64,000 nt of DNA from Thiobacillus denitrificans DSM 12475 (lineage in GTDB: Bacteria; Pseudomonadota; Gammaproteobacteria; Burkholderiales; Thiobacillaceae): positions 153,895 to 217,894 of the forward strand of contig NZ_AQWL01000003.1 of the NCBI RefSeq assembly GCF_000376425.1, given 5' to 3'. Position 1 is the first letter of the stretch. Each line of letters starts with the position of its first letter. The translations under genes were made by a program, and so were the position numbers. Of this stretch, positions 1-64,000 are shown one piece after another. The notes under the pieces are model-generated. The model searched no databases, was not told the DNA's origin, and worked only from the letters and a program-made list of their open reading frames with translations.

Positions 1-39
1 TCGATGAAATGGGGCCGCCTCGTCGCTGGGGCGGCGTTG

Positions 40-738
40 TCAGGGCAGGTCGAACAGGAGCACTTCGGCGTGGCCGAGGCCTTCCAGGTGAACGTGGGCG
101 ACGTCATCCAGCGTCGCGCCGTCGCCGCTGCCGAGCGGCGTGCCGTTGACGGCGACCTGTCCGCGCGCCACGTGCACATAGGCGCGGCGGCCGGCGGCGA
201 GCGGATGCTCGACCGCCTCGCCGGCCTCGAGCACGGTGCCGTACAGCAGCCCGTCCTGATGCGCACTCAGGGAGCCGTCGCGCCCGTCTGGCGAAACCAG
301 GAGTACCAGCCGGCCGCGCCGCGCGTCGAGCGGAAAATGCTTCTGGTCGTAGCCAGGCGCGACTTGCTCGCGATTCGGCACCAGCCAGATCTGCAGGAAA
401 TGCACCGGCTCCGTTTTGGAAGCGTTGTACTCGCTGTGCCGAACGCCGGTTCCGGCGCTCATGCGCTGGATGTCACCCGGTCGAATGATCGACCCGTTGC
501 CCATGCTGTCCTGATGCTCCAGCGCACCGTCGAGCACGTAGCTGACGATTTCCATGTCCTGGTGGCCATGGGTGCCGAACCCCTGGCCGGGCATCACGGT
601 ATCGTCGTTGATCACGCGCAGGTTGGACACCCCCATGTGCGCCGGGTCGTAGTAGCGAGCAAAGGAAAACGTGTGGTAGCTGTCGAGCCAGCCATGGTTG
701 GCGTGCCCGCGCGCGTTCGAAGGTCTGAGTGTCGTCAT
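40..738 (-). CDS. Pirin family protein
   Basis: A 232-residue bicupin of the pirin/YhhW type. The N-terminal half carries the pirin signature FGTHGHQDMEIVSYV and a later GVRHSEYN stretch, which supply the conserved His and Glu metal ligands. Family members are metal-binding proteins, some with quercetin 2,3-dioxygenase activity. AAGGAG lies just upstream of the ATG. It sits 50 bases downstream of azoR on the same strand, so the two are probably co-transcribed. A pirin plus an FMN azoreductase next to a LysR regulator suggests a response to quinones or electrophiles; the substrate is unknown. Confidence 0.93.
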   Translation of the reverse strand: MTTLRPSNARGHANHGWLDSYHTFSFARYYDPAHMGVSNLRVINDDTVMPGQGFGTHGHQDMEIVSYVLDGALEHQDSMGNGSIIRPGDIQRMSAGTGVRHSEYNASKTEPVHFLQIWLVPNREQVAPGYDQKHFPLDARRGRLVLLVSPDGRDGSLSAHQDGLLYGTVLEAGEAVEHPLAAGRRAYVHVARGQVAVNGTPLGSGDGATLDDVAHVHLEGLGHAEVLLFDLP

Positions 739-788
739 GGCCGTCTCCTTATTTAAGCGTAGTCTTCCCTGTGGGCAAAGCGGGGCGT

Positions 789-1388
789 TCAGCCGAACGC
801 TGCCTCGAGATCCGCCTCGGCCTGGGCAAAGCCCTTCTCGACCGCTTCCGGTCCCATGGCCAGGCCTTCGGCGTAGATCAAGCTCACGTCGGTCAGGCCC
901 AGGAAGCCGAGCACGTTCTTCAGGTAAGGCACCTGCGCGTCCTGGTCGGTGTCGCGGTAGAGGCCGCCGCGGGCCAGGGCGAGGTACACCTTCTTGCCCT
1001 TGAGCAGGCCTTCGGGGCCGGCTTCGGTGTAGCGGAACGTCACCCCGGCGCGGGCGATCGCGTCGATCCAGCTCTTGAGTTGCACCGGTATGCCGAAGTT
1101 GTACATCGGCACCCCCACCACGATGGTGTCGTGCGCCTGGATCTCGGCGATCAGCGCGTCGTCCAGGGCGGCGCGTTCCGCCTGCTCGGGCGTGCGCTGG
1201 TCGGCGGGCGTGAACAGCGCGCCCAGCGCCGCTTCGTCCAGAATCGGGTGCGGCGTGGCGGCGAGATCGCGCAGGGTCAGGCGGGCGTGGGGATCGGCGG
1301 CCTTCAGGCGGCCGACAATGGCGTTGGCCAGGCGGGTGGAGTTGGCGCCTTCACGGCGGGCGCTGGCGTTGATCTGCAGAATGTTCAT
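789..1388 (-). CDS. azoR: FMN-dependent NADH-azoreductase
   Basis: A 199-residue flavodoxin-like quinone/azo reductase. It begins [17 protein letters not shown], the FMN phosphate-binding loop of the AzoR family, and has the dimer/FMN motif [18 protein letters not shown] near residues 92-110. The full family length is present. AzoR performs two-electron NADH-dependent reduction of quinones and azo compounds in the cytosol. It is the first gene of a unit with the pirin gene and is divergent from a LysR regulator that probably controls it. Confidence 0.95.
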
Positions 1389-1473
1389 TATTTCGGTCCC
1401 TCGGATGGGTTGTTTGCGATGGTTGTACTGTAAGCATCACCAATCTCTTTGGAAATATCGAAAAATGGCTAAG

Positions 1474-1495
1474 ATTGTTCCTTGTATGGAACAGT
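1474..1495. promoter_or_regulatory. Inverted repeat, candidate LysR operator
   Basis: ATTGTTCC, six bases, then GGAACAGT form an 8-bp inverted repeat with one mismatch between azoR and the divergent lysR gene. It contains T-N11-A-like spacing and overlaps the chosen lysR start codon, as expected for an autoregulating LysR-type protein. Binding is inferred. Confidence 0.5.
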
Positions 1496-2430
1496 CCAGC
1501 GCAAGCAGCATCGACCCGAACGATCTGCTCATCTTTGCCCATGTCGCCGAGCTGGGCAGCTTCAGCCGGGCGGCTGAAAGAATGGGCTTGCCCAAATCCA
1601 CCGTTTCGCGGCGCCTCGCCGCACTGGAGCGGCGCCTGGGCGAGCGCCTGTTGCTGCGCACGACCCGGCGCCAAACGGTGACCGAATTCGGCCTGCAATT
1701 GCTGGAACATGCCCGCCAGGTGGTGGCCGAAGTGGAAGCGGTGGCGGCCTTGAGTGAACATCGCCAGTCGGCGCCAAGTGGGCGGCTACGGGTGTCCATG
1801 CCCAGCGACTTTGCCAATTTGTTACTGGTGGACACGCTTGCCACGTTTGCGGCCATGCATCCACGCATTTCGCTGGAACTCGACCTCTCGCCACGACGCG
1901 TCGATTTGCTGGCAGAAGGCTTCGATGTGGCGATTCGGATCGGTGATTTGCCGGATGACAGCCTGCTCGCGGCGCGACGTTTGTTCGACCTCTCGACGGG
2001 TCTCTACGCCTCGCCCCGCTACCTGGCGGCGTTCGGCCATCCGGCGAGCCCCGAGGATCTGGTTCACCACACCGGCGTTGGCTTGCTCGACCTGGATGGC
2101 AAGCCCGTGAACTGGCGCCTCAGCAAGCGCGAGGCCCGCTGGGAGGGGGCTGCAGCCGTTCGGGTGACCGCCAATTCACCGGAATTGCTGATCGGCCTGG
2201 CACGAGCAGGCGCCGGCATCGCGCCTGCGCCCGACCTGTTTGCCCTGGCCGACGTTCGCCAGGGCACGCTGCTGCGTGTGCTTCCGAAGTGGTGCTTTCC
2301 AAGCCAGGCCGTATCTGCGGTGTTTCCGGGGCGCAAACTCATGCCAGCGAAAACCCGAGTCTTTATCGATGCGCTGCTCGCGGCATTTGTGGACATTCCG
2401 CCCGCAGTCGTGCAGCTGTCAATTCCCTGA
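1486..2430 (+). CDS. LysR family transcriptional regulator
   Basis: A 314-residue LysR regulator. The N-terminal winged HTH has the typical FSRAAERMGLPKSTVSRRL helix pair, followed by a linker and a periplasmic-binding-like effector domain beginning near GRLRVSMPSDF. It belongs to the CrgA/DmlR-type branch common in proteobacteria. The start at 1486 gives a normal N-terminus; an in-frame ATG at 1465 with a weak GGAAA upstream is an alternative. It is divergent from azoR-pirin across about 97 bases holding an inverted repeat, so it probably regulates both units. The effector is unknown. Confidence 0.92.
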   Translation: MEQSSASSIDPNDLLIFAHVAELGSFSRAAERMGLPKSTVSRRLAALERRLGERLLLRTTRRQTVTEFGLQLLEHARQVVAEVEAVAALSEHRQSAPSGRLRVSMPSDFANLLLVDTLATFAAMHPRISLELDLSPRRVDLLAEGFDVAIRIGDLPDDSLLAARRLFDLSTGLYASPRYLAAFGHPASPEDLVHHTGVGLLDLDGKPVNWRLSKREARWEGAAAVRVTANSPELLIGLARAGAGIAPAPDLFALADVRQGTLLRVLPKWCFPSQAVSAVFPGRKLMPAKTRVFIDALLAAFVDIPPAVVQLSIP

Positions 2431-2567
2431 GCATTCACAGCCTCGAGCTTGTCGTCTGCTGAGGCGCGGGCTGTCGTTACCTCTTCCGGGCCAAGCCTTT
2501 CGGATGGTTTGTGCCAGATGCGTTCAAGACTCCAGTCGACCAGCGGACCGAGACCGAAGCCCCCCGA

Positions 2568-2940
2568 TCAGCTGGCCTCGACGAACTCCAGCGTATTCGC
2601 ATCCGTATCCCGGCAGAACAGCGCCGCACGCCCCGATCTGCTCGCGCGGTGTATTTCACCCCTGCCGCATCGAGCCGGCTTTTCAGCACATCCATGTGGG
2701 TCACCCCGATCGCGATGTGCCGGTCGCGTCCCCATGCTCGGGGCGGACGATGCCGGTGTCGGGATTGGACAGACACATCAGGTGCAGCCGCTGGCCGCCG
2801 CCGAGGTCGTACCACGCACCTGGATAAGGCAGTTCGGGACACGGACGCGACGTGAGCCCGAGCACTGATTCGTATAAGGTCCTGGCGCGATCGAGATCCT
2901 CGACCAGCAGGCCGGCGTGAAGCAGCCCGTGGATCTGCCC
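2568..2940 (-). pseudogene. Decayed VOC/glyoxalase gene
   Basis: Reading the minus strand across frames gives LLHAGLLVEDLDRAR, YESVLGL, GAWYDLGGGQRLHLM, RDRHIAIGVTHMDVLKSRL and finally LEFVEAS. This is clearly homologous to the intact VOC protein at 27502-27879. The frame changes after LHLM and again after the KYTARAD region, so at least two frameshifts break it, and no start codon lines up with the intact protein. It lies just downstream of a decayed EamA gene, the same order as the intact pair. Confidence 0.85.
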
Positions 2941-2980
2941 TGAAGGGGATGAATCAGGTATGGGCGCTCTTCTCCTCGCG

Positions 2981-3390
2981 CTACGCGTCTTCCTTGTGGC
3001 CGAAAAACAGGCTGGCGGTGATGCTCATGGCGGTGCCGATCCACCCCTGTACGTCCATGCGCTTGTCCGACAGTAAATAGGCAGCGATCGCCGCGACGAC
3101 GAGCTTGAACGGTAAGATCACGATCGCCTGGTTGGCGGGCACGCGCGCAAGCCCGTACAGCACTGCGTAGGTCATACTGCCGATGACGACGCCGACCCCG
3201 AGCAGCAGCAACCAGACGCGGCTTTCCGCCCCTGCCGCGAAGTCGAGTTCCGCCGGATGCAGGACAAGGCCCGTCAGGGTCAGCATCGTCGCGCCGACTC
3301 AGATCGCCACCGCCTTGCTGACTTCGGCGACGCCGCTGAGGTGGCGGCTGATCACGTTGCTCATGGCAAACTCCATCGCCGCCTTCCTCG
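2981..3390 (-). pseudogene. Decayed EamA/DMT transporter gene (C-terminal part)
   Basis: The minus strand encodes MSNVISRHLSGVAEVSKAVAI, then a TGA, then VGATMLTLTGLVLHPAELDF and a long match ending GHKEDA. This aligns with the C-terminal 130 or so residues of the intact EamA transporter at 27872-28771, where the stop position is Trp. The N-terminal membrane segments are missing and the sequence runs into an unrelated FGGY kinase fragment. A truncated, stop-containing paralogue is the simplest reading. Confidence 0.85.
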
Positions 3391-3411
3391 CCGCCGGGGC
3401 GAGCGCGAGCG

Positions 3412-3693
3412 GTGACGCCGCGCCCGGCCGACGACGCCGAATTCCTGCATGGCCTGCTGGAGAGCCTGGCGCGCATCGAGGTTCGTGGCTATGGATTGCT
3501 CAGGGAGCTGGGCGCCACGCCGGTGCGCCGGGTCGACACCACCGGAGGCGGCGCACAAAACCCCGTCTGGACGCATATTCGCCAGCGCCTGCTGGGGATT
3601 CCGGTCGCGCGCGCCGCGCACACCGAAGCCGCCTACGGCGCGGCCCCGCTGGCGCGCGATGGCCCGCAATGCTTCGTCTCCCTTGCGATCTGA
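3412..3693 (+). pseudogene. FGGY carbohydrate kinase C-terminal remnant
   Basis: A 93-residue open frame whose sequence from LLESLARIEVRGYGLL through TTGGGAQNPVWTHIR to HTEAAYGAAPLA matches the C-terminal actin-like domain of FGGY sugar kinases. The family is about 450-550 residues, so the N-terminal domain and most of the sugar site are absent. It abuts the decayed EamA fragment on the other strand. It is almost certainly a non-functional leftover. Confidence 0.75.
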
Positions 3694-3764
3694 CGCCATT
3701 GGCTACACTCAAGACGTATCAAGCCTGAATCCGGGCGTCCCCATTCTTTCGGCAAGGAGCTTTC

Positions 3765-4097
3765 ATGGCCATGACCCACGCAGCATCCGGCGAACTGATC
3801 GATATCCGCCCACTAGGCGCGGCCTTGCGCCAAACGCATTCACGTACGCTGGTGAGGGCAGATCACCTCGAAGTCTTCCGGTTCGTGCTGGCCGCGGGAC
3901 AAACAGCCCCGGATCACAAGGCGGCGGGTGCACTCACCATACAATGCCTGGAAGGTGCCGTGGAGCTCGACGCGCACGGACGAACGCAAATCCTCCGGGC
4001 AGGGGATCTGGTCTACCTTGCCGACGCAGAGCCGCACGAAGTCAGGGCACTGGAGGACGCCGCCCTTCTCGTCACGATTCTGTTGAGGCGCGCATGA
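3765..4097 (+). CDS. Small cupin-domain protein
   Basis: A 110-residue single-domain cupin. The barrel strands are visible in FRFVLAAGQTAPDHKAAGALTIQCLEGAVEL and in LRAGDLVYLADAEPHEVRALED, with His at DHK and PHE as possible metal ligands. AAGGAG at 3754-3759 fixes the start. Proteins like this are often annotated as cupin domain-containing, with no assigned substrate. It stands alone, convergent with fpr, just after the decayed region. Confidence 0.85.
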   Translation: MAMTHAASGELIDIRPLGAALRQTHSRTLVRADHLEVFRFVLAAGQTAPDHKAAGALTIQCLEGAVELDAHGRTQILRAGDLVYLADAEPHEVRALEDAALLVTILLRRA

Positions 4098-4182
4098 TTT
4101 CGCACCAGTCGCGATGTTTGCGCCAGGCCGCGTGGCGCTCGCCATCCGCAAAACGGTGCGCGCTTCGAGTGCGTCGGCACGC

Positions 4183-4926
4183 TCAGTGATATTTTTCCAT
4201 GCTGACATGGCCAGGCTCGCGCCGGCGATGCCGCTTCATCCCGCGTTTTTCCAGGCTGGCCAAGGTATCCTGCAGCATGCTGGAATTTCCGCACAGCATC
4301 ACGTGCGCGGTTTCCGGTGTCAGATCGAGGCCGGTTTTTCGCTCCAATGCGCCGCTTTCGATGCAGGCGGGAATCCGTTGACATAGCAGGTCGTCGCAGG
4401 GCTCACGGGTGATGAACGGAACGAACTGGAATTGCGTGGGGTGACGCTGCCGTATTTCCTGGATGGTGCCCTGATAACTCAGTTCGCCCCGTGTGCGAAC
4501 CGAATACCCCAGCACGACTTTTTCAAATCGTGACCAGGGTGCAGCGGTTTTCAGGATGGAAAGGAAAGGGCCGATCGCGGTACCCGTGGCGAGGAGCCAG
4601 AGGTGGCGGGCTTCGGGAATTTCATCCAGGGTGAGGAATCCATTCGGCGTGGGCACGACCCAGAAGTGTTCTCCGGGCTGAAGCTGCGCCAGGCGGGGCG
4701 ACAGCGGGCCTTCGCGGACGACGTTGAAATAGATCTCATGCGGCCTCTCGTCGGGCGCATTGACCATGGAATAGGGGCGCCCGATGCGTTCGCCATCGAC
4801 GTCCATCCCCGCGCGAATGAACTGGCCCGCCTTGAAAGGGTCGAGTTCGGCTTCAAAACGCAGCGAAATCAGTGCATCGTTCCAGCGTATGCGTTCGACT
4901 ACGGTCGCCTGTACCCATTCACTCAT
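4183..4926 (-). CDS. fpr: Ferredoxin--NADP+ reductase
   Basis: A 247-residue FAD-dependent reductase of the bacterial Fpr class. GRPYSMVNAPDE is the FAD-binding RxYS motif near residue 48, LLATGTAIGPFLSIL begins the NADP-binding domain, and AHVMLCGNSSML is the C-terminal nucleotide-binding motif. It ends in EKYH where many relatives end in an aromatic residue after EKY. It exchanges electrons between NADPH and ferredoxin or flavodoxin in the cytosol. CGAGGAG precedes the ATG. It is monocistronic here and divergent from a transporter gene. Confidence 0.94.
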   Translation of the reverse strand: MSEWVQATVVERIRWNDALISLRFEAELDPFKAGQFIRAGMDVDGERIGRPYSMVNAPDERPHEIYFNVVREGPLSPRLAQLQPGEHFWVVPTPNGFLTLDEIPEARHLWLLATGTAIGPFLSILKTAAPWSRFEKVVLGYSVRTRGELSYQGTIQEIRQRHPTQFQFVPFITREPCDDLLCQRIPACIESGALERKTGLDLTPETAHVMLCGNSSMLQDTLASLEKRGMKRHRRREPGHVSMEKYH

Positions 4927-5158
4927 CGTCTGCTCCTCGGGGAAACGTACGCTGTATTATGAGGTGCGCGCGCGTGCATTCAACCCGCATCCCGGCAGGG
5001 CCTGAGTGGCGCGAACCGGATCTGTCCCGATCTGCCCATCAACCGTGCATCCATCCGCCCATGCGCATGCCGCGTGAATGGGCTCACTGTCCGACCGGGT
5101 GCGCTATGATGCCGGACTACGCGAGAGTACGCCCGTCGCGGATGCCCATCCGCATACC

Positions 5159-6265
5159 ATGAGCCCAAGACCCGATCAATGCGCCCCACCCGTTCGACGC
5201 GAGTCGCCGGGTGCACGCGTGCTAGCGGAGCTGGCAGGCATGTCGCCCGCCTATTTCGGCATGGTCATGGCGACGGGCATCGTCTCGCTCGCCGCCCACT
5301 TTCTCGCCATGCCGCGCGTCGCGCACGCACTGTTCCAGCTCAATATCGTCGTCTATGCCGCGCTGTGCGTGCTGACCGTGCTGCGCATGATTTTCCATAC
5401 TCGCCGCTTCTTCGGCGACATGCTCGATCATCTGCGCGGCCCCGGGTTTTTCACCACCGTGGCCGCCACCGGCGTGCTCGGAAGCCAGTTCGTCGTGCTC
5501 ACGGCGGGCTATGGCACAGGCACCGTACTCTGGGGGGTGGCGATCCTGCTCTGGATCGCGCTGACCTACACGATATTTACCGGCTTCACCGTCAAGGAAC
5601 GTAAACCGACCCTCGACAAGGGGATCAACGGCGCCTGGCTGCTCGCAGTGGTGGCAACCCAGTCGATCGCCGCGCTCGGCGCGCTGCTCGCCACCCACGT
5701 CGGTCAACCGGGCAGGCTGGAGATGAACTTCCTCGCGCTCTCGATGTGGCTGTGGGGCGGCATGCTCTACATCTGGATGATGTCGCTGATCTTCTACCGC
5801 TACACCTTCTTCGAGCTTGCGCCCGGCGATCTGACGCCGCCGTACTGGATCAACATGGGCGCGATGGCGATTTCCACCCTGTCCGGTTCGTTGCTCATCA
5901 TCAACGTGTCTGGTGCGCCCTTTCTCACCTCGCTGCTGCCGTTCATCAAGGGGTTCACGGTCTTTTACTGGGCAACGGGCAGCTGGTGGATACCGATGCT
6001 GCTGGTGCTCGCCCTGTGGCGTCATGTGTACAAACGCTTCCCGATAAAATACGACCCGCTTTACTGGGGCGCGGTTTTTCCGCTCGGCATGTATGCGGTC
6101 GGCACCGACCGGATGATCGAAGCGATGGGATTCGACTTCCTCGGCTTCCTGCCGCCGGTCTTTCTGTACATCGCGCTTGCCGCATGGACGGCGGCATTTA
6201 CCGGATTCGTCCTGGATCTGCTGCGCCGCATACGCGCATTTGGATCCGACAGGCAGGAGCGATAA
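5159..6265 (+). CDS. TDT/SLAC1-family transporter (TehA-like)
   Basis: A 368-residue polytopic membrane protein with about ten hydrophobic segments. It has the family's opening YFGMVMATGIVSLAAHF and a late TVFYWATGSWWIPMLLVLA segment. The tellurite-resistance/dicarboxylate transporter family includes Mae1, TehA and the plant SLAC1 anion channels, so an anion or dicarboxylate substrate is likely. The ATG at 5159 puts a short hydrophilic tail before the first helix; an ATG at 5078 is open but adds an unlikely extension. It has no obvious operon partner. Confidence 0.88.
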   Translation: MSPRPDQCAPPVRRESPGARVLAELAGMSPAYFGMVMATGIVSLAAHFLAMPRVAHALFQLNIVVYAALCVLTVLRMIFHTRRFFGDMLDHLRGPGFFTTVAATGVLGSQFVVLTAGYGTGTVLWGVAILLWIALTYTIFTGFTVKERKPTLDKGINGAWLLAVVATQSIAALGALLATHVGQPGRLEMNFLALSMWLWGGMLYIWMMSLIFYRYTFFELAPGDLTPPYWINMGAMAISTLSGSLLIINVSGAPFLTSLLPFIKGFTVFYWATGSWWIPMLLVLALWRHVYKRFPIKYDPLYWGAVFPLGMYAVGTDRMIEAMGFDFLGFLPPVFLYIALAAWTAAFTGFVLDLLRRIRAFGSDRQER

Positions 6266-6349
6266 GCGGCATGCAACGTGGGGGTCAACCCGGACGCAGC
6301 ATTGGCCGGCAGGCCAGCACCGGGCAACGCAGCGCCTGACTCGGCCAGG

Positions 6350-6502
6350 GGATTTCGACGAACTCCAGGGTAGCGGCTATCCGTCGCCCAGTCCGTGCCA
6401 CTCGCCAGGGCCCGGCGGATCGGGGCGGTTCGTAACCACACCCAGCCCCGGCACCGATTCCTGCCCCCTCGGCTGAAACCCCGCCTGCAACCACAGTCGC
6501 AT
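6350..6502 (-). pseudogene. Internally deleted VOC remnant at the left edge of the 21-kb operon
   Basis: The minus strand reads MRLWLQAGFQPRGQ, ESVPGLG, NRPDPPGPGEWHGLGDG and a stop; in a second frame TLEFVEIP follows at once. These align in order with the start, LHAGL/ESVLGL, RPGLPYPGEWYDLGGG and final TLEFVQTP of the intact VOC protein at 27502-27879, with about 55 internal residues missing. The rest of the interval 6266-6600 contains nothing else I can support. Confidence 0.55.
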
Positions 6503-6600
6503 ATCAATCGCCGGATGCCTGTCCTATGCTGGGGGCAGTTGCCGCAGCGCCCAGGGTACCGGCCCCGCTCGCTGCGGTGGCCCACCAGGGAGACGGCACA

Positions 6601-7440
6601 ATGAAAATACTCAATCATCGGCTGACACGGGACGATGGATCTGCGCTGGCTTATCTCGCCAGCCCACACGTTGGAAAAACCATTTCACCCCGTTTTCTGA
6701 TCCTTCATTACACCGCCGGCAGCAGTGCGGCCGGCACGGTGGCCTGGTTCCGCAACCCGGCTTCCCGCGTTTCCGCTCACCTGGTCATCGCACGCGACGG
6801 CTCGGTGACCCAACTGGTACCGTTCGACCGCGAAGCCTGGCATGCCGGCCAGTCGCGCTGGGGCAGCCTGTCAGGACTCAACCGCTACAGCATCGGTATC
6901 GAACTCGACAATGCCGGCTGCCTGATCCGTAGCGGCGGCAAATGGATCTCCCCGCTCAGCCGCCGCAGCTATCCCGACAGCGAGGTCACCGTCGCCTGCC
7001 ACCGCCACGACCCGCCCGGCACTCCGCCCTGTGGCTGGCACAGCTACACGCCGGAACAGATCGAAGCCACGCTGGAATGCAGCATGGCGCTGATCGATCA
7101 ATACGGTCTTGCCGACGTGCTGGGGCACGAGGATATTGCGCCCGGACGCAAGCGCGATCCGGGCCCGGATTTCCCACTCGAATCGGTACGCGCACGTCTG
7201 CTGGGACGCGGCAACGACCATCCCGAGCGCTACCGCACCACCGCCCGGCTGTATGTGCGGAACGGGCCCGGCCCCGAGCATGCCGCCCTGCCCGGCACCC
7301 CCCTGCCCCCCGCCACCGAGGTCGAGGTCCTGGCCAAACGGGGCCTGTGGTGGGAAGTCGACGTCGCCGGCGAGGTCAACGGCGTAATGGATATCGTCGG
7401 CTGGTGCCACAGCAAATATCTGAAAGCGATCGATGTCTGA
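6601..7440 (+). CDS. AmpD-like N-acetylmuramoyl-L-alanine amidase with SH3 domain
   Basis: A 279-residue amidase_2 protein. The zinc ligands expected from AmpD are present: His36 in FLILHYTAG, His176 in VLGHEDIAPGRK and Asp186 in RDPGPDF, with Glu101 in GIELDN as the likely catalytic acid. Residues about 212-279 form a bacterial SH3 domain (TARLYVRNGPG to VGWCHSKYL), which in other amidases helps bind cell wall. No signal peptide is visible. The enzyme should cleave the muramyl-L-alanine bond of peptidoglycan or muropeptides. It is the first gene of the large operon and overlaps the patatin gene by 8 bases. Confidence 0.88.
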   Translation: MKILNHRLTRDDGSALAYLASPHVGKTISPRFLILHYTAGSSAAGTVAWFRNPASRVSAHLVIARDGSVTQLVPFDREAWHAGQSRWGSLSGLNRYSIGIELDNAGCLIRSGGKWISPLSRRSYPDSEVTVACHRHDPPGTPPCGWHSYTPEQIEATLECSMALIDQYGLADVLGHEDIAPGRKRDPGPDFPLESVRARLLGRGNDHPERYRTTARLYVRNGPGPEHAALPGTPLPPATEVEVLAKRGLWWEVDVAGEVNGVMDIVGWCHSKYLKAIDV

Positions 7441-10135
7441 TGCGCCGACCTCGCTCGACTGGGATACCGTCCACGCACAGGAACGCGCGACCATCCGCGA
7501 ACCCGACAACCGCCACGACGGACCCGACCGGCCGCTGACCGGGCTGGCCTTCTCCGGCGGCGGCATCCGCAGTGCCACCTTCAATCTCGGCATCACCCAG
7601 GCGCTGGCAGAACTGCGGCTGCTGCGGCAGTTCGATTACCTGTCGTGCGTCTCGGGTGGCGGCTACATCGGGGGCTGGCTGTCGGCCTACATCCATCTCA
7701 AGTGCAACGGCCGCGTCGAGGACGCCGAGCCGCAGCTGCAGAGCGGCGGCCTGGAAAACCCCGCGATCCGTTTCCTCCGAAGCTACAGCAATTACCTCAC
7801 CCCCAAGGCCAGCTTTTTTTCCGCCGACACGCTGACCGCGGTGGCCACCTATCTGCGCAACCTCTATCTCAACCTCGTCCTGCTGTTGCTGACGCTCGGT
7901 GGGCTGCTTCTGCTGCCGCGCCTGCTGGTGTGGTTCGTCCGCTGGCTCACCGGTTGGGAAGGCGCTCACGCCACAACCGACGCCAGTCTGCTGCCGCTGT
8001 TCGGCGGCGGCATCCTGCTGATCGTCATGGCCATGCTGGTCATCGGCCTCAACCTGGGCAGCCGCGGCGCATTCAAAAGCCGGCCGTTCTACACCCGCCA
8101 GGCCGGCGTGCTGGCGCTGGTGGTGCTGCCGGTGCTGCTGTCAGCCTGGCTGATTGCCTATGGCTTCTATGCCGGCGCGGCAAAGCTGGACCGGATTTCG
8201 CTCGGCGGTTGGGTGCTGTGGGGCATGCTGGTCTATGTTCCGCCCTGGCTGATAGGCTGGGCGCTGGGACGGTTTTTCGGCCACCGCACGGACGATCAGC
8301 CGCGGTTCAGCCTGGGGCGCATCGTCGCCATGGGCGGCTACGCACTGCTGGCGGGGGCGCTCGGCGGCCTGCTGCTCGCCGCGTTTGCCGAGCTGACGGA
8401 ATGGATCCGGCAGGTAGGCACCGGCTACAGCGGTTCGTGGATCGCATCGGCACTCGCCACCGCTTTGCTGCTGAAATTCTATTCACTCACGGTAGTGGCC
8501 CACATCGGCCTGATGGGGCGATATTTCTCGCACGATTCGCGCGAATGGTGGTCCCGTCTCGGTGGCTGGATATTGCTGGCGGCGCTGGTGTGGGCCACCC
8601 TGTTCAGCATCGTCTACATCGCTCCGGCCTTCTTCCGCTGGGCGCCCGAGGCCTTCGTCGCAGCGGGCGGCCTGGCCTGGGTACTGTCGACTCTCAGCGG
8701 TGTATTGCTGGGACGCGCAGGGAAAACCGCCGGCGACACCCGAAAAACCTGGCGTGATCGCGCCGCCCAGGTGATGCCTTATGTCTTCGTCGTCGGCCTG
8801 CTGGGACTGCTGTCGTTCGGCCTGCATCAACTGTTGATGCTGCCGGTGTTCTGCGCCGGATGCGAGGAGCATGTCCGCACTTCCACACAGTTCATGGAGG
8901 TGCTGCGGCAGGAAGCGGTCAACTTCCAGCGTCCCGCCATCGCGTGGGTGGCGATCCTGTGCATCGGCAGCCTCGCGGCCGCCACCGCGCTGGCATGGCG
9001 CATCGACGTCAACCTGTTCTCGATCTATCACTTCTACCGCCAGCGCCTGGTGCGCAGCTATCTCGGTGCCTCGCGCTGCAAGCTGCGCGTACCGCACCCG
9101 TTCACCGGTTTCGACCCGCGCGACGACCTCAAGCTGGCCGACCTCTGCAGCATGCCGCTGGGCCAGCCGCAATGCCAGCGTCCCTACCCCATCCACAATA
9201 CCGCGATGAACCTGGTTGCCGGCAAGCAGCTCGCGTGGCAGGAACGGCGTGCCGCCGCGTTCGCCTTTACTCCCATGGCCTGCGGCTACAGCTTCACCCT
9301 GCCTGATGAAAAGGGCCAGCTGCTCAGCCATTACCGCCCCACCGCGCAGTATATGGAAGGCGTGTGGTTGGGATCGGTGATGGCGATCTCGGGCGCCGCC
9401 GCCTGCCCCAACATGGGCTACCACAGCTCACCCGCGCTGACCTTCCTGATGACCGTGTTCAACGTCCGGCTCGGCCACTGGAGCCCCAATCCGGCCAGCG
9501 AAAAACACTGGACCAAACACGACCCGCCGTTCGGCGGCATCTACCTGTTGAGCGAACTGTTCGGCCAAACCCAGTACAGTTCGCCGTTCGTTTATCTGTC
9601 CGACGGCGGCCATTTCGAGAATCTCGGGATCTACGAACTGGTGCGACGACGCTGCACCTGCATCGTCGCCATCGACGCCGGTGAGGACGGCGACAGCCAT
9701 TTCGAGGATCTCGGCAACGCCATCCGCAAGTGTTATGCCGATTTCGGCGTGGTCATCGACATTCACGCCGAAGACCTCGAAAGCGGCTATTCCGCCATCG
9801 GCCGCATACGCTATCCGCCCCGTGCAGGAAGTCAGGAACAGCCTGCGGAAGGCCATCTGATCTACATCAAGCCGCGGCTCACCGGCACCGAGCCCGCCGA
9901 CCTGCTCAACTACAAGTGCACCCACTCCGGATTTCCGCATGAATCGACAGCGGATCAATGGTTCGACGAATCGCAGTTCGAGAGCTACCGCAAGCTCGGC
10001 CACTACATCGGCAAGGCGGTATTCGACGCGGCACTGATCGAAACCATCCAGCGCCAGGAGATGGCTGGCGACAGTGGACCGGTGCTGCCGTGGCTGTGCG
10101 AAATCCTGCGCGAGCGGCGCGATGAGAGCGCTTGA
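7433..10135 (+). CDS. Patatin-like phospholipase with inserted membrane domain
   Basis: A 900-residue protein with a split patatin domain. The oxyanion-hole motif SGGGIRSATF is at residues 41-50, the nucleophile Ser74 lies in SCVSGGGYIGG, and the catalytic Asp724 lies in YLSDGGHFENLGIYEL. Between them, roughly residues 130-530, are about ten hydrophobic helices, so the catalytic halves are joined by a polytopic membrane domain. Family members hydrolyse acyl chains from membrane lipids. Its start overlaps the amidase stop, which implies translational coupling. No N-terminal signal peptide is seen, which suggests the catalytic halves face the cytosol. Confidence 0.86.
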   Translation: MSDAPTSLDWDTVHAQERATIREPDNRHDGPDRPLTGLAFSGGGIRSATFNLGITQALAELRLLRQFDYLSCVSGGGYIGGWLSAYIHLKCNGRVEDAEPQLQSGGLENPAIRFLRSYSNYLTPKASFFSADTLTAVATYLRNLYLNLVLLLLTLGGLLLLPRLLVWFVRWLTGWEGAHATTDASLLPLFGGGILLIVMAMLVIGLNLGSRGAFKSRPFYTRQAGVLALVVLPVLLSAWLIAYGFYAGAAKLDRISLGGWVLWGMLVYVPPWLIGWALGRFFGHRTDDQPRFSLGRIVAMGGYALLAGALGGLLLAAFAELTEWIRQVGTGYSGSWIASALATALLLKFYSLTVVAHIGLMGRYFSHDSREWWSRLGGWILLAALVWATLFSIVYIAPAFFRWAPEAFVAAGGLAWVLSTLSGVLLGRAGKTAGDTRKTWRDRAAQVMPYVFVVGLLGLLSFGLHQLLMLPVFCAGCEEHVRTSTQFMEVLRQEAVNFQRPAIAWVAILCIGSLAAATALAWRIDVNLFSIYHFYRQRLVRSYLGASRCKLRVPHPFTGFDPRDDLKLADLCSMPLGQPQCQRPYPIHNTAMNLVAGKQLAWQERRAAAFAFTPMACGYSFTLPDEKGQLLSHYRPTAQYMEGVWLGSVMAISGAAACPNMGYHSSPALTFLMTVFNVRLGHWSPNPASEKHWTKHDPPFGGIYLLSELFGQTQYSSPFVYLSDGGHFENLGIYELVRRRCTCIVAIDAGEDGDSHFEDLGNAIRKCYADFGVVIDIHAEDLESGYSAIGRIRYPPRAGSQEQPAEGHLIYIKPRLTGTEPADLLNYKCTHSGFPHESTADQWFDESQFESYRKLGHYIGKAVFDAALIETIQRQEMAGDSGPVLPWLCEILRERRDESA

Positions 10136-10193
10136 AAGCCCCTCATCCTTGACTAAGGTTCAGGGCAATCCATCCTGCCGACAGGAGAGCACG

Positions 10194-12770
10194 ATGAAGA
10201 CTTCGTTCTGGCTAGGCACCCTCAGTATCGCAGCCATCGCCGCACTGGCCTGGCTCACCCACCAACCCGAAACCGCACGCGCCACTTTGCCGGCAGCAGC
10301 CGAAGCGGCACTTGCCGCGCCCGCCACGACCGGGCCTTCCGCTTTTCCCTACACCGACGCCGGCTTCCACGAAGCCGAAGCCGGCTTGTCTCCCTCGGCA
10401 CGTGCCGGCCGCGAAATCTGGTTCAAGGCCACCGCCGGTAACGCGCGCTTCCATACCTACACCTTCCAGCAACGCATCACCGCGCTGATCGACTGGTACG
10501 GCGTGCTGCGTGGGGATGCACGCGACACCCGCTTCAAGACCTGGGGGTTGATCAACGACCCCGGCTGCTGCACGCCGGGTTCCACCGGCTGTCCTGCCAA
10601 AAGCGCCGAAGAGACCTACGGCTTCGACTGGTGCCCCGGCGACGAGACCCTGCTGAAGTTTGTCGGCAAGCCGGGCTATCGCGACCCTGCCTGCGACTTC
10701 AAGGACGCCAGCGTCGCCGCCAGCGATCCCGCTGGCCACCAAAAAGGCCGCGAGGACAGCTGCAACCTGGCTTTCGGCACCTCCACCGGTGCGCTCGGTT
10801 TCCGCAAGTTTCCCAACCCGCGTTTCGATGCGGCGGCGTGGAAGCAGGTCAACGGCCGCCTCGGCAGCTGGGAAGGCTACAACCGCAAACTGTCCAACGA
10901 CCCCGCGCGTTCCGATTTCAAGGTACGCAAACTGGCCGATGCCTCGATCGAACCGCCTTTCCTGATCGGTACCGCGTGCGCCTCCTGCCACGTCGCCTTC
11001 AATCCGGCCAGGCCGCCGGCGGACCCTGAACACCCGAAATGGGAAAACCTCTCCGGCCTGGTCGGCAACCAGTACATCCGCGTCTCCGAGATCCTCATCT
11101 CCGGCATGCCGCACGACGACCTGCTGTGGCAGGTCTTCGCCCACGCCCGCCCCGGCACTTCCGACACCTCGGCGATCCCCAACGACCAGGTCAACAATGC
11201 CGGCACCATCAACGCGCTGATCAACATTGCGCAGCGTCCCACCTTCGCGGGCGAGAAGGTCAACCGCTGGCGCAAGGTCGCGGCGTGTCCGGCGGGCGCG
11301 AAGAGCCAGGACCCATCGGCTGGTGCGACATGCTGGTGCGAACCCGGCAAGGCAGGCAAGTGCTGGGAAAAGAGTGTGAAAACCGAGACCGTCCATCACA
11401 TCCTCAAGGGCGGCGGCGACTCGATCGGCGCACTCGGCGCGATCCAGCGCGTCTACTTCAACATCGGCTCGTGCGCCGAGCAGTGCTGGGTCAACCACCT
11501 CACCGACCTGCGCCAGCTCGACCCGCAGGCCCGCAACTTCGGCCAGACACCATTCGACATCGGCCAGTGCCGGCGCGACTGCCCCAACTTCCGCGCGGTG
11601 GAAGACCGCCTGCACAACATCCTCGACTTCTTCCTCACTGCACCCGAAGGCCAGGCGCGCGACCTCGCCGATGCGCGCGCCAACCAGCATGGCACTACCT
11701 ACGTTCAGGCCGATCTGGTGCGCGACCTCGAACGCGATTTCGGCCCGAACGCAGTCTCGCGCGGCCAGCAGGTGTTCGCCGCCAACTGCGCGCGCTGCCA
11801 TTCCAGCGGCAAACCACCGTTCGAGGCCATCGATTTCCGCGCCATCGACAGCAAGACCGGCCTGCGCGCCGACTGGCTGGGCAACGACGTGCCGACCCCG
11901 GTCACCGAAGTCGGCACCTACCGTTGCCGCTCGCTGCACGCCAACCATATGCGCGGCCACGTCTGGGAGCAGTTCGCCAACGAGGACTACCACGCCCGCA
12001 AGACCGTGTCCGGCATCCTCGAACCGCACGACGGCGGGCGCGGCTACTACCGCAATATTTCGCTGCTGAACCTGTGGGCGCACGCCCCCTTCCTGCACAA
12101 CAACTCGGTCGGCCCCGAGCTGTGCGGCTGGGGCGGCGACAAGGCCAATCCCCGTGAGCTGTACCGCTCCAGCTACGTTGACACCCGGCAGCCCGGCAAC
12201 CCGCCGCTGGCGCGGGACAGGCAGCCGGCATGCTGGGCCTACGATCCCTCGGTCGACGGTCGCTTCAAGCTTTATGTCGCGTCGATGAACGACCTGCTCA
12301 ATCCGTCGAAACGCATTCCCAAGGCGACCAAGGTCGACCAGGACATCGTGCTCGATATCGGCCCGCGCATCTTCGACGGCAAGGAGGAAAAACGCCTCGT
12401 CGGCTTCACCGTGCGGGTGCCGGCAGGCGCCACCGCGGGCAATGTCGGCAACTTCCTCCACAAGAATTTCATCGTCGACCTGGTGCGCGCCAAACTCAAA
12501 CCCGGGGAGCTCGAAGCGCGTCTCGCCACCGTGCTGCCCGCAGCCGAGGCCAGGAAGCTTGCGGACGAAATGCAGGCCATCGGCAAAGCCATCGTCTCCG
12601 ACCCCGACCGCCTGGTCGAGGTGGTGAAGGAGGCACGCGCCCGCACCCCTGCGCTATGGCAGGTCTATTCGTCGTGCAGCGCGGAAATCGAGAACGACGG
12701 CCACCGCTTCGGCGAGGACCTGTCCCACGCCGACAAGAACGCGCTGATTGCCTTCCTGGCCACGCTCTGA
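10194..12770 (+). CDS. Large exported di-haem c-type cytochrome
   Basis: An 858-residue protein with an N-terminal signal or anchor helix (residues about 5-22) and two haem c sites, CASCH at residues 262-266 and CARCH at 532-536. After the second haem it has LNLWAHAPFLHNNSV, similar to the APYLHNGSV motif of RoxA-like and di-haem peroxidase-like proteins, including the two downstream paralogues. It is also rich in other Cys (GCCTPGSTGC, CWCEPG) that could form disulfides. CAGGAGAG precedes the chosen ATG. Likely periplasmic; activity (peroxidase, oxygenase or electron carrier) cannot be decided from sequence. Confidence 0.82.
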   Translation: MKTSFWLGTLSIAAIAALAWLTHQPETARATLPAAAEAALAAPATTGPSAFPYTDAGFHEAEAGLSPSARAGREIWFKATAGNARFHTYTFQQRITALIDWYGVLRGDARDTRFKTWGLINDPGCCTPGSTGCPAKSAEETYGFDWCPGDETLLKFVGKPGYRDPACDFKDASVAASDPAGHQKGREDSCNLAFGTSTGALGFRKFPNPRFDAAAWKQVNGRLGSWEGYNRKLSNDPARSDFKVRKLADASIEPPFLIGTACASCHVAFNPARPPADPEHPKWENLSGLVGNQYIRVSEILISGMPHDDLLWQVFAHARPGTSDTSAIPNDQVNNAGTINALINIAQRPTFAGEKVNRWRKVAACPAGAKSQDPSAGATCWCEPGKAGKCWEKSVKTETVHHILKGGGDSIGALGAIQRVYFNIGSCAEQCWVNHLTDLRQLDPQARNFGQTPFDIGQCRRDCPNFRAVEDRLHNILDFFLTAPEGQARDLADARANQHGTTYVQADLVRDLERDFGPNAVSRGQQVFAANCARCHSSGKPPFEAIDFRAIDSKTGLRADWLGNDVPTPVTEVGTYRCRSLHANHMRGHVWEQFANEDYHARKTVSGILEPHDGGRGYYRNISLLNLWAHAPFLHNNSVGPELCGWGGDKANPRELYRSSYVDTRQPGNPPLARDRQPACWAYDPSVDGRFKLYVASMNDLLNPSKRIPKATKVDQDIVLDIGPRIFDGKEEKRLVGFTVRVPAGATAGNVGNFLHKNFIVDLVRAKLKPGELEARLATVLPAAEARKLADEMQAIGKAIVSDPDRLVEVVKEARARTPALWQVYSSCSAEIENDGHRFGEDLSHADKNALIAFLATL

Positions 12771-12780
12771 GGAGACCGCC

Positions 12781-13746
12781 ATGTTTCCATCTGTTCGAGA
12801 TCAACACACGCCCGACCCGAGATGCTGTTGCGGCGGGCTCAGTCCGCGTTGCACGGGAAGCCACGATGTGCTGCGTCTGGTGATGGCTGTACTGCTTCTG
12901 CTGCCGCTGATCCTGATGCTTTCCGGCTGCGACAAGCTCAACGACTGGTTCGGCAACAAGCCCGACATCGCGTTCGCCCCCTACGGCGACGATTACGCCA
13001 GCAAGCCGGACTTCGCGCAGGTCGAATACGCGCACCCGATTCCGCTCGCCGAGCTCGCCAAGGTCACGCCCAAATATCTCGCCGGCCTGAATCAGGAAGA
13101 GCTCGACCAGCTGTACGCCCGGTTGAGCTCGGGGCCGATTCCCGACGGGCCGTTCGACGGCGAGATCGTCTTTCCGCGCGGCAGTTCGGGCAAGATGCGT
13201 GCCGCCGAAATCATCGGCGGACTCAAGGGCCTGGGGGTAAACTTCAAGGGCAGGATGCTGGAAACCGCAGGCGAGACGCTGTGGAAAGGCAAGGTGTTCT
13301 ACCGCGGCCAGAAAGTGCTGCGCAACCGCATCCAGGACCTCACCGCGCTGCGGCCGGTGATCGGCCCGGGCGACATTCCCAAGATCGACGTCGACGGCCG
13401 CGATGCCTGGCTGCTGTTTCCGGCCAAGCTCTATTGCGGGCAAAGCCTGATCGACTCGCGTCGCGAATCGATCATCATCGACTACGCCTTCACCGACGAA
13501 ATCCGGGGCTACCGCGAGAAGCCCGATTTTCTCGCCGGTCGCCGCGGCCTCAGGGTGCGCGACGAAATCCGCATGGTACGGCCCGGCCTGTATCTCGGCC
13601 GCGCCTACATGGACCACGTCTTCATCCTCAATTTCGTGCTCGCCAACAAGGATCTCGACCGGGCCGGCCGCGCCGAATTCGAGACCGGACAGGTACGCGA
13701 CGACTGCTGGTCCGGCACGCAGAAACGGGTGCTGGCAGCACGCTAG
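12781..13746 (+). CDS. Putative lipoprotein of unknown function
   Basis: The 321-residue frame has a hydrophobic stretch ending in the lipobox LSGC (AVLLLLPLILMLSGC), so the mature protein is probably lipid-anchored in the periplasm. The ATG at 12781 has GGAGACC in front, but gives a 34-residue Cys/Pro-rich leader; GTG 12868 or ATG 12883 would give a classic lipoprotein signal. The C-terminal half (IIIDYAFTDEIRGY, RVRDEIRMVRPGLYLGRAY) looks like a small beta-barrel, but I cannot name the family. It lies between two di-haem cytochrome genes with gaps of 10 and 4 bases. Confidence 0.72.
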   Translation: MFPSVRDQHTPDPRCCCGGLSPRCTGSHDVLRLVMAVLLLLPLILMLSGCDKLNDWFGNKPDIAFAPYGDDYASKPDFAQVEYAHPIPLAELAKVTPKYLAGLNQEELDQLYARLSSGPIPDGPFDGEIVFPRGSSGKMRAAEIIGGLKGLGVNFKGRMLETAGETLWKGKVFYRGQKVLRNRIQDLTALRPVIGPGDIPKIDVDGRDAWLLFPAKLYCGQSLIDSRRESIIIDYAFTDEIRGYREKPDFLAGRRGLRVRDEIRMVRPGLYLGRAYMDHVFILNFVLANKDLDRAGRAEFETGQVRDDCWSGTQKRVLAAR

Positions 13747-13750
13747 CGTC

Positions 13751-15316
13751 ATGAGACCGGGTTGGCTCACACTCATGTTCGCCGCCGCACTGATCTTCCC
13801 GCATCCGGTCTCTGCGCAGGGCGACCTGCCGCCGGCCGGGCGCTCGCGCTTCGACCAGCTGATCGGCAGCCAGCCGGTGCCGTTTCCGTTTTCCCGGCTG
13901 GTCGACACGATCAACCGCCAGATGCAGACCGACAGCGGTGGCCTGCCGCCCCTGAAAGTCACGCTGATCCCGCTTGGCCGTTCGCTGCAGCGCGATGCCG
14001 GCGCGCCGGATTTTTTCCGCTATCCGCGTGTGGTCGCCGCTGCCGACGGCACCGGCAAGCCGGGCACCCTGCCGCTGAAGGACCGGCTGTTCCTCGGCTA
14101 TCACGAAAAGGGCATGGTGATCGAAGTCATCAGCTACAACGATGCCGCCGGCCGCTTCGAATTTCAGGTCGTGCGCGATTACCGGAAAGGAAAAACCCCG
14201 CAGGTGTTCTACGCGCGGCGCGGCCTGTGCCTCGCCTGCCACCAGAACGCCGCGCCGATCTTCGCCCGCCCGCTGTGGGATGAAACCCCGGCCAACCCGG
14301 AGATCGCCGCCCGCCTGAAAGATGCGCGACGCGATTTCTACCGGGTCAAGCTGACCGGCACCGATATCGCCTACTTCATCGACGCCTCCACCGACCGCGC
14401 CAACCTGTTTTCGGTCTGGCAGAAGCTGTGGCAGCAGGGCTGCGGCACGGGCGAGGCGGGCGAGCGTTGCCGCATGCAGGCCTTCTCCGCTGCGCTCGAT
14501 TACGCGCGCCGGGGTTCCTTGCCTGCACCCGGCATCCTGCCGGCACTTGATCGCGCCTGGACAAGCATCTGGCCGCATGGCCTCGCCATTCCCAATCCCG
14601 ACCTGCCCAACCGCGATCCACTCGCCGCCTTGCAGAGCCCGGACAACGATCCCCTGCTGCTGCGCCCGCCGCTCGAAACCTGGCAGTCGCCGGACAAGAC
14701 CGCCTTCGTCGTCGGGCTGGCCGGCATGCTCGACGTCCGCGCTGCGCAGCGGCTGAAAGCGGTCGACCTCGCCGCGCCGCTCGAACGTCTGCGCGCGCGC
14801 GGCGCATTTTCCGCCCGTCCGTTCAGTCACACGCTGCTCGACGACCTGCTGGCCGAATCCGGCACACCGCGCCGAGTCCGTCCTGTCCGTCTGCCGCCCG
14901 CACGCATGGAACCGGCTTCCGTTGCCCGCAACGCCAGCCCGCTCGTCGCTCCGTTCCGCACCCACTGCGCCAGCTGCCACGACACCACGCTGCCGCATCC
15001 GCCCAATTTCCTGCACGGCAGCCCGGCAGACGTCGAAGCCCGGCTCGATCATTGTGCCGAGCGCATCGTCGTGCGCCTGGGCATGGCAGGCATTCCGCAA
15101 GCCGCGCGCAGCAAGCCACCAATGCCGCCGGCCGCTGCCCTCGCCAGCCGCGGCATCGATCCTGCGCACTGGGCCGCCTCGCCCGAACTCGCTGTCCTGA
15201 AACGCCTGGCCGCCAGCCGCCTGCGCGGCGAGGATCCGGCCAGCCTGCTGCGGCGGCCCTACGCGCAATTACGGCCCTGCCTGCCCCCCTCTTCGTATGC
15301 GGAGCGGTCGCCATGA
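13751..15316 (+). CDS. Periplasmic di-haem cytochrome c-like protein
   Basis: A 521-residue protein with a cleavable signal peptide ending near HPVSAQ. It has two haem c motifs, CLACH at residues 160-164 (RRGLCLACHQN) and CASCH at 406-410 (FRTHCASCHDTTLPHPP). The long region between them resembles no enzyme I can name. The second haem region looks like a small cytochrome c domain, with a possible late Met ligand. It starts 4 bases after the lipoprotein gene and its stop overlaps the next ATG (ATGA), so it is translated in the same operon. Confidence 0.78.
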   Translation: MRPGWLTLMFAAALIFPHPVSAQGDLPPAGRSRFDQLIGSQPVPFPFSRLVDTINRQMQTDSGGLPPLKVTLIPLGRSLQRDAGAPDFFRYPRVVAAADGTGKPGTLPLKDRLFLGYHEKGMVIEVISYNDAAGRFEFQVVRDYRKGKTPQVFYARRGLCLACHQNAAPIFARPLWDETPANPEIAARLKDARRDFYRVKLTGTDIAYFIDASTDRANLFSVWQKLWQQGCGTGEAGERCRMQAFSAALDYARRGSLPAPGILPALDRAWTSIWPHGLAIPNPDLPNRDPLAALQSPDNDPLLLRPPLETWQSPDKTAFVVGLAGMLDVRAAQRLKAVDLAAPLERLRARGAFSARPFSHTLLDDLLAESGTPRRVRPVRLPPARMEPASVARNASPLVAPFRTHCASCHDTTLPHPPNFLHGSPADVEARLDHCAERIVVRLGMAGIPQAARSKPPMPPAAALASRGIDPAHWAASPELAVLKRLAASRLRGEDPASLLRRPYAQLRPCLPPSSYAERSP

Positions 15317-16794
15317 GTACGCCCGAAGCCCGCTGCTCCGGCTGCCGTTTCTTCCTGTGGGCGGTGCTGATCCTGCTCGCGCTCGGCGCACTCGGCGCGG
15401 CGATCCGCTTCCTGCCCGATCGCCCCGTCACCTACGACGACCCGGTCGAGCATTTCAAATACGGCTCCACCGGCGGCGAACGCAACATGGGCTTCCCCTA
15501 CTGGCTGTTCCAGGTGCTTCCCGAAGTCTGCCCCGATCTGCTGCCGGGCAAGGGCTATGCGTCTCTCGGATTCATCTACGAGCCGGGGCACGATCTGCCG
15601 GTTGGCATGTCGCAGCGTCGACACATGGGCATCGATCGGGTGTTCCTCAACTGCGCGGTGTGCCACACCGCCACCGTGCGCACATCGCCCGACGCCAGAC
15701 CGATGCTGGTCGCCGGCATGCCGGCCAACCAGCTCGACCTGATGGGCTTCCAGAAATTCGTCCAGGCCTGCGTCAACGACCGCCGCTTCACCCCGGCGCA
15801 GGTGGTGCCGCGCATCGCCGAAAAATCCGGTGGCCTCGGGATACTCGACGAGCGGATCATCTACCCGCTCGGCATCCATCTGATGCGCGACGGCGTCGCC
15901 GGCCTGCTCGGGCGCCTGAACTTCATTCACCTGCAGCCCGACTGGGGGCCGGGACGGGTCGACACGTTCAATTCGGCAAAGGCGATTTTCGGCGTGCCGT
16001 TCGAACGGTTGCCGCCAGACGAGCTCGTCGGCGTGGCGGATTTCCCCGCGATCTGGAACCAAGGCAAGAAACAGGGCATGCAGCTGCACTGGGACGGCAA
16101 CAACAGCCGCGTCGAGGAACGCAACCTGTCGGCCGCCTTCGGCACCGGCGCCACGCCGAAACTCGTCGACCACGCCGCCATCGCCCGCATCGAGACCTGG
16201 ATCGCCACCGCCGTGCCGCCCGCCTTCGAAAAGCACTATCCCGTCGACCGTACGCTTGCCGCGCGCGGCAAGGCGCTCTACCAGAGAACCTGCGCGGCCT
16301 GCCACGGCCAGAGCGGCAGCGACTTTGCCGGCGAGCATGTCGGCAAGGTCACGCCGATCCATGCCATCGGCACCGACCGCGGCCGCCTCGATTCCTACAC
16401 CCTGCAGCTCGCGCAGAACCAGGGCATGCTGTATTCGGCCGATCCCGTGTACCGCTTCCGCCACTTCCGCAAGACCTGGGGCTACGCCAACGCGCCGCTC
16501 GACGGCATCTGGCTCCGTGCGCCCTATCTGCACAACGGCTCGGTGCCGACGCTGTGGGACCTGCTGCAACCCGCGGCACAGCGCCCGAAAGACTTTTATC
16601 GCGGCAACGACCTGTACGACCCGAAACACCTCGGTTTCGTCGCCAACCAGCCGGCCAGTCAGGGCCGCCCCCTGTTTGCCTACGACACCCGCATCCCCGG
16701 CAACCGCAACACCGGACACGAAGGCGTGGCCTATGGCACCACCCTGTCCGACGCCGACAAGTGGGCGTTGCTGGAATACCTGAAAACATTTTAG
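15313..16794 (+). CDS. RoxA-like di-haem cytochrome c protein, copy 1
   Basis: A 493-residue protein with an uncleaved N-terminal membrane helix (residues about 12-32), so the rest is periplasmic. Haem sites are CAVCH at residues 114-118 and CAACH at 327-331. IGTDRGRLDSY and GIWLRAPYLHNGSVPTL follow the second haem, which is typical of RoxA/di-haem peroxidase-like proteins. RoxA itself cleaves polyisoprene oxidatively; the substrate here is unknown. It is a clear paralogue of the next gene. Its ATG overlaps the preceding stop. Confidence 0.84.
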   Translation: MSTPEARCSGCRFFLWAVLILLALGALGAAIRFLPDRPVTYDDPVEHFKYGSTGGERNMGFPYWLFQVLPEVCPDLLPGKGYASLGFIYEPGHDLPVGMSQRRHMGIDRVFLNCAVCHTATVRTSPDARPMLVAGMPANQLDLMGFQKFVQACVNDRRFTPAQVVPRIAEKSGGLGILDERIIYPLGIHLMRDGVAGLLGRLNFIHLQPDWGPGRVDTFNSAKAIFGVPFERLPPDELVGVADFPAIWNQGKKQGMQLHWDGNNSRVEERNLSAAFGTGATPKLVDHAAIARIETWIATAVPPAFEKHYPVDRTLAARGKALYQRTCAACHGQSGSDFAGEHVGKVTPIHAIGTDRGRLDSYTLQLAQNQGMLYSADPVYRFRHFRKTWGYANAPLDGIWLRAPYLHNGSVPTLWDLLQPAAQRPKDFYRGNDLYDPKHLGFVANQPASQGRPLFAYDTRIPGNRNTGHEGVAYGTTLSDADKWALLEYLKTF

Positions 16795-16803
16795 GAGCCT
16801 GCC

Positions 16804-18264
16804 ATGAAGACGCTCTGCCGTTGTCCGCGCTGGCTGAAAATCACCGCCTTCCTCGTGCTGATCCTCGGCGCGCTGCTTGCCTATGTCGGCTGGGACCGTT
16901 TCCTGCGCGACCACGGCGCGACGCAGTTCGACAACCCGGATGAGCGTTTCAAATACGGTTCCATCGGCGCGGAGAACGACGCCGGCATTCCCTACTGGAT
17001 CTTCTACGTGCTGCCGCGCGTCTTCCCCGACAAGCTGCCCAAGCCCGGCATCGGTTACGCCAGCTTCGGTGTGGTGTGGGAACAGGGCCAGGAACTGCCG
17101 GTGGGATTCTCCAAGCGCCGCATCGGCTTCGACCGCGTCGCCAACACCTGCGCCGCCTGCCATGTGGCGAGCTACCGCAGCCAGCCCGAGGAGACGCCGA
17201 CCCTGGTCGTGACGGGCCCCAACCATACGCTCGATCTCGAAGCCTTCTTCCGATTTTTAGTCGACTGCGCCAAGGACCCGCGTTTCAACGCCGACACCCT
17301 GATGGCCGAGATCAATCTCGCCGCCGACCTCGACTTCATCGACCATCTCGCCTACCGCTATCTCATCATCCCGATCACCAAAAAGCGCCTCACCGAACGC
17401 GAAAGCCAGTTCCAGTGGATCTACCGCCACGACTTCCCCGAATGGGGACGCGGACGCGACGACGCGATGAACCTGACCAAGTACTTCATGATCCGCTGGC
17501 CGATGGACGACAGCTTCGGCCCGACCGACATGCCCTCGGTGTGGAACCTGAAGAAATACCAGCCGGAACAAGGCCACCGCATGAACTTTGCCGGCGACTC
17601 GCACGATCCGTATTCGGTCATCATCGATTCGGCGCTGGGACTGATGGGTGCGGAGCCGAAGGACAAGGCCGACTTCCTTGGCCACATCGACTGGCTGGTC
17701 GACTACCTGAAGAACAAGCCAGCGCCGAAATATCCCTTCCCTATCGACGCCACGCGCGCGACACAGGGCAAGGCCGTGTTCGACGCGCACTGCGCCGCCT
17801 GCCACGCCAGTGCGCGCACCGGCACCATCGTTCCGCTTTCAGAAATCGGCACCGACCGTGGCCGCATCGACACCTGGGGAAAACAGGCGGCGATCGAGGC
17901 GAACAAGGTGGTCAGTGATATGGGCATCCAGCGCAAAGGACTGGTCGAAGCGCCGCTGACCGGGTATGTCGCGCAGTTCCTCGACGGTATCTGGCTGCGC
18001 GCGCCCTACCTGCACAACGGCTCGGTGCCGACCCTGTCCGACCTGCTGACGCCGCCCGCGCAGCGCCCGCAGGTCTTCTGGCGCGGCTACGACGTGTACG
18101 ACCCGATGCGCGTCGGCTTCGTCGTGCAGGGCCCGGCGGCCGAACGCGCGGGCACGAAATTCGACACGCGGCTGCGCGGCAACAGCAGCCAGGGGCACGA
18201 CTTCGGCACCGGCCTGCCGGCGTCGGACAAGGCGGCACTGCTCGAGTATCTCAAGACGCAGTAG
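16804..18264 (+). CDS. RoxA-like di-haem cytochrome c protein, copy 2
   Basis: A 486-residue paralogue of the upstream gene. It has an N-terminal membrane anchor (ITAFLVLILGALLAYVGW), CAACH at residues 116-120 and CAACH at 330-334, then IGTDRGRIDTW and GIWLRAPYLHNGSVPTL. Shared landmarks with copy 1 include FKYGS, GYAS.G, LPVG and RGYDVYDPMRVGFV. The central region between the haems differs most, including a segment with PMDDSFGPTDMPSVWN, so the two copies may differ in substrate or partner. AGGAGCC precedes the ATG, 9 bases after copy 1. Confidence 0.84.
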   Translation: MKTLCRCPRWLKITAFLVLILGALLAYVGWDRFLRDHGATQFDNPDERFKYGSIGAENDAGIPYWIFYVLPRVFPDKLPKPGIGYASFGVVWEQGQELPVGFSKRRIGFDRVANTCAACHVASYRSQPEETPTLVVTGPNHTLDLEAFFRFLVDCAKDPRFNADTLMAEINLAADLDFIDHLAYRYLIIPITKKRLTERESQFQWIYRHDFPEWGRGRDDAMNLTKYFMIRWPMDDSFGPTDMPSVWNLKKYQPEQGHRMNFAGDSHDPYSVIIDSALGLMGAEPKDKADFLGHIDWLVDYLKNKPAPKYPFPIDATRATQGKAVFDAHCAACHASARTGTIVPLSEIGTDRGRIDTWGKQAAIEANKVVSDMGIQRKGLVEAPLTGYVAQFLDGIWLRAPYLHNGSVPTLSDLLTPPAQRPQVFWRGYDVYDPMRVGFVVQGPAAERAGTKFDTRLRGNSSQGHDFGTGLPASDKAALLEYLKTQ

Positions 18265-18328
18265 GCGCGAGAGTGACCGATCGCACGCGAGCGGCCATGG
18301 CCTCCTGATGGAATTGGAAGGAGAAGAC

Positions 18329-19303
18329 ATGCATACCAGTCAAACGATCTTCGTTTATCGCTTGCGACGATTCCGCGGCGTTGCCGCACGTGTCCTCACG
18401 GCCGGGTTGCTCGGATTCGCGGGATCGAGTGCGGGCGGCACGTACGACGGCCCGACCGAATCGATACCCAAACCCGCGCCTGAACAAAGCAAACCCTCCG
18501 GGGGAGGGGGAGGCGGCGGATTTTCCTTTGGCATCGACCTCACCTGTCTCTTCACTGGCTGCGGCAAGGACAAGACGACCTCGACCACGCCCGGCGACGC
18601 CGCACAGTTAGCCAAGTCGGGGCCGAAAATCCCCGACAAGTACTCCATGAGCGGGCTCGTCATGCAAGCGCTGGTCAAGGGCGGCGCGCCCTTCGTCATT
18701 GATTACGACGCCCGCCAGGCTCTGCTGAGGATCGAAATGAAGGTGCAGGGATCTGATCCTTTCGTCTACAACCTCAAGGCGAACGGCCCGGCGCAGAAGA
18801 TCTTCCGCTTGCCCGAGTCCTTCGGCGCCGAGCCCAGGGCAGCGGTGATTTCGGTGCGTTCGGTGAAGGACCAGCCGGGTGCGGAAATGCCCGCTCCGCT
18901 GCGGATCAATGGAATGGGCATGGGCGAAAAGGCGGTCGGCTCGGTGGCCATCGACCAGGTCAGCTTCGGCCCGCCGGAAGTGCGCATCGGGCGCTTCGGA
19001 AAAGCGCGCTACAGCTTCCATTCGCGCTCGGATTTCAACAAGGTCGTCGCCGAATTCGCCCGGCTGGAAAACCGCGACGGCATCATCCAGGTGGTCGAGC
19101 GCGTCTACAAGGATGACCTCGGCGAACTGACGCGCGACACCTGGATCGGACGTGACAAGCCGCGCATCTGGGACGGCAAGGGCGAAGATGGCGAAGTCTC
19201 CAAGGGCCTTCACGTACTCAACGTTCGCGCCTGGCGCAGCTCGGTCAAGGAAGGTGACTGGGTGGTGTCCTGGTCGCCAGACTGGGTGGACGTCAAGTGG
19301 TGA
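18329..19303 (+). CDS. Exported protein with FlgD-like Ig fold, unknown function
   Basis: A 324-residue protein with a probable signal sequence (RVLTAGLLGFAGSSAGG), a Gly-rich linker near residue 57 and two nearby Cys (CLFTGCG). The C-terminus, WIGRDKPRIWDGKGEDG followed by KGLHVLNVRAW, matches the WDG-x-D-x-x-G-x(5)-G-x-Y pattern of FlgD-type Ig-like domains, although no flagellar genes are near. GGAAGGAG at 18316-18323 fixes the start. It ends by overlapping the next gene. I do not recognise the middle region. Confidence 0.7.
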   Translation: MHTSQTIFVYRLRRFRGVAARVLTAGLLGFAGSSAGGTYDGPTESIPKPAPEQSKPSGGGGGGGFSFGIDLTCLFTGCGKDKTTSTTPGDAAQLAKSGPKIPDKYSMSGLVMQALVKGGAPFVIDYDARQALLRIEMKVQGSDPFVYNLKANGPAQKIFRLPESFGAEPRAAVISVRSVKDQPGAEMPAPLRINGMGMGEKAVGSVAIDQVSFGPPEVRIGRFGKARYSFHSRSDFNKVVAEFARLENRDGIIQVVERVYKDDLGELTRDTWIGRDKPRIWDGKGEDGEVSKGLHVLNVRAWRSSVKEGDWVVSWSPDWVDVKW

Positions 19304-20367
19304 GCCTGGCCTGGCTCCTGCAACGCGGGGGGCAACAGGTTCTCGCGCTCACCGCGCTCGTCGCGCTTGCCACAGGTCATTACGTGCTGAGCCGCCTGCC
19401 GCTACCCGTCATGCTGGAAAACGCGGGACAGTTCGAGGCCGGTTCCACATCCGAATTCGTCATTGACCAGACGCTCGCGCAGCCGAGCCTGCTTCTCGTG
19501 TTCGAGGGCGAAGTCGGGGACGCGGTAGACCTGCGCTTCGACCGCGCCCGGCTTCAGGAGAGCACGGCGCGCCTGCTCGAACATCTTGGCGTGAGCCTGC
19601 CCGCGGGTGACCATCCCGTGAGTCTCCTCACCAGCCAGGCAGAGAAGGCGAAGACCTTCCTCCGCATCTCGGTGGTGCCGATCCCGGGACAGGCCTCGCG
19701 CGTGACCCTCAAGACGCCCCGCGAGGCCGGCGATTCAGGCCTTGCCCTCATCCTGCGGGCCGACGGGGCGCGCCTAGCGGTGAGCGCCCTCAGTGCGGGT
19801 GACCCGTCGCCCGACGCGCCGCCGCCACAGCGGATACTGCGTCTGGGCGGACGGCCGCTGCCCGTGCTGAGCGGCGCCGTCCCGCTCTCCATGCTGGCTG
19901 CGGCAGGCAGTGAAATCCGCCTGCGCATCACCCCCGCGGATCGTGGCTGGGAGGATGTTCCGCGCCTGGCGCTGGCGCCTACCGACCAGCGCGATGCGGC
20001 ATTGAGCGCCTTCGGCATCGGCGTGCGTGCAGGCCGGGAAAGTCAATTCACCGACTACGCCTGTGCCGCAGGCTCACGCCTGCCCCTCGCCAACCCCGGC
20101 CGGCTGGCCGATGGGCGCTGCGCTGGGGGTGAAGGGATGCTGCGGCTCGTCTCGCTCGGATTTCGGCCAGGTCTGTTAAGCGTCCAGGCTTCCGGCTTGG
20201 CCTGGGTGAGAAAGGACGGCGCGGTGCATACCCTCGATCTTGTCGCCTGGCTGAAAGAGAACCCGATCCTCGCAACCCTGATCGGTGCGCTCGATGCCGC
20301 TGTGCTCGCGTGGTGCAAACAGTTGTTTTTCGGCGGCGGGTGGCGTCTGGGCAGGGGCAGTGACTAG
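19297..20367 (+). CDS. Membrane-anchored periplasmic protein of unknown function
   Basis: A 356-residue protein starting at GTG 19297 or 19300, overlapping the upstream stop codon. It has an N-terminal helix (VLALTALVALATGHYVL) and a hydrophobic C-terminal helix around NPILATLIGALDAAVLAW, with a beta-rich region between. Two Cys pairs (YACAAG, GRCAGG) may form a disulfide. I do not recognise the family. Tight coupling to the FlgD-like gene suggests the two products work together. Confidence 0.68.
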   Translation: MVSLAWLLQRGGQQVLALTALVALATGHYVLSRLPLPVMLENAGQFEAGSTSEFVIDQTLAQPSLLLVFEGEVGDAVDLRFDRARLQESTARLLEHLGVSLPAGDHPVSLLTSQAEKAKTFLRISVVPIPGQASRVTLKTPREAGDSGLALILRADGARLAVSALSAGDPSPDAPPPQRILRLGGRPLPVLSGAVPLSMLAAAGSEIRLRITPADRGWEDVPRLALAPTDQRDAALSAFGIGVRAGRESQFTDYACAAGSRLPLANPGRLADGRCAGGEGMLRLVSLGFRPGLLSVQASGLAWVRKDGAVHTLDLVAWLKENPILATLIGALDAAVLAWCKQLFFGGGWRLGRGSD

Positions 20368-20457
20368 ACCCGGCATCGCACACCGAAGCTCCACTCCTGA
20401 AGCGCGAAGGCGTATCCACAGGCCATTTTTCAGACCAAACCGTATCCGGAGACCCGC

Positions 20458-22479
20458 ATGACCACGAAAACCGCACCCGCAAAATCCGCCGACCAGCCGC
20501 TCAAGGCCAGTTCCGAAAAAGCCACCGGCCAGCGGCTCGATGCCTTCCCCGACCGCATCGACCTGCGCGACTGGTTTTATCAGCCTGCGCTGATTTCGCT
20601 GCCCGACTCGCTGGTGAGTTGCGCGTTCATCAAGCCGGCGATGATCCTCGATCAGGGACGCGAAGGCGCCTGCACCGGCTTTGCGCTGGCGGCGGTGGTG
20701 AACTTTCTGCGTGCCAAGCAGAAGCGGACCGCCATCGTCAGTCCGCGCATGCTGTACGAGCTGGCGCGGCGCTACGACGAATGGCCGGGCGAGGCCTACG
20801 AGGGCTCTTCCGCGCGCGGCGCGATCAAGGCCTGGGCCAAGCACGGCGTGTGTCTGCGCTCGTCGTGGAAGGACGACCAGCACGGCATCACGCACATGAG
20901 CGATGCCATCATCCGGCAGGCGATGGCGGCGCCGGGCGGTGCCTACTACCGCATCCGCCCTTACAACGTGCGCGACATGCATACCGCGCTCAATGAAACC
21001 GGCATTCTCTACGCCACCCTGATGGTGCACTCGGGCTGGGCCAATCCGGGTGGCGGCAAGGGCGACAAGCCGGTTCCGGTCAGCCATGTGCACCGCGGCC
21101 GCAAGCTCACGCTGAAGCTGCCGGTAATCAAGCGCAGCGGCAGTGCCGACGGCGGCCACGCCATCGCCCTCGTCGGCTACACCCCGCAGGGTTTCATCAT
21201 CCAGAATTCCTGGGGGCCAGGCTGGGGCGCCGGCGGCTTTGCGCTGCTGCCCTATGAGGATTTCCTGCTGCATGCCACCGATGTCTGGGTGACACAGCTC
21301 GGCGTGCCGGTGACGATGGACCTCTGGGCGGACGATAAGACCATCGACACCGCCGGCATCCAGCGCGCCAGCCGCACCATCCCGCTGGCCGATATCCGGC
21401 CCTACGTCATCGACGTCACCAACAACGGCGAGCTGTCCGATTCCGGCGAGTACTGGACCACCGAGCCCGACATCGAACGCCTGTTCACGGAAACCATTCC
21501 GGTCAAAACGCGCGGCTGGAAAAAACGCCGCATCCTGTTGTATCTGCATGGCGGCCTCAACTCCGAATCCGGATGCGCCAAGCGCATCGTCGCCATGCGC
21601 GACGTCATGCTGGAAAACGAGATCTATCCGCTGCACATCATGTGGGAGAGCGATTTCCTCTCCAGCGTCGCCGGCCTGTTCGAGGACCTGTTCACCAAGG
21701 CCGACACGCTTGCCGGCGGCGGCTTCCTGGAAAATCTCACCGAGGCCAAGGACCGCGTGCTGGAACTCACGCTCGCTCGCGCGGGGTTTCGGCTGTGGGG
21801 CGAAATGAAGGAAAACGCGCAACTCGCCTCCGTCCACCCCCACAACAAGGGCGCCATCCAACTCGTCGCGCAGTACGTCGAACTGGCCAAGAAAAATTTG
21901 GCCAGCCACGATAAGACCGGCTGGGAACTGCACATCGTCGGCCATTCGGCGGGCAGCATCTTCGCCGCCCACGCGCTGCCACTGCTGTCGAACCTGGGCA
22001 TCCCGTTGAAGAGCGTGCAGTTCCTCGCCCCCGCCATCCGCACCGACACCTTCAAGAACCTGCTGCTGCCCAGCCTGGAAGCCGGCCTCACGCCGCTGCC
22101 CAGCCTGTATATCCTGTCGGACAAGCTGGAACGCGACGACAGCGTCGGCCCGTATGCCAAGTCGCTGCTCTATCTCGTGTCCAACGCCTTCGAAGGCACG
22201 CGCGGGGTGCCCATACTGGGAATGAAGGCCTGCCTCGACGCCGATCCGGCGCTCGCCGGTCTGTTCAGTGGAAACGTCGACGGCCGCCCCGCGCTGGTGG
22301 TGTCCGAGGGCATCCCGATCGACCCCGCCCAGGAGATCGCGGCCATCAAGCAGGGGGCCGCCGTCAGCCACAGCCACGGTGGCTTCGACAACGACCGCGC
22401 CACCATGAACTCGGTGCTCGTCCGCATCCTCGGCAGCGTGCCGAAACGGCTGTTCAGCGCGCGCGACCTGCATTACTGA
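20458..22479 (+). CDS. Papain-like peptidase fused to an alpha/beta-hydrolase
   Basis: A 673-residue two-domain protein. Residues about 30-280 are a C1-type peptidase: Gln66 and Cys72 in DQGREGACTGFALAA, His234 in GGHAIALVGY and Asn250 in QNSWGPGWG form the expected catalytic set. Residues about 350-650 are an alpha/beta-hydrolase with oxyanion HGG in LLYLHGGLNS and nucleophile Ser497 in GHSAG; His at SHSHGG is a candidate third residue. There is no signal peptide. The first domain would cut peptides and the second an ester or amide. I know of no characterised protein with this pairing. It starts 90 bases after the previous gene. Confidence 0.84.
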   Translation: MTTKTAPAKSADQPLKASSEKATGQRLDAFPDRIDLRDWFYQPALISLPDSLVSCAFIKPAMILDQGREGACTGFALAAVVNFLRAKQKRTAIVSPRMLYELARRYDEWPGEAYEGSSARGAIKAWAKHGVCLRSSWKDDQHGITHMSDAIIRQAMAAPGGAYYRIRPYNVRDMHTALNETGILYATLMVHSGWANPGGGKGDKPVPVSHVHRGRKLTLKLPVIKRSGSADGGHAIALVGYTPQGFIIQNSWGPGWGAGGFALLPYEDFLLHATDVWVTQLGVPVTMDLWADDKTIDTAGIQRASRTIPLADIRPYVIDVTNNGELSDSGEYWTTEPDIERLFTETIPVKTRGWKKRRILLYLHGGLNSESGCAKRIVAMRDVMLENEIYPLHIMWESDFLSSVAGLFEDLFTKADTLAGGGFLENLTEAKDRVLELTLARAGFRLWGEMKENAQLASVHPHNKGAIQLVAQYVELAKKNLASHDKTGWELHIVGHSAGSIFAAHALPLLSNLGIPLKSVQFLAPAIRTDTFKNLLLPSLEAGLTPLPSLYILSDKLERDDSVGPYAKSLLYLVSNAFEGTRGVPILGMKACLDADPALAGLFSGNVDGRPALVVSEGIPIDPAQEIAAIKQGAAVSHSHGGFDNDRATMNSVLVRILGSVPKRLFSARDLHY

Positions 22480-22502
22480 ACACAGCTTGCGAGCCCATCA
22501 TC

Positions 22503-23579
22503 ATGCCAGCCGACTTTTCCACCCTGATCGATACCCTTCTGGTGCTGGCCGGCCTGGTGCTGGTGGCCACCGGGCTGGTGATGTTCATCTACAGCAAGAC
22601 CAGCACGCAGGCCTCATCGGTCGAGGCATTCGGCATCAAGCTCAACGTCACCCATCCCTCGCTGATCCTGGTGCTGGCCGGCGTCGGCCTGATGCTGGCG
22701 CCGCGGCTGCTGCCGGGCCTGCCCGGCAAGGAGGACGGCAAGCCGGTGCCGGCCGTTGTTGCCGAAGCGCCTCCCATGGGCGCAAGCCCCGGGACGACGG
22801 CCGTGCCCGTTCAGCCGCCGCCGTCCGTGCCGGCCTCCCCTCCGGCGGCGGCGCCCGCCGTCCCGCTTGCCATTCCCGGCCCACGCATTCCGGCAGCGAC
22901 GGTGCCCCCAGCGAGCGCAACCGCCCGGTCTGCCGTGACGCCTTCTTCCGCACCCGTCCAGCCCGCCCCTGCGGCGAAGCCACGCGCTGTCGCACCTGAA
23001 ACGGCCACCAAAACTCCGGCCCCCAGGGTCGCAACCGCCCGCCCCGCTGCAGCGCCCACGGCGACCATTCGACCGGAGGCTGCCGCCCCTCCACCCGCGG
23101 CAGCCAGGCCGGAGCGTCCGCTGCTCGCCTTCGCCGCACTGGGCCTGCCGATCAATCGTAGTTTCTGGGCCGGCGAAACGCGCGCCAGCTACACGCAGCG
23201 GGTGAACGTCGCCCTGCAACAGGCGGGACGTGACGTGTTGCGCATGGACGCCCGCGGACTGGAGCTGGGGCAGACGGAGTTCAATGCCTGGTGGAACGAA
23301 TCGGGACAGCACCCGCGCAGCCGTGAACTGTGCGACGGATCCCAGGCGCCGCTCGCACTGCTTTCCGCGCGCGTGGAATCGCCGACCAGTATTTCATCCG
23401 TCGAAAGCGCCTACTGGCCGGAATTGAAAATGCGTCTGTACGTCTGCGCCAACCAGCGGCTGTATCGCCAGCAGAAAACGCTGTCGCCGCAGAATGATGA
23501 TGCCTGGCCGTTTGCGAACGAACTCAACAGTGAAATCGAGCGCTTCCTGCGGACGTATCGCGGCGATTTGACGGAGTGA
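22503..23579 (+). CDS. Two-helix membrane protein with Pro/Ala-rich stalk
   Basis: A 358-residue protein. Two hydrophobic helices occupy residues about 8-28 and 48-66, followed by a Pro/Ala-rich, low-complexity stalk of about 130 residues and a compact C-terminal domain from RPLLAFAALGLPINR to the end. That domain has conserved-looking Trp and Cys (WWNESG, LCDGSQ, YVCANQ). The stalk would hold the domain away from the membrane. I do not recognise the family. It lies between the fusion hydrolase and the giant protein in the operon. Confidence 0.68.
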   Translation: MPADFSTLIDTLLVLAGLVLVATGLVMFIYSKTSTQASSVEAFGIKLNVTHPSLILVLAGVGLMLAPRLLPGLPGKEDGKPVPAVVAEAPPMGASPGTTAVPVQPPPSVPASPPAAAPAVPLAIPGPRIPAATVPPASATARSAVTPSSAPVQPAPAAKPRAVAPETATKTPAPRVATARPAAAPTATIRPEAAAPPPAAARPERPLLAFAALGLPINRSFWAGETRASYTQRVNVALQQAGRDVLRMDARGLELGQTEFNAWWNESGQHPRSRELCDGSQAPLALLSARVESPTSISSVESAYWPELKMRLYVCANQRLYRQQKTLSPQNDDAWPFANELNSEIERFLRTYRGDLTE

Positions 23580-23644
23580 GAAGCACCGAAAATTTTTCCA
23601 ATCTTGAAACCGGTCTGCCGAAGACCACGTTGTAGGAGAGCGAA

Positions 23645-26600
23645 ATGCCCATATCCGATCCATCCGATCTGCTTGTTTCCGAAGCGCAGCTGCTGCCGCT
23701 GGCCGAGGTTCTCAATCTGCCGCCGGACCGGCTTCTCGGCGTGTCGCCGCAGGCGCTGGCGACCCTGTCGGTGCTCGGCGTGCGCAACGTCTTCGACCTG
23801 GCGATGTCGAGCGTATTCAATGCCGCCGCGCAGATCGAGGATGCCGCCGACAACCCGTCCAATGCGATGAACCGCTTCGGCCGGCCGATTTCGGACCTGC
23901 TCAAACCCGGCATCGCGGGAACCGTCGCCATCCCCGACCTGCGCAACGCGTCGCTCGACATCCTTGCCGATGTCGCCGACGCCGCCGAAATCCAGGCTGC
24001 CCTGGGCGTCATCACGGTACGGGATCTCTCGGTCTATCCGCCGTTTCGCGCCGCCCGTGAAATCCTCAACCGGGTGTTCTTTCCGGAGCAGCTGGAAGCC
24101 TTCGATCCCGAGAGCCCGGCAGACCTGATTCCCAAGTCCGGGGAGTTTCCCACCGAGCGCGTTCAATACACCTCGCTGGTGCTCGACCAGATCCTGCGTC
24201 CGGACAACGCGCCCGCACTGATCGACCTGGCCGGCCCTGACTTTGCGCCGATCGATGCAGCGCAGGTCGCCGATGCCGATTTCGGTTTCAGCACCCTGGG
24301 CCTGGGGATGCTGTTGACCATGAACCAGTCCTGGTTCATGCAGGGCGTGACCCTGGGCCACCTGCTGCACAGCATGGCGCTCGCCGCCGGCGAGAGCACG
24401 CGCATCGCCGTGATCGACTGGAGCCGCAAGACCAGCGCCGGGCAGACCGAAGTGCTCGGCGAGACCGAAGACCTGAGCCAGGAGACCGCCAGAAACCGCA
24501 GCATCAGCGAAGTCACCGAGGCGGTCGCACGCGAGGCCCAGAGCGGGTTCTCGCACACCGAAAGCACGTCGACCACCAAGCAGGCGGGCGCCTCGGCCGG
24601 CATCTCGATCGGGCCGTTCGGCGGCGGCGCCAGCGCGAGCATTTCCAAGACATCGACCTCCGCCGACAGCTACGCGACCAGTGCCGGTAGCCGCGAAGTC
24701 GGGGCATCCATGCTGCAGAACGCCAGCGATCGCACGCACCAGCACGCCCATGCGGCGCGCACCCGCCGCGCTTCGGTCGTGCGCGAAGTCAGCCAGACCG
24801 AGCACGAAAGCGTGTCCACGCGCGTCATCACCAACTACAACCACATGCACGCGCTGACCGTACAGTATTACGAAGTGCTGCAGATCTATCGCACGGAAAC
24901 CTCGCTTACCCGCTGCGACCGGGTGGTGTTCGTCCCGTTCAAACTACTCGATTTCAGCAACGTCGTCCTGCTGCGGCGGTTCCGCGGCGCGCTCGTCGAC
25001 GCGGCGCTCACCCCGGCGGTGCGCGACGCCCTGCTGAACTTCGATACCCTCGAACTGGTTCCCGAACGGCGGGCCGTGTTCCCCGGCCTGGGCGGGTCGA
25101 TCGCGGACATCCTGACCAACCCGCAGGTGATCACGCGCCGGGTGCTACTGGCGCGGCGGCCCCCGGGCGAGGAAGGTGAAACCGGGCCGGAGCCGGACGT
25201 CGACGAAGATCCGCTCCCGCCGCGACCGCCCCGTACGCCGCTGCCCGACGACATCGCCGACAGCCTGTGGGAAAACGCCGCATCAAAACTCTCGGCGTTC
25301 TTCGGCACATCCACGGTGCGTCGCAACTCCCAGTCGCTTTTCGTGCCATCCGATGTGCGGGTCGAGGAAGGCGCGGTGCAGAGCACCGTGCGGACGATCA
25401 GGATGGTGTTCGTGCTGCGCGACGGCACCCGCATCACCGATCTTTCGGCGAGCGTCGCGCTGAGCGAGGTGGACCGCATCGCGCTTTCGGGCAGCGCTCC
25501 TGCCGCCGACGTCGCGGCGACCGGCGTGCTCGCCCTGTCCCGCAACGGCATCGTCTTTCCGCTCGAACTGCCGACGGTCACCGTGGCCAGGGGCGCCACG
25601 GAAACGAAGCTCATCGACATCCGCGCGGCCGGCGCGGATGTCAACCTGACCCAGCATCTGGCGGACAACCGTCTTCACTACAGCCAGGCGGTGTTCCGCA
25701 ATCTGGATTCGGCGATGATCGCCGGCCTGCTTTCACCGTTCAGCATCACGATGAATGGCCAGCCGTTCCCGCTGGTGCAGGTTGCCGAGCCGATCCCCCT
25801 GCGCATCGTCGGCAACGCGCTGGCGTTCAAGATCAACACCGATCCGGTTAACGACGCCGAATGGCGGACGTTCATGGCGGATCGCGGCCTGACCATCGGC
25901 CAGGCCAAGGTCGACATCGTTCCGCTGTCGAGCGGCGGAATCTTTGCCGAAGCCGTGCTGGGCCGCTTCAACTGCGCCGAGCGGCTCGACCTCTCGCGCT
26001 TCTTCAACTGGCAGGACTCGCCGATCCCGATCCAGCCGACGGACATCGCGGCAATCCAGACCGGGACCCGGGCGCAGGCGGAGAACCTCACCCCCGGGCA
26101 GTTCAGCTCGCCGCTGGTCAACATCACGCCTTTCGGCGCGCTGCCCGACCCGACCGGGATGGCCGGCGCGCTCGCGGCGATCCAGAACGGCAATATGTTC
26201 CGCGACATGAGCGGTCTTGCCGACACGATCAAACTCGCCACCGAAACCGCGAAACTCTCGGCGGCGGGGGCCACCGCCGTCGGTCAGCAGGCCGGCGAAG
26301 CGATGAAGACCGCGGTCAGCGCCGATACCGAGCGGCGCAAGATCGCGGCCGATCTTGAAAAAGCGAAGGTGCAGGCGGCGACCGACCTGGCCAAGGCCAA
26401 GCTCGGCAAGTCGATCCAGGACAAGAACATCACCGAGGCCGGCGCCGTCGTCAACAAGGAAGAGGAACTCAAGAAGAAGCAGCAGGAGCAGGCGAAGGCC
26501 GCCGGCGCCGGCGGGTCGCCCGGCGGAAGCGGTGGAGGATCGTCCGGCGGGGCTACGAGCGGCGGAGGCAGTGGAACCGGGGGCGGGGGCGGGAGCGTTA

Positions 26601-27505
26601 CCGGTGGAGTCCCGGCCGCGGCGCCCCGCTCGACCGGAAATTCGGCCCTCGACCGCATCATCGGCAACGACGAGACACTGCGCTCGTTCGTCGGCCTGTC
26701 GGCCGACTCGCCGGCGCCGACCCCGGCAGTCACCGACGAGGGCGTCCCGCTGCAGACCTGGGATGTCAATGGACCGACGTCATTCATGATCACGCGCTCG
26801 CCGACCGAGGAGCCGGACTTTCCGACGCTCGACGACATCAAGAAGATCATCGCCAAGGGCAACTTCGTTCCGCGCTCGGAAGACCTGAAGACGCTGCTGC
26901 TCGGCGAGCGCAAGGTACCCGCGACCGGATTCGACACCCTGCTGAGATCGCTCTCGCTGGTCCCCGCAGGCAGCGTGAAAATCTTGAACATCGTCGCCAT
27001 CTGCCAGAGCACGGTCAGCCTCGATCTTCTTTCGGAGACCGTCTTCACGGCCGCGGGCGATCTCGGCGACCGCCCCGACCCCACGGGTGAACGCCCCCTG
27101 CAAAACCTCACGCTGGCCGAAGCGGTCGCGCTGCTCGCGGCTCCCGAGTTCAACGTGGAGACGATGGCGGTGAAGTTGAGCGACGTACGCAAGGCATTCC
27201 CGGTCGACGGCGAAGTCCGCATCTTCAACATGTTCAACCCGCTGCGCGAGGATTTCGTCCAGGCGCTGGCCAACGTGTTTCAGGTGCGAACGAGCGCCTT
27301 CGCGCGCAAACCCGTCCGCGTCCTGGCAACGGTGATCGCCGAAACCGGGGAAACCGAGGAGACGCTCGACACGGCCGTGCTCGCGAAGAAGGTCACCATC
27401 GGCTTCTTCGGCGACCCGGTGCCGTTCGAGGCCGATTTCTTCGAGCACCTGTTGCAGCAGGACCGCGCCCAGACCGGTCTGTTCACGGCCTTCCCGCGGC
27501 GCTAG
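23645..27505 (+). CDS. Giant 1286-residue protein of unknown function
   Basis: The last gene of the operon. Residues about 20-140 hold helix-hairpin-helix-like repeats (LLGVSPQALATLSVLGV and similar). Residues about 230-430 form a distinctive block: MALAAGESTRIAVIDWSR, a Ser/Thr-rich and Gly-rich segment, then VVREVSQTEHES and NYNHMHALTVQYYEV. A Pro-rich linker near residue 515, a beta-rich middle, a charged coiled-coil near 900-950 and a Gly/Ser-rich linker near 955-1000 precede a C-terminal domain. No signal peptide or membrane helix is seen. A scaffold or surface-assembly role is possible, but this is inference. Its stop shares CTAG with the convergent VOC gene. Confidence 0.78.
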   Translation: MPISDPSDLLVSEAQLLPLAEVLNLPPDRLLGVSPQALATLSVLGVRNVFDLAMSSVFNAAAQIEDAADNPSNAMNRFGRPISDLLKPGIAGTVAIPDLRNASLDILADVADAAEIQAALGVITVRDLSVYPPFRAAREILNRVFFPEQLEAFDPESPADLIPKSGEFPTERVQYTSLVLDQILRPDNAPALIDLAGPDFAPIDAAQVADADFGFSTLGLGMLLTMNQSWFMQGVTLGHLLHSMALAAGESTRIAVIDWSRKTSAGQTEVLGETEDLSQETARNRSISEVTEAVAREAQSGFSHTESTSTTKQAGASAGISIGPFGGGASASISKTSTSADSYATSAGSREVGASMLQNASDRTHQHAHAARTRRASVVREVSQTEHESVSTRVITNYNHMHALTVQYYEVLQIYRTETSLTRCDRVVFVPFKLLDFSNVVLLRRFRGALVDAALTPAVRDALLNFDTLELVPERRAVFPGLGGSIADILTNPQVITRRVLLARRPPGEEGETGPEPDVDEDPLPPRPPRTPLPDDIADSLWENAASKLSAFFGTSTVRRNSQSLFVPSDVRVEEGAVQSTVRTIRMVFVLRDGTRITDLSASVALSEVDRIALSGSAPAADVAATGVLALSRNGIVFPLELPTVTVARGATETKLIDIRAAGADVNLTQHLADNRLHYSQAVFRNLDSAMIAGLLSPFSITMNGQPFPLVQVAEPIPLRIVGNALAFKINTDPVNDAEWRTFMADRGLTIGQAKVDIVPLSSGGIFAEAVLGRFNCAERLDLSRFFNWQDSPIPIQPTDIAAIQTGTRAQAENLTPGQFSSPLVNITPFGALPDPTGMAGALAAIQNGNMFRDMSGLADTIKLATETAKLSAAGATAVGQQAGEAMKTAVSADTERRKIAADLEKAKVQAATDLAKAKLGKSIQDKNITEAGAVVNKEEELKKKQQEQAKAAGAGGSPGGSGGGSSGGATSGGGSGTGGGGGSVTGGVPAAAPRSTGNSALDRIIGNDETLRSFVGLSADSPAPTPAVTDEGVPLQTWDVNGPTSFMITRSPTEEPDFPTLDDIKKIIAKGNFVPRSEDLKTLLLGERKVPATGFDTLLRSLSLVPAGSVKILNIVAICQSTVSLDLLSETVFTAAGDLGDRPDPTGERPLQNLTLAEAVALLAAPEFNVETMAVKLSDVRKAFPVDGEVRIFNMFNPLREDFVQALANVFQVRTSAFARKPVRVLATVIAETGETEETLDTAVLAKKVTIGFFGDPVPFEADFFEHLLQQDRAQTGLFTAFPRR

Positions 27506-27879
27506 GGAGTCTGGACGAACTCCAGCGTGTTGGCGTCCGGGTCACGGCAGAACAGCGCCGCGCGACCCGACCTGCTTGCCGTGTACGGAATCCCGGCCGC
27601 GTCGAGACGGCTTTTCAGCGCATCCAGGTTGCTCACCCCCAGCGCGATGTGGCGGTCGCGGCCACCGTGCCCGGGGCGGTCCGAGCCGGCATAGGGATCG
27701 GGCAACTGCATCAGGTGCAGCTGCTGGCCGCCGCCGAGGTCGTACCACTCGCCGGGGTAAGGCAGTCCGGGACGGTCGGGATAGCGCGTCAATCCCAGCA
27801 CCGATTCATAGAAAACCCTGGCACGCGCCAGGTCGGCGACCAGCAGGCCGGCATGCAGCAAGGCGGTTACGTCAGACAC
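27502..27879 (-). CDS. VOC-family (glyoxalase/dioxygenase fold) protein
   Basis: A 125-residue single VOC domain. His9 in LLHAGLL, the QLHLM motif and Glu near the C-terminal LEFVQ are the usual metal-ligand positions. Relatives are annotated glyoxalase/bleomycin-resistance-like; the substrate is unknown. It overlaps the upstream EamA gene by 8 bases, so the two are co-translated. Two decayed copies lie at 2568-2940 and 6350-6502. Its stop codon overlaps the stop of the convergent 21-kb operon. Confidence 0.88.
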   Translation of the reverse strand: MSDVTALLHAGLLVADLARARVFYESVLGLTRYPDRPGLPYPGEWYDLGGGQQLHLMQLPDPYAGSDRPGHGGRDRHIALGVSNLDALKSRLDAAGIPYTASRSGRAALFCRDPDANTLEFVQTP

Positions 27880-28771
27880 GTTGTTTGCCCTTCAATTGAT
27901 CGTCCTCCATGTGGCCCGAAAACAGGCTGGCGGTGATGATCATGACCGCACCGATCCACTCCTGCACACCCATGCGCTCGTCGGACAGGAAATAGGCGGC
28001 GATCGCCGCCACCACCAGCTCGGACAGGAAGATGACGATGGCCTGGTTGGCCGGCACGCGTGCCAGGCCGTATTGCACCGCATAGGTCATGCTGCCGATG
28101 GCAAGGCCAACGCCGAGCAGCAGCAGCCAGGTCTGCATTCCGGCATCCGCCATGAAATCGAGTTCGGCCGGCTTGAGCGCCAGGCCGATCACCGCCAGCA
28201 CCACCACGCCCATCCATATCGACACGGCCTTGGCGCCTTCGGTCACCCCATCCAGATGCCGGCTGATGACGTTGCTCGCCGCGAACATCACCCCGGCCGA
28301 CAGCCCCAGCCATTCGGCCCGGTGGCCCGGCAGCGGCCATTCGCCGGGCTGCCACAGCATCACCAGCGCGCCGCCCGCCGCCAGCGTCATCACCGCCCAG
28401 CCGGCACGATTGAGTTTTTCGTGCAGCAGGAAGCGCGAGAACAGCACCGTCCACAGGGGCGACAGATAGAACAGCAGCAACACGCGTACCACCTCGCCTT
28501 CGAGCACCGCCAGCACGTAAGCCAGGTTGGTCCAGCCCGCCGCCAGCCCCAGCGCCGTCAGCCACAGCCAGTGCCCGCGTGCCGCGCGCAGCGCGCGGCC
28601 GTGCAGCCAGCCCAGAAGCAGTAGCGGCGTCGCATAGGAGAAGAACCCCGACGCGATACCGCCGACCCCGGCCTGATCCAGCAGGCGATAGGGGTACCAC
28701 ACCAGCCCCCACAGGGTGGCGGCATAGACGAGACTGGCAATGGCGAGGGTGCGCTGCAAGGGAATGGGCAT
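27872..28771 (-). CDS. EamA/DMT-family transporter
   Basis: A 299-residue, ten-helix membrane protein with two EamA repeats, the second ending GLARVPANQAIVIFLSELV. Such transporters of the drug/metabolite superfamily usually export metabolites or amino acids; the substrate is not deducible. It is the first gene of a two-gene unit with the VOC protein and is divergent from dapC with only 41 bases between start codons. A truncated paralogue lies at 2981-3390. Confidence 0.9.
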   Translation of the reverse strand: MPIPLQRTLAIASLVYAATLWGLVWYPYRLLDQAGVGGIASGFFSYATPLLLLGWLHGRALRAARGHWLWLTALGLAAGWTNLAYVLAVLEGEVVRVLLLFYLSPLWTVLFSRFLLHEKLNRAGWAVMTLAAGGALVMLWQPGEWPLPGHRAEWLGLSAGVMFAASNVISRHLDGVTEGAKAVSIWMGVVVLAVIGLALKPAELDFMADAGMQTWLLLLGVGLAIGSMTYAVQYGLARVPANQAIVIFLSELVVAAIAAYFLSDERMGVQEWIGAVMIITASLFSGHMEDDQLKGKQRV

Positions 28772-28778
28772 AGGGCTT

Positions 28779-28784
28779 TATAAT
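28779..28784 (+). promoter_or_regulatory. Candidate -10 box of dapC
   Basis: A perfect TATAAT lies 28 bases before the dapC ATG, inside the 41-base divergent spacer. No good -35 is visible at 16-18 bases upstream, so the promoter may be of extended or activator-dependent type. Confidence 0.35.
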
Positions 28785-28812
28785 GAAAGACTTGAATGAA
28801 ATCCGTACTGCA

Positions 28813-30009
28813 ATGAATCCGCGTCTCGAACAACTCCACCCCTATCCGTTTCAAAAGCTGCGCGAACTGTTCGCCGGGGTAACGCCGAATCCCGCACTTC
28901 CACCGATCAACCTGTCGATCGGCGAGCCCAAGCACCCGACGCCGCAATTCATCAAGGACGCGCTGGTCGCCGGGCTGGACGGGCTGGCGAATTATCCCAT
29001 CACTCAGGGCTCGGATGCGCTGCGCGGCGCCATCGCGGCATGGGCGCAGCGCCGCTACGGCGTGACACTCGATCCGGCAACCGAGGTGCTGCCGGTCAAC
29101 GGCTCGCGCGAGGCGCTGTTCGCGTTCGCCCAGGCCGCGGTCGACTCTACCCGCCACGGCCGCCGCACGGTCGTCTCGCCCAACCCGTTCTACCAGATAT
29201 ACGAAGGCGCAGCCCTGCTCGCCGGCGCCCGCCCCTTCTTCCTCAATACGCTGCCGGAGAATGGCTTCAGGATGGACTGGTCGCGCGTGCCGGAAGACGT
29301 GTGGGAAAGCATCAGCCTGGTCTATGTCTGTTCGCCCGGCAACCCTACCGGCAAGGTGATGTCGCTGGACGACTGGAAAGTATTGTTCGAGCTGTCGGAC
29401 CGGCATGGCTTCGTCATCGCGGCCGACGAGTGCTATTCGGAGATTTACTTCGAGGAAGGCAAGCCGCCGCTCGGCGCGCTCACCGCCGCGCAGCAACTCG
29501 GGCGCGGCTCCAGGAACCTCGTCGTGTTCAACTCGCTGTCCAAGCGCTCCAACGTGCCCGGCCTGCGTTCCGGCATGGTGGCGGGCGACGCCGGGGCGAT
29601 CAGGAAATTCCTGCTCTATCGCACCTATCATGGCAGCGCAATGAGCCCGGCGGTGCAGGCCGCCAGTATCGCGGCGTGGAACGACGAAGCGCACGTGGCC
29701 GAGAACCGCCGCCTGTACGCCGCGAAATTCGCCGCCGTGATGCCGCTCTTGAAGGACGTGCTGTCTTTCGATGCGCCCGACGCCGCCTTCTATCTGTGGG
29801 CGCGGGTGCCAGGCGGCGACGATGCCGCATTCGCCCGCGGCCTGTATGAAACGCAGCACGTCACCGTGCTGCCCGGCAGCTTCCTCGCGCGCGACGCCGC
29901 CAACGTCAATCCGGGCAAGGGTTTCGTCCGCATCGCCCTGGTCGACGGCCTGGATGCCTGTGTCGAAGCCGCCCGACGCATGGCCAGCTACGTCGGCGAG
30001 GCAGCATAA
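28813..30009 (+). CDS. dapC: Succinyldiaminopimelate transaminase
   Basis: A 398-residue class I/II PLP aminotransferase. The N-terminus [19 protein letters not shown] is typical of proteobacterial Dap[17 protein letters not shown] holds the cofactor-contacting Asn, and the PLP Lys lies in [15 protein letters not shown]. It converts N-succinyl-2-amino-6-oxopimelate to N-succinyl-diaminopimelate for lysine and peptidoglycan. The ATG at 28813 is preferred to 28783, which would overlap the -10 box. It is followed by dapD, the previous step of the pathway, 55 bases downstream. Confidence 0.94.
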
Positions 30010-30064
30010 GCCGCCTATTCAATTTTCATCGCTTTATTTCAACCTTCAACCACAGGACTTCATC

Positions 30065-30889
<825 letters not shown>

Positions 30890-30938
30890 GCCTCAGCCCG
30901 GGTAGTGCCGGTTTATCGTTTCGGGAAAAGGAGACGCC

Positions 30939-31712
30939 ATGCAACGCACCCTCGTCGTCATTGCATTACTCGCCGTCGGCCTGACGGCGTGCCAGGAGAA
31001 CCCGGTATCCGGCCGCAGGCAGCTGGCACTGGTGTCCGAGGAACAGGCGCAGTCTTCGTCGGCGCAGGCCTACGCACAGACGCTGAATGAAGCCCAGAAG
31101 AAGGGCAAGCTCAGCACCGATGCGGCGCTGAACAGCCGCGTCAAGCGCATCACCGACCGCCTGATCGTGCAGGCGGGCAACATGTATGCGCCCAGCCGCG
31201 AATGGAAATGGTCGGTCGCGGTGATCGACGAGCCGACGCTCAATGCCTGGTGCATGCCGGGCGGCAAGATGGCGATCTACACCGGCATCATCGAGAAGCT
31301 GAAACTCTCCGACGACGAAATCGCCCAGATCATGGGCCACGAGATCGCCCACGCCATACTCGGCCATGGCCGCGAGCGCATGTCGCGTGCCATGGCCATG
31401 CAGGGCGGCATGACGCTCGGTTCCATCGTCGCCGGCCGCGACCTCAGCGTGCTGTCGCCGGTGGCCGACATTGCGCTGACCCTGCCCAACAGCCGCTCAG
31501 GCGAAAGCGAGGCCGACCGCTACGGTATCGAACTCGCCGCCCGTGCCGGATTCGATCCGCACGCCGCAGTGCGCCTGTGGGGAAAAATGAGCAGCGCCGG
31601 CAACGGCGGCCCGCCGCAATTCCTCAGCACCCATCCCTCCCCCGACAACCGCATCCAGGCACTGAACGCGCTGGTGCCACAGATGATGCCCATCTACGAG
31701 AAAGCACGTTGA
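30939..31712 (+). CDS. M48-family metalloprotease lipoprotein
   Basis: A 257-residue protein with a lipoprotein signal ending LTAC (Cys18) and the zinc motif HEIAH (His134, Glu135, His138) in IMGHEIAHAILGHGRERMS, with a third ligand Glu in SGESEADRYG. This is the LoiP/YggG-type M48 family, periplasmic membrane-anchored proteases of envelope quality control. AAGGAGACGCC precedes the ATG. The next gene overlaps its stop, so they are co-translated. Confidence 0.92.
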   Translation: MQRTLVVIALLAVGLTACQENPVSGRRQLALVSEEQAQSSSAQAYAQTLNEAQKKGKLSTDAALNSRVKRITDRLIVQAGNMYAPSREWKWSVAVIDEPTLNAWCMPGGKMAIYTGIIEKLKLSDDEIAQIMGHEIAHAILGHGRERMSRAMAMQGGMTLGSIVAGRDLSVLSPVADIALTLPNSRSGESEADRYGIELAARAGFDPHAAVRLWGKMSSAGNGGPPQFLSTHPSPDNRIQALNALVPQMMPIYEKAR

Positions 31713-32065
31713 TGAACATGGACACGTTCCCCGCCACCGACGAAAAGCTCGCCAGCCTGAAAACCCTGGCCACGGTCATCTACGCGCTGTATGCCGTCTC
31801 GCTGTTTATCGGCATCACCGCCATCGTGGCAATCGTACTGAACTACATCAAGCGCGACGACGCCCGGGGAACCTGGCTGGAAAGCCACTTCCGCTGGCAG
31901 ATCGGCACCTTCTGGTGGGGCCTGCTGTGGCTGGTCGTCGGCGCAATCACCTGGGTCATCCTGATCGGCTGGATCGTGTGGGGCGTGGCCTGCATCTGGT
32001 TCATCTACCGTATTGCCAAGGGCTGGCTCAATCTTAACGACAACAAGCCGATGCCGGTCCAGTGA
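31712..32065 (+). CDS. DUF4870-like small membrane protein
   Basis: A 117-residue protein with about three transmembrane helices (VIYALYAVSLFIGITAIVAI, a WGLLWLVVGAITWVILIGWIV hairpin) and a cytosolic loop YIKRDDARGTWLESHFRWQ. This loop is common in a family of small betaproteobacterial membrane proteins usually called hypothetical. The ATG overlaps the upstream protease stop (TGATG). Function unknown; the coupling suggests an accessory role for the M48 protease. Confidence 0.82.
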   Translation: MNMDTFPATDEKLASLKTLATVIYALYAVSLFIGITAIVAIVLNYIKRDDARGTWLESHFRWQIGTFWWGLLWLVVGAITWVILIGWIVWGVACIWFIYRIAKGWLNLNDNKPMPVQ

Positions 32066-32093
32066 GCACGCGTCCTGCAAGGGACATGTCCCG

Positions 32094-33014
32094 ATGACCG
32101 TCCGCGCGCGCCGCCTCGTTTCGGCGTGCCTGCTGGCAGGCTTCAGCCTCTCGTCCCTGGCGGACGAATGGCTGCCCCCGCTTTCCCGGCAGATTGCGGG
32201 CGGCACGTTCGAGTACACCATTCGTCCGGGGGATTTCCTGATCGCCATCGGTGCGCGCTTCGGCGTGCCGCCGGAGTTGCTGGCCAGGCAGAACGCGATC
32301 TCCTACAACGCGACCATCCACCCCGGCCAGCGCCTGCGCATCGACAATCCGCACATCGCCCCGCCGCTGCTCGACGACGGCATCGTCATCAACATTCCCC
32401 AGCGCATGCTGTTCGAGTTCGACGCAGGCAAACTGGTCGCGGCCTACCCGGTTGGCCTCGGCAAGCCGTCCTGGCCCACGCCGCAAGGCGAGTTCGAGGT
32501 CGTCACCCGCGTGCACAACAAGACCTGGATCGTGCCCAGGTCGATCCAGGAAGAAATGCAGCGCGAGGGACGGGCCGTGCTGACGGAAGTCCCGCCCGGA
32601 CCCGACAACCCCCTGGGTGCCCGCTGGCTCGGTCTCAGCATGCCGGGTTACGGCATCCATGGCACCATCGCCCCGTCCAGCGTGTACCATTTCCGCAGCC
32701 ATGGCTGCATCCGTCTTCATCCGGACGACATCACCGAACTTTTCGGGCACGTCGGAGTCGGAACCTCCGGCCTCCTTGCTTATCAGCCTGTCCTGCTGGC
32801 GGTGACCGCAGACGGCCGCATCCTGCTCGAAGTCCATCGGGATATCTACAATAAGGGCATCGACCCGAAGCAGACCGTCCACGACATGGCCGAATCCAAC
32901 GGCCTCAGCCAGGCACTGGACTGGCCCCGGGTGGACGCCGTGATCGCAGCACAGGAAGGGCTCGCCCGCGAGGTGGGCCGCCTGGAGCGCGATGGATTGA
33001 AAGGAACACTGTGA
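32094..33014 (+). CDS. LysM-YkuD L,D-transpeptidase
   Basis: A 306-residue exported protein. A signal peptide ends near SSLADE, residues about 38-82 form a LysM domain (FEYTIRPGDFLIAIGARFG), and the YkuD domain has the catalytic Cys205 in RSHGCIRLHP plus YGIHGT. It makes 3-3 cross-links or anchors proteins to peptidoglycan in the periplasm. The ATG at 32094 follows the DUF4870-like gene by 28 bases. Its stop overlaps the next start (ATGA), so it is co-translated with the DUF882 protein. Confidence 0.92.
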   Translation: MTVRARRLVSACLLAGFSLSSLADEWLPPLSRQIAGGTFEYTIRPGDFLIAIGARFGVPPELLARQNAISYNATIHPGQRLRIDNPHIAPPLLDDGIVINIPQRMLFEFDAGKLVAAYPVGLGKPSWPTPQGEFEVVTRVHNKTWIVPRSIQEEMQREGRAVLTEVPPGPDNPLGARWLGLSMPGYGIHGTIAPSSVYHFRSHGCIRLHPDDITELFGHVGVGTSGLLAYQPVLLAVTADGRILLEVHRDIYNKGIDPKQTVHDMAESNGLSQALDWPRVDAVIAAQEGLAREVGRLERDGLKGTL

Positions 33015-33550
33015 AACACAACTTCAGCCGCCGCTCATTTCTCAAACTCGGCATGCTTGCCGCCGCGCTGCCGCTTCCGGCATTCGCCAGCCGGGAGACA
33101 GCCGAGCGCCGGCTAGGCTTCCTCAATCTGCATACCGGAGAAAAACTCGACCTGCCCTACTGGATAGAAGGCGACTACGTGCCGGAATCCCTCGCGGAAA
33201 TCAACCGCGTGCTGCGCGACCACCGCACCGGCGCGGTTGCGGCCATCGACATTCAACTGCTGGACCTGCTCGACCGCATCAAGGCCGCGCTGGGCACTAC
33301 GCAGCCGTTCCAGGTCATTTCCGGCTACCGTTCACCGGCCAGCAACAGCCTGCTGGCCTCGAACTCTTCCGGCGTCGCCAGGCGCAGCCTGCACATGGAA
33401 GGCAAGGCCATCGACATCCGCATCCCCGGCGTGCAGCTGGCCGACCTGCGCCGCGCCGGCCTCATGCTGAAAGGCGGCGGCGTCGGCTACTATCCGGGTT
33501 CCAACTTCGTTCACCTCGACGTGGGGCGCGTGCGGACCTGGGGCGGCTAG
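33011..33550 (+). CDS. Tat-exported DUF882 (YcbK/MepK-like) peptidase
   Basis: A 179-residue protein with a twin-arginine signal (FSRRSFLKLG) and the DUF882/M15-like domain: FQVISGYRSPASN, SLHMEGKAIDIRIPG and NFVHLDVGRVR hold the conserved His/Asp zinc site. MepK of this family is a murein endopeptidase that cuts cross-links, including 3-3 links. It overlaps the L,D-transpeptidase gene by 4 bases; a cross-link maker and a likely cutter in one unit is a sensible pairing. Confidence 0.9.
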   Translation: MKHNFSRRSFLKLGMLAAALPLPAFASRETAERRLGFLNLHTGEKLDLPYWIEGDYVPESLAEINRVLRDHRTGAVAAIDIQLLDLLDRIKAALGTTQPFQVISGYRSPASNSLLASNSSGVARRSLHMEGKAIDIRIPGVQLADLRRAGLMLKGGGVGYYPGSNFVHLDVGRVRTWGG

Positions 33551-33669
33551 CCGCCTCCCCGTCCAAACCCCTGCGGCCGAATGAAAGTGCGCGGGGATTG
33601 TTGAAGTCGATCCGGCATCCCCTGCTGGCCATGCCGGGACCGATCGTTTGCATGACAGCGAGGCCCGGA

Positions 33670-34836
33670 ATGAACCGTACACCGCTTATCGCATCGGACC
33701 GTGGCGTCAGCCGGCGCGCCTTCCTCAAGTTCTGTACCCTGGCCGCCTCGCTGCTCGCGCTGCCGCCGGGCGCGGCGGCCATCCTGGCCGACTCGCTTGC
33801 CAGGGCACGGCGCCTGCCGGTGGTATGGCTGTCGTTCCAGGAATGCACCGGCTGCACCGAATCGCTCACCCGCTCGTCCGCCCCCTCCATCGAGCGGATG
33901 CTGTTCGAACTGATTTCACTGGACTACAGCCACCTCCTCCAGGCCGCTGCCGGCACGGCCGCGGAACAGGCGCGGGAAGCAAGCCTGGCCGCAAACCACG
34001 GCCGGCTCCTGCTGGTGGTGGACGGCTCCGTGCCGACCGCGCTCGGCGGGGCCTGTTCCACCATCGCCGGCGAGGACAACCTGAGCCTGCTCGCGCGCTG
34101 CCTGGACGCCGCCGAGGCGGTGCTTGCCGTAGGCACCTGTGCCGCCTTCGGCGGGCTGCCCGCCGCCGCCCCCAATCCGACCGCGGCGATGGGCATCGCC
34201 GAGCTGATGGCGCAGGGCCTGGTGCCGCGCCGGCCGCTGGTCAACCTGCCCGGCTGCCCGCCCATTCCCGAGGCGATGAGTGCCGTGCTGGCCCACCGCG
34301 TGGCCTTCGGCCGGTTCCCCGAACTCGACGCACAGGGCCGCCCGCTGGCGTTTTATGGCGAAACCGTGCACGACCGCTGTTCCCGGCGTGGCCACTACGA
34401 GGCCGGCCGCTTCGCCAAGACCTTCGACGACGCTGGCGCACGCGCCGGCTGGTGCCTGCTGGAACTCGGCTGCAAAGGGCCGCTGACCCGCAATGCGTGC
34501 TCCACCCTGCGCTGGAACGGGGTGAGCAACCCGGTCGAATCCGGCCACCCCTGCCTCGGCTGCAGCGAACCGGGATTCTGGGACCGCGGCAGTTTCTACG
34601 CCCCGCTTGCGGCACCGGCGGCAGCCGCAGCCGGCGCCGAACCCCAGGCCCGGCGGGGCGCCGCGGTGTACGACAGGAATTGCGCCAGCTGCCACGGCAG
34701 CGCGCCGGGCGGCCTGGCAACCCCGGCCGACGAGGTGCCTGCCCTGCTGCGGTCGGGCAAGGTGCGTGCCCATCGCTTCAGCCTGGAGGATGGCGACATG
34801 CAGGCGCTGCTGGATTACCTCAAGGAAGCACGCTGA
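33670..34836 (+). CDS. NiFe-hydrogenase small subunit fused to a cytochrome c domain
   Basis: A 388-residue protein with a Tat signal (VSRRAFLKF). Its Fe-S ligands match hydrogenase small subunits: proximal Cys59, Cys62, Cys157, Cys196; distal His234, Cys237, Cys262, Cys268; medial Cys277, Cys295, Cys298. Where most such subunits end in a membrane helix, residues about 325-388 form a short cytochrome c domain with CASCH at 338-342. No large subunit, maturation gene or Isp gene is in the window. GAGG precedes ATG 33670. It should pass electrons out of a periplasmic hydrogenase whose catalytic subunit lies elsewhere or is lost. Confidence 0.88.
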   Translation: MNRTPLIASDRGVSRRAFLKFCTLAASLLALPPGAAAILADSLARARRLPVVWLSFQECTGCTESLTRSSAPSIERMLFELISLDYSHLLQAAAGTAAEQAREASLAANHGRLLLVVDGSVPTALGGACSTIAGEDNLSLLARCLDAAEAVLAVGTCAAFGGLPAAAPNPTAAMGIAELMAQGLVPRRPLVNLPGCPPIPEAMSAVLAHRVAFGRFPELDAQGRPLAFYGETVHDRCSRRGHYEAGRFAKTFDDAGARAGWCLLELGCKGPLTRNACSTLRWNGVSNPVESGHPCLGCSEPGFWDRGSFYAPLAAPAAAAAGAEPQARRGAAVYDRNCASCHGSAPGGLATPADEVPALLRSGKVRAHRFSLEDGDMQALLDYLKEAR

Positions 34837-34944
34837 CGCGCCCGGGCCGCGCGCAAACAGGAACCGTGCGACACGCCCGGGGCAGACGGATGCCGCTTCC
34901 CCTGGACCGCAGAATGGCCTTTACTGGATGCGAGGGCTGCCGTC

Positions 34945-35604
34945 ATGAAAGAGATTCTCCCCGGCGTATTCCACTGGAAGACCTTCCACCAAGGCATCCA
35001 GGCCTACGTCCACTCCTACTACAGCAATGCCACCGATCCGCCGCTGCTGATCGACCCGCGGGTTCCGGCGCAGGGAATCGAATGGTTCGCGGCGCGCGGC
35101 GCGCCCCGGCATATCTACCTCACCAACCGCCACCACTACCGACACAGCGACCGCTTTGCCGCCCGCTATGACACGCAGGTCTGGTGCCACAAGGATGGCC
35201 TGCACGAATTCAGCCACGGCGAGAGGGTCACGGGATTCAGCCACGGCAGAGCGCTGCCCGGCGGCATCCTGGCCCTCAAGGTCGCCACGCTGTGCCCCGA
35301 GGAAACCGCGCTCTACCTGCCGCTGCACGGCGGCATCCTGAGCCTCGGCGACGCCATCGTGCGCGAACGGGGCAAGCTCGGCTTCGTGCCGGACGCCTAC
35401 ATGGGAGACGACCCGCAAGGCGTCAAGCATGGCCTGCGCAGAATCTTTCTCAAGCATCTGCGTGAACGCGAGTTCGACCATCTGCTGTTCGCCCACGGCG
35501 CCCCCCTGATCGGCGGCGCCCACGTCAGCCTCGGAAAATTTCTGGAAGATTTCGGGACAGCATCTGAACCAGGATCGCGGATCAACCCTCCGTTGTGCCG
35601 TTGA
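34945..35604 (+). CDS. MBL-fold protein with altered metal motif
   Basis: A 219-residue protein with the metallo-beta-lactamase layout: an early beta-rich half with LLIDPRV, then LTNRHHYRHSDRF where the HxHxDH motif is expected, and a late FAHGAPLIGGA. The motif is rearranged (His63, His64, His67, Asp69), so a normal di-metal site is doubtful. It follows the hydrogenase small subunit by 108 bases on the same strand. Function unknown; some MBL proteins without metals act as binding proteins. Confidence 0.75.
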   Translation: MKEILPGVFHWKTFHQGIQAYVHSYYSNATDPPLLIDPRVPAQGIEWFAARGAPRHIYLTNRHHYRHSDRFAARYDTQVWCHKDGLHEFSHGERVTGFSHGRALPGGILALKVATLCPEETALYLPLHGGILSLGDAIVRERGKLGFVPDAYMGDDPQGVKHGLRRIFLKHLREREFDHLLFAHGAPLIGGAHVSLGKFLEDFGTASEPGSRINPPLCR

Positions 35605-35636
35605 TGACTGCATATCAACATGCCGCGATCGATGGG

Positions 35637-35654
35637 TCCGGACTTGAGTCCGGA
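35637..35654 (+). promoter_or_regulatory. Palindrome covering the ribosome-binding site of the DUF1566 gene
   Basis: TCCGGACT-TG-AGTCCGGA is an 8-bp perfect inverted repeat. Its right arm overlaps GGAG (35652-35655), which lies 7 bases before the ATG at 35663. Folding would hide the ribosome-binding site. It could also be a protein operator, or part of a weak terminator (GTTTTCC follows). Confidence 0.45.
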
Positions 35655-35662
35655 GTTTTCCA

Positions 35663-36688
35663 ATGATTAGCCAGCGCCTGATCTCTCAGCATTATCTGAA
35701 TACCGGCCAACGTACTTGCCATGCCGACGATGGTAGCGAGATCCAGTGCCAGGGCACCGGCCAGGACGCCTCGTTTGCCGTCGGCGCGCCCTGGCCGGAA
35801 CCGCGCTTCGAGGCGCGCGACGACGAGGTCACGGATAGCCTGACCGGCCTGATCTGGTGCCGCAATGCCAATCTCGCGGAATTCCCCCTCATCTGGCAGG
35901 AAGCACTGGATTTCGTCACGGCCATGAACCGCGAACAACGCTTCGGCCAGCGCGATTGGCGCATGCCCAATCGCCGCGAATTGCGTAGCGTGCTCAGTCT
36001 GCAAACCCGATTGCCGGCCTTGCCTGGGCAGCACCCGTTCATCGATGTGTTCAACGGCTGGTACTGGACTTCGACCACGGCGGCCATCAACCCGGCGCAC
36101 GCCTGGTACGTGGCGCTCGATGGCGCGCGCATGTTTTACGGCGGCAAGGATCAATCCTTCATGCTCTGGCCGGTACGCGGCGAAGGTCTGGGTGTTGTCC
36201 CGCGCACGGGCCAAAGCCTCTGCTACGACGCCGCCGGCAAAGTCATTTCATGCGTTGGTTCCGGCCAGGACGGTGAATGGCATGTCGGCGCCGCATGGCC
36301 TGAGCCCCGCTTCGAAATCCTTCATGCCGGCGTGCTGGATCGCCTCACCCGACTGCTCTGGCGCCGCAGCGCGAACCTGACGGCGCAACCGGTGGTCTGG
36401 CGCGAGGCATTGGCCGCAGTGGGCGAACTTAACCAGAAAAGCGAGGGCATTGCCTGGCGGCTGCCAACGATCAACGAACTGGAATCGCTAGTGGACTGTG
36501 CCGTTCACAGCCCGGCCTTGCCATCCAGGCATCCTTTCGCCGATGTGCAGGACATTTACTGGTCGTCTACCACCAGCCTGTTCGAGCCTGATTGGGCCTG
36601 GGCCTTGTATCTGGAAAAAGGTGCAACAGGTATCGGACAAAAGCGGTTCGCACAATTTTCGGTATGGGCCGTGGCAACGTTCGATTGA
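35663..36688 (+). CDS. Tandem DUF1566 (Lcl C-terminal-like) protein
   Basis: A 341-residue protein with two DUF1566 repeats, residues about 15-175 and 185-341. Each has the C-x(7)-C start (TCHADDGSEIQC, CYDAAGKVISC), a DxLTxLxW strand, a WRLPT/WRMPN element and a WSSTT/WTSTT element. Family members are often exported or surface proteins of unknown function. No signal peptide is obvious at this start. The ribosome-binding site is inside a palindrome. Confidence 0.82.
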   Translation: MISQRLISQHYLNTGQRTCHADDGSEIQCQGTGQDASFAVGAPWPEPRFEARDDEVTDSLTGLIWCRNANLAEFPLIWQEALDFVTAMNREQRFGQRDWRMPNRRELRSVLSLQTRLPALPGQHPFIDVFNGWYWTSTTAAINPAHAWYVALDGARMFYGGKDQSFMLWPVRGEGLGVVPRTGQSLCYDAAGKVISCVGSGQDGEWHVGAAWPEPRFEILHAGVLDRLTRLLWRRSANLTAQPVVWREALAAVGELNQKSEGIAWRLPTINELESLVDCAVHSPALPSRHPFADVQDIYWSSTTSLFEPDWAWALYLEKGATGIGQKRFAQFSVWAVATFD

Positions 36689-36723
36689 ATATGGCCATGC
36701 CAAGGACGAAAAACGCCGGGTGA

Positions 36724-37107
36724 CTACCCGCCCATGCCATCGGAAAGTATCCAGGACTGCCGATCTTCTTCAGTACAAGCGTCATTCAGACACAGAAATT
36801 TTGTTCCTTTGTCTTCAAGTGATGCGAGATTCGTATCGGGTTCGTCGAAGCCCTCAGCTTCCGTAAAGATGAAGTGAAACGCATCGGCGACCTGCAGTTC
36901 CAGCATTCCTTCGTTGCTTTCTCCATAAACATGCCAACGGTCCCCCGTCCCTCCAGGAATTTCGGGAGCGAACTTTCCAGTCCTGTCATCCTTCCAGGCG
37001 ACGATCACGGGCGTCTTCAGTATCTCGTCGGCTTTCCCCACAGCCGTCAGGCGCGCCTGCGTAAAGTTCATAGGGATATCTTGATCAGGTAATTTGATGG
37101 TCTGCAT
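36724..37107 (-). CDS. Conserved hypothetical protein, 127 residues
   Basis: A small cytosolic protein beginning MQTIKLPDQDIPMNFTQARL, with VIVAWKDDRTGKFAPEIPGG, GDRWHVYGESNEG and a two-Cys C-terminal part. It looks like a family of about 100-130 residues; I cannot name it with confidence (DUF5619-like is a guess). AGAGGCC precedes the ATG. It converges with the DUF1566 gene with 35 bases between. Function unknown. Confidence 0.65.
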   Translation of the reverse strand: MQTIKLPDQDIPMNFTQARLTAVGKADEILKTPVIVAWKDDRTGKFAPEIPGGTGDRWHVYGESNEGMLELQVADAFHFIFTEAEGFDEPDTNLASLEDKGTKFLCLNDACTEEDRQSWILSDGMGG

Positions 37108-37378
37108 TTTTAGGCCTCTTTATGAAGATAAAGTAAGTTTTTATTGCATGACACTCTGACGAGGCGCCAGCCAGGCTGCCCCGTACAATTAATTGACTGT
37201 GCCGACCGTCACTTGTTCCAGTATCGTTCCGGCACTTTTTAGCGTAAATCCCGTAGGTCAGCGATGCCGCCATGAGCCCATCGATGCGGCTCTGGACTTC
37301 CCCCGAGTTCCGGCTTTTCCTTCGCGGATCGCTTCGGCGTGACCGAGGGCGCGACGCCGACTGTGTTTGCGCGCATCG

Positions 37379-37897
37379 TCAAACACCCGGCCTTTCCGGG
37401 CGATGCGGATCCCGAGCCAACAGCCGGTACCCTGCCGTCAGCACAACGCCGAATACGAGATGGGTCAACAGGGTCACCCAGTCGCGAGCTACTTCGAACC
37501 AGGGGAACAGCAGCGTGAATCCGTACAGATTGATTACGTATAGGGTCAGACCGTATAGGGCACCGGCAAACGGAACTGAGCCGTTGCCCAGACGACTGAC
37601 CCAGTGAGCCGCGATCAGGGCATAAAGAACTGACAGAAGAAAGTGGATCAGCGTGGCGACAAGCAGGATATTCCACTGCGGCGTCGAGGGCGGAGGGAGG
37701 ACTTCAATACCCATGACCAGGGCGGCGGCCAGGCGTGCATCCCGGAAAAGGGTTTCGGGGAGCGGCATTCCAGCCAGCCACCACATGGCGATCTGTGCCA
37801 CGGTGGCAATCACCCCGGCGCCGAGGCCGGCAACCACTGCCATCACCGGATCAATACGTCCGTGCGCTGGTCCTGGCGGGACGGTTTCCGCCGTCAT
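37379..37897 (-). CDS. Four-helix membrane protein of unknown function
   Basis: A 172-residue protein with four hydrophobic segments (GVIATVAQIAMWWLAG, LLVATLIHFLLSVLYALIAA, GLTLYVINLYGFTLLFPWF, LLTHLVFGVVLTAGYRLLA). It resembles small membrane proteins often annotated hypothetical. The ATG at 37897 is chosen because the open frame upstream is compositionally unlike a protein. Function unknown. Confidence 0.65.
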   Translation of the reverse strand: MTAETVPPGPAHGRIDPVMAVVAGLGAGVIATVAQIAMWWLAGMPLPETLFRDARLAAALVMGIEVLPPPSTPQWNILLVATLIHFLLSVLYALIAAHWVSRLGNGSVPFAGALYGLTLYVINLYGFTLLFPWFEVARDWVTLLTHLVFGVVLTAGYRLLARDPHRPERPGV

Positions 37898-37992
37898 GCT
37901 TCTGCCATCAAGTCGATGCTCCGGGTTCCCCCGCCACCGGGTGCTGCGGACATGCCACCCGTAATGGACGACGCTGGCCGTGCCCTCGTTGT

Positions 37993-38547
37993 TTACATGC
38001 GCCCCAGGTCCTGAATCGCATCCACCACCATGCCGGTGCCGATCGCAATCAGCAGGATATCGCTGGCCACCCGCACGTACTTGTGGCCGGAAGGCGGGAC
38101 CCCCAGGCTGACCACCACGCGCGGCGGCAAATCGTAGTAGATCACATCCCGCGGCAGTGGCCGGCCCCGCTGCCATTTCTTGGCCTGGCCGGGCGGCATG
38201 CAGCCGTTGTGCTTTTTCGCCAGCCCCGGCGGGCAGCGGCCGTGCCGGAAGCTTTCCTCGTAATAATCACGCACCACCGTGCGCTGATGGTCGTTGAAAT
38301 GGATGCTGACCCTTACGTCGCCACCGTAATCGCCCCGGCGGCCATCCCTGTAGTCGCCCCGGCGGTCATCATCCCTGTAGTCGCCGCGGCGGTCGCCCTG
38401 CCGATCGTCGCCGCGTGAGCCCTGGGCGCTTTTGTCCGGTTTGCCATTGCCCGCCCATTCCGGCTTTTCGGCCAGAGCCGGGCTGGCAGCGAAGATTCCG
38501 GTCAGCAACAAGGCCAGGACAAATTGTCTTTGCAAGGGTGTTCGCAT
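37993..38547 (-). CDS. RcnB/CigR-like periplasmic protein
   Basis: A 184-residue exported protein with a signal peptide (QRQFVLALLLTGIFAASPALA), an Arg/Asp-rich repeat segment (RRGDYRDDDRRGDYRDGR) and the CPPGLAKKHNGCMPPGQAKKW motif of CigR/RcnB-type proteins, with a late hydrophobic helix. GGAGAAAAT precedes the ATG at 38547. RcnB relatives affect metal homeostasis and CigR is an antivirulence protein; the role here is unknown. Confidence 0.82.
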   Translation of the reverse strand: MRTPLQRQFVLALLLTGIFAASPALAEKPEWAGNGKPDKSAQGSRGDDRQGDRRGDYRDDDRRGDYRDGRRGDYGGDVRVSIHFNDHQRTVVRDYYEESFRHGRCPPGLAKKHNGCMPPGQAKKWQRGRPLPRDVIYYDLPPRVVVSLGVPPSGHKYVRVASDILLIAIGTGMVVDAIQDLGRM

Positions 38548-38626
38548 ATTTTCTCCGCTCAACAAGGTCTGTGGATTATCCGCCGCAGCGGCTGCCCCGT
38601 TTGAAGCCGGGCCAGCACTTGGCATA

Positions 38627-38791
38627 CTAAAACACCTGCGCGGGGAACGGCCACCTGTTTTTGTAGACGTGGGCGCGACACGCCGGCTGGCCGCGAACTC
38701 CTGCCGACAGCTGCTGGATCAGCCACGCTACCGCGCCGGCGACCGCCAGGCAAATCAGGCAGGCGAAAACGATCTTTGCGAATTTCGGCAT
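38627..38791 (-). CDS. Possible 54-residue single-helix membrane protein
   Basis: A short frame MPKFAKIVFACLICLAV... with one transmembrane helix and a polar tail. It starts 25 bases after the nitroreductase stop on the same strand; an in-frame TTG at 38833 would overlap that gene. The ribosome-binding site is weak. It may be a real small membrane protein in the same unit, but it is only weakly supported. Confidence 0.4.
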   Translation of the reverse strand: MPKFAKIVFACLICLAVAGAVAWLIQQLSAGVRGQPACRAHVYKNRWPFPAQVF

Positions 38792-38816
38792 CGGCTCGGC
38801 TGGCGATTGCCATTTG

Positions 38817-39467
38817 CTATTTGGCAGCGCCAACTGGATAACCCACCGATTGCGCGAGGACGACGCGCTGATGGCGCCCCAGCCCCAGGGCGGCGCCCAG
38901 TGCCTCGCGGTCGACCAGGCCGCGCACCACCACCGCCAAGCCGGCCGACGCGCAATACAGATACACGTTCTGGGCGACGAAGCCGGCGTCGGCCGCGCTG
39001 TAGAACATCTTGTCCTCGACGCCGGCCCCGCTCATCCGGTCGAAGTCCGCCACGTACACCAGGTTCACCGGCGCGGTCACCACAAAATCCTGTGCGCCGG
39101 TCAGATGGCGGATGTCGCCGGCCGCCACTTTGATCAGTGCGTGCGCCGGCGGATCGTAGCGATACGCACCGTCTGCAGTCGTCACATACACGTCGATCTC
39201 GCGCCAGTCGCGCGCGGAGGGCGCGGTGCGCTGGCCCGAATCCGGCCGGTTCACCCCGTTTGCCGCCCACAGCAGGTTCGACAGCAGCTGCGGCGGCAGC
39301 GGCTGGCCGCCAAACGCCCGCGTCGAATGCCGCGCCTGCAATGCCTGCATCAACGGCATGCCGCCTGCCGTCTCGGGCGGCAGCAGCCTGGTCGTGCCGG
39401 TTTCCTGTGCCATTCCGCTTCCCGTCATGCTCATCATCAATACCCCCGCGACGCGCCACCATTCCAT
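38817..39467 (-). CDS. SagB-type nitroreductase-like oxidoreductase, exported
   Basis: A 216-residue nitroreductase-fold protein with a signal peptide (VLMMSMTGSGMAQ). RHSTRAFGGQPLPPQLLSNLLWAANGVNRPD is the FMN-binding start, and VYVADFDRM, AADAGFVAQNVYLYCASAGLA and QSVGYPVG follow the SagB/ThcOx-like pattern. The family uses FMN to oxidise thiazolines or reduce nitro compounds; an exported version is often called nitroreductase family. Substrate unknown. Confidence 0.85.
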   Translation of the reverse strand: MEWWRVAGVLMMSMTGSGMAQETGTTRLLPPETAGGMPLMQALQARHSTRAFGGQPLPPQLLSNLLWAANGVNRPDSGQRTAPSARDWREIDVYVTTADGAYRYDPPAHALIKVAAGDIRHLTGAQDFVVTAPVNLVYVADFDRMSGAGVEDKMFYSAADAGFVAQNVYLYCASAGLAVVVRGLVDREALGAALGLGRHQRVVLAQSVGYPVGAAK

Positions 39468-39559
39468 GCCGGTTTCTCCCTTGCAAAGAACGAACGAACC
39501 CTATCAATCTAGACTCGCCGCCCGCCGGAGCAAGCCCTCGTCCGGGCTGGCTGTCGCGC

Positions 39560-40162
39560 TTACAAGGCCTTCATGCTGCGGATCACCCCGACCGCGACGC
39601 CTTCGATGGCCAGTTCCTGGCGCTTGAGGTCGACCACTATAGGCGCGAAATCGGGATTTTCCGGCAGCAGCTGCACGATGTGGCCGCGCTTGTGGAAACG
39701 TTTCACCGTGACCTCGTCGCCGATCCGCGCCACCACCACCTGCCCGGCCCTGGCCTCGGCGTTGCGATGCACCGCGAGCAGATCGCCGTCGAGAATCCCG
39801 GCGTCCTTCATGCTCATGCCGCTCACCTTGAGCAGATAGTCCGCGCGCGGCGAGAACATGGCGGCGTCGAGCTGGTAGTGCCGCTCGATGTTCTCCTGCG
39901 CCAGGATCGGGCTGCCCGCCGCCACCCGACCGACGAGCGGCAGACCGCCGCCCCCCGGCAGCCGGATGCCGCGCGACGCCCCCGGCAGCAACTCCAGCAC
40001 GCCTTTTTTCGCCAGCACCTTGAGATGCGCCTCGGCCGCGTTCGGCGAACTGAAGCCGAAGTGCTGTGCAATCTCGGCGCGCGTCGGCGGCAGGCCGGTG
40101 GTCTCTATCCACTCCCGGATGAGGTTGAAAATTTCTTCCTGGCGACGGGTCAGGTCTCGCAT
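39560..40162 (-). CDS. lexA: LexA repressor
   Basis: A 200-residue SOS repressor/peptidase. The HTH domain is [15 protein letters not shown] to the AAEAHLKVL helix, the self-cleavage site is Ala82-Gly83 in GRVAAGSPI, and the Ser117/Lys154 dyad lies in SGMSMKD and VTVKRF. RecA-stimulated self-cleavage relieves repression of DNA repair genes. Two SOS boxes lie in front of it, so it is autoregulated, and they are shared with a small gene on the other strand. Confidence 0.97.
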
Positions 40163-40179
40163 GGGGCTTCCCTCAAATA

Positions 40180-40211
40180 CTGTATGTATTTACAGTTGTA
40201 TTTGTATACAG
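40180..40211. promoter_or_regulatory. Two abutting SOS boxes
   Basis: CTGTATGTATTTACAG (40180-40195) is an exact CTGT-N8-ACAG box. It is followed with no gap by TTGTATTTGTATACAG (40196-40211), one base from consensus. They lie 18 bases before lexA and 75 bases before the divergent DUF4258-like gene. This is a strong indication of LexA control of both genes. Confidence 0.9.
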
Positions 40212-40285
40212 TATAAATGCCGGACCCGTTAAACGCCACTGCGCGATGGCCCCGCCTCCGCGCAGCCAGCAGGAGAAACTTCGTG

Positions 40286-40537
40286 ATGAAACTCGGAAAG
40301 ATCAGCCCCCTCGCCTTCAGCCGCATGAAGCAGCGCGGGATTTCCATTGCCGCCCTCGACGACCTGCTCGCCCGTGGCCAGGTCGAAAAGCAGTTCGACG
40401 GCGCGCAGGTGGTGTACCTCGACAGCCCTGCTCCCGGGCCGGCCTGGGCCGGCCGCCCCAAGCCCCGGCTTTACGCGGTGGTGGATGCGGCTGGTGAAGT
40501 ACTGACGGTGGAGAAGCGGGTACGACTGCGGGAGTAG
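40286..40537 (+). CDS. DUF4258-like small protein, probable LexA regulon member
   Basis: An 83-residue protein. FSRMKQRGISIAALDDLLA and LYAVVDAAGEVLTVEKR match the DUF4258 pattern (RMxQRGIS...xxxVVxxxGxVxTV), a small fold seen in toxin-like and orphan proteins. CAGGAGA precedes ATG 40286, which I prefer to 40217. It faces lexA across the two SOS boxes, so its expression should rise with DNA damage. Activity unknown. Confidence 0.75.
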   Translation: MKLGKISPLAFSRMKQRGISIAALDDLLARGQVEKQFDGAQVVYLDSPAPGPAWAGRPKPRLYAVVDAAGEVLTVEKRVRLRE

Positions 40538-40651
40538 GTCGCGCCGGCACGCGCGAAACGACAGCGCGGCAGGCCCTGCCTCATCCGGGTTGGGCTCATG
40601 GGCGGTACTATTAGCCCTTTGCTTCGAACTACGCTGCGTGCAGCCGTACCG

Positions 40652-42571
40652 ATGAACCCGCTGGCCAATGACATTCCCATCCCGTTCCCGGAAAGCCCGG
40701 ATGCCGGACGCGCCCCGGCCCCCCTCCCCTTGAAGATCCCTGCCACCCCCTGCCTGCTGGATTGCATCGCGCGCCATCAAGCCGGCCTGGCCGATCCGGG
40801 CAGGCCGCAGGACCTCCCCCTCTCGCCCGACGCGGCCACGCTCGACGCCCTCATCGAGCGCTACGAGCAGTGCTATCCCTTGCTGGAGCAGGCCATGTGG
40901 TCAGGCGATGGAGATTTTCATGCGCTGCTGGCGAGCTACCAGGCCCTGTTCCGCGAACAGGAATCGCTGATCCAGCTGCGTGCCCGCAACGCTGATTCCA
41001 GCGATGAACGTCATCACTTCATTATCGCCATCCCGGTGGCGGACCGTCCGCCACACCTGCGGGCCTGCCTCGAAAGCATTCACCAGGTCTGCGCGCTGTT
41101 CAACTACGGCGGCCAAACGGCAGGCGTGTGGGACAAGGTCCAGGTCATCGTCAGCGAGGACAGCCGCGACGAAGCCAACATCCGCCGCCACCAGGCGCTG
41201 GTAGAGGAATACCGGCAGAAAGGCCTGCGGGTCGTTCATTTCGGGCTGGACGAGCAATACGCGCTGCTGCACGCCCTGCCGCCGCAACAGCGCGAACGGC
41301 TCGGCCACCTGCTCACCACCCAGCCGCGCGACCGGTTTTATCTCAAGGGCCAGGCCGCCAACCGCAACCTCAGCTATCTGAAATTTCTGCAGCTCACCGA
41401 AAACAGGCGCAACACCTTGTATTACCTGGTGGACAGCGACCAGTCCCTGTGCGTGAACCGGCAGACCGGCTCCGGCGAAGAGGCGGTCTACGCGCTGAAT
41501 TATTTCCACGCCATCGACCGGATCTTCCGCACCACCGGCACCCTGATGCTCACCGGCAAGATGGTCGGCGACCCGCCGGTGTCGCCTTCGGTGATGGCGG
41601 CGAATTTTCTCGACGACATGAGCGCCTTCTTCACCCGCCTGGCCGGCCTGCGCGGCAGGGAGCCCTGCCAGTTTCACGGCCAGCCGCTGCAAAAAACCGG
41701 TGATGCCGCCTATCACGACATGGCCAGGCTGTTCGGTTTCGAAAATACCCCTGCCACCTATCCCTATCCATGCCGCCTGCAAGGCGACCACGACCACGCC
41801 GCCTGCCTTGCCGATTTGGCCCGGCGGCTCAACGCCTTCTTCTTCGGCGAGCACCTCACACGCAAGACCTGGTTTGCTTATGGCAAGGGTTTCAGCCAGC
41901 TCAGCCCCGCGCGGACGGTCTACCCCGGCAACACCATCGTCAACTACGCCGGACTCAAATACATCATCCCCTTCGGCCACCTGCGCCTGCGCATGTCCGG
42001 TCCCACTGCCGGGCGGCTGATCGCCGCCGAGATCGGGGAACGCTTCGCCTCGTTCAACATGCCCAACCTGCACCGGCGCACCACCGAGGCGGGATTGGAC
42101 GACGACTTCCGCCCCGGCGTGGAACTGGCGCAGCAGACCATCGATTTATCCAGCGAATTCGAGCGCCAGTTCTTTGGCGACCTGATGCTGTTTTCGACCG
42201 AAGAACTGGTCAGGCGGGCGGACGTGAACCAGCCCTTTGCCCAGGGCTTGATCGAAGAAATCCTCGATCGGAAAGAAGCCGAACTGCTGGCGTTGTACCA
42301 GCAAAAACACGACGCCATCGTCGGCAGGAACCGGCAGCTGAACGAACTCGTGTTCAACGCCGGGCATTGGTGGCTGGGGGCTGCCGCGCTGACCGATGCG
42401 CTGCGGCAGGTGCGCGCCTTCATCGACAACATCGACCGCAATTTTGGGGCGCACGCGCAGGCCTGGCGCCAGATCCAGTCCGCCGGGCACCGCACCGAAC
42501 GCCGCCGCCAGATCGTCGAGGCCTTGATGAATTACCGGGCCGAACGCGATGCCTGGGACCGCCTGTTCTGA
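40652..42571 (+). CDS. GT-A-like glycosyltransferase of unknown specificity
   Basis: A 639-residue protein. After about 120 N-terminal residues, HHFIIAIPVADRPPHLRACL and VQVIVSEDSRDE resemble the start of a GT2-type nucleotide-sugar domain, and YLVDSDQSLCVN supplies a DxD-like motif. The C-terminal 200 residues are helical and charged. The substrate is unknown. Start codon 40652 is preferred over 40598, but neither has a strong ribosome-binding site. It converges on a sulfotransferase-like gene with 10 bases between, which fits surface polysaccharide modification. Confidence 0.7.
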   Translation: MNPLANDIPIPFPESPDAGRAPAPLPLKIPATPCLLDCIARHQAGLADPGRPQDLPLSPDAATLDALIERYEQCYPLLEQAMWSGDGDFHALLASYQALFREQESLIQLRARNADSSDERHHFIIAIPVADRPPHLRACLESIHQVCALFNYGGQTAGVWDKVQVIVSEDSRDEANIRRHQALVEEYRQKGLRVVHFGLDEQYALLHALPPQQRERLGHLLTTQPRDRFYLKGQAANRNLSYLKFLQLTENRRNTLYYLVDSDQSLCVNRQTGSGEEAVYALNYFHAIDRIFRTTGTLMLTGKMVGDPPVSPSVMAANFLDDMSAFFTRLAGLRGREPCQFHGQPLQKTGDAAYHDMARLFGFENTPATYPYPCRLQGDHDHAACLADLARRLNAFFFGEHLTRKTWFAYGKGFSQLSPARTVYPGNTIVNYAGLKYIIPFGHLRLRMSGPTAGRLIAAEIGERFASFNMPNLHRRTTEAGLDDDFRPGVELAQQTIDLSSEFERQFFGDLMLFSTEELVRRADVNQPFAQGLIEEILDRKEAELLALYQQKHDAIVGRNRQLNELVFNAGHWWLGAAALTDALRQVRAFIDNIDRNFGAHAQAWRQIQSAGHRTERRRQIVEALMNYRAERDAWDRLF

Positions 42572-42581
42572 CAGCCACCCA

Positions 42582-43319
42582 TCAAAGGCAAACGGAATCC
42601 GCCGCCCCCGCAATCAGCTGCGCCCGGCATTCCCGGTAAACCTTTCGCGCCCTTTCCAGCACGTCCTGCGGGATCGCCATTTCCGAGTAATCGCTGCGGG
42701 TCCGGTCGATCCGCCCGCTGCGCAGTCGCGCTGACGCATCCCCCTTGCGCGCCTTCCCCGTATGGCCGAATACCTCATAGCGCTCGCTCAATGGCGAATC
42801 CAGCTGCAGCCACGCCGCCAGCCCGGGCAGCAGCCGCTCCGGCGCGTGCTGCCACAGTTCCGCATCGAAATAGAAGTAAGGCCAATCGGTCATACGGCAG
42901 AAATCCACGAGCGCCTGCACCCGTTCCACGTAGTACTTCGCCGCCTCGACCGGCGAGGCGTACAGGTCCGGGTCGGGCTTTTGCCGGAACAGATGCACGA
43001 TGCTCTTGATCGTGTGCTCCGGCTCAGCCAGGGCGACGAGGATCTTGATGTCGGCCGGGCCAAGCCGCCCGGGCTTCAGCCGGTAATCGTTGTGCAGCAG
43101 CTTGTCGAACAGGTAGCGGCTGTTTTTCTTCAGCGCACCATCCTGCTGCAACGCCTCCCGCTGCCGGTCCAGCGCGGACACATCCTCATAGCTCATGTGC
43201 ATTTCGTAGTAGCCGTTGATCTGCGGGTGCGAGCCGAGGATGTGCCCCGCCAGACTGGTGTAGGCGCGCATGTGGCTCAGCAGGAAGATTCGGGCGTAGG
43301 GGCCAGGCGAAGCGCTCAT
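42582..43319 (-). CDS. Sulfotransferase-like protein
   Basis: A 245-residue protein starting with a P-loop-like ARIFLLSHMRAYTSLAGHIL segment, which corresponds to the PAPS 5'-phosphosulfate loop, and later KILVALAEPEHTIKSI and FYFDAELWQ. This layout is typical of bacterial sulfotransferase family proteins acting on glycans or lipids. PAPS use is inferred from family. It is convergent with the glycosyltransferase-like gene. Confidence 0.78.
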   Translation of the reverse strand: MSASPGPYARIFLLSHMRAYTSLAGHILGSHPQINGYYEMHMSYEDVSALDRQREALQQDGALKKNSRYLFDKLLHNDYRLKPGRLGPADIKILVALAEPEHTIKSIVHLFRQKPDPDLYASPVEAAKYYVERVQALVDFCRMTDWPYFYFDAELWQHAPERLLPGLAAWLQLDSPLSERYEVFGHTGKARKGDASARLRSGRIDRTRSDYSEMAIPQDVLERARKVYRECRAQLIAGAADSVCL

Positions 43320-43451
43320 TGTTTCAATTCGTCGTGGTCGTTCGTCAGCATTCTCATTTCAAGAATTGGGAATAACCGAAAACTCCAGAAGTTTCGCTAT
43401 TCGCGAATGGAGAATACAGCTCCCCCGGGATCAGGAGACAAGCACACCCAG

Positions 43452-43489
43452 AAAAAACGACAAACCCGGAATCTAGCCGGGCTTGTCGT
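43452..43489 (-). terminator. Rho-independent terminator
   Basis: On the minus strand ACGACAAGCCCGG, a 7-base loop and CCGGGTTTGTCGT form a 13-bp stem with one mismatch, followed by a run of T. It lies 13 bases beyond the decayed DUF2283 frame and would end transcription from the restriction-modification group. Confidence 0.85.
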
Positions 43490-43502
43490 TGAAAAAGAGC
43501 AG

Positions 43503-43730
43503 TCAAGCTGCTTTTTTGAGGGCGCTGGTAGCGTATTCCGCTTGCTTGCGCCGAGCACTTCAACGCCGGGCACTTTACCGTTCTCGTCAAAGTCCGGAAT
43601 CATTCCAGCTGCGCTTCCTCTGACTCAATGGTTTCGCTTCGTTGAGCCGAATGTACAGCGCATCCACCTGGGGGGCGTAGTCGAATCTTATCGTTTGGAT
43701 GTCACTTTCCTGGAACTGATACTTGGCCAC
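43503..43730 (-). pseudogene. Frameshifted DUF2283 gene
   Basis: The minus strand begins GTG GCC AAG TAT CAG and reads VAKYQFQESDIQTIRFDYAP, then VDALYIRLNEAKP; shifting frames gives IESEEAQ, then GMIPDFDENGKVPGVEVLGA, and finally KQAEYATSALKKAA and a stop. Joined, this is a normal DUF2283 protein of about 75 residues, a family often beside DUF4258-type or toxin genes. Two or three single-base shifts break it. Assembly errors are possible. It follows the Mrr-like gene and precedes a terminator. The rest of 43320-43840 holds nothing I can support. Confidence 0.7.
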
Positions 43731-43840
43731 GCTGCTGTTCCATCAGCGCTTTTGCCTGCGCCTTCGTCTTTACGGATACAGCAGGTTTGCAGCCTTCGAT
43801 CCACATGGGGGTTTGCACGGCCTTGATGACTTTCCTGTTG

Positions 43841-44677
43841 TCAGGCCGGGCGCGTGCCCCTGCAAGCCGGATATTGAGAACACCCCCAGAACGCATTGCC
43901 CTGATTCCCTCCACGCTTGGCGATGCGCTTGACCATCGGGCTTTGGCAGACCGGGCAGGCCGGTGCATCTTCAGGCTCGACAGCCGGGGCGGCTGAGGCA
44001 ACCTTGCTTGGCGCGCTCACCCCGCGAATCAGCGCATGCAGCGCCTCCCCATCCATCAGCTCGATGTTGCGGCCCACAGCAAAAGCGCGTGCGTCGTTCG
44101 TGAATACTCCCGACGTCACCACAAAGCCGCCGGTCGCGCCTTTTGCCGCCATCACCCCGTAGAGTTCGCGCACGGTGGTCACACCCACCTTGTAGGCCTT
44201 CCACTGCTTGCACTGCACCAGCAAAGTCTCGCCGCCCTTTTTCAGCACCAGATCGATTCCGCCATCGGCCCCGCCGCCACCGGTCTCGTTCACAGAATAG
44301 CCCTTGCGCCGGAAGGCCTCGCCCACCAAAGCCTCGAACTGCTGCCAGCTCATGTCGTTGAGCACGCTCCGAACCGGGCTTGTCGCCACCTGCTCATGCA
44401 AGGCCCGGCGTTTGGCCCTGCCATAGGCCGATATCGCCGCACCGACGAGGAAAGTAAATGGCAGCAGATATTGGCCGAACACGGCGAGCGACTGAAGAAC
44501 CGAGCTCACGACGGACTTCCCCATCTGGCCGGGCTGGGAGACGATCGTCACTTCCGTGTTCGCCACGCCGTGCAGCCATACATACGCGCCCGCCGCGAGT
44601 GCCACGCCCACCCACCAGGGCAGCTTGCTGGTGGTTTCGATCAAGACTTCAAAGAGATTTTGTTTGCGACGTGCCAA
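43841..44677 (-). CDS. Membrane-anchored Mrr-like nuclease with topoisomerase-type zinc finger
   Basis: A 278-residue protein starting at TTG. Two hydrophobic segments lie at residues about 20-36 and 60-85. Then comes an Mrr-type restriction endonuclease fold: MSWQQFEALVGEAFRRKGY, GGIDLVLKKGGETLLVQCKQWK (Asp...Gln-x-Lys catalytic core) and GGFVVTSGVFT. The C-terminus has a CPVC...GCSQYPACRG zinc ribbon as in topoisomerase I. Such proteins cut modified or foreign DNA. It is 66 bases downstream of the restriction-modification gene, probably in the same operon. Confidence 0.88.
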   Translation of the reverse strand: MARRKQNLFEVLIETTSKLPWWVGVALAAGAYVWLHGVANTEVTIVSQPGQMGKSVVSSVLQSLAVFGQYLLPFTFLVGAAISAYGRAKRRALHEQVATSPVRSVLNDMSWQQFEALVGEAFRRKGYSVNETGGGGADGGIDLVLKKGGETLLVQCKQWKAYKVGVTTVRELYGVMAAKGATGGFVVTSGVFTNDARAFAVGRNIELMDGEALHALIRGVSAPSKVASAAPAVEPEDAPACPVCQSPMVKRIAKRGGNQGNAFWGCSQYPACRGTRPA

Positions 44678-44743
44678 TTGATGTTTCCTGATGATGAGTA
44701 AATTTGTAGGTCAGCACCACGACACGGCGAATCCGGCAGGCGC

Positions 44744-47700
44744 TCATCGTGCGGCCTCCTGTATCTGCCGCGTGATCTCCACGGTCCTCACGCTCACCGT
44801 CGCCACCCGCATCATGAGGTCGATCACCTTGTCCTTGTAATCGGCGAAGCGGTAAGTGTCGAATTTCTCGCGGATGGTGGGGTCCTTGGGTTTCTTTTCC
44901 TTGTACTGGTCGAGTATCCATTCCAGCGCCGAGCGGTTGCCGAGCTTGTAATCCCACGCCTCGTGCGGAATGCCAGACAGGGTGGTTTCGCTGTCGAGCA
45001 CGATGCGGCCGGCGTCCTTGTCGGCCTTCAGCATCGCCTTGGGCGCCTGGCCAGCGGCGCGGGCTTTCTCGTCGGGAATGTCGGTGCGCGTCAGCGCGCA
45101 GGGTTCGACCGATTCGTAGCCGATGTGCCAGTCCATCAACGCCCTGCCCCACTCGGCCCATTGCCAGAAGTTGGCGTAGAACGGGATGCGTGGAAATTCA
45201 CGCTTCAGGTTCTGCGCGTATTTCTCGCGGTAGACCGGATCGTGCAGCACCGCGTAGCAGTAGTGGAAGATAGCTTCCCGGGTGATCTTGCGGGCGGTCT
45301 TGCCGGTGCCGGTTTCGGGTTTGTAGTGCTCGGTGAACTGCTTCAAGGCCCAATCGGTGATGTTATCAACTCGGCTTCCAGCTTCGTCGACCCTTTGAAT
45401 GGGTAATGCCACTGCCGCCGCTGCGGCACCAACAAAGTGATAGTCGAAGACCTTGTCCAATGCCTGGACCATAAAAGGCTTCTGTGAGCCGGCGTCAGTG
45501 AACGCGATACAAGGGTTCACTGCAGAGCCTTCCGCACCGAATAGCCGTGTGGTCATGTACTGCATTTCGTTGAGCCGTGTATCAAAGTACATGTGCTTTT
45601 TGATAAAGGGCCTGTATTGGGCTGAGACGCAACGTGATTCGCCAAACTCGTATTTGACCCCCGCCTTCAAGTCATTCTTGACGGCCCGTGACCATTTGAT
45701 TGAACCATTAAGATGCTCAGCAAGCCCTTCTCGGTCATGGTTGGCATTCAAGCGGTGGACGTCTGCGTTGTATGAGTTAATCAGCCATTGAATTTTAGTT
45801 TGTAACCTTTCACGAGAATCGTCGTACACCCACTCGTCGCGAGAGGTGACAACCCCGAGCGAGAACATCTTGAATATCGCTCTATCCTTCGTTGTTGTCT
45901 TCGACGCTTTAGTCCCTTTGCTCGCCAAGGGAATCAGTGACTCGAAGTCGTTGCTGGTGAGGTTGATCCAGTTGTGCTTCGCGTCCGGCACCACTTCCTC
46001 GAACGCCATGTCGCTGATCCGGGCGTTGTGCAGAAAGGTCAGCTTCTCCACCGCCGTCTCCATCTCCGGTCGCCGCGCGTAGAAGATCCGGCAGCCCTTC
46101 TGCTTCGCGCGCTTGACCATGAAGCTGATGGCGACGCCGGTCTGGATGCCGAAGACGTTGTGGGTCGTGCCCGATAGCTTCGGATTCGCACGCACGTCGC
46201 CGCCGAGGTCGACGATGCGGATTTCGTTGAATTCCTTTTCCGCGATGGCGCGAAAGCCGTCGAAGGTGCGGCTGTCGATGAAGCTGCGGTTGGTGATGAA
46301 GGCGAGCACACCGTTTTCGTCCAGCCGGTCGGCCGCCCAGCGGAAGAAGCGCGAATACATGTCGTACACCTTGGTCTTCTGCGCGGTGCTGGCGGCGATG
46401 TAGGTTTCCTTGATGCGCTTGTCGATCTCGGGGTATTCGCGGTTCTTGTTGTTCTCGTTCTCGTTGAGCTGGTTGGCGTTGTAGGGCGGGTTGCCGATGA
46501 TGACGCTGATGCGGCGGCTGTTCTGCACGCGGATGCGCTTGACGTTGTCGTCGGACACCGAGCCGAACAGGTCGTCCATGTGGCCGGCGTGCTTGCGCAG
46601 CGCGTAGGTGTTGTCGAGCGTGTCGACGAAGCACAGGCCGGGGAATTCCTCGTAGTTGTCCATCGCCTGCGCATAGGTCGCCTCGATGTTCAGGTTGGCG
46701 ACGTAGTACGGCAGGATTGCGACTTCGTTGGCGTGCAGCTCGTGCCGGTACTTGTGCCTGAGCTTGGCGGGCTGGCCGCGGAAGTGCTCGATCAGCTCGC
46801 AGACGAAGGTGCCGGTGCCGGTGGCCGGGTCGAGGATATGGACGTCCTTGTCGACAAGGTTGCGCTTGAAGTGGTGTTCGCACAGCCAGTCGGCGCTTTC
46901 GATCATGAAGCGAACGATCTCATTGGGCGTGTACACCACGCCCAGCCGGTCGGCGGCCTTGGGGTTGTAGACCTTGTAGAAGTTCTCGTAGATGGATTTG
47001 AGGAAGGCCTGCTTTTCGTGATGCGTGGCGATCTCGGCTGCCGCCTTGCGGATGGCGGTGTAGTAGAGCGCCAGCCCCTTGAGCGTCTGATGCTTGGTGT
47101 TGCCGGTGAAGAAGGTGGATTCGAGCTTGTGCAGCTCGCGCGCGATGTTGTTGTCCTCGTGATAGTTGGTGCCGGGGAACACGGCTGCGAACACTTCGCC
47201 GGTAAGGATGTGCTGGATCAGCATTTCGCGCACATCCGCCTCGATGAGGCTGGGATTAATCGCTTCCTGCGCGTGCTTGAGAAACTCACCTGCCGCCTTG
47301 TGGAATGCGGTTTCGTCCTTAAGTGCCTGCACGATCATGGCGCGCAGCGATTCGAGCACCGCGGGCAGGTCGATCTTGAATTGCTCGACGGCCTTGCGGA
47401 AGGCTTCGATCTCCGGCCGTTCGTACCCAAAAAACAGCTTGAGCAGCTTTTCCAGTTGCGCCACATCCTCGACGCCGCAGCGCATGACTTCCTCGCCGTG
47501 CTGGATCAGCACGACCTGGGTGGAGTCATCGAAGATGATGTTGGTCTTGGGATAGCCACGCTTGAATTTGTGGGCGATCTCGGCGTCGAGGTCGTCCTTC
47601 TCATCCTTGGCCTCCCAGTAGCCGAAGGGAACACGCAGAGTGTGGAGCAGCGCGCCGTCCACATAGCGGCGTTCCTTGGTTTTGGTTTCCAACTCGTACT

Positions 47701-47848
47701 CGGGGATGAAGGTGAGGTCGAGCGACCTGCCCCAGGCCTTGAGCAAATCCTTGAACGCTTCACGTAGTACAGACTCGCGATGCGTGCCCGATACTTTTCT
47801 GAGCGTCGCAAGTTCGCCGAGGTATTTGTTAATTAGTAGCTGGCTCAA
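44744..47848 (-). CDS. Single-chain restriction-modification enzyme (type IIG/ISP-like)
   Basis: A 1034-residue protein. The N-terminus has a nuclease core Asp64...Glu79-Ala-Lys81 (VDGALLHTLRVPFGYWEAK). The adenine methyltransferase has motif I LDPATGTGTF near residue 340 and NPPY at 453-456. Type ISP enzymes of about 1500 residues have a helicase domain between these parts; none is seen here, so it behaves more like a type IIG enzyme. The region of residues about 630-830 is probably the target-recognition domain and its DNA is visibly poorer in G+C than the flanks. It should methylate and cut one specific DNA sequence. Confidence 0.9.
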   Translation of the reverse strand: MSQLLINKYLGELATLRKVSGTHRESVLREAFKDLLKAWGRSLDLTFIPEYELETKTKERRYVDGALLHTLRVPFGYWEAKDEKDDLDAEIAHKFKRGYPKTNIIFDDSTQVVLIQHGEEVMRCGVEDVAQLEKLLKLFFGYERPEIEAFRKAVEQFKIDLPAVLESLRAMIVQALKDETAFHKAAGEFLKHAQEAINPSLIEADVREMLIQHILTGEVFAAVFPGTNYHEDNNIARELHKLESTFFTGNTKHQTLKGLALYYTAIRKAAAEIATHHEKQAFLKSIYENFYKVYNPKAADRLGVVYTPNEIVRFMIESADWLCEHHFKRNLVDKDVHILDPATGTGTFVCELIEHFRGQPAKLRHKYRHELHANEVAILPYYVANLNIEATYAQAMDNYEEFPGLCFVDTLDNTYALRKHAGHMDDLFGSVSDDNVKRIRVQNSRRISVIIGNPPYNANQLNENENNKNREYPEIDKRIKETYIAASTAQKTKVYDMYSRFFRWAADRLDENGVLAFITNRSFIDSRTFDGFRAIAEKEFNEIRIVDLGGDVRANPKLSGTTHNVFGIQTGVAISFMVKRAKQKGCRIFYARRPEMETAVEKLTFLHNARISDMAFEEVVPDAKHNWINLTSNDFESLIPLASKGTKASKTTTKDRAIFKMFSLGVVTSRDEWVYDDSRERLQTKIQWLINSYNADVHRLNANHDREGLAEHLNGSIKWSRAVKNDLKAGVKYEFGESRCVSAQYRPFIKKHMYFDTRLNEMQYMTTRLFGAEGSAVNPCIAFTDAGSQKPFMVQALDKVFDYHFVGAAAAAVALPIQRVDEAGSRVDNITDWALKQFTEHYKPETGTGKTARKITREAIFHYCYAVLHDPVYREKYAQNLKREFPRIPFYANFWQWAEWGRALMDWHIGYESVEPCALTRTDIPDEKARAAGQAPKAMLKADKDAGRIVLDSETTLSGIPHEAWDYKLGNRSALEWILDQYKEKKPKDPTIREKFDTYRFADYKDKVIDLMMRVATVSVRTVEITRQIQEAAR

Positions 47849-47966
47849 CGCCTCTCCCCCACCGAATTCAAAGATTCAGGTTTTTGTTGGAGGCGAATCC
47901 GCGACCCCCTGTCTTTGTTATCAGGGGGATTCTCGCATAGGTCGTCAGGTTATCGACTGGACATGA

Positions 47967-48968
47967 TCACCCCAGCGGCGAAGGCGGCTGCCAGATCCCA
48001 TCCCACGCCGCCTGCGCCGACATCCTCATCCGCTCGGGCAGCGTCAGCTTCCTCTGATAGCTCACCTGCAGCACCCTCCCCCGCTTACACGCGGCGCGGA
48101 CGATCTCGTCGCTGGTCGCGAGTTCGTCGACCAGCCCCAGCTCCAGCGCCTGGCTGCCGAGCCAGGCTTCGCCGGTAGCGACCTTGTCCATGTCGAGCTG
48201 GCGGCGCTCGTGCACGAAGGCGCGGAAGCGCGCGTGGATTTCCTCCAGTTCCTCGCGCAGCTTGGCGCGGCCGGCTTCGGTGTTCTCGCCGAACACGGTG
48301 ACGGTGCGCTTGTACTGGCCGGCGGTGAACTGTTCCCAGTCAATGTCGCGCGCCTGCAGCCAGCGGTGGAAGTTGGGCAGCTGCGCGATGACGCCGATGG
48401 AGCCGACGAGCGCGAACGGCGAGGCGACGATCTTGTCGGCGGCGACGGCCATGAGGTAGCCGCCGCTGGCGGCGACGGTGTCGACCATCACGGTGAGCGG
48501 CAGTTTGGCGTCGCGCAGCCGCAGCAGCTGGGCGGCGGCGAGGCCGTAGCGGTTGACCATGCCGCCGGGGCTTTCCAGTCGCAGCAGCACGGCGTCGCCC
48601 GGCTTGGCGACCTGCAGGATGGCGGTGATTTCCTCGCGCAGCGCGACGAAGGCGGAGGCGCGGATGTCGCCCTTGAAGTCGATGAGATAGCTGCACGGCC
48701 CGGCTTCCCCCTGCTGCTGCCGGGCCTTGCGCTCAGCCTTGCGCCGCTTCGCCAGGTTTTTGAAAACCTTCTTCGACAGCCGCACCGCCTCGATGCGGTC
48801 GCCGGCGGCTTCGAGCTGGCGGTTGATGTCGGTGACCTGGATTTCGCCGAGGTGCCTGCCCTTGCGGCGCGCCAGCGCGACCAGCCCGGCAGCGAGCGCA
48901 ATGGCGGCCAGCACCAGGGTGGCGACCTCGGCCAGGAACAGCGCGTAGTGCGCGGCGAACTCGTTCAT
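47967..48968 (-). CDS. sohB: S49 family inner-membrane protease SohB
   Basis: A 333-residue protease. It has an N-terminal membrane helix, then the S49 core: ALVGSIGVI and VDTVAASGGYLMAVAADKI around the catalytic Ser (ASGGY), with a Lys expected in the ...TAGQYKRTVT region. SohB/SppA-type proteases degrade signal peptides or membrane protein fragments. Its ATG overlaps the stop of a 21-codon frame with a good ribosome-binding site, which could control its translation. Confidence 0.92.
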   Translation of the reverse strand: MNEFAAHYALFLAEVATLVLAAIALAAGLVALARRKGRHLGEIQVTDINRQLEAAGDRIEAVRLSKKVFKNLAKRRKAERKARQQQGEAGPCSYLIDFKGDIRASAFVALREEITAILQVAKPGDAVLLRLESPGGMVNRYGLAAAQLLRLRDAKLPLTVMVDTVAASGGYLMAVAADKIVASPFALVGSIGVIAQLPNFHRWLQARDIDWEQFTAGQYKRTVTVFGENTEAGRAKLREELEEIHARFRAFVHERRQLDMDKVATGEAWLGSQALELGLVDELATSDEIVRAACKRGRVLQVSYQRKLTLPERMRMSAQAAWDGIWQPPSPLG

Positions 48969-49030
48969 CCCGGGATGCGCTGCGCGCTGGAACCGCTGTC
49001 GGCCTGGGTGATGCTGAGGATGGTTTTCAT
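48965..49030 (-). CDS. Possible 21-codon leader peptide of sohB
   Basis: GAGGAGTCCGCC precedes an ATG at 49030 and a 21-residue frame (MKTILSITQADSGSSAQRIP then Gly) whose TGA overlaps the sohB ATG as ATGA. The upstream ribosome-binding site is better than any visible for sohB itself, so sohB may be translated by reinitiation after this peptide. Not supported by homology. Confidence 0.4.
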   Translation of the reverse strand: MKTILSITQADSGSSAQRIPG

Positions 49031-49196
49031 GGCGGACTCCTCGTGGGTGCGTTGACGGGCTGATTCAGTGTAGCAATGGGGGCAGGAAAGCGCGGGACCA
49101 GGACGTCCCCTTGTCAGGGCTTCGACGGGCCCAGTCCGAACGCTGGCCAGGTTCGGTGGATTGTTGGGATGTACGTCGATTTCAGCCGCCCTGCCC

Positions 49197-49877
49197 TCAC
49201 AGCACCTGATTGACCTCGAACACCACATCGATGCCCTGCCCGTTCCAGTGATATTCCAGATAGGCGGCGTGCAGGCAGTTTTTCACGATGCCGGTGCGCA
49301 GGGCAGCGAGGCATTCGCCGCCGGGGTGGCGCACCGAGGGGTACACGATGCCGAGCGCGCCTGCGGCCCGCAGGGTGCGGCCGATGCCCTGGGCGTAGGC
49401 GTAGTCGTCGGGGTCGACGATGCGGGGGTCGCGCTGGCTGGCCTCACGCAGGTCGGCTGCCTGGCCCTTCGCTTCCACGCTGTAGAGCCGCATTGACAGG
49501 CGCATCGGCGGCTCGGCGGTGGCCTGCATGAACAAAGTGGAGTGGTAGCGGGTTTCGGCGATGGCGGTGTCGCGCTTGCGGGCGCAGTAGAAGACGCCGT
49601 AACGGCCGTCGCTGAAGCGGCTGCCGTGCGGGTTGAGATGGGTGAAGGCGGCCATGATGCAGGTGCTGCCGGGGCCGAACAGCCTTTCGCCGGGCGGGAC
49701 CAGGCTGATCTCGCCGACTTCGTCGCGGATGCGGTCGTTGGTCATGGCCTCCAGTGCATAGAGGGCATCGAAATCCTCGGTACGGGCGACGCGCTCGAAC
49801 AGGCCGACCGCAGGATAACGGCTGGGAATGACGCGAAAGGCGGGATTCCAGTTCAGCCGCGCGGTCGGATAATTCAA
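49197..49877 (-). CDS. RES-domain toxin
   Basis: A 226-residue RES protein with TTG start overlapping the antitoxin stop (TTGA). FRVIPSRYPAVGLFERV at the N-terminus, YGVFYCARKRDTAIAETRYH in the middle and a late Ser-rich VYPSVRHPGG region carry the conserved Arg, Tyr, Glu and Ser of RES toxins. Family members degrade NAD+ and arrest growth. The TTG start and overlap would keep toxin translation low and coupled to the antitoxin. The length is normal. Confidence 0.88.
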   Translation of the reverse strand: MNYPTARLNWNPAFRVIPSRYPAVGLFERVARTEDFDALYALEAMTNDRIRDEVGEISLVPPGERLFGPGSTCIMAAFTHLNPHGSRFSDGRYGVFYCARKRDTAIAETRYHSTLFMQATAEPPMRLSMRLYSVEAKGQAADLREASQRDPRIVDPDDYAYAQGIGRTLRAAGALGIVYPSVRHPGGECLAALRTGIVKNCLHAAYLEYHWNGQGIDVVFEVNQVL

Positions 49878-50290
49878 GCCCAGCCGCCCCGCCGTGCGTC
49901 GAGATACTGGCGCACCGCGACCAGGTCGGCGACGTTGCCGCCGAGCATGCGCTCGAGCGCGCTCTTGCCGCCGAAAAGCGGCGCGCTGTTGGGCTTTTTC
50001 ACCCAGGCGTCGGCGGCATCGGTGGCTGGCAACAGGATCTGCAGCGCCTTGTAGATGCCCAGGATGTAGGACAGGCGCTCGAGCGTGTCGCGCTTGAGGT
50101 CGGCGGACTCGGGGGCGGACTTCCATTTGAAGAAGGTCGAACGGCCGGGCGCGCCCAGCAGCACCATTTGCGCATCGGCGTTCAGGCCCCAGTCGCGCGC
50201 GATGTTGAAGAACGCGCGCAGGCCGGCGGCGGACAGTTCACGGTTGCTCGGTTTGCTCTGGAGCTTGGCGGCATTGGCTGTGCTTCGCAT
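49874..50290 (-). CDS. Xre/MbcA/ParS-type antitoxin
   Basis: A 138-residue antitoxin. The N-terminal HTH-like region (LRAFFNIARDWGLNADAQMVLLG, RDTLERLSYILGIYKAL) is followed by the toxin-binding C-terminal domain PLFGGKSALERMLGGNVADLVAVRQYLD. GGAGGCGTG precedes the ATG at 50290. It neutralises the RES toxin encoded directly downstream and probably represses its own promoter through the palindrome at 50335-50350. Confidence 0.9.
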   Translation of the reverse strand: MRSTANAAKLQSKPSNRELSAAGLRAFFNIARDWGLNADAQMVLLGAPGRSTFFKWKSAPESADLKRDTLERLSYILGIYKALQILLPATDAADAWVKKPNSAPLFGGKSALERMLGGNVADLVAVRQYLDARRGGWA

Positions 50291-50334
50291 CACGCCTCCA
50301 CGTAAGTATCGTTTCAAACTCGTGACGTTAACTT

Positions 50335-50350
50335 AGTCCATTTATGGACT
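50335..50350. promoter_or_regulatory. Palindrome upstream of the antitoxin gene
   Basis: AGTCCATTTATGGACT is a perfect 7-bp inverted repeat with a two-base centre, 45 bases before the antitoxin ATG. It is a good candidate operator for the Xre-type antitoxin. A run of T follows on the plus strand, but the stem is too short for a convincing terminator. Confidence 0.5.
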
Positions 50351-50524
50351 TTTTGCAACGTCGGGGCGGATAAGCGTATCGGCTTGCCGAGGACGGGTGC
50401 GGATGATGCCTGGCAGAAGATCCCGGGCTTTAATCTTTTTAAGCACGGTGTCGCGATGAATCGGATCGGTATTGTGACTTCATCGTAAGGCGAGCCCTGC
50501 GCTCCGCTCCCTCGTCGTTGCGCG

Positions 50525-51853
50525 CTACTTCCCCGTCTCCTCATCGAGCTTCTTCAGATGCGCCAGTTTCTCGGCGATCTTGCCTTCGAGTCCGCGCGGC
50601 GTAGGCGCGTAGAACTGCTGCTCCTGCAAGTCGTCGGGGAAGTAGCGTTCGCCGGCGGCGTAGGCCTCGGGCTCGTCATGGGCGTAGCGGTAGGCGCGAC
50701 CGTAGCCGAGTTCCTTCATCAGTTTGGTGGGGGCATTGCGCAGGTGGATGGGGACGTCGTTGGAGGGGTGGGACTGCACGAAGGCGCGTGCGGCGTTGTA
50801 GGCGACGTAGGCGGCGTTGCTCTTGGGCGCGCAGGCGAGGTAGAGGCAGGCTTCGGCCAGCGCGAGCTCGCCTTCGGGTGAGCCCAGTCTTTCGTAGGTT
50901 TCGACCGCGTCCAGGGCCAATCTCAACGCGCGCGGGTCGGCCAGGCCGATATCCTCGGAAGCCATGCGGATCAGCCGCCGGCCGAGGTAGCGCGGGTCGG
51001 CGCCGCCGTCGAACATGCGCACCAGCCAGTACAGCGCCGCATCCGGGTCGCTGCCGCGCACGCTCTTGTGCAGCGCGGAAATCTGGTCGTAGAAGGCCTC
51101 GCCGCCCTTGTCGAAGCGGCGCAGCGACTGCGCCAGCGCATTTTCAACGAAGGCGGCATCGACTTCCCCGGCATCGGAAGTGCGCGCGGCGGTGTCGAGC
51201 TGTTCCAGCAGGTTCAACAGCTTGCGGGCGTCGCCATCGGCGTAGGCGGCCAGGAGCTTGTCGACGCCCTCGCCCAGTTTCAGCCCCGGCAGTTCTTTCA
51301 AGGCGCGCTGCATCAGCTGACTGAGTTCGTCGGGCGTGAGCGATTTCAGCACGTAGACCTGGGCGCGCGACAGCAGCGCGCCGACGACTTCGAACGAAGG
51401 GTTTTCGGTGGTGGCGCCGATGAAAGTGAAGAGGCCGGATTCGACGTGCGGCAAAAACGCGTCCTGTTGCGACTTGTTGAAGCGATGCACTTCGTCGACG
51501 AACAGGATGGTGGTGCGACCGGTGCTCTGGTTCATGCGCGCGCGCTCGACCGCTTCGCGGATGTCCTTGACGCCGGAGAGCACGGCGGAAATAGCGATGA
51601 AGTCGGCACCGAAGGCCTGCGCTGTGAGCCGCGCCAGCGTCGTCTTGCCGACGCCCGGCGGCCCCCACAGGATCATCGAATGCAGCTTGCCGGAATCGAA
51701 GGCGAGCCTGAGCGGCTTGCCGGGGCCGAGCAGATGGGTCTGGCCGACGACATCGGCCAGCGTGTGCGGGCGCAGGCGCTCGGCCAGCGGCGCGCGCGGA
51801 TCGTCGCGCGCCGGCCCGGACGCGGCAGCGGGGAAAAGGTCGTCAGTCGCCAA
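50525..51853 (-). CDS. rarA: Replication-associated recombination protein A
   Basis: A 442-residue AAA+ ATPase of the RarA/MgsA/WRNIP1 family. Walker [13 protein letters not shown], Walker [13 protein letters not shown], sensor [11 protein letters not shown] and the clamp-loader-like C-terminus ([14 protein letters not shown]) are all present. It acts at stalled replication forks. The start is taken as TTG 51853, which overlaps the end of lolA by 11 bases and gives the usual LATDDLF N-terminus. It is translationally coupled to lolA. Confidence 0.93.
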
Positions 51854-52466
51854 TGATGTCGGCGCCCTTCGGCGGAGTGAACGTGAAGCGCGACGGTGCA
51901 ATGGACGGGTTGCGCACCATGCGCGACAGCTTGAGCGTGGTGCGCTGGCCGAAGAAGTCGAACAGCTCCATCTGCACCAGCACGTCGCCCTTGAAGCCCA
52001 TGCGGATGCGTTCGAAGCTGGTGTCCCTGGTTTTTGGCGTGGCTTCCAGCCATTCCAGGCCGTCGGCCACGCCGGCGTTCTTCAGGGCGAAGTATTTTTC
52101 GATGGCGTTGTCGCCTGCCAGCAGCGCGGCGGGGGTTCCGGCGATAACGTCGCCGAGCGACTTGACCGTGACCTGTTCCAGATCGGCGTCGTACAACCAC
52201 AGCTTGACGCCGTCGCCGACGATCACCTGCTCGTACGGCGTGCTGTAGTCCCAGCGGAACTTGCCGGGACGGGCGAACGCCATCTTGCCGCTGGCCTGCT
52301 GGGTGACGCGGCCGGACTTGTCGGCGACGGTCTGGCTGAAGTCGGCCTCGGCGGTCCGGGCGCCGGCAATAAAGGCCTGCAGGCGTTCGACGCCGCCGGC
52401 GTGAGTCATCATGGGCAGCGCGAGGGCACAGGCCGCAATCAACTGTTTCAAGCGCAATGGTTTCAA
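51843..52466 (-). CDS. lolA: Outer-membrane lipoprotein carrier LolA
   Basis: A 207-residue periplasmic chaperone with a signal peptide ([15 protein letters not shown]) and the LolA landmarks [31 protein letters not shown] and [14 protein letters not shown]. It carries lipoproteins from LolCDE to the outer membrane. It lies between hppA and rarA on the same strand, behind a strong terminator, so it has its own promoter. Confidence 0.94.
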
Positions 52467-52522
52467 GCCGGGTTCTCCAAAGGGGTACTGCTTTCAGGCG
52501 GTCGAAACGTCCGCAGGTTCCC

Positions 52523-52563
52523 GCCAAAACAAAACCGCCCTGCACTATATCGTGCAGGGCGGT
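52523..52563 (-). terminator. Rho-independent terminator after hppA
   Basis: On the minus strand ACCGCCCTGCAC, a 6-base loop and GTGCAGGGCGGT form a perfect 12-bp stem, followed by TTTTGTTTTGG. It lies 20 bases after the hppA stop. Confidence 0.92.
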
Positions 52564-52583
52564 CAGGGGTGAAGCCCGGGTGT

Positions 52584-54620
52584 TCAGCCAATCAGCGGAA
52601 CGATCAGCAGCGCCACGATGTTGATGATCTTGATCAGCGGGTTGACGGCCGGGCCGGCGGTGTCCTTGTAGGGATCGCCCACGGTATCGCCGGTGACGGC
52701 GGCCTTGTGCGCCTCGCTGCCCTTGCCACCGAAGTTGCCTTCTTCAATGTACTTCTTGGCGTTGTCCCACGCGCCACCGCCGGTGGTCATCGAGATGGCG
52801 ACGAAAATGCCGGTGACGATGGTGCCGACCAGCACGCCGCCGAGCGCCTGCGCGCCGAGCGTCAGACCGACGATCACGGGAACGGCGACCGGCAGCAGCG
52901 ACGGAATGATCATTTCCTTGATCGCGGCCTTGGTCAGCATGTCGACGCAGGTGCCATATTCCGGCTTGGCCGTGCCTTCCATGATGCCGGGGATGCTCTT
53001 GAACTGGCGGCGCACTTCCACCACCACCGAACCTGCGGCCCGGCCGACTGCCTCCATGCCCATGGCGCCGAACAGGTAAGGCACCATGCCGCCGATGAAG
53101 AGACCAATGATGACCATGTGGTTGGACAGGTCGAAGGTCAGAATCTGGCCGCCGGCGGTCAGGGCGTGAGTGTAGTCGGCGAACAGCACCAGGGCGGCGA
53201 GACCGGCAGAACCGATGGCATAACCCTTGGTGACGGCCTTGGTGGTGTTGCCCACGGCGTCGAGCGGATCGGTGATGTTGCGGATGGCGTCCGGCAACCC
53301 GGCCATTTCGGCGATGCCGCCGGCGTTGTCGGTGATCGGGCCGTAGGCGTCGAGCGCGACGATGATGCCGGCCATCGACAGCATGGAGGTGGCGGCGATG
53401 GCGATGCCGTACAGGCCGCCCAGTTCATAGGCGCCCCAGATGGCTGCACAGACGGCCAGCACGGGAGCGGCGGTGGACTTCATCGACACGCCGAGGCCGG
53501 CGATCACGTTGGTGCCGTGGCCGGTGGTGGAGGCCTGCGCAATGTGACGCACCGGGTTGAACTCGGTCGCGGTGTAGTACTCGGTGATCCACACCATGGC
53601 AGCGGTCAATGCAAGACCGATCAGGCTGGCGAGATACAGGTTCATCGACGAAACCAGTTGGCCATCGATCATCACGCCCTCGCCCAGCATCCAGGTGGTG
53701 ATGGGGTAGAACGCGATGGCCGCGAGCACGCCCGACACGATCAGGCCACGATACAGCGCGTTCATGATCTTGCCGCCTTCGCGCGCCTTGACGAAATAGG
53801 TGCCGATGATGGAGGCAATGATCGAGAAGCCGCCCAGCACCAGCGGATAGATCACCGCTTCGGGGGAACCGGTGATCATCAGGCCACCCAGCAGCATGGT
53901 CGCGATGATGGTCACGGCGTAGGTCTCGAACAGGTCGGCCGCCATGCCGGCGCAGTCGCCGACGTTGTCACCGACGTTGTCGGCGATCACGGCCGGGTTG
54001 CGCGGGTCGTCTTCGGGAATGCCGGCTTCGACTTTGCCCACCAGGTCGGCGCCAACGTCGGCGCCCTTGGTGAAGATGCCGCCGCCGAGACGCGCGAAAA
54101 TGGAAATCAGCGAACCGCCGAAGGCCAGGCCGACCAGGGCGTGGGTGGCTTTCTCGGTGGTCTCGCCCAGCCCCAGGGTGAGCACGGCATAGTAGCCGGC
54201 CACGCCGAGCAGGCCCAGGCCCACCACCAGCATGCCGGTGATGGCGCCGCCCTTGAAGGCGACGTTGAGTGCGGCGTTGAGGCCTTCAGAGGCGGCCTGT
54301 GCGGTGCGCACGTTGGCGCGCACCGAGACGTTCATGCCGATGTAGCCGGTGAGGCCGGAGAGCACGGCGCCAAGGGCAAAGCCGACTGCGGTTTGCCAGC
54401 CCAGGGTGACAAAAATCGCGATCAGCAGGATTACGCCGACAATGCCGATGGTGGTGTATTGCCGGTTCAGATAGGCGGAAGCCCCTTCCTGCACGGCCGC
54501 CGCGATCTGTCGCATTCGGTCGTTGCCGGTTGGCAGTCCCAGAATCCATTTGATGGATATGATCCCGTAGAGCAGTGCGAGTACCGCCGCCACGAGGGCA
54601 AACAGCAAACCTTCATTCAT
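52584..54620 (-). CDS. hppA: K+-independent H+-translocating pyrophosphatase
   Basis: A 678-residue membrane pyrophosphatase with about 16 helices. [35 protein letters not shown]-type motifs (seen as [16 protein letters not shown] and [16 protein letters not shown]) bind PPi and Mg2+. The motif [10 protein letters not shown] has Lys where K+-dependent enzymes have Ala, which predicts a K+-independent proton pump. The start is set at ATG 54620, with GGAGGAGATC upstream; TTG 54638 lies inside that ribosome-binding site. It pumps protons using PPi and lies in the same region as a PPi-dependent phosphofructokinase. Confidence 0.95.
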
Positions 54621-54643
54621 GATTTTGATCTCCTCCAAACTTT

Positions 54644-54672
54644 AAAAAAAAACGGCAGCACCCGCCGCCGTT
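54644..54672 (-). terminator. Hairpin and T-run between the 70-residue gene and hppA
   Basis: On the minus strand AACGGCGG, a 6-base loop and CTGCCGTT (one G-T pair) form an 8-bp stem followed by nine T. Only 23 bases separate the T-run from the hppA ATG, so a separate promoter for hppA cannot fit after it; it may act as an attenuator with read-through. Confidence 0.75.
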
Positions 54673-54683
54673 CCCCCTTACCG

Positions 54684-54896
54684 CTACTTACCCATTGCCA
54701 GGCCGCCTTCGAAACGCGTGCCCGGTTCAAACCCGAATATCTGGTCGAGCTGCAGCTCGACGATCAATTGATCGACCGCTGCCTGCCCATGCTCGCGCTG
54801 CACTTCGGACAAGATCAGCTTGGCTGAATTGCCGTTGTAGAAGCCGCCGAAATCGGCCTGGACTTTCAGCAGTTGTTTAGCGCGGTCGAGTGTCAT
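54684..54896 (-). CDS. Small conserved protein, 70 residues
   Basis: A cytosolic 70-residue protein (MTLDRAKQLLKVQADFGGFY..., then LILSEVQREHG and VELQLDQIFGF). It lies between pfp and hppA on the same strand with a terminator hairpin right after it, which supports a real gene. I do not recognise the family. Helical at the start, with an FGF segment near the end. Confidence 0.65.
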   Translation of the reverse strand: MTLDRAKQLLKVQADFGGFYNGNSAKLILSEVQREHGQAAVDQLIVELQLDQIFGFEPGTRFEGGLAMGK

Positions 54897-55004
54897 TGCC
54901 TTAGTGGATAGGATTCAGGCGCCAGGTTCCAGGAGTGGTGCGGGCAAAGCCCGCGCCCGAATGTATTGCGCGGCGCAGCCGCACGTCCCCTGGCCCCATG
55001 CTCA

Positions 55005-56261
55005 TCACAGCTTGAACGTCGCCAGCTTCTTCGCCACCGCGACGTTCTTCAGCGTCACGTACACCGGCAGGCCGTCCTTGTACTTCGGATAGTCCTCGCC
55101 CTGGATCAGCGGCGTCAGATAGCGCTTGCACTTCTCCGTAATGCCGAAACCGTCCCTGGTGATGAAGTCACGCGGCATGAACTTCTCGACGTTGGCGACA
55201 TCCTTCAGGTCAGCCATGCCGATCTTGTACTTGTAAGGGCTGTCGGAGAGGCGGTCGACCGTCGGCATCACCGAGTTGTGGCCCTTGATCGCCAGCTCGA
55301 CGGCTTTCTTGCCCAGCTCATACGCCTGCTTCACATCCGTTTTCGAGGCGATGTGGCGTGCGGCGCGCTGCAGGTAGTCGGCGACCGCCCAGTGGAACTT
55401 GTGGCCGAGCGCGTCCTTGATCATGTTGGCGACCACCGGCGCGGCACCGCCCAGCTGCGCGTGGCCGAAGGCGTCGCGGGTGCCCTGCTCGGCGAGGAAT
55501 TTGCCGTCCGGATAGTGACAGCCTTCGGAGACGACGACCGTGCAGTAACCGTGTTCCTTCACCAGCTTGTCGACGCGGGCGAGAAATTTCTTCTGGTCGA
55601 ACTCGATTTCCGGGAACAGGATCACCACCGGAATGCCCTGGTCCTCGACCAGACCACCGGCGGCGGCGATCCAGCCGGCGTGGCGGCCCATCACCTCGAG
55701 CACGAATACCTTGGTCGAGGTCTTGGCCATCGAGCGCACGTCGAAGCTGGCTTCCAGTGTCGAGACCGCGATGTATTTGGCGACCGAGCCGAAACCGGGG
55801 CAGCAGTCGGTGATCGGCAGGTCGTTGTCGACCGTCTTCGGCACGTGAATCGCCTGGATCGGGTAGCCCATCTGCTCCGACAGCTGGCTCACCTTGAAGC
55901 AGGTATCGGCCGAGTCGCCGCCGCCGTTGTAGAAGAAGTAGCCGATGTTGTGCGCCTTGAACACCTCGATCAGGCGCGCATATTCGCGCTTGTTGGCTTC
56001 CAGCGACTTCAGCTTGAAACGACAGGAACCGAACGCGCCCGACGGCGTGGACCGCAGCGCGGCGATGGCGGTGGCACTTTCCTTGGTGGTATCGATCAGG
56101 TCTTCGGTCAGTGCGCCGATGATGCCGTTGCGGCCAGCGTAGACTTTGCCGATCTTGTCCTTGTGCTTGCGCGCGGTCTCGATCACGCCGCAGGCCGACG
56201 CGTTGATGACGGCGGTGACGCCGCCGGACTGCGCGTAAAAGGCGTTCATTTTCTTCGCCAT
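55005..56261 (-). CDS. pfp: PPi-dependent 6-phosphofructokinase
   Basis: A 418-residue phosphofructokinase of the pyrophosphate-using group. YNGGGDSADT is the donor-site loop, PKTVDNDLP the substrate/transition-state loop and EVMGRHAGWIA the fructose-6-phosphate site. It phosphorylates fructose 6-phosphate reversibly with PPi in the cytosol. AAGGAGACAACACTC precedes the ATG. Its neighbours hppA and adk handle PPi and adenine nucleotides, which suggests a PPi-based energy economy. Confidence 0.94.
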   Translation of the reverse strand: MAKKMNAFYAQSGGVTAVINASACGVIETARKHKDKIGKVYAGRNGIIGALTEDLIDTTKESATAIAALRSTPSGAFGSCRFKLKSLEANKREYARLIEVFKAHNIGYFFYNGGGDSADTCFKVSQLSEQMGYPIQAIHVPKTVDNDLPITDCCPGFGSVAKYIAVSTLEASFDVRSMAKTSTKVFVLEVMGRHAGWIAAAGGLVEDQGIPVVILFPEIEFDQKKFLARVDKLVKEHGYCTVVVSEGCHYPDGKFLAEQGTRDAFGHAQLGGAAPVVANMIKDALGHKFHWAVADYLQRAARHIASKTDVKQAYELGKKAVELAIKGHNSVMPTVDRLSDSPYKYKIGMADLKDVANVEKFMPRDFITRDGFGITEKCKRYLTPLIQGEDYPKYKDGLPVYVTLKNVAVAKKLATFKL

Positions 56262-56315
56262 GAGTGTTGTCTCCTTAGACTTTCAATTCGACGCAATAAA
56301 CAGGTTTTGCATAAC

Positions 56316-56340
56316 AAAAAGCCAGCGCGCAGGCTGGCTT
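56316..56340 (-). terminator. Terminator after the 121-residue gene
   Basis: On the minus strand AAGCCAGC, a 6-base loop and GCTGGCTT form an 8-bp stem followed by TTTTTG. It separates the adk unit from pfp. Confidence 0.88.
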
Positions 56341-56346
56341 GAATAA

Positions 56347-56712
56347 TCAACTATTGCCGGCTGTCTCGCCCTCGGCCAGACGGCGGGCTTCTTCGTCGGC
56401 CTGCATTTTCAGCAGCGTGGTGACGCAGTCGCCGATGTCGTCGTATTCCTCGCGCCCGGTGCTGAAGCGATCACGGATGCGGTAGAAGAACATGCTGCGG
56501 TAGCGCGAATCGCCGGTTTTCGACAGCACGAAATGGCAGCCGCGTTCGTTCCAGTAAAAGCCCGGACACAGCGTCAGTTCGCGGTCGTCGATGTGCAGAC
56601 GGATTTCGGTCTCGACGTCCTGGATCTCGACCTCGCGACCATAACGCTCCTTCACCGCGCTGGAGACGATCCAGCGTTCGGTGTCGGTCAGCGGGTGGAT
56701 CTGCTGCGGCAT
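56347..56712 (-). CDS. Conserved hypothetical protein, 121 residues
   Basis: A cytosolic protein MPQQIHPLTDTERWIVSSAV..., with LHIDDRELTLCPGFYWNERG and a charged C-terminal helix. It starts 23 bases after adk on the same strand and ends at a terminator, so it belongs to the adk unit. Similar small proteins beside adk are found in relatives (from memory), but no function is known to me. Confidence 0.75.
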   Translation of the reverse strand: MPQQIHPLTDTERWIVSSAVKERYGREVEIQDVETEIRLHIDDRELTLCPGFYWNERGCHFVLSKTGDSRYRSMFFYRIRDRFSTGREEYDDIGDCVTTLLKMQADEEARRLAEGETAGNS

Positions 56713-56735
56713 CGGAGCGGTCAGCCTGATATCAA

Positions 56736-57392
<657 letters not shown>

Positions 57393-57433
57393 TTAATCTC
57401 CCTTTGATATGAATATCTGAAATGTGCCAAACC

Positions 57434-57461
57434 GCGATAGCCTAAGCCAAGCACGGGTCAA
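57434..57461 (-). promoter_or_regulatory. Possible adk promoter
   Basis: On the minus strand TTGACC, 16 bases, then TATCGC resemble -35 and -10 elements, 45 bases before the adk ATG in the gap between kdsB and adk. The -10 is weak. Confidence 0.3.
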
Positions 57462-57501
57462 GCAACACTTAAAAAATTTTATTGGTGGATTCAAGCGGCT
57501 G

Positions 57502-58260
57502 CTAGACAGCCTTGAATAGTGCGCGGACCCGCGCCAGATCCTCCGGGGTATCGACCCCCGCAGCCGGCGCGACGGGCGTGATGCCGAGGCTGATGCGGTA
57601 GCCGTGCCACAGCACCCGCAGCTGTTCGAGCATCTCGCAGCGCTCCAGCGGCGAACTGGCAAGGCCGGCATAGGTGCGCAGGAAACCTGCACGATAGGCA
57701 TACAGGCCGATGTGGCGCAGCGCGCCGTATTCATGTGGCATGGGCTGCTTGTCGGCGAACGCATCGCGTGGCCAGGGGATCGGCGCACGACTGAAATACA
57801 GCGCATAGCCGGCTTCGTCGGCGACGACCTTGACGGCGTTGGGATTGACGAAGTCGGCGTGATCGTGGATCGGATGCGCCAGCGTCGCCATCACCGCGTC
57901 GTCGTGCAGGACCAGCTGACGCGCGACTTCGCGGATCAGCGCCGGATCGATCAGCGGCTCGTCGCCCTGCACGTTGACCACCAGGGTATCGTCGGGCCAG
58001 CCTAGGGTTTCGGCGACTTCGACCAGGCGTTCGGTGCCCGACCGGTGCTCCGGCGAGGTCATCAGGGCCGGGTAACCTGCGGCCTCGACCGCTTGCTGCA
58101 CGCGTGCGTCGTCGGTGGCAACCACCACCGATTCGGCACCTGCCTGCAAGGCGCGCTCCAGCACATGCAGCACCATGGGGCGGCCGCTGATATCCGCCAG
58201 CGGCTTGCCCGGCAGACGGCTGGACGCATAACGCGCAGGAATGACGACGCGGAAATGCAT
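57502..58260 (-). CDS. kdsB: 3-deoxy-manno-octulosonate cytidylyltransferase
   Basis: A 252-residue CMP-Kdo synthetase. [18 protein letters not shown] is the nucleotide-binding start, [10 protein letters not shown] and [13 protein letters not shown] the Mg2+/sugar sites. It activates Kdo for lipid A core synthesis in the cytosol. It is 13 bases after the Trm112 gene and belongs to the LPS group with lpxK. Confidence 0.97.
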
Positions 58261-58273
58261 GAGACGCTTGCCG

Positions 58274-58459
58274 TTATTTGCCGTGGATTTCGTCGGGTTC
58301 CAGCGGACGCGCCTCTTCCGGCAGCATCACCGGAATGTCGTCACGGATGGGATAGGCGAGACGGCATGCACGGCACACCAGTTCGTGCGCGGATTTCTTC
58401 CATTCGAGCGGGCTTTTGCAGACCGGGCACACAAGAATTTCAAGAAGCTTCGGGTTCAT
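58274..58459 (-). CDS. Trm112-family (YcaR-like) zinc-finger protein
   Basis: A 61-residue protein with the Trm112 layout: [34 protein letters not shown] and a short tail. The four Cys form a zinc site. Members are activators of methyltransferases or small LPS-operon proteins; the gene commonly lies between lpxK and kdsB. It overlaps the end of the diguanylate cyclase gene by 20 bases, so it is co-translated. Confidence 0.94.
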
Positions 58460-59555
58460 CGATAAGAGTCCTGTAGTTCGGAGGCGCAGCGGCCGTTTCG
58501 GACTGTTGCGACTTGCTTTGATAAAGATGGATATCGGCGACCGACAGCAGCGTCACCAGGTCGTGACCGTCGCGCGGGGCGTGGCTGACGCCCAGGCTTA
58601 CCGCCATCGGCAGGCCGTTGCTGTGGCTCCAGGCTGCGGTACGCACTTCGATACGCTCGAAAATCTGGTGGACGGCGGCGGCCTCGCGCAGCGGCAGGAT
58701 AGCAACAAATTCGTCGCCGCCCCAGCGTCCGCACACGCCCATATCGGCCGATTCGCTGAATATCTGCGCGAATTCGGCCAGCACGCGATCGCCCGCGCCG
58801 TGGCCATAGCGGTCGTTGACCGCCTTGAACTGGTTCAGGTCGGCAAACAAAACGGTGGCCGGGATGCTCGTATTCGTCTTGTCGAAGATGCTGTCTGCCG
58901 CAGCAAGCAGGCCGTGGCGGTTGAGCAGTCCGGTCAGCGCATCGAAGCGGCTGCGGTAATCGAGCTGGCGCCGCTGCCCCTCGATGCGCCCCATCAGGAT
59001 GTAGGCGTACAAGGCCAGGGTGACCCAGAACACGCCGAAGAACACATCGCCCGCGCTGACCTCGAACCCGCCCAGGCGATAGCGCAGAGCAAAGGAGATC
59101 GCCATGCCAAGAAAAACGCCGCCCAACACCTCGGTAAACAGGCGCATGCCGTAGCGCATGCCGTTGCCCAGCAGCACCATCAGAAATGCCAGTGCGGACG
59201 GCGGAATCGGGTTGGGATCGTGAATCACGCACAGGGTGACGATCAGCAGATCGGCACTCATCGCGCTGCGGATTTTCAGCAGCGTGACACCGCGCAGCGC
59301 CTGGTGGAAGAACCCGCTGTTGAGGAAGAAATAAACGCCGAGTGCGACCAGCAGCTGCTCGATGCTGAACAGCACCGGAGGGACGCCTTCCAGCGTGGAA
59401 AAATAGATGACTGCGAGCGAAAAAAACAGATAGCGGGTGAAGAACTGGGTGACGATTTCGGACCGGTCGGGCACCCAGAAGCCGGCCTCTCCGGTCTCGG
59501 CCATCCAGCGGCAGGGATGCCGGCGATCGCCCCAGTCAGATGATTGCATCCTCAT
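58440..59555 (-). CDS. Membrane-bound diguanylate cyclase
   Basis: A 371-residue protein with about six N-terminal helices (residues about 40-200) and a C-terminal GGDEF domain: [29 protein letters not shown] and an intact active site [11 protein letters not shown]. The allosteric I-site RxxD is not at its usual place before GGDEF. It should make cyclic di-GMP. AGGGAG precedes the ATG. It sits inside the LPS gene group between lpxK and Trm112, where relatives usually have nothing. Confidence 0.92.
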
Positions 59556-59588
59556 ACGTTTCTCCCTTGATGCGCACGCACCGGATCT

Positions 59589-60572
59589 TTATTGTTTGAT
59601 GCGTGCGTCCAGCCAGTCGACGAATCCGGATTCCAGGGCGACATCGAGTTCCACCGCCCACCAGTCTACCCCAGCAAATGCGCGACATTTTACCGCGTCT
59701 TTTTCCGTCATCAGCACGGCCGCGCCGGCAGGCAACTCCTGCGGCTGAAAGGCGTGATGATCGGCGAAGGCACGTGGGCTGAAACGGATGCCATGCGCCT
59801 CGAGCATGGCAAAGAATCCCTGTGGACGGCCGATGCCGGTCACGGCGAGCCAGTCGTGTGCTGGCAGTTCGCTGAGCGCTCTTTTTTCCTGCGGCGCACG
59901 CAGACGATAGGCCTGACCGGCGCTATAGTCGGCGCGCCATGCCCCGCTGAATCCCTGCGGTCCGGCGCCGCCGCGCACCACCTGGACCACGGCATCCACG
60001 CTGCGCAGCCGGCTCCGCGGCTCGCGCAAGGGGCCCGCCGGCAGCAGCCAGCCGTTGCCCAGCCCGCTCGCCGCATCGATCACCGCCAGTTCGATATCAC
60101 GCTGCAGGCGGTAGTGCTGCAGGCCATCGTCGGCGACGATCACGTCCACCCCAGGATGGTGCGCCAGCAAGGTGCGCGCCGCTGCCACCCGGTCGCGCCC
60201 GACGACCACCGGCGCCGCGGTCTTGAGATGGATCAGCAAGGGCTCGTCGCCGACTTCCGCCGGCGGACTGTCGGCCTGCACGTCGACACAGCCGCGCGCC
60301 GCGCCGCCATAGCCACGACTGACCACGCCCGGGCGATACCCCCGCGCACGCAGCCAGCTCACCAGCCAGATCGTCAGCGGCGTTTTTCCGCTGCCGCCGG
60401 CGGTAATGTTGCCGACGACGAGCACCGGCACCCCCACCGCAACCGGAGTCAGCCAGCCACGGCGATACGCCAGCCTGCGTGCGCCGGAGACGACGGCAAA
60501 CAGCGCGGCAAGGGGGGAGAGCAGCACCGTGAGCACGCCGGTGCGCGCCCAGAGATGCTCAGGAGGGAACAT
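59589..60572 (-). CDS. lpxK: Tetraacyldisaccharide 4'-kinase
   Basis: A 327-residue inner-membrane kinase. VLVVGNITAGGSGKTPL is the P-loop, DVIVADDGLQHYRLQRD the DGLQH motif, and LLPAGPLREP follows. It phosphorylates the 4' position of the lipid A precursor. It starts 12 bases after exbD. Confidence 0.96.
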   Translation of the reverse strand: MFPPEHLWARTGVLTVLLSPLAALFAVVSGARRLAYRRGWLTPVAVGVPVLVVGNITAGGSGKTPLTIWLVSWLRARGYRPGVVSRGYGGAARGCVDVQADSPPAEVGDEPLLIHLKTAAPVVVGRDRVAAARTLLAHHPGVDVIVADDGLQHYRLQRDIELAVIDAASGLGNGWLLPAGPLREPRSRLRSVDAVVQVVRGGAGPQGFSGAWRADYSAGQAYRLRAPQEKRALSELPAHDWLAVTGIGRPQGFFAMLEAHGIRFSPRAFADHHAFQPQELPAGAAVLMTEKDAVKCRAFAGVDWWAVELDVALESGFVDWLDARIKQ

Positions 60573-60584
60573 GCATGCGACCGC

Positions 60585-61004
60585 CTAAGGGGCGGCGGTC
60601 TGGGTGGCGAAGGTGATGCGGGTCAGCTCCACCCGGCGTGCCGCTTCCATCACGTTCACCACCGACTGATGCGCGGCGCGCGCATCAGCGTTGATCACCA
60701 CTACCGGATCGTCCCGGTTGGCGGCGGCTTTTTTCAGCGCAGCGGCCAGCTCGTCGATCGAGGCCTCGCCGAACGCGGTGCCATCGATCTGGTAGCGGCC
60801 GTTTTCGGCCACTGCCACTTCGATCTGCTTGGGCGGGTTGGGCGTCTGCGCGGCGCTGCTGGTGGGCAGATTGATCTTGAGTTCGGCAAAGCGCGCGTAG
60901 GTGGTGGTCACCGCCAGGAAAATCACGATGACGAGCAGGATGTCGATGAACGGAATCAGGTTGATTTCCGGATAATCCTCACGACGGCCTCGGCGAAAAT
61001 TCAT
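60585..61004 (-). CDS. exbD: ExbD/TolR-family biopolymer transport protein
   Basis: A 139-residue protein with one N-terminal membrane helix (FIDILLVIVIFLAVTTTYA, with the conserved Asp after FI) and a periplasmic domain. With ExbB it uses the proton motive force to energise TonB-dependent transport. It lies 7 bases after exbB. Confidence 0.94.
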   Translation of the reverse strand: MNFRRGRREDYPEINLIPFIDILLVIVIFLAVTTTYARFAELKINLPTSSAAQTPNPPKQIEVAVAENGRYQIDGTAFGEASIDELAAALKKAAANRDDPVVVINADARAAHQSVVNVMEAARRVELTRITFATQTAAP

Positions 61005-61011
61005 GACGGCC

Positions 61012-61617
61012 TTACTTTCGTTCGCCGTGGACGATTTCCACCAGCTTGATCGCCTGCTGTTCCATGTCCACCACCAGCGATTCCACCTTGCTGCGGAAGT
61101 AGCGGTAGAAAATCATCGCCGGAATCGCCACGATCAGGCCGAATGCCGTGTTGTACAACGCAATCGAAATGCCATGCGCCAGCTGGCCGGGATTGGTGCC
61201 GGTTGCCGTTTGCGCGCCGAAGATTTCGATCATGCCGATGACCGTGCCGAACAGGCCGAGCAGCGGCGCCATGCTGGCGATGGTGCCGAGCGAGGTCAGG
61301 AAGCGGTCGAGTTCGTGGGTGACGGCACGTCCGGATTCCTCGATGGATTCCTTCATCACTTCGCGCGAGTTATGGGCGTTCTTCAGCGCGGTGGCGAATA
61401 TCCGCCCCAGCGGGGAGCCGTCGGCCAGCCGGGCGACTAGCTCCTGCGTCACGCCGCGTTCCTGATAGACCTTGATCGTTTCCAGCAGCAGACTGGCGGG
61501 CGCTACTTCCTGGGTACGCAAGCTGTAGGCGCGTTCGATAATGATGGCGACGGCGACGACCGACGCCAGAATCAACGGCCAGACCGGCCAACCGGCCGCC
61601 TCGATGATGGCAAGCAC
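61012..61617 (-). CDS. exbB: ExbB/TolQ-family proton channel protein
   Basis: A 201-residue membrane protein with three helices, including LGTIASMAPLLGLFGTVIGMIEIF and AFGLIVAIPAMIFYRYF. The GTG at 61617, with GGGAG upstream, is preferred; an ATG at 61639-61641 has no ribosome-binding site. It forms the channel with ExbD. It is the first gene of the minus-strand group. Confidence 0.93.
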   Translation of the reverse strand: MLAIIEAAGWPVWPLILASVVAVAIIIERAYSLRTQEVAPASLLLETIKVYQERGVTQELVARLADGSPLGRIFATALKNAHNSREVMKESIEESGRAVTHELDRFLTSLGTIASMAPLLGLFGTVIGMIEIFGAQTATGTNPGQLAHGISIALYNTAFGLIVAIPAMIFYRYFRSKVESLVVDMEQQAIKLVEIVHGERK

Positions 61618-61719
61618 TGAATACCACTCCCAATAAAACAACAGGCGAAATGTAGCGCCCGCGCGCCGGGTTCGGCAAGCCCCAATTGCATGGGCGGCGT
61701 TTTTGGCGTGTTGGCCGAG

Positions 61720-61742
61720 TTCTCCACAATTGATGTGGATAA
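61720..61742. promoter_or_regulatory. Two inverted DnaA-box-like sequences
   Basis: TTCTCCACA (one base from consensus) on the plus strand and a perfect TTATCCACA on the minus strand lie 5 bases apart. A strongly AT-rich tract follows at about 61809-61905. The rest of the interval 61618-61953 shows nothing else. This may be a DnaA-responsive site; origin function is not supported. Confidence 0.5.
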
Positions 61743-61953
61743 GTCTGTGAGAAACTCCCTGCCAGTTCCCCTAAACACCCGCCCACAAAGGGAAAAGCGT
61801 TTTGGCACAAAAAGTAACCAATACGTTTTATTTTTTTATATCAATGAGTTACAAAAACACAACTATCGTCAATAGGGTTTTAAACATTTTTTGTTAGAAA
61901 TTTATCGGCTGTGCATGAACCGTGCCGGGCATCAACCCGCTATCCTGCGCGCC

Positions 61954-63306
61954 ATGGACTGGATCGACGACTTCCCGGGCGCCGCAGAATTGCCCGTGCT
62001 CACCGTAAGCGAGCTCAACCGCATGGCGCGCCGTGCGCTGGAGTCGCAATTGCCGCTGCTGTGGGTGGAAGGCGAAGTATCCAACTTCACCCGCGCCGCG
62101 TCGGGCCATTGGTATTTTTCCCTCAAGGATGCGAATGCCCAGGTACGCTGTGTGATGTTTCGCGGCCGCAACCAGTTTGCCGATTTCACCCCTGCCAACG
62201 GCGACCACATCGAGCTGCGCGCCCTGCCCTCACTGTATGAAGCGCGCGGCGAATTCCAGCTGGGCGCCGAGTCGATCCGCCGTGCGGGCGCTGGCCGACT
62301 GTATGAAGCCTTCCTCAAGCTGAAGGCCAAACTGGAAGTCGAAGGGCTGTTCGACCCGCTCAGGAAACGTGCCCTGCCCCGCTTTCCGCGCTGCCTCGGC
62401 ATCGTCACTTCGCCACAGGCGGCAGCACTGCACGACGTGCTGACTGCACTGGCGCGCCGCATGCCGGGCCTGCCGGTGATCCTCTATCCCACCCCGGTAC
62501 AGGGCGCCGGTGCCGGCGCGCAGATTGCCGCCGCCATCCGCACCGCCGCCGCGCGTGCCGAGTGCGACGTGCTGCTGGTATGCCGCGGTGGTGGCTCGCT
62601 GGAGGATTTGTGGGCGTTCAACGACGAAGCGGTGGCGCGTGCGATTGCCGCCAGCCCGATGCCGGTGGTGAGCGGTGTCGGCCACGAGACCGATTTCACC
62701 CTGGCCGACTTCGCCGCCGACCTGCGCGCGCCGACGCCGACGGCGGCGGCGGAACTCGCCAGCCCGCTGCGGGCTGAACTGCTGCAGCAACTGGGCCACT
62801 TGGCTCGCCAGCTGCAGCGCCACCTCGCCCGCCGGCAGCAGACCGAGATGCAGCGGCTGGATTACCTGGCACGTCGCCTGGTCCACCCGGCCGAGCAGCT
62901 GCGCCGCCGCCACATCGACCTTCACCAGTTGGCGCAGCGCCTCGGCCGCGCCAGCGCCACGCGCCTGACGACCGAACAACTGCGCATCGCGCGGCTGAGC
63001 CAACGGCTGGTGACGCCGCTTCACGCCATCCGGCGCGAGCAGCAGCGGCTGGACGCGCTAGGCGCGCGGGCCGGACGCGCGGTCGAGGGCAGCTACGGCC
63101 GGCGTCAACTCGATCTGGCACGGCTGGCCAGCAGCCTTTCCCACCTCAACCCGGAAAGCGTGCTGGCGCGCGGTTACAGCATCGTACAACTGGAAAACAG
63201 CACGGTGGTACAGGATGCCGCGACGCTTGGCGCGGGCGACACCGTCGGCATCCGTTTCCGGCGCGGACGGGCCCGCGCGCGGGTGGAGTCGACACGCGAG
63301 GATTGA
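61954..63306 (+). CDS. xseA: Exodeoxyribonuclease VII large subunit
   Basis: A 450-residue nuclease subunit. [18 protein letters not shown] starts the OB-fold domain ([16 protein letters not shown]), followed by the catalytic region ([50 protein letters not shown]) and a long coiled-coil C-terminus. It degrades single-stranded DNA with XseB. ATG 61954 is chosen although its ribosome-binding site is weak; ATG 61915 would add a 13-residue tail. Confidence 0.95.
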
Positions 63307-63312
63307 GGCCGG

Positions 63313-64000
63313 CTACGGCCTTAAATGACGTTCCAACAGGGCCTTCGCCTGTGATTCCAGATCGGCCGCCAGACTATCCAGCATCACCGCATCGGGCCAC
63401 GAGCGCAGCCAGGTGAGCTGGCGCTTGGCGAGCTGGCGGGTGGCGGCGATGCCCTGCTCGCGCAAAGCCACCGAATCAATGTCCCCGTCGAGATAAGCCC
63501 ACGCCTGGCGATAGCCGACCGCGCGCATGGCGGGCAGGTCGGGCGTGAGTGCATAGCTGCGGCGCAGGGTTTCCACTTCGTCGAGCAGGCCCTCCGTCAG
63601 CATGGCATCGAAGCGCGCGGCGATGCGCTGGTGCAGCACGGCACGGTCGGACGGGATCAGGGCGAGTTGTAGCACGCGGTAGGGCAATTCGGATTGGTCC
63701 CGGTCGAGCAGCGCCGACATGGGCGTGCCGGCAAGCCGGAAAATCTCCAGCGCGCGGCCGATGCGCTGCGAATCGTTCGGTGCCAGCCGCGCGGCGGTCA
63801 CCGGGTCGACCACGGCCAGCTCGGCGTGCAGTGCGGGCCAGCCGCGCCCGGCGGCCTCACTTTCCAGCTCTTTACGCAGCGCGGCATCGGCGCGTGGCAG
63901 ATCGTCCAGCCCGTGCAGCAACGCGCGGAAATACAGCATGGTGCCGCCGACCAGCAGCGGCACCATGCCGCGCGCGGCGATGTCGGCCATCAGCCGCCGC
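63313..64000 (-). CDS. miaA: tRNA dimethylallyltransferase, 3' part (partial)
   Basis: The C-terminal 229 residues or so of MiaA; the start lies beyond the window edge. [43 protein letters not shown] and [16 protein letters not shown] are MiaA signatures, and the C-terminus [16 protein letters not shown] is typical. It modifies A37 of tRNAs with an isopentenyl group. It converges with xseA with 6 bases between. Confidence 0.96.

Follow-up and report, generated by a model that had tools for sequence, protein, structure and literature searches.

A conserved five-gene di-haem protein module with variable effector-like neighbours in Thiobacillus denitrificans and other proteobacteria

Do twelve adjoining genes for di-haem proteins, hydrolases and membrane proteins in Thiobacillus denitrificans DSM 12475 constitute one functional system, and what might such a system do? 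The stretch analysed, here called the window, comprises 64,000 nt (contig NZ_AQWL01000003.1, positions 153,895-217,894, forward strand). A preliminary description had proposed a one-strand run of twelve genes, and this proved real: the run occupies positions 6601-27505 of the + strand, adjacent genes overlapping slightly or lying no more than 90 bases apart (Table 1). The four di-haem proteins and eight CxxCH sites reported there were also found, with two sites each in g03, g05, g06 and g07. An alternative in-frame start of g01 lies at 6526. A terminator scan of positions 6200-26199 gave a total of 15, versus 13.9 in shuffled sequences, with a single + strand terminator inside the run, within g05. 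Between 26200 and 28800, six were found, all on the - strand, versus 1.9 in shuffles.

Table 1. Genes of the run, in window positions
Gene	Position	Strand	Product and motifs	Part
g01	6601-7440	+	Amidase_2 (AmpD-like) plus SH3-like	accessory
g02	7433-10135	+	patatin-like phospholipase with membrane segments	accessory
g03	10194-12770	+	di-haem protein, exported; PFLHNNSV and GHRF motifs	core
g04	12781-13746	+	lipoprotein	core
g05	13751-15316	+	di-haem protein	core
g06	15313-16794	+	di-haem peroxidase-family protein, membrane-anchored; PYLHNGSV	core
g07	16804-18264	+	di-haem peroxidase-family protein, membrane-anchored; PYLHNGSV	core
g08	18308-19303	+	probably exported protein	
g09	19297-20367	+	putative sensor/adaptor	
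g10	20458-22479	+	papain-like C1 peptidase fused to alpha/beta-hydrolase-like part	accessory
g11	22503-23579	+	membrane protein, Pro/Ala stalk	accessory
g12	23645-27505	+	1286-aa protein, without family	accessory

The extent of the conserved unit was determined in loci holding relatives of g03, obtained by scanning a single genome from each species. The best 80 of 370 were used; g03 is present in all 80 by construction, and each locus ends at most 10 kb after it. All five genes of the segment g03-g07 (10194-18264; one di-haem gene, the lipoprotein gene and three further di-haem genes) occurred in the same order in 58 of these best 80 loci, from Thiobacillus to Thauera, Aromatoleum, Accumulibacter, Pseudomonas and Povalibacter, and in 54 of the 57 among them that extend at least 6.5 kb beyond g03. 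The core genes are passed on together in many genera of proteobacteria, and at least three genes of the run do co-occur outside close relatives, as a conserved system had been expected to show. The unit is smaller than proposed, the five-gene core being upheld and the twelve-gene extent not. A single conserved twelve-gene system was rejected; the genes outside g03-g07 are accessory and variable: their content changes among close relatives, and the gene setting of the window differs from that of the rest of its block (L071-L090, the loci closest to the window). Genes in the fetched loci were called by a simple script that weighted the longest frames by their G+C at third positions, so that some were missed or given wrong starts; g07 of L217 and L210 was such a missed call, though found by profile search.

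Pfam assigned g03 to Cytochrom_C and g06 and g07 to RoxA-like_Cyt-c, above the cut-off, and all three carry the MauG/RoxA-type His motif; g04, read in the correct frame, matched no Pfam or NCBIfam family. Hydropathy gave one N-terminal membrane segment each in g03, g04, g06 and g07. The inter-haem Trp is kept in g06, and g07 has F, W, Y or L there. With NCBIfam NF040606 (di-heme cytochrome c peroxidase; cut-off 150 bits), g06 scored 205.2 and g07 170.1 bits, g03 remained below at 29.9 bits and g05 gave no match. This profile places g06 and g07 in the di-haem peroxidase family, with a predicted activity. The family name is itself an annotation.

The NCBIfam cut-offs for RoxA, RoxB and RoxC (900-1000 bits), which the Povalibacter RoxB used as positive control passed with 1084 bits, were far from reached by g06 (best 73.1, with RoxC), g07 (70.5) or g03 (16.1). 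Among the functions named earlier, use of a rubber-like polymer was rejected for this reason, and antagonism gained support from the TIR, caspase and patatin neighbours described below. At the position equivalent to F317 of RoxA, read by eye, g06 has F in 20 of 25 rows, L in 4 and Y in 1, and g07 has L in 22 of 24 rows and I in 2; the F301 position holds His in g06 and mostly Asn in g07. Changes to Leu or His at the F317 position were reported to leave RoxA strongly reduced or inactive (PMC6797691). A PDB search returned RoxA (4B2N) as the best solved relative of both the g06 and the g07 profile. In a tree whose deepest fork was weak (23/98) and for which the tool warned of long branches meeting, g06 and g07 fell on branches separate from the Rox and FadCcp rows, and two FadCcp-like rows grouped with five Pseudomonas rows of 600-650 aa (100/100), apart from g06/g07. 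By the tests made, all of them on sequence, g06 and g07 are classed as neither rubber oxygenases nor fatty-acid dioxygenases.

As for the accessory genes of the window, g01 matched Amidase_2 (E 2.8e-30) and carries the motif HEDIAPG; the amidase part of its earlier assignment thus stood, and the SH3 part was found only below the Pfam threshold. Within the best 80 of 370 core loci, g01 occurred in 12, all in L071-L090. The patatin match of g02 fell just under the Pfam cut-off (26.5 versus 27.7 bits; E 8.5e-6), with SGGG and DGG motifs present and nine membrane segments predicted by hydropathy between the Ser of the first and the Asp of the second; the gene lay upstream of the core in 18 of the same 80. 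For g10 the Peptidase_C1 match was just above the cut-off (21.2 versus 20.7 bits), and the motifs QGREGAC, GGHA, QNSWG and GHSAG represent both its peptidase and hydrolase parts; it was near the core in 6 of the 80, all in the L071-L090 block, the loci ending about 4 kb past g07. Hydropathy gave two membrane segments in g11, which was present in 4 of the 80. None of g05, g08, g09, g11 and g12 had a Pfam family above the cut-off. The export of g08 and g09 was judged by eye from the sequence because hydropathy gave no membrane segment above threshold in either. At the starts of g01, g02, g10 and g12 no signal peptide was evident by eye, in agreement with the preliminary description. The g08-g09 pair directly follows g07 in the window, L101, L129 and L208, and L093 has a g08 match without g09. 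The g09 relatives in L101, L129 and L208 end in a C-terminal TIR domain; g09 of the window is without it, and TIR_2 had no match anywhere in the window's own genome.

The 1286-residue protein and the fusion hydrolase, suggested earlier as seeds for neighbourhood searches, turned out to be poor ones. Relatives of g12 occurred in 9 of 274 genomes of the class, its own included, and in 28 plasmid records. The flanks were fetched in all of the eight further genomes but G268, and these seven held none of g01-g03 and g05-g11 at E 1e-3; the annotated neighbours in three plasmid regions showed no core gene. With no other run genes beside its relatives, g12 was rejected as a system marker; its count of 0 in the best 80 of 370 core loci says little, because these loci extend only about 4 kb past g07 and do not reach the place of g12 in the window. 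Matches to g10 were found in eleven other genomes of the order, and the flanks in the seven fetched contained no g03, g05, g06 or g07; one g10 relative region, L057, held a 30% amidase match. Five plasmid regions were obtained from 28 records for g10, with g03, g06 and g07 homologues only in Sinorhizobium B11, and a g10 scan of viral contigs gave no match. The g02-type patatin was present in 42 records and in seven fetched regions (L062, L065-L070), two of which, L062 and L070, had a g03-like gene and a GMC gene beside it. Plasmid searches with g08 and g09 gave no match.

Beside the core, and once inside it, we found patatin, TIR, caspase, C1-peptidase/hydrolase, alpha/beta-hydrolase and phospholipase-D (PLD) genes. 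A TIR gene lay at most two genes after the core in L101, L124, L125, L127 and L129, and between g04 and g05 in L106; caspase genes were seen in L083 and L149, PLD in L138 and an alpha/beta hydrolase in L130. The pairing of peptidase and alpha/beta-hydrolase found in g10 was also present in L083 and L149. Several TIR proteins are built, as predicted from their domain order, to span the membrane, the TIR domain being followed by a segment and then by LCCL repeats (L125) or CHASE2 (L127). A second sample, drawn from 399 genomes of the order, consisted of 14 additional loci in which g07 had a strong match, leaving out L207 and L209 (on contigs equal in length to those of L075 and L091) and L223 (different layout). 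It contained TIR in L208 and L217 and patatin in L214, L222 and L216, where the patatin gene overlaps g07 by 4 bases; the other nine had neither.

The genome background was computed from 18 core-bearing genomes (about 85 Mb), 12 of them in the second-sample set (without G345, G370, G1028, G1035, G1061 and G1232) and six chosen for another purpose. They held 70 TIR and 100 patatin places, the gene number assuming 0.95 gene per kb. TIR was observed at most two genes after g07 in 3 of 18 versus about 0.03 expected, a value obtained by arithmetic for two genes after each of the 18 cores from the computed one-gene rate (0.016; P 6e-7), and patatin adjoined the core in 6 of 18 versus about 0.04 expected. 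TIR and patatin genes are by the core far more often than the genome background predicts. The re-search of the loci for both used a few example queries only (phmmer, E 1e-5).

Of the 53 loci that continue for at least 1.5 kb past g07, 28 had no same-strand gene within 250 bases, and a solitary core is therefore common; where same-strand accessory genes were present, gaps of about 30-60 bases were seen in several loci. Non-effector neighbours were a Tpx-like gene after the core in six loci (titled Zoogloea or Proteobacteria), ApbE in L095 and L120, GGDEF/EAL and kinase genes in L099, and a DyP-like gene near a g03-like gene in L167. Alpha/beta hydrolases near the core in L168 and L217 appeared by eye lipoprotein-like, i.e., not cytosolic. 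The names FecR-like, Tpx-like, QueF-like and beta-propeller lipoprotein were given by eye from the sequences; the FecR-like accessory gene had no Pfam match.

The repeated placement of the haem-protein block beside different damaging enzymes suggests an undescribed system linking envelope oxidation to a response inside the cell. Our preferred, still tentative, reading sees in the run a conserved redox module of five genes in the envelope, coupled to exchangeable effectors; it may serve in stress or conflict, with a putative trigger and chemistry. The di-haem proteins would act in the periplasm on peroxide or on oxidised or unsaturated lipid, which the lipoprotein g04 would hold or deliver; g08-g09 or other membrane proteins may signal the module's state through the inner membrane to the effectors, which in the window would be g02 (patatin), g01 (amidase) and g10 (peptidase/hydrolase). 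The targets of the effectors would be membrane lipid, protein or, in the case of TIR, perhaps NAD+, the outcome being a damaging response triggered by stress or an invader. The more specific proposal, that an envelope c-type haem module is the trigger of regulated cell damage or immunity with interchangeable TIR, caspase, patatin and protease effectors in one operon, is more doubtful. We count against the preferred reading the lone cores, the non-effector neighbours, the lack of TIR_2 in the window's genome and of any PADLOC match among the ten window proteins compared, the limitation of PADLOC matches in accessory genes of other loci to TIR, caspase or weak PLD-like stretches, as well as the lipoprotein-like alpha/beta hydrolases, a g09 without membrane segment, the lack of an NTPase or second-messenger gene in the run and the metabolic-looking rhizobial form.

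The best-surviving alternative, which we regard as unlikely, is periplasmic lipid oxygenation: g06 and g07, with g03 and g05, would dioxygenate and rearrange unsaturated fatty acids or isoprenoids like PA2077/PA2078 and RoxA, the patatin supplying acyl chains and the other hydrolases processing products, in a catabolic or oxylipin operon. The PYLHNGSV motif, the Trp of g06 and the RoxA structure as nearest solved relative agree with it, as do patatin near g03-like genes in the window's block, rhizobial plasmids and G086, and the GMC and flavin oxidoreductases of the rhizobial form. However, g06 and g07 branch apart from the Rox and FadCcp rows and differ at F301 (both) and F317 (Leu in g07), and the TIR and caspase neighbours are left unexplained.

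Detoxification of periplasmic peroxide or lipid hydroperoxide, with di-haem peroxidases reduced by the respiratory chain and neighbours that are repair or turnover enzymes or hitchhikers, is less probable still. It would account for the NF040606 scores of g06 and g07, the Tpx-like gene and the DyP-like gene, but TIR, caspase, PLD and C1-peptidase genes are unexpected in such an operon. A block of four large di-haem proteins is also unusual for simple detoxification. Finally, that the accessory genes are unrelated passengers of an insertion hot spot beside a metabolic core is improbable, for although their content and setting shift among close relatives and many cores have no adjoining same-strand gene, several share the strand and short gaps or, in L216, a four-base overlap, the same few classes were captured repeatedly, once with TIR inside the core (L106), and g08-g09 is kept right after the core in four loci.

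If the coupling proposed in the preferred reading is functional, two questions become open to test in Aromatoleum, Thauera, Pseudomonas fluorescens strains and similar bacteria. One is whether envelope oxidation chemistry serves bacteria as a trigger of effectors inside the cell; the other is whether c-type haem proteins and caspase-like enzymes are also connected elsewhere than in mitochondrial apoptosis. Should the coupling not be functional, many environmental proteobacteria still conserve an operon with four di-haem proteins whose substrate is to be assigned.

Among known systems, RoxA/RoxB (4B2N) share with the core two CxxCH sites, PY(F/L/M)HN(G/A)SV and a C-terminal GHxF, and the g06/g07 profiles align with them; g06 and g07 differ in their scores (50-73 bits versus cut-offs of 900-1000), distal residues and separate branch. 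The NF040606 peroxidase subfamily includes g06 and g07 above its cut-off, but g03 reaches about 30 bits and g05 gives no match. PA2077/PA2078 (FadCcp), the oleate-diol synthase pair of P. aeruginosa, are likewise adjacent paralogous di-haem proteins of one superfamily with PYLHNGSV. They differ in having inter-haem QW and QS, versus HW and N-aromatic in g06/g07, and a tree branch shared with other Pseudomonas rows of 600-650 aa; no further di-haem frame of at least 200 aa was seen in the 15-kb stretch around them (L203).

The vWA-MoxR ternary and related conflict systems (PMC7159879) similarly have variable effectors (TIR, caspase, alpha/beta-hydrolase) beside a constant core, and peptidase and alpha/beta-hydrolase pairs are described there in other bacterial conflict systems. 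The core here consists instead of envelope c-type haem proteins; Pfam found no MoxR, vWA or STAND domain in the 12 window proteins, and the run showed neither an NTPase nor a second-messenger gene. No PADLOC model matched ten window proteins (all but g04 and g06), and ten accessory genes of other loci gave only TIR, caspase or weak PLD-like (DrmC, MkoB) matches.

A module on rhizobial plasmids (R. leguminosarum pRL11 and relatives) also has g06, g07 and g03 homologues in one run. Three examples were fetched: a patatin gene follows the run in two of them, and the other, Sinorhizobium B11, has a C1 peptidase/hydrolase close by. The module differs in its order (g06-g07-g03), in having no g05 match and a patatin of another architecture, and in its GMC and NADH:flavin oxidoreductases, which give it a metabolic look. 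The literature searched contained no functional study of this module and no system joining a constant envelope di-haem block to TIR, caspase and patatin genes. The enzyme classes within the run are already known, and its newness lies in their assembly.

The preliminary description of the run (g01 to g12, in order) was borne out: it comprises twelve genes on one strand, separated by at most 90 bases or overlapping slightly, and four of them encode di-haem proteins. Positions are collected in the table. The gene setting of the operon differs between the window, with a SLAC1-family gene upstream, and ten of the twenty closest loci (L071 to L090, 82-91% g03 identity; L073 and L081 are among the ten), in whose first 6 kb SMC and FGGY-kinase genes lie near the operon, eight also showing a QueF-like frame.

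Positions of the gene run, its di-haem genes and related features
Feature	Sequence	Positions	Strand	Content
Run g01 to g12	window	6601-27505	+	
g03	window	10194-12770	+	two CxxCH
g05	window	13751-15316	+	two CxxCH
g06	window	15313-16794	+	two CxxCH
g07	window	16804-18264	+	two CxxCH
SLAC1-family gene	window	5078-6265		
1034-residue frame	window	44744-47848	-	N-terminus restriction- or methylase-type by eye
Genes past g03-like and GMC genes	L167	13570-18029		short g04-like frame (29%), a gene, DyP-like peroxidase, another gene
Rhizobial plasmid module	L063	9844-22195		
Rhizobial plasmid module	L064	9831-22208		
Rhizobial plasmid module	L206 (pRL11)	6541-18893		

An alignment of g03 with four distant rhizobial-plasmid relatives was used to scan one genome per species. 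The scan gave 370 relatives, of which the best 80 were retained together with flanks of up to 10 kb in both directions; genes in unannotated loci were assigned by sequence comparison. Among these best 80, the order g03-g04-g05-g06-g07 on one strand, g04 being a lipoprotein gene, was found in 58 loci, and all five genes were present in 54 of the 57 loci that extended at least 6.5 kb after g03. The three exceptions were L072, with insertions and then an early end, and L084 and L089, which had g03 to g05 and in which g06 and g07 were not seen; L097 carried an additional g07-like match. Titles of full-core loci within the best 80 included Thiobacillus, Thauera, Denitromonas, Aromatoleum, Zoogloea, Accumulibacter, Rivibacter, Pseudomonas fluorescens, Povalibacter, uncultured Steroidobacter and Moraxellaceae MAG; the nearest core relatives in the named collection were mostly titled Thiobacillus or Hydrogenophilales. 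The distribution of the core is patchy. The g03 and g05 profiles matched five and two, respectively, of 398 genomes of the phylum, and a strong g07 match was found in 18 of 399 genomes of the order, including two of the four from the window's genus.

In more distant genomes, parts of the core occur in other company. L063 and L064 share a run of NADH:flavin oxidoreductase, g06-like, small-protein, g07-like, g03-like and GMC oxidoreductase genes and a patatin of other architecture; by annotation, pRL11 carries the same run. Sinorhizobium B11 has these genes as far as GMC, with a divergent C1 peptidase/hydrolase gene close by. The rhizobial g06-like and g07-like genes were most similar to g06 (45%) and g07 (38%), respectively. 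Pairs of g03-like and GMC genes were found in L166, L167 and L168, a g03-like and g05-like pair in L169, and a g02-type patatin near g03-like and GMC genes in L062, L070 and L168. One alpha/beta-hydrolase family (mutual E values of 1e-44 or better) lies beside the core or a g03-like pair in the distant genomes L130, L166 and L168. The literature search met no functional study of the pRL11-type module; the available part of the R. leguminosarum GmcA study concerns pRL100444, not this module (PMC7105596).

The genes around the core vary. The commonest non-core families in the 80 loci were one of LysR regulators (scattered, 16 loci) and the g02 patatin (17 loci by clustering, 18 by search). Loci stop about 4 kb past g07, so genes positioned like g11 or g12 could escape notice. 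The closest twenty loci carried varying mixes of amidase, metalloprotease, patatin, alpha-amylase, beta-propeller lipoprotein, FecR-like, C1 peptidase/hydrolase and stalk genes, some inserted within the core. Of 53 loci in which g07 is followed by 1.5 kb or more of sequence, 25 had a same-strand gene of 100 residues or longer within 250 bases after it, and 28 had none. Pfam was applied to 20 such genes, drawn from 16 of the 25 loci, and to the L101 g09. It placed TIR_2 in L101, L124, L125, L127 and L129, caspase in L083 (N-terminal part alpha/beta-hydrolase-like by eye) and, with DUF7379, in L149, PLD in L138, alpha/beta hydrolase in L130, a second patatin in L088 and an M48 peptidase in L093. 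Non-effector-like genes were ApbE in L095 and L120 (there followed by an M20 peptidase), GGDEF/EAL and kinase in L099, acetyl-CoA hydrolase after g09 in L101, DUF6603 in L082, a family-free protein ahead of g10 in L075 and a Tpx-like gene in six loci. The remaining nine loci open with g10, FecR-like or Tpx-like genes.

As an internal control, 1363 called frames from 94 loci (the 80 plus a second set of 14 that match g07 strongly) were probed with five TIR examples. Ten TIR proteins were found: seven in the first two genes after the core (L101, L124, L125, L127, L129, L208, L217), one between g04 and g05 (L106), one 1.4 kb past the core (L144) and one 8 kb ahead of it (L143). In the second sample of 14, L208 and L217 carried TIR. 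Patatin was the next gene, convergent, in L214, overlapped the g07 stop with its start in L216 and lay upstream in L222. The remaining nine showed neither class; among them, L213, L218 and L221 extend less than 1 kb past g07. Against a background of 70 TIR_2 and 100 patatin places in 18 core-bearing genomes (about 85 Mb), TIR lay within two genes after g07 in three genomes (G283, G744, G1281; about 0.03 expected) and patatin adjoined the core in six (G000, G1268, G1110, G1220, G301, G296; about 0.04 expected), or four if same-genus pairs are counted once.

No family was found for g08 or g09, the pair after g07. In L101 (Cognatazoarcus), L129 (Rhodocyclaceae MAG) and L208, relatives of the pair come immediately after g07, and the g09 relatives there run on into a TIR domain; the window g09 stops short of that domain and is followed by g10, the peptidase-hydrolase fusion. 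This pattern is the clearest sign that the window run may be one version of a core-plus-effector layout. Relatives of the 1286-residue protein (g12) occur on plasmids of the archaeon Haladaptatus (L155), of Streptomyces clavuligerus (L156) and of Polaromonas (L154); the genes around the Polaromonas copy have HigA antitoxin, type I restriction and TIR annotations.

The conserved core, whose proteins have export-type starts, is linked to varying enzymes, several without an evident signal peptide. We tentatively favor a route from envelope core through relay to damaging response, in which an oxidation or peroxide event in the envelope would be passed onward and the effectors would then act destructively. 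A lipid-oxygenation operon seems a rather unlikely account of the same genes, and peroxide detoxification an unlikelier one. That the accessory genes are passengers is improbable. In the open PMC literature, searched by title and abstract start (a collection without preprints or the bulk of subscription papers), no paper on such an operon was met; in the available text, the word cytochrome occurs twice in PMC7159879 and once in PMC8195603, one mention concerning the mitochondrial apoptosome and one being a reference title.

As for the di-haem proteins, g06 and g07 scored above the cut-offs of NF040606 (di-haem cytochrome c peroxidase) and Pfam RoxA-like_Cyt-c, g03 was weakly related to the di-haem peroxidase family in a profile search, and g05 matched no family above cut-off in the family profile search. 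The g06 and g07 profiles align to RoxA 4B2N via the MauG motif and the C-terminal GHxF region. Counted by eye, the column equivalent to RoxA W302 held Trp in all 25 g06 rows and F (13), W (7), Y (3) or L (1) in 24 g07 rows; the F317 column held F (20), L (4) or Y (1) in g06 and L (22) or I (2) in g07; and the F301 column held His in all g06 rows and in the two rhizobial g07 rows, and Asn in the other 22 g07 rows. Povalibacter RoxA (FW) and RoxB (FV, the Trp replaced by Val) served as checks of the mapping, as did a PA2077/PA2078-like (FadCcp) pair whose haem sites lie 245 and 235 residues apart (QW, QS), in agreement with the available parts of PMC4496055 and PMC6311187. In a 35-row tree, four groups stood apart: g06 (98/96), g07 (89/44), the two Rox rows (100/100), and FadCcp together with its Pseudomonas relatives (100/100). 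Rox and FadCcp sat on long branches, and the deepest fork was weak. By the profile cut-offs and the tree applied here, g06 and g07 fall neither among the rubber oxygenases nor with FadCcp.

One genome, G745 (Povalibacter uvarum; L200 to L202, L120), carries, besides the five-gene core, a RoxA-like protein and a RoxB that clears the curated cut-off, and may therefore be a rubber degrader; among 117 genomes of its order sample, it alone gave a RoxB match at E 1e-30.

By motif, g06 and g07 resemble MauG/RoxA-type di-haem enzymes. The distal His of g06 would fit peroxide chemistry better than RoxA-type oxygen binding, since RoxA, according to the available part of PMC6797691, is without acid-base catalysts, unlike related peroxidases and MauG.
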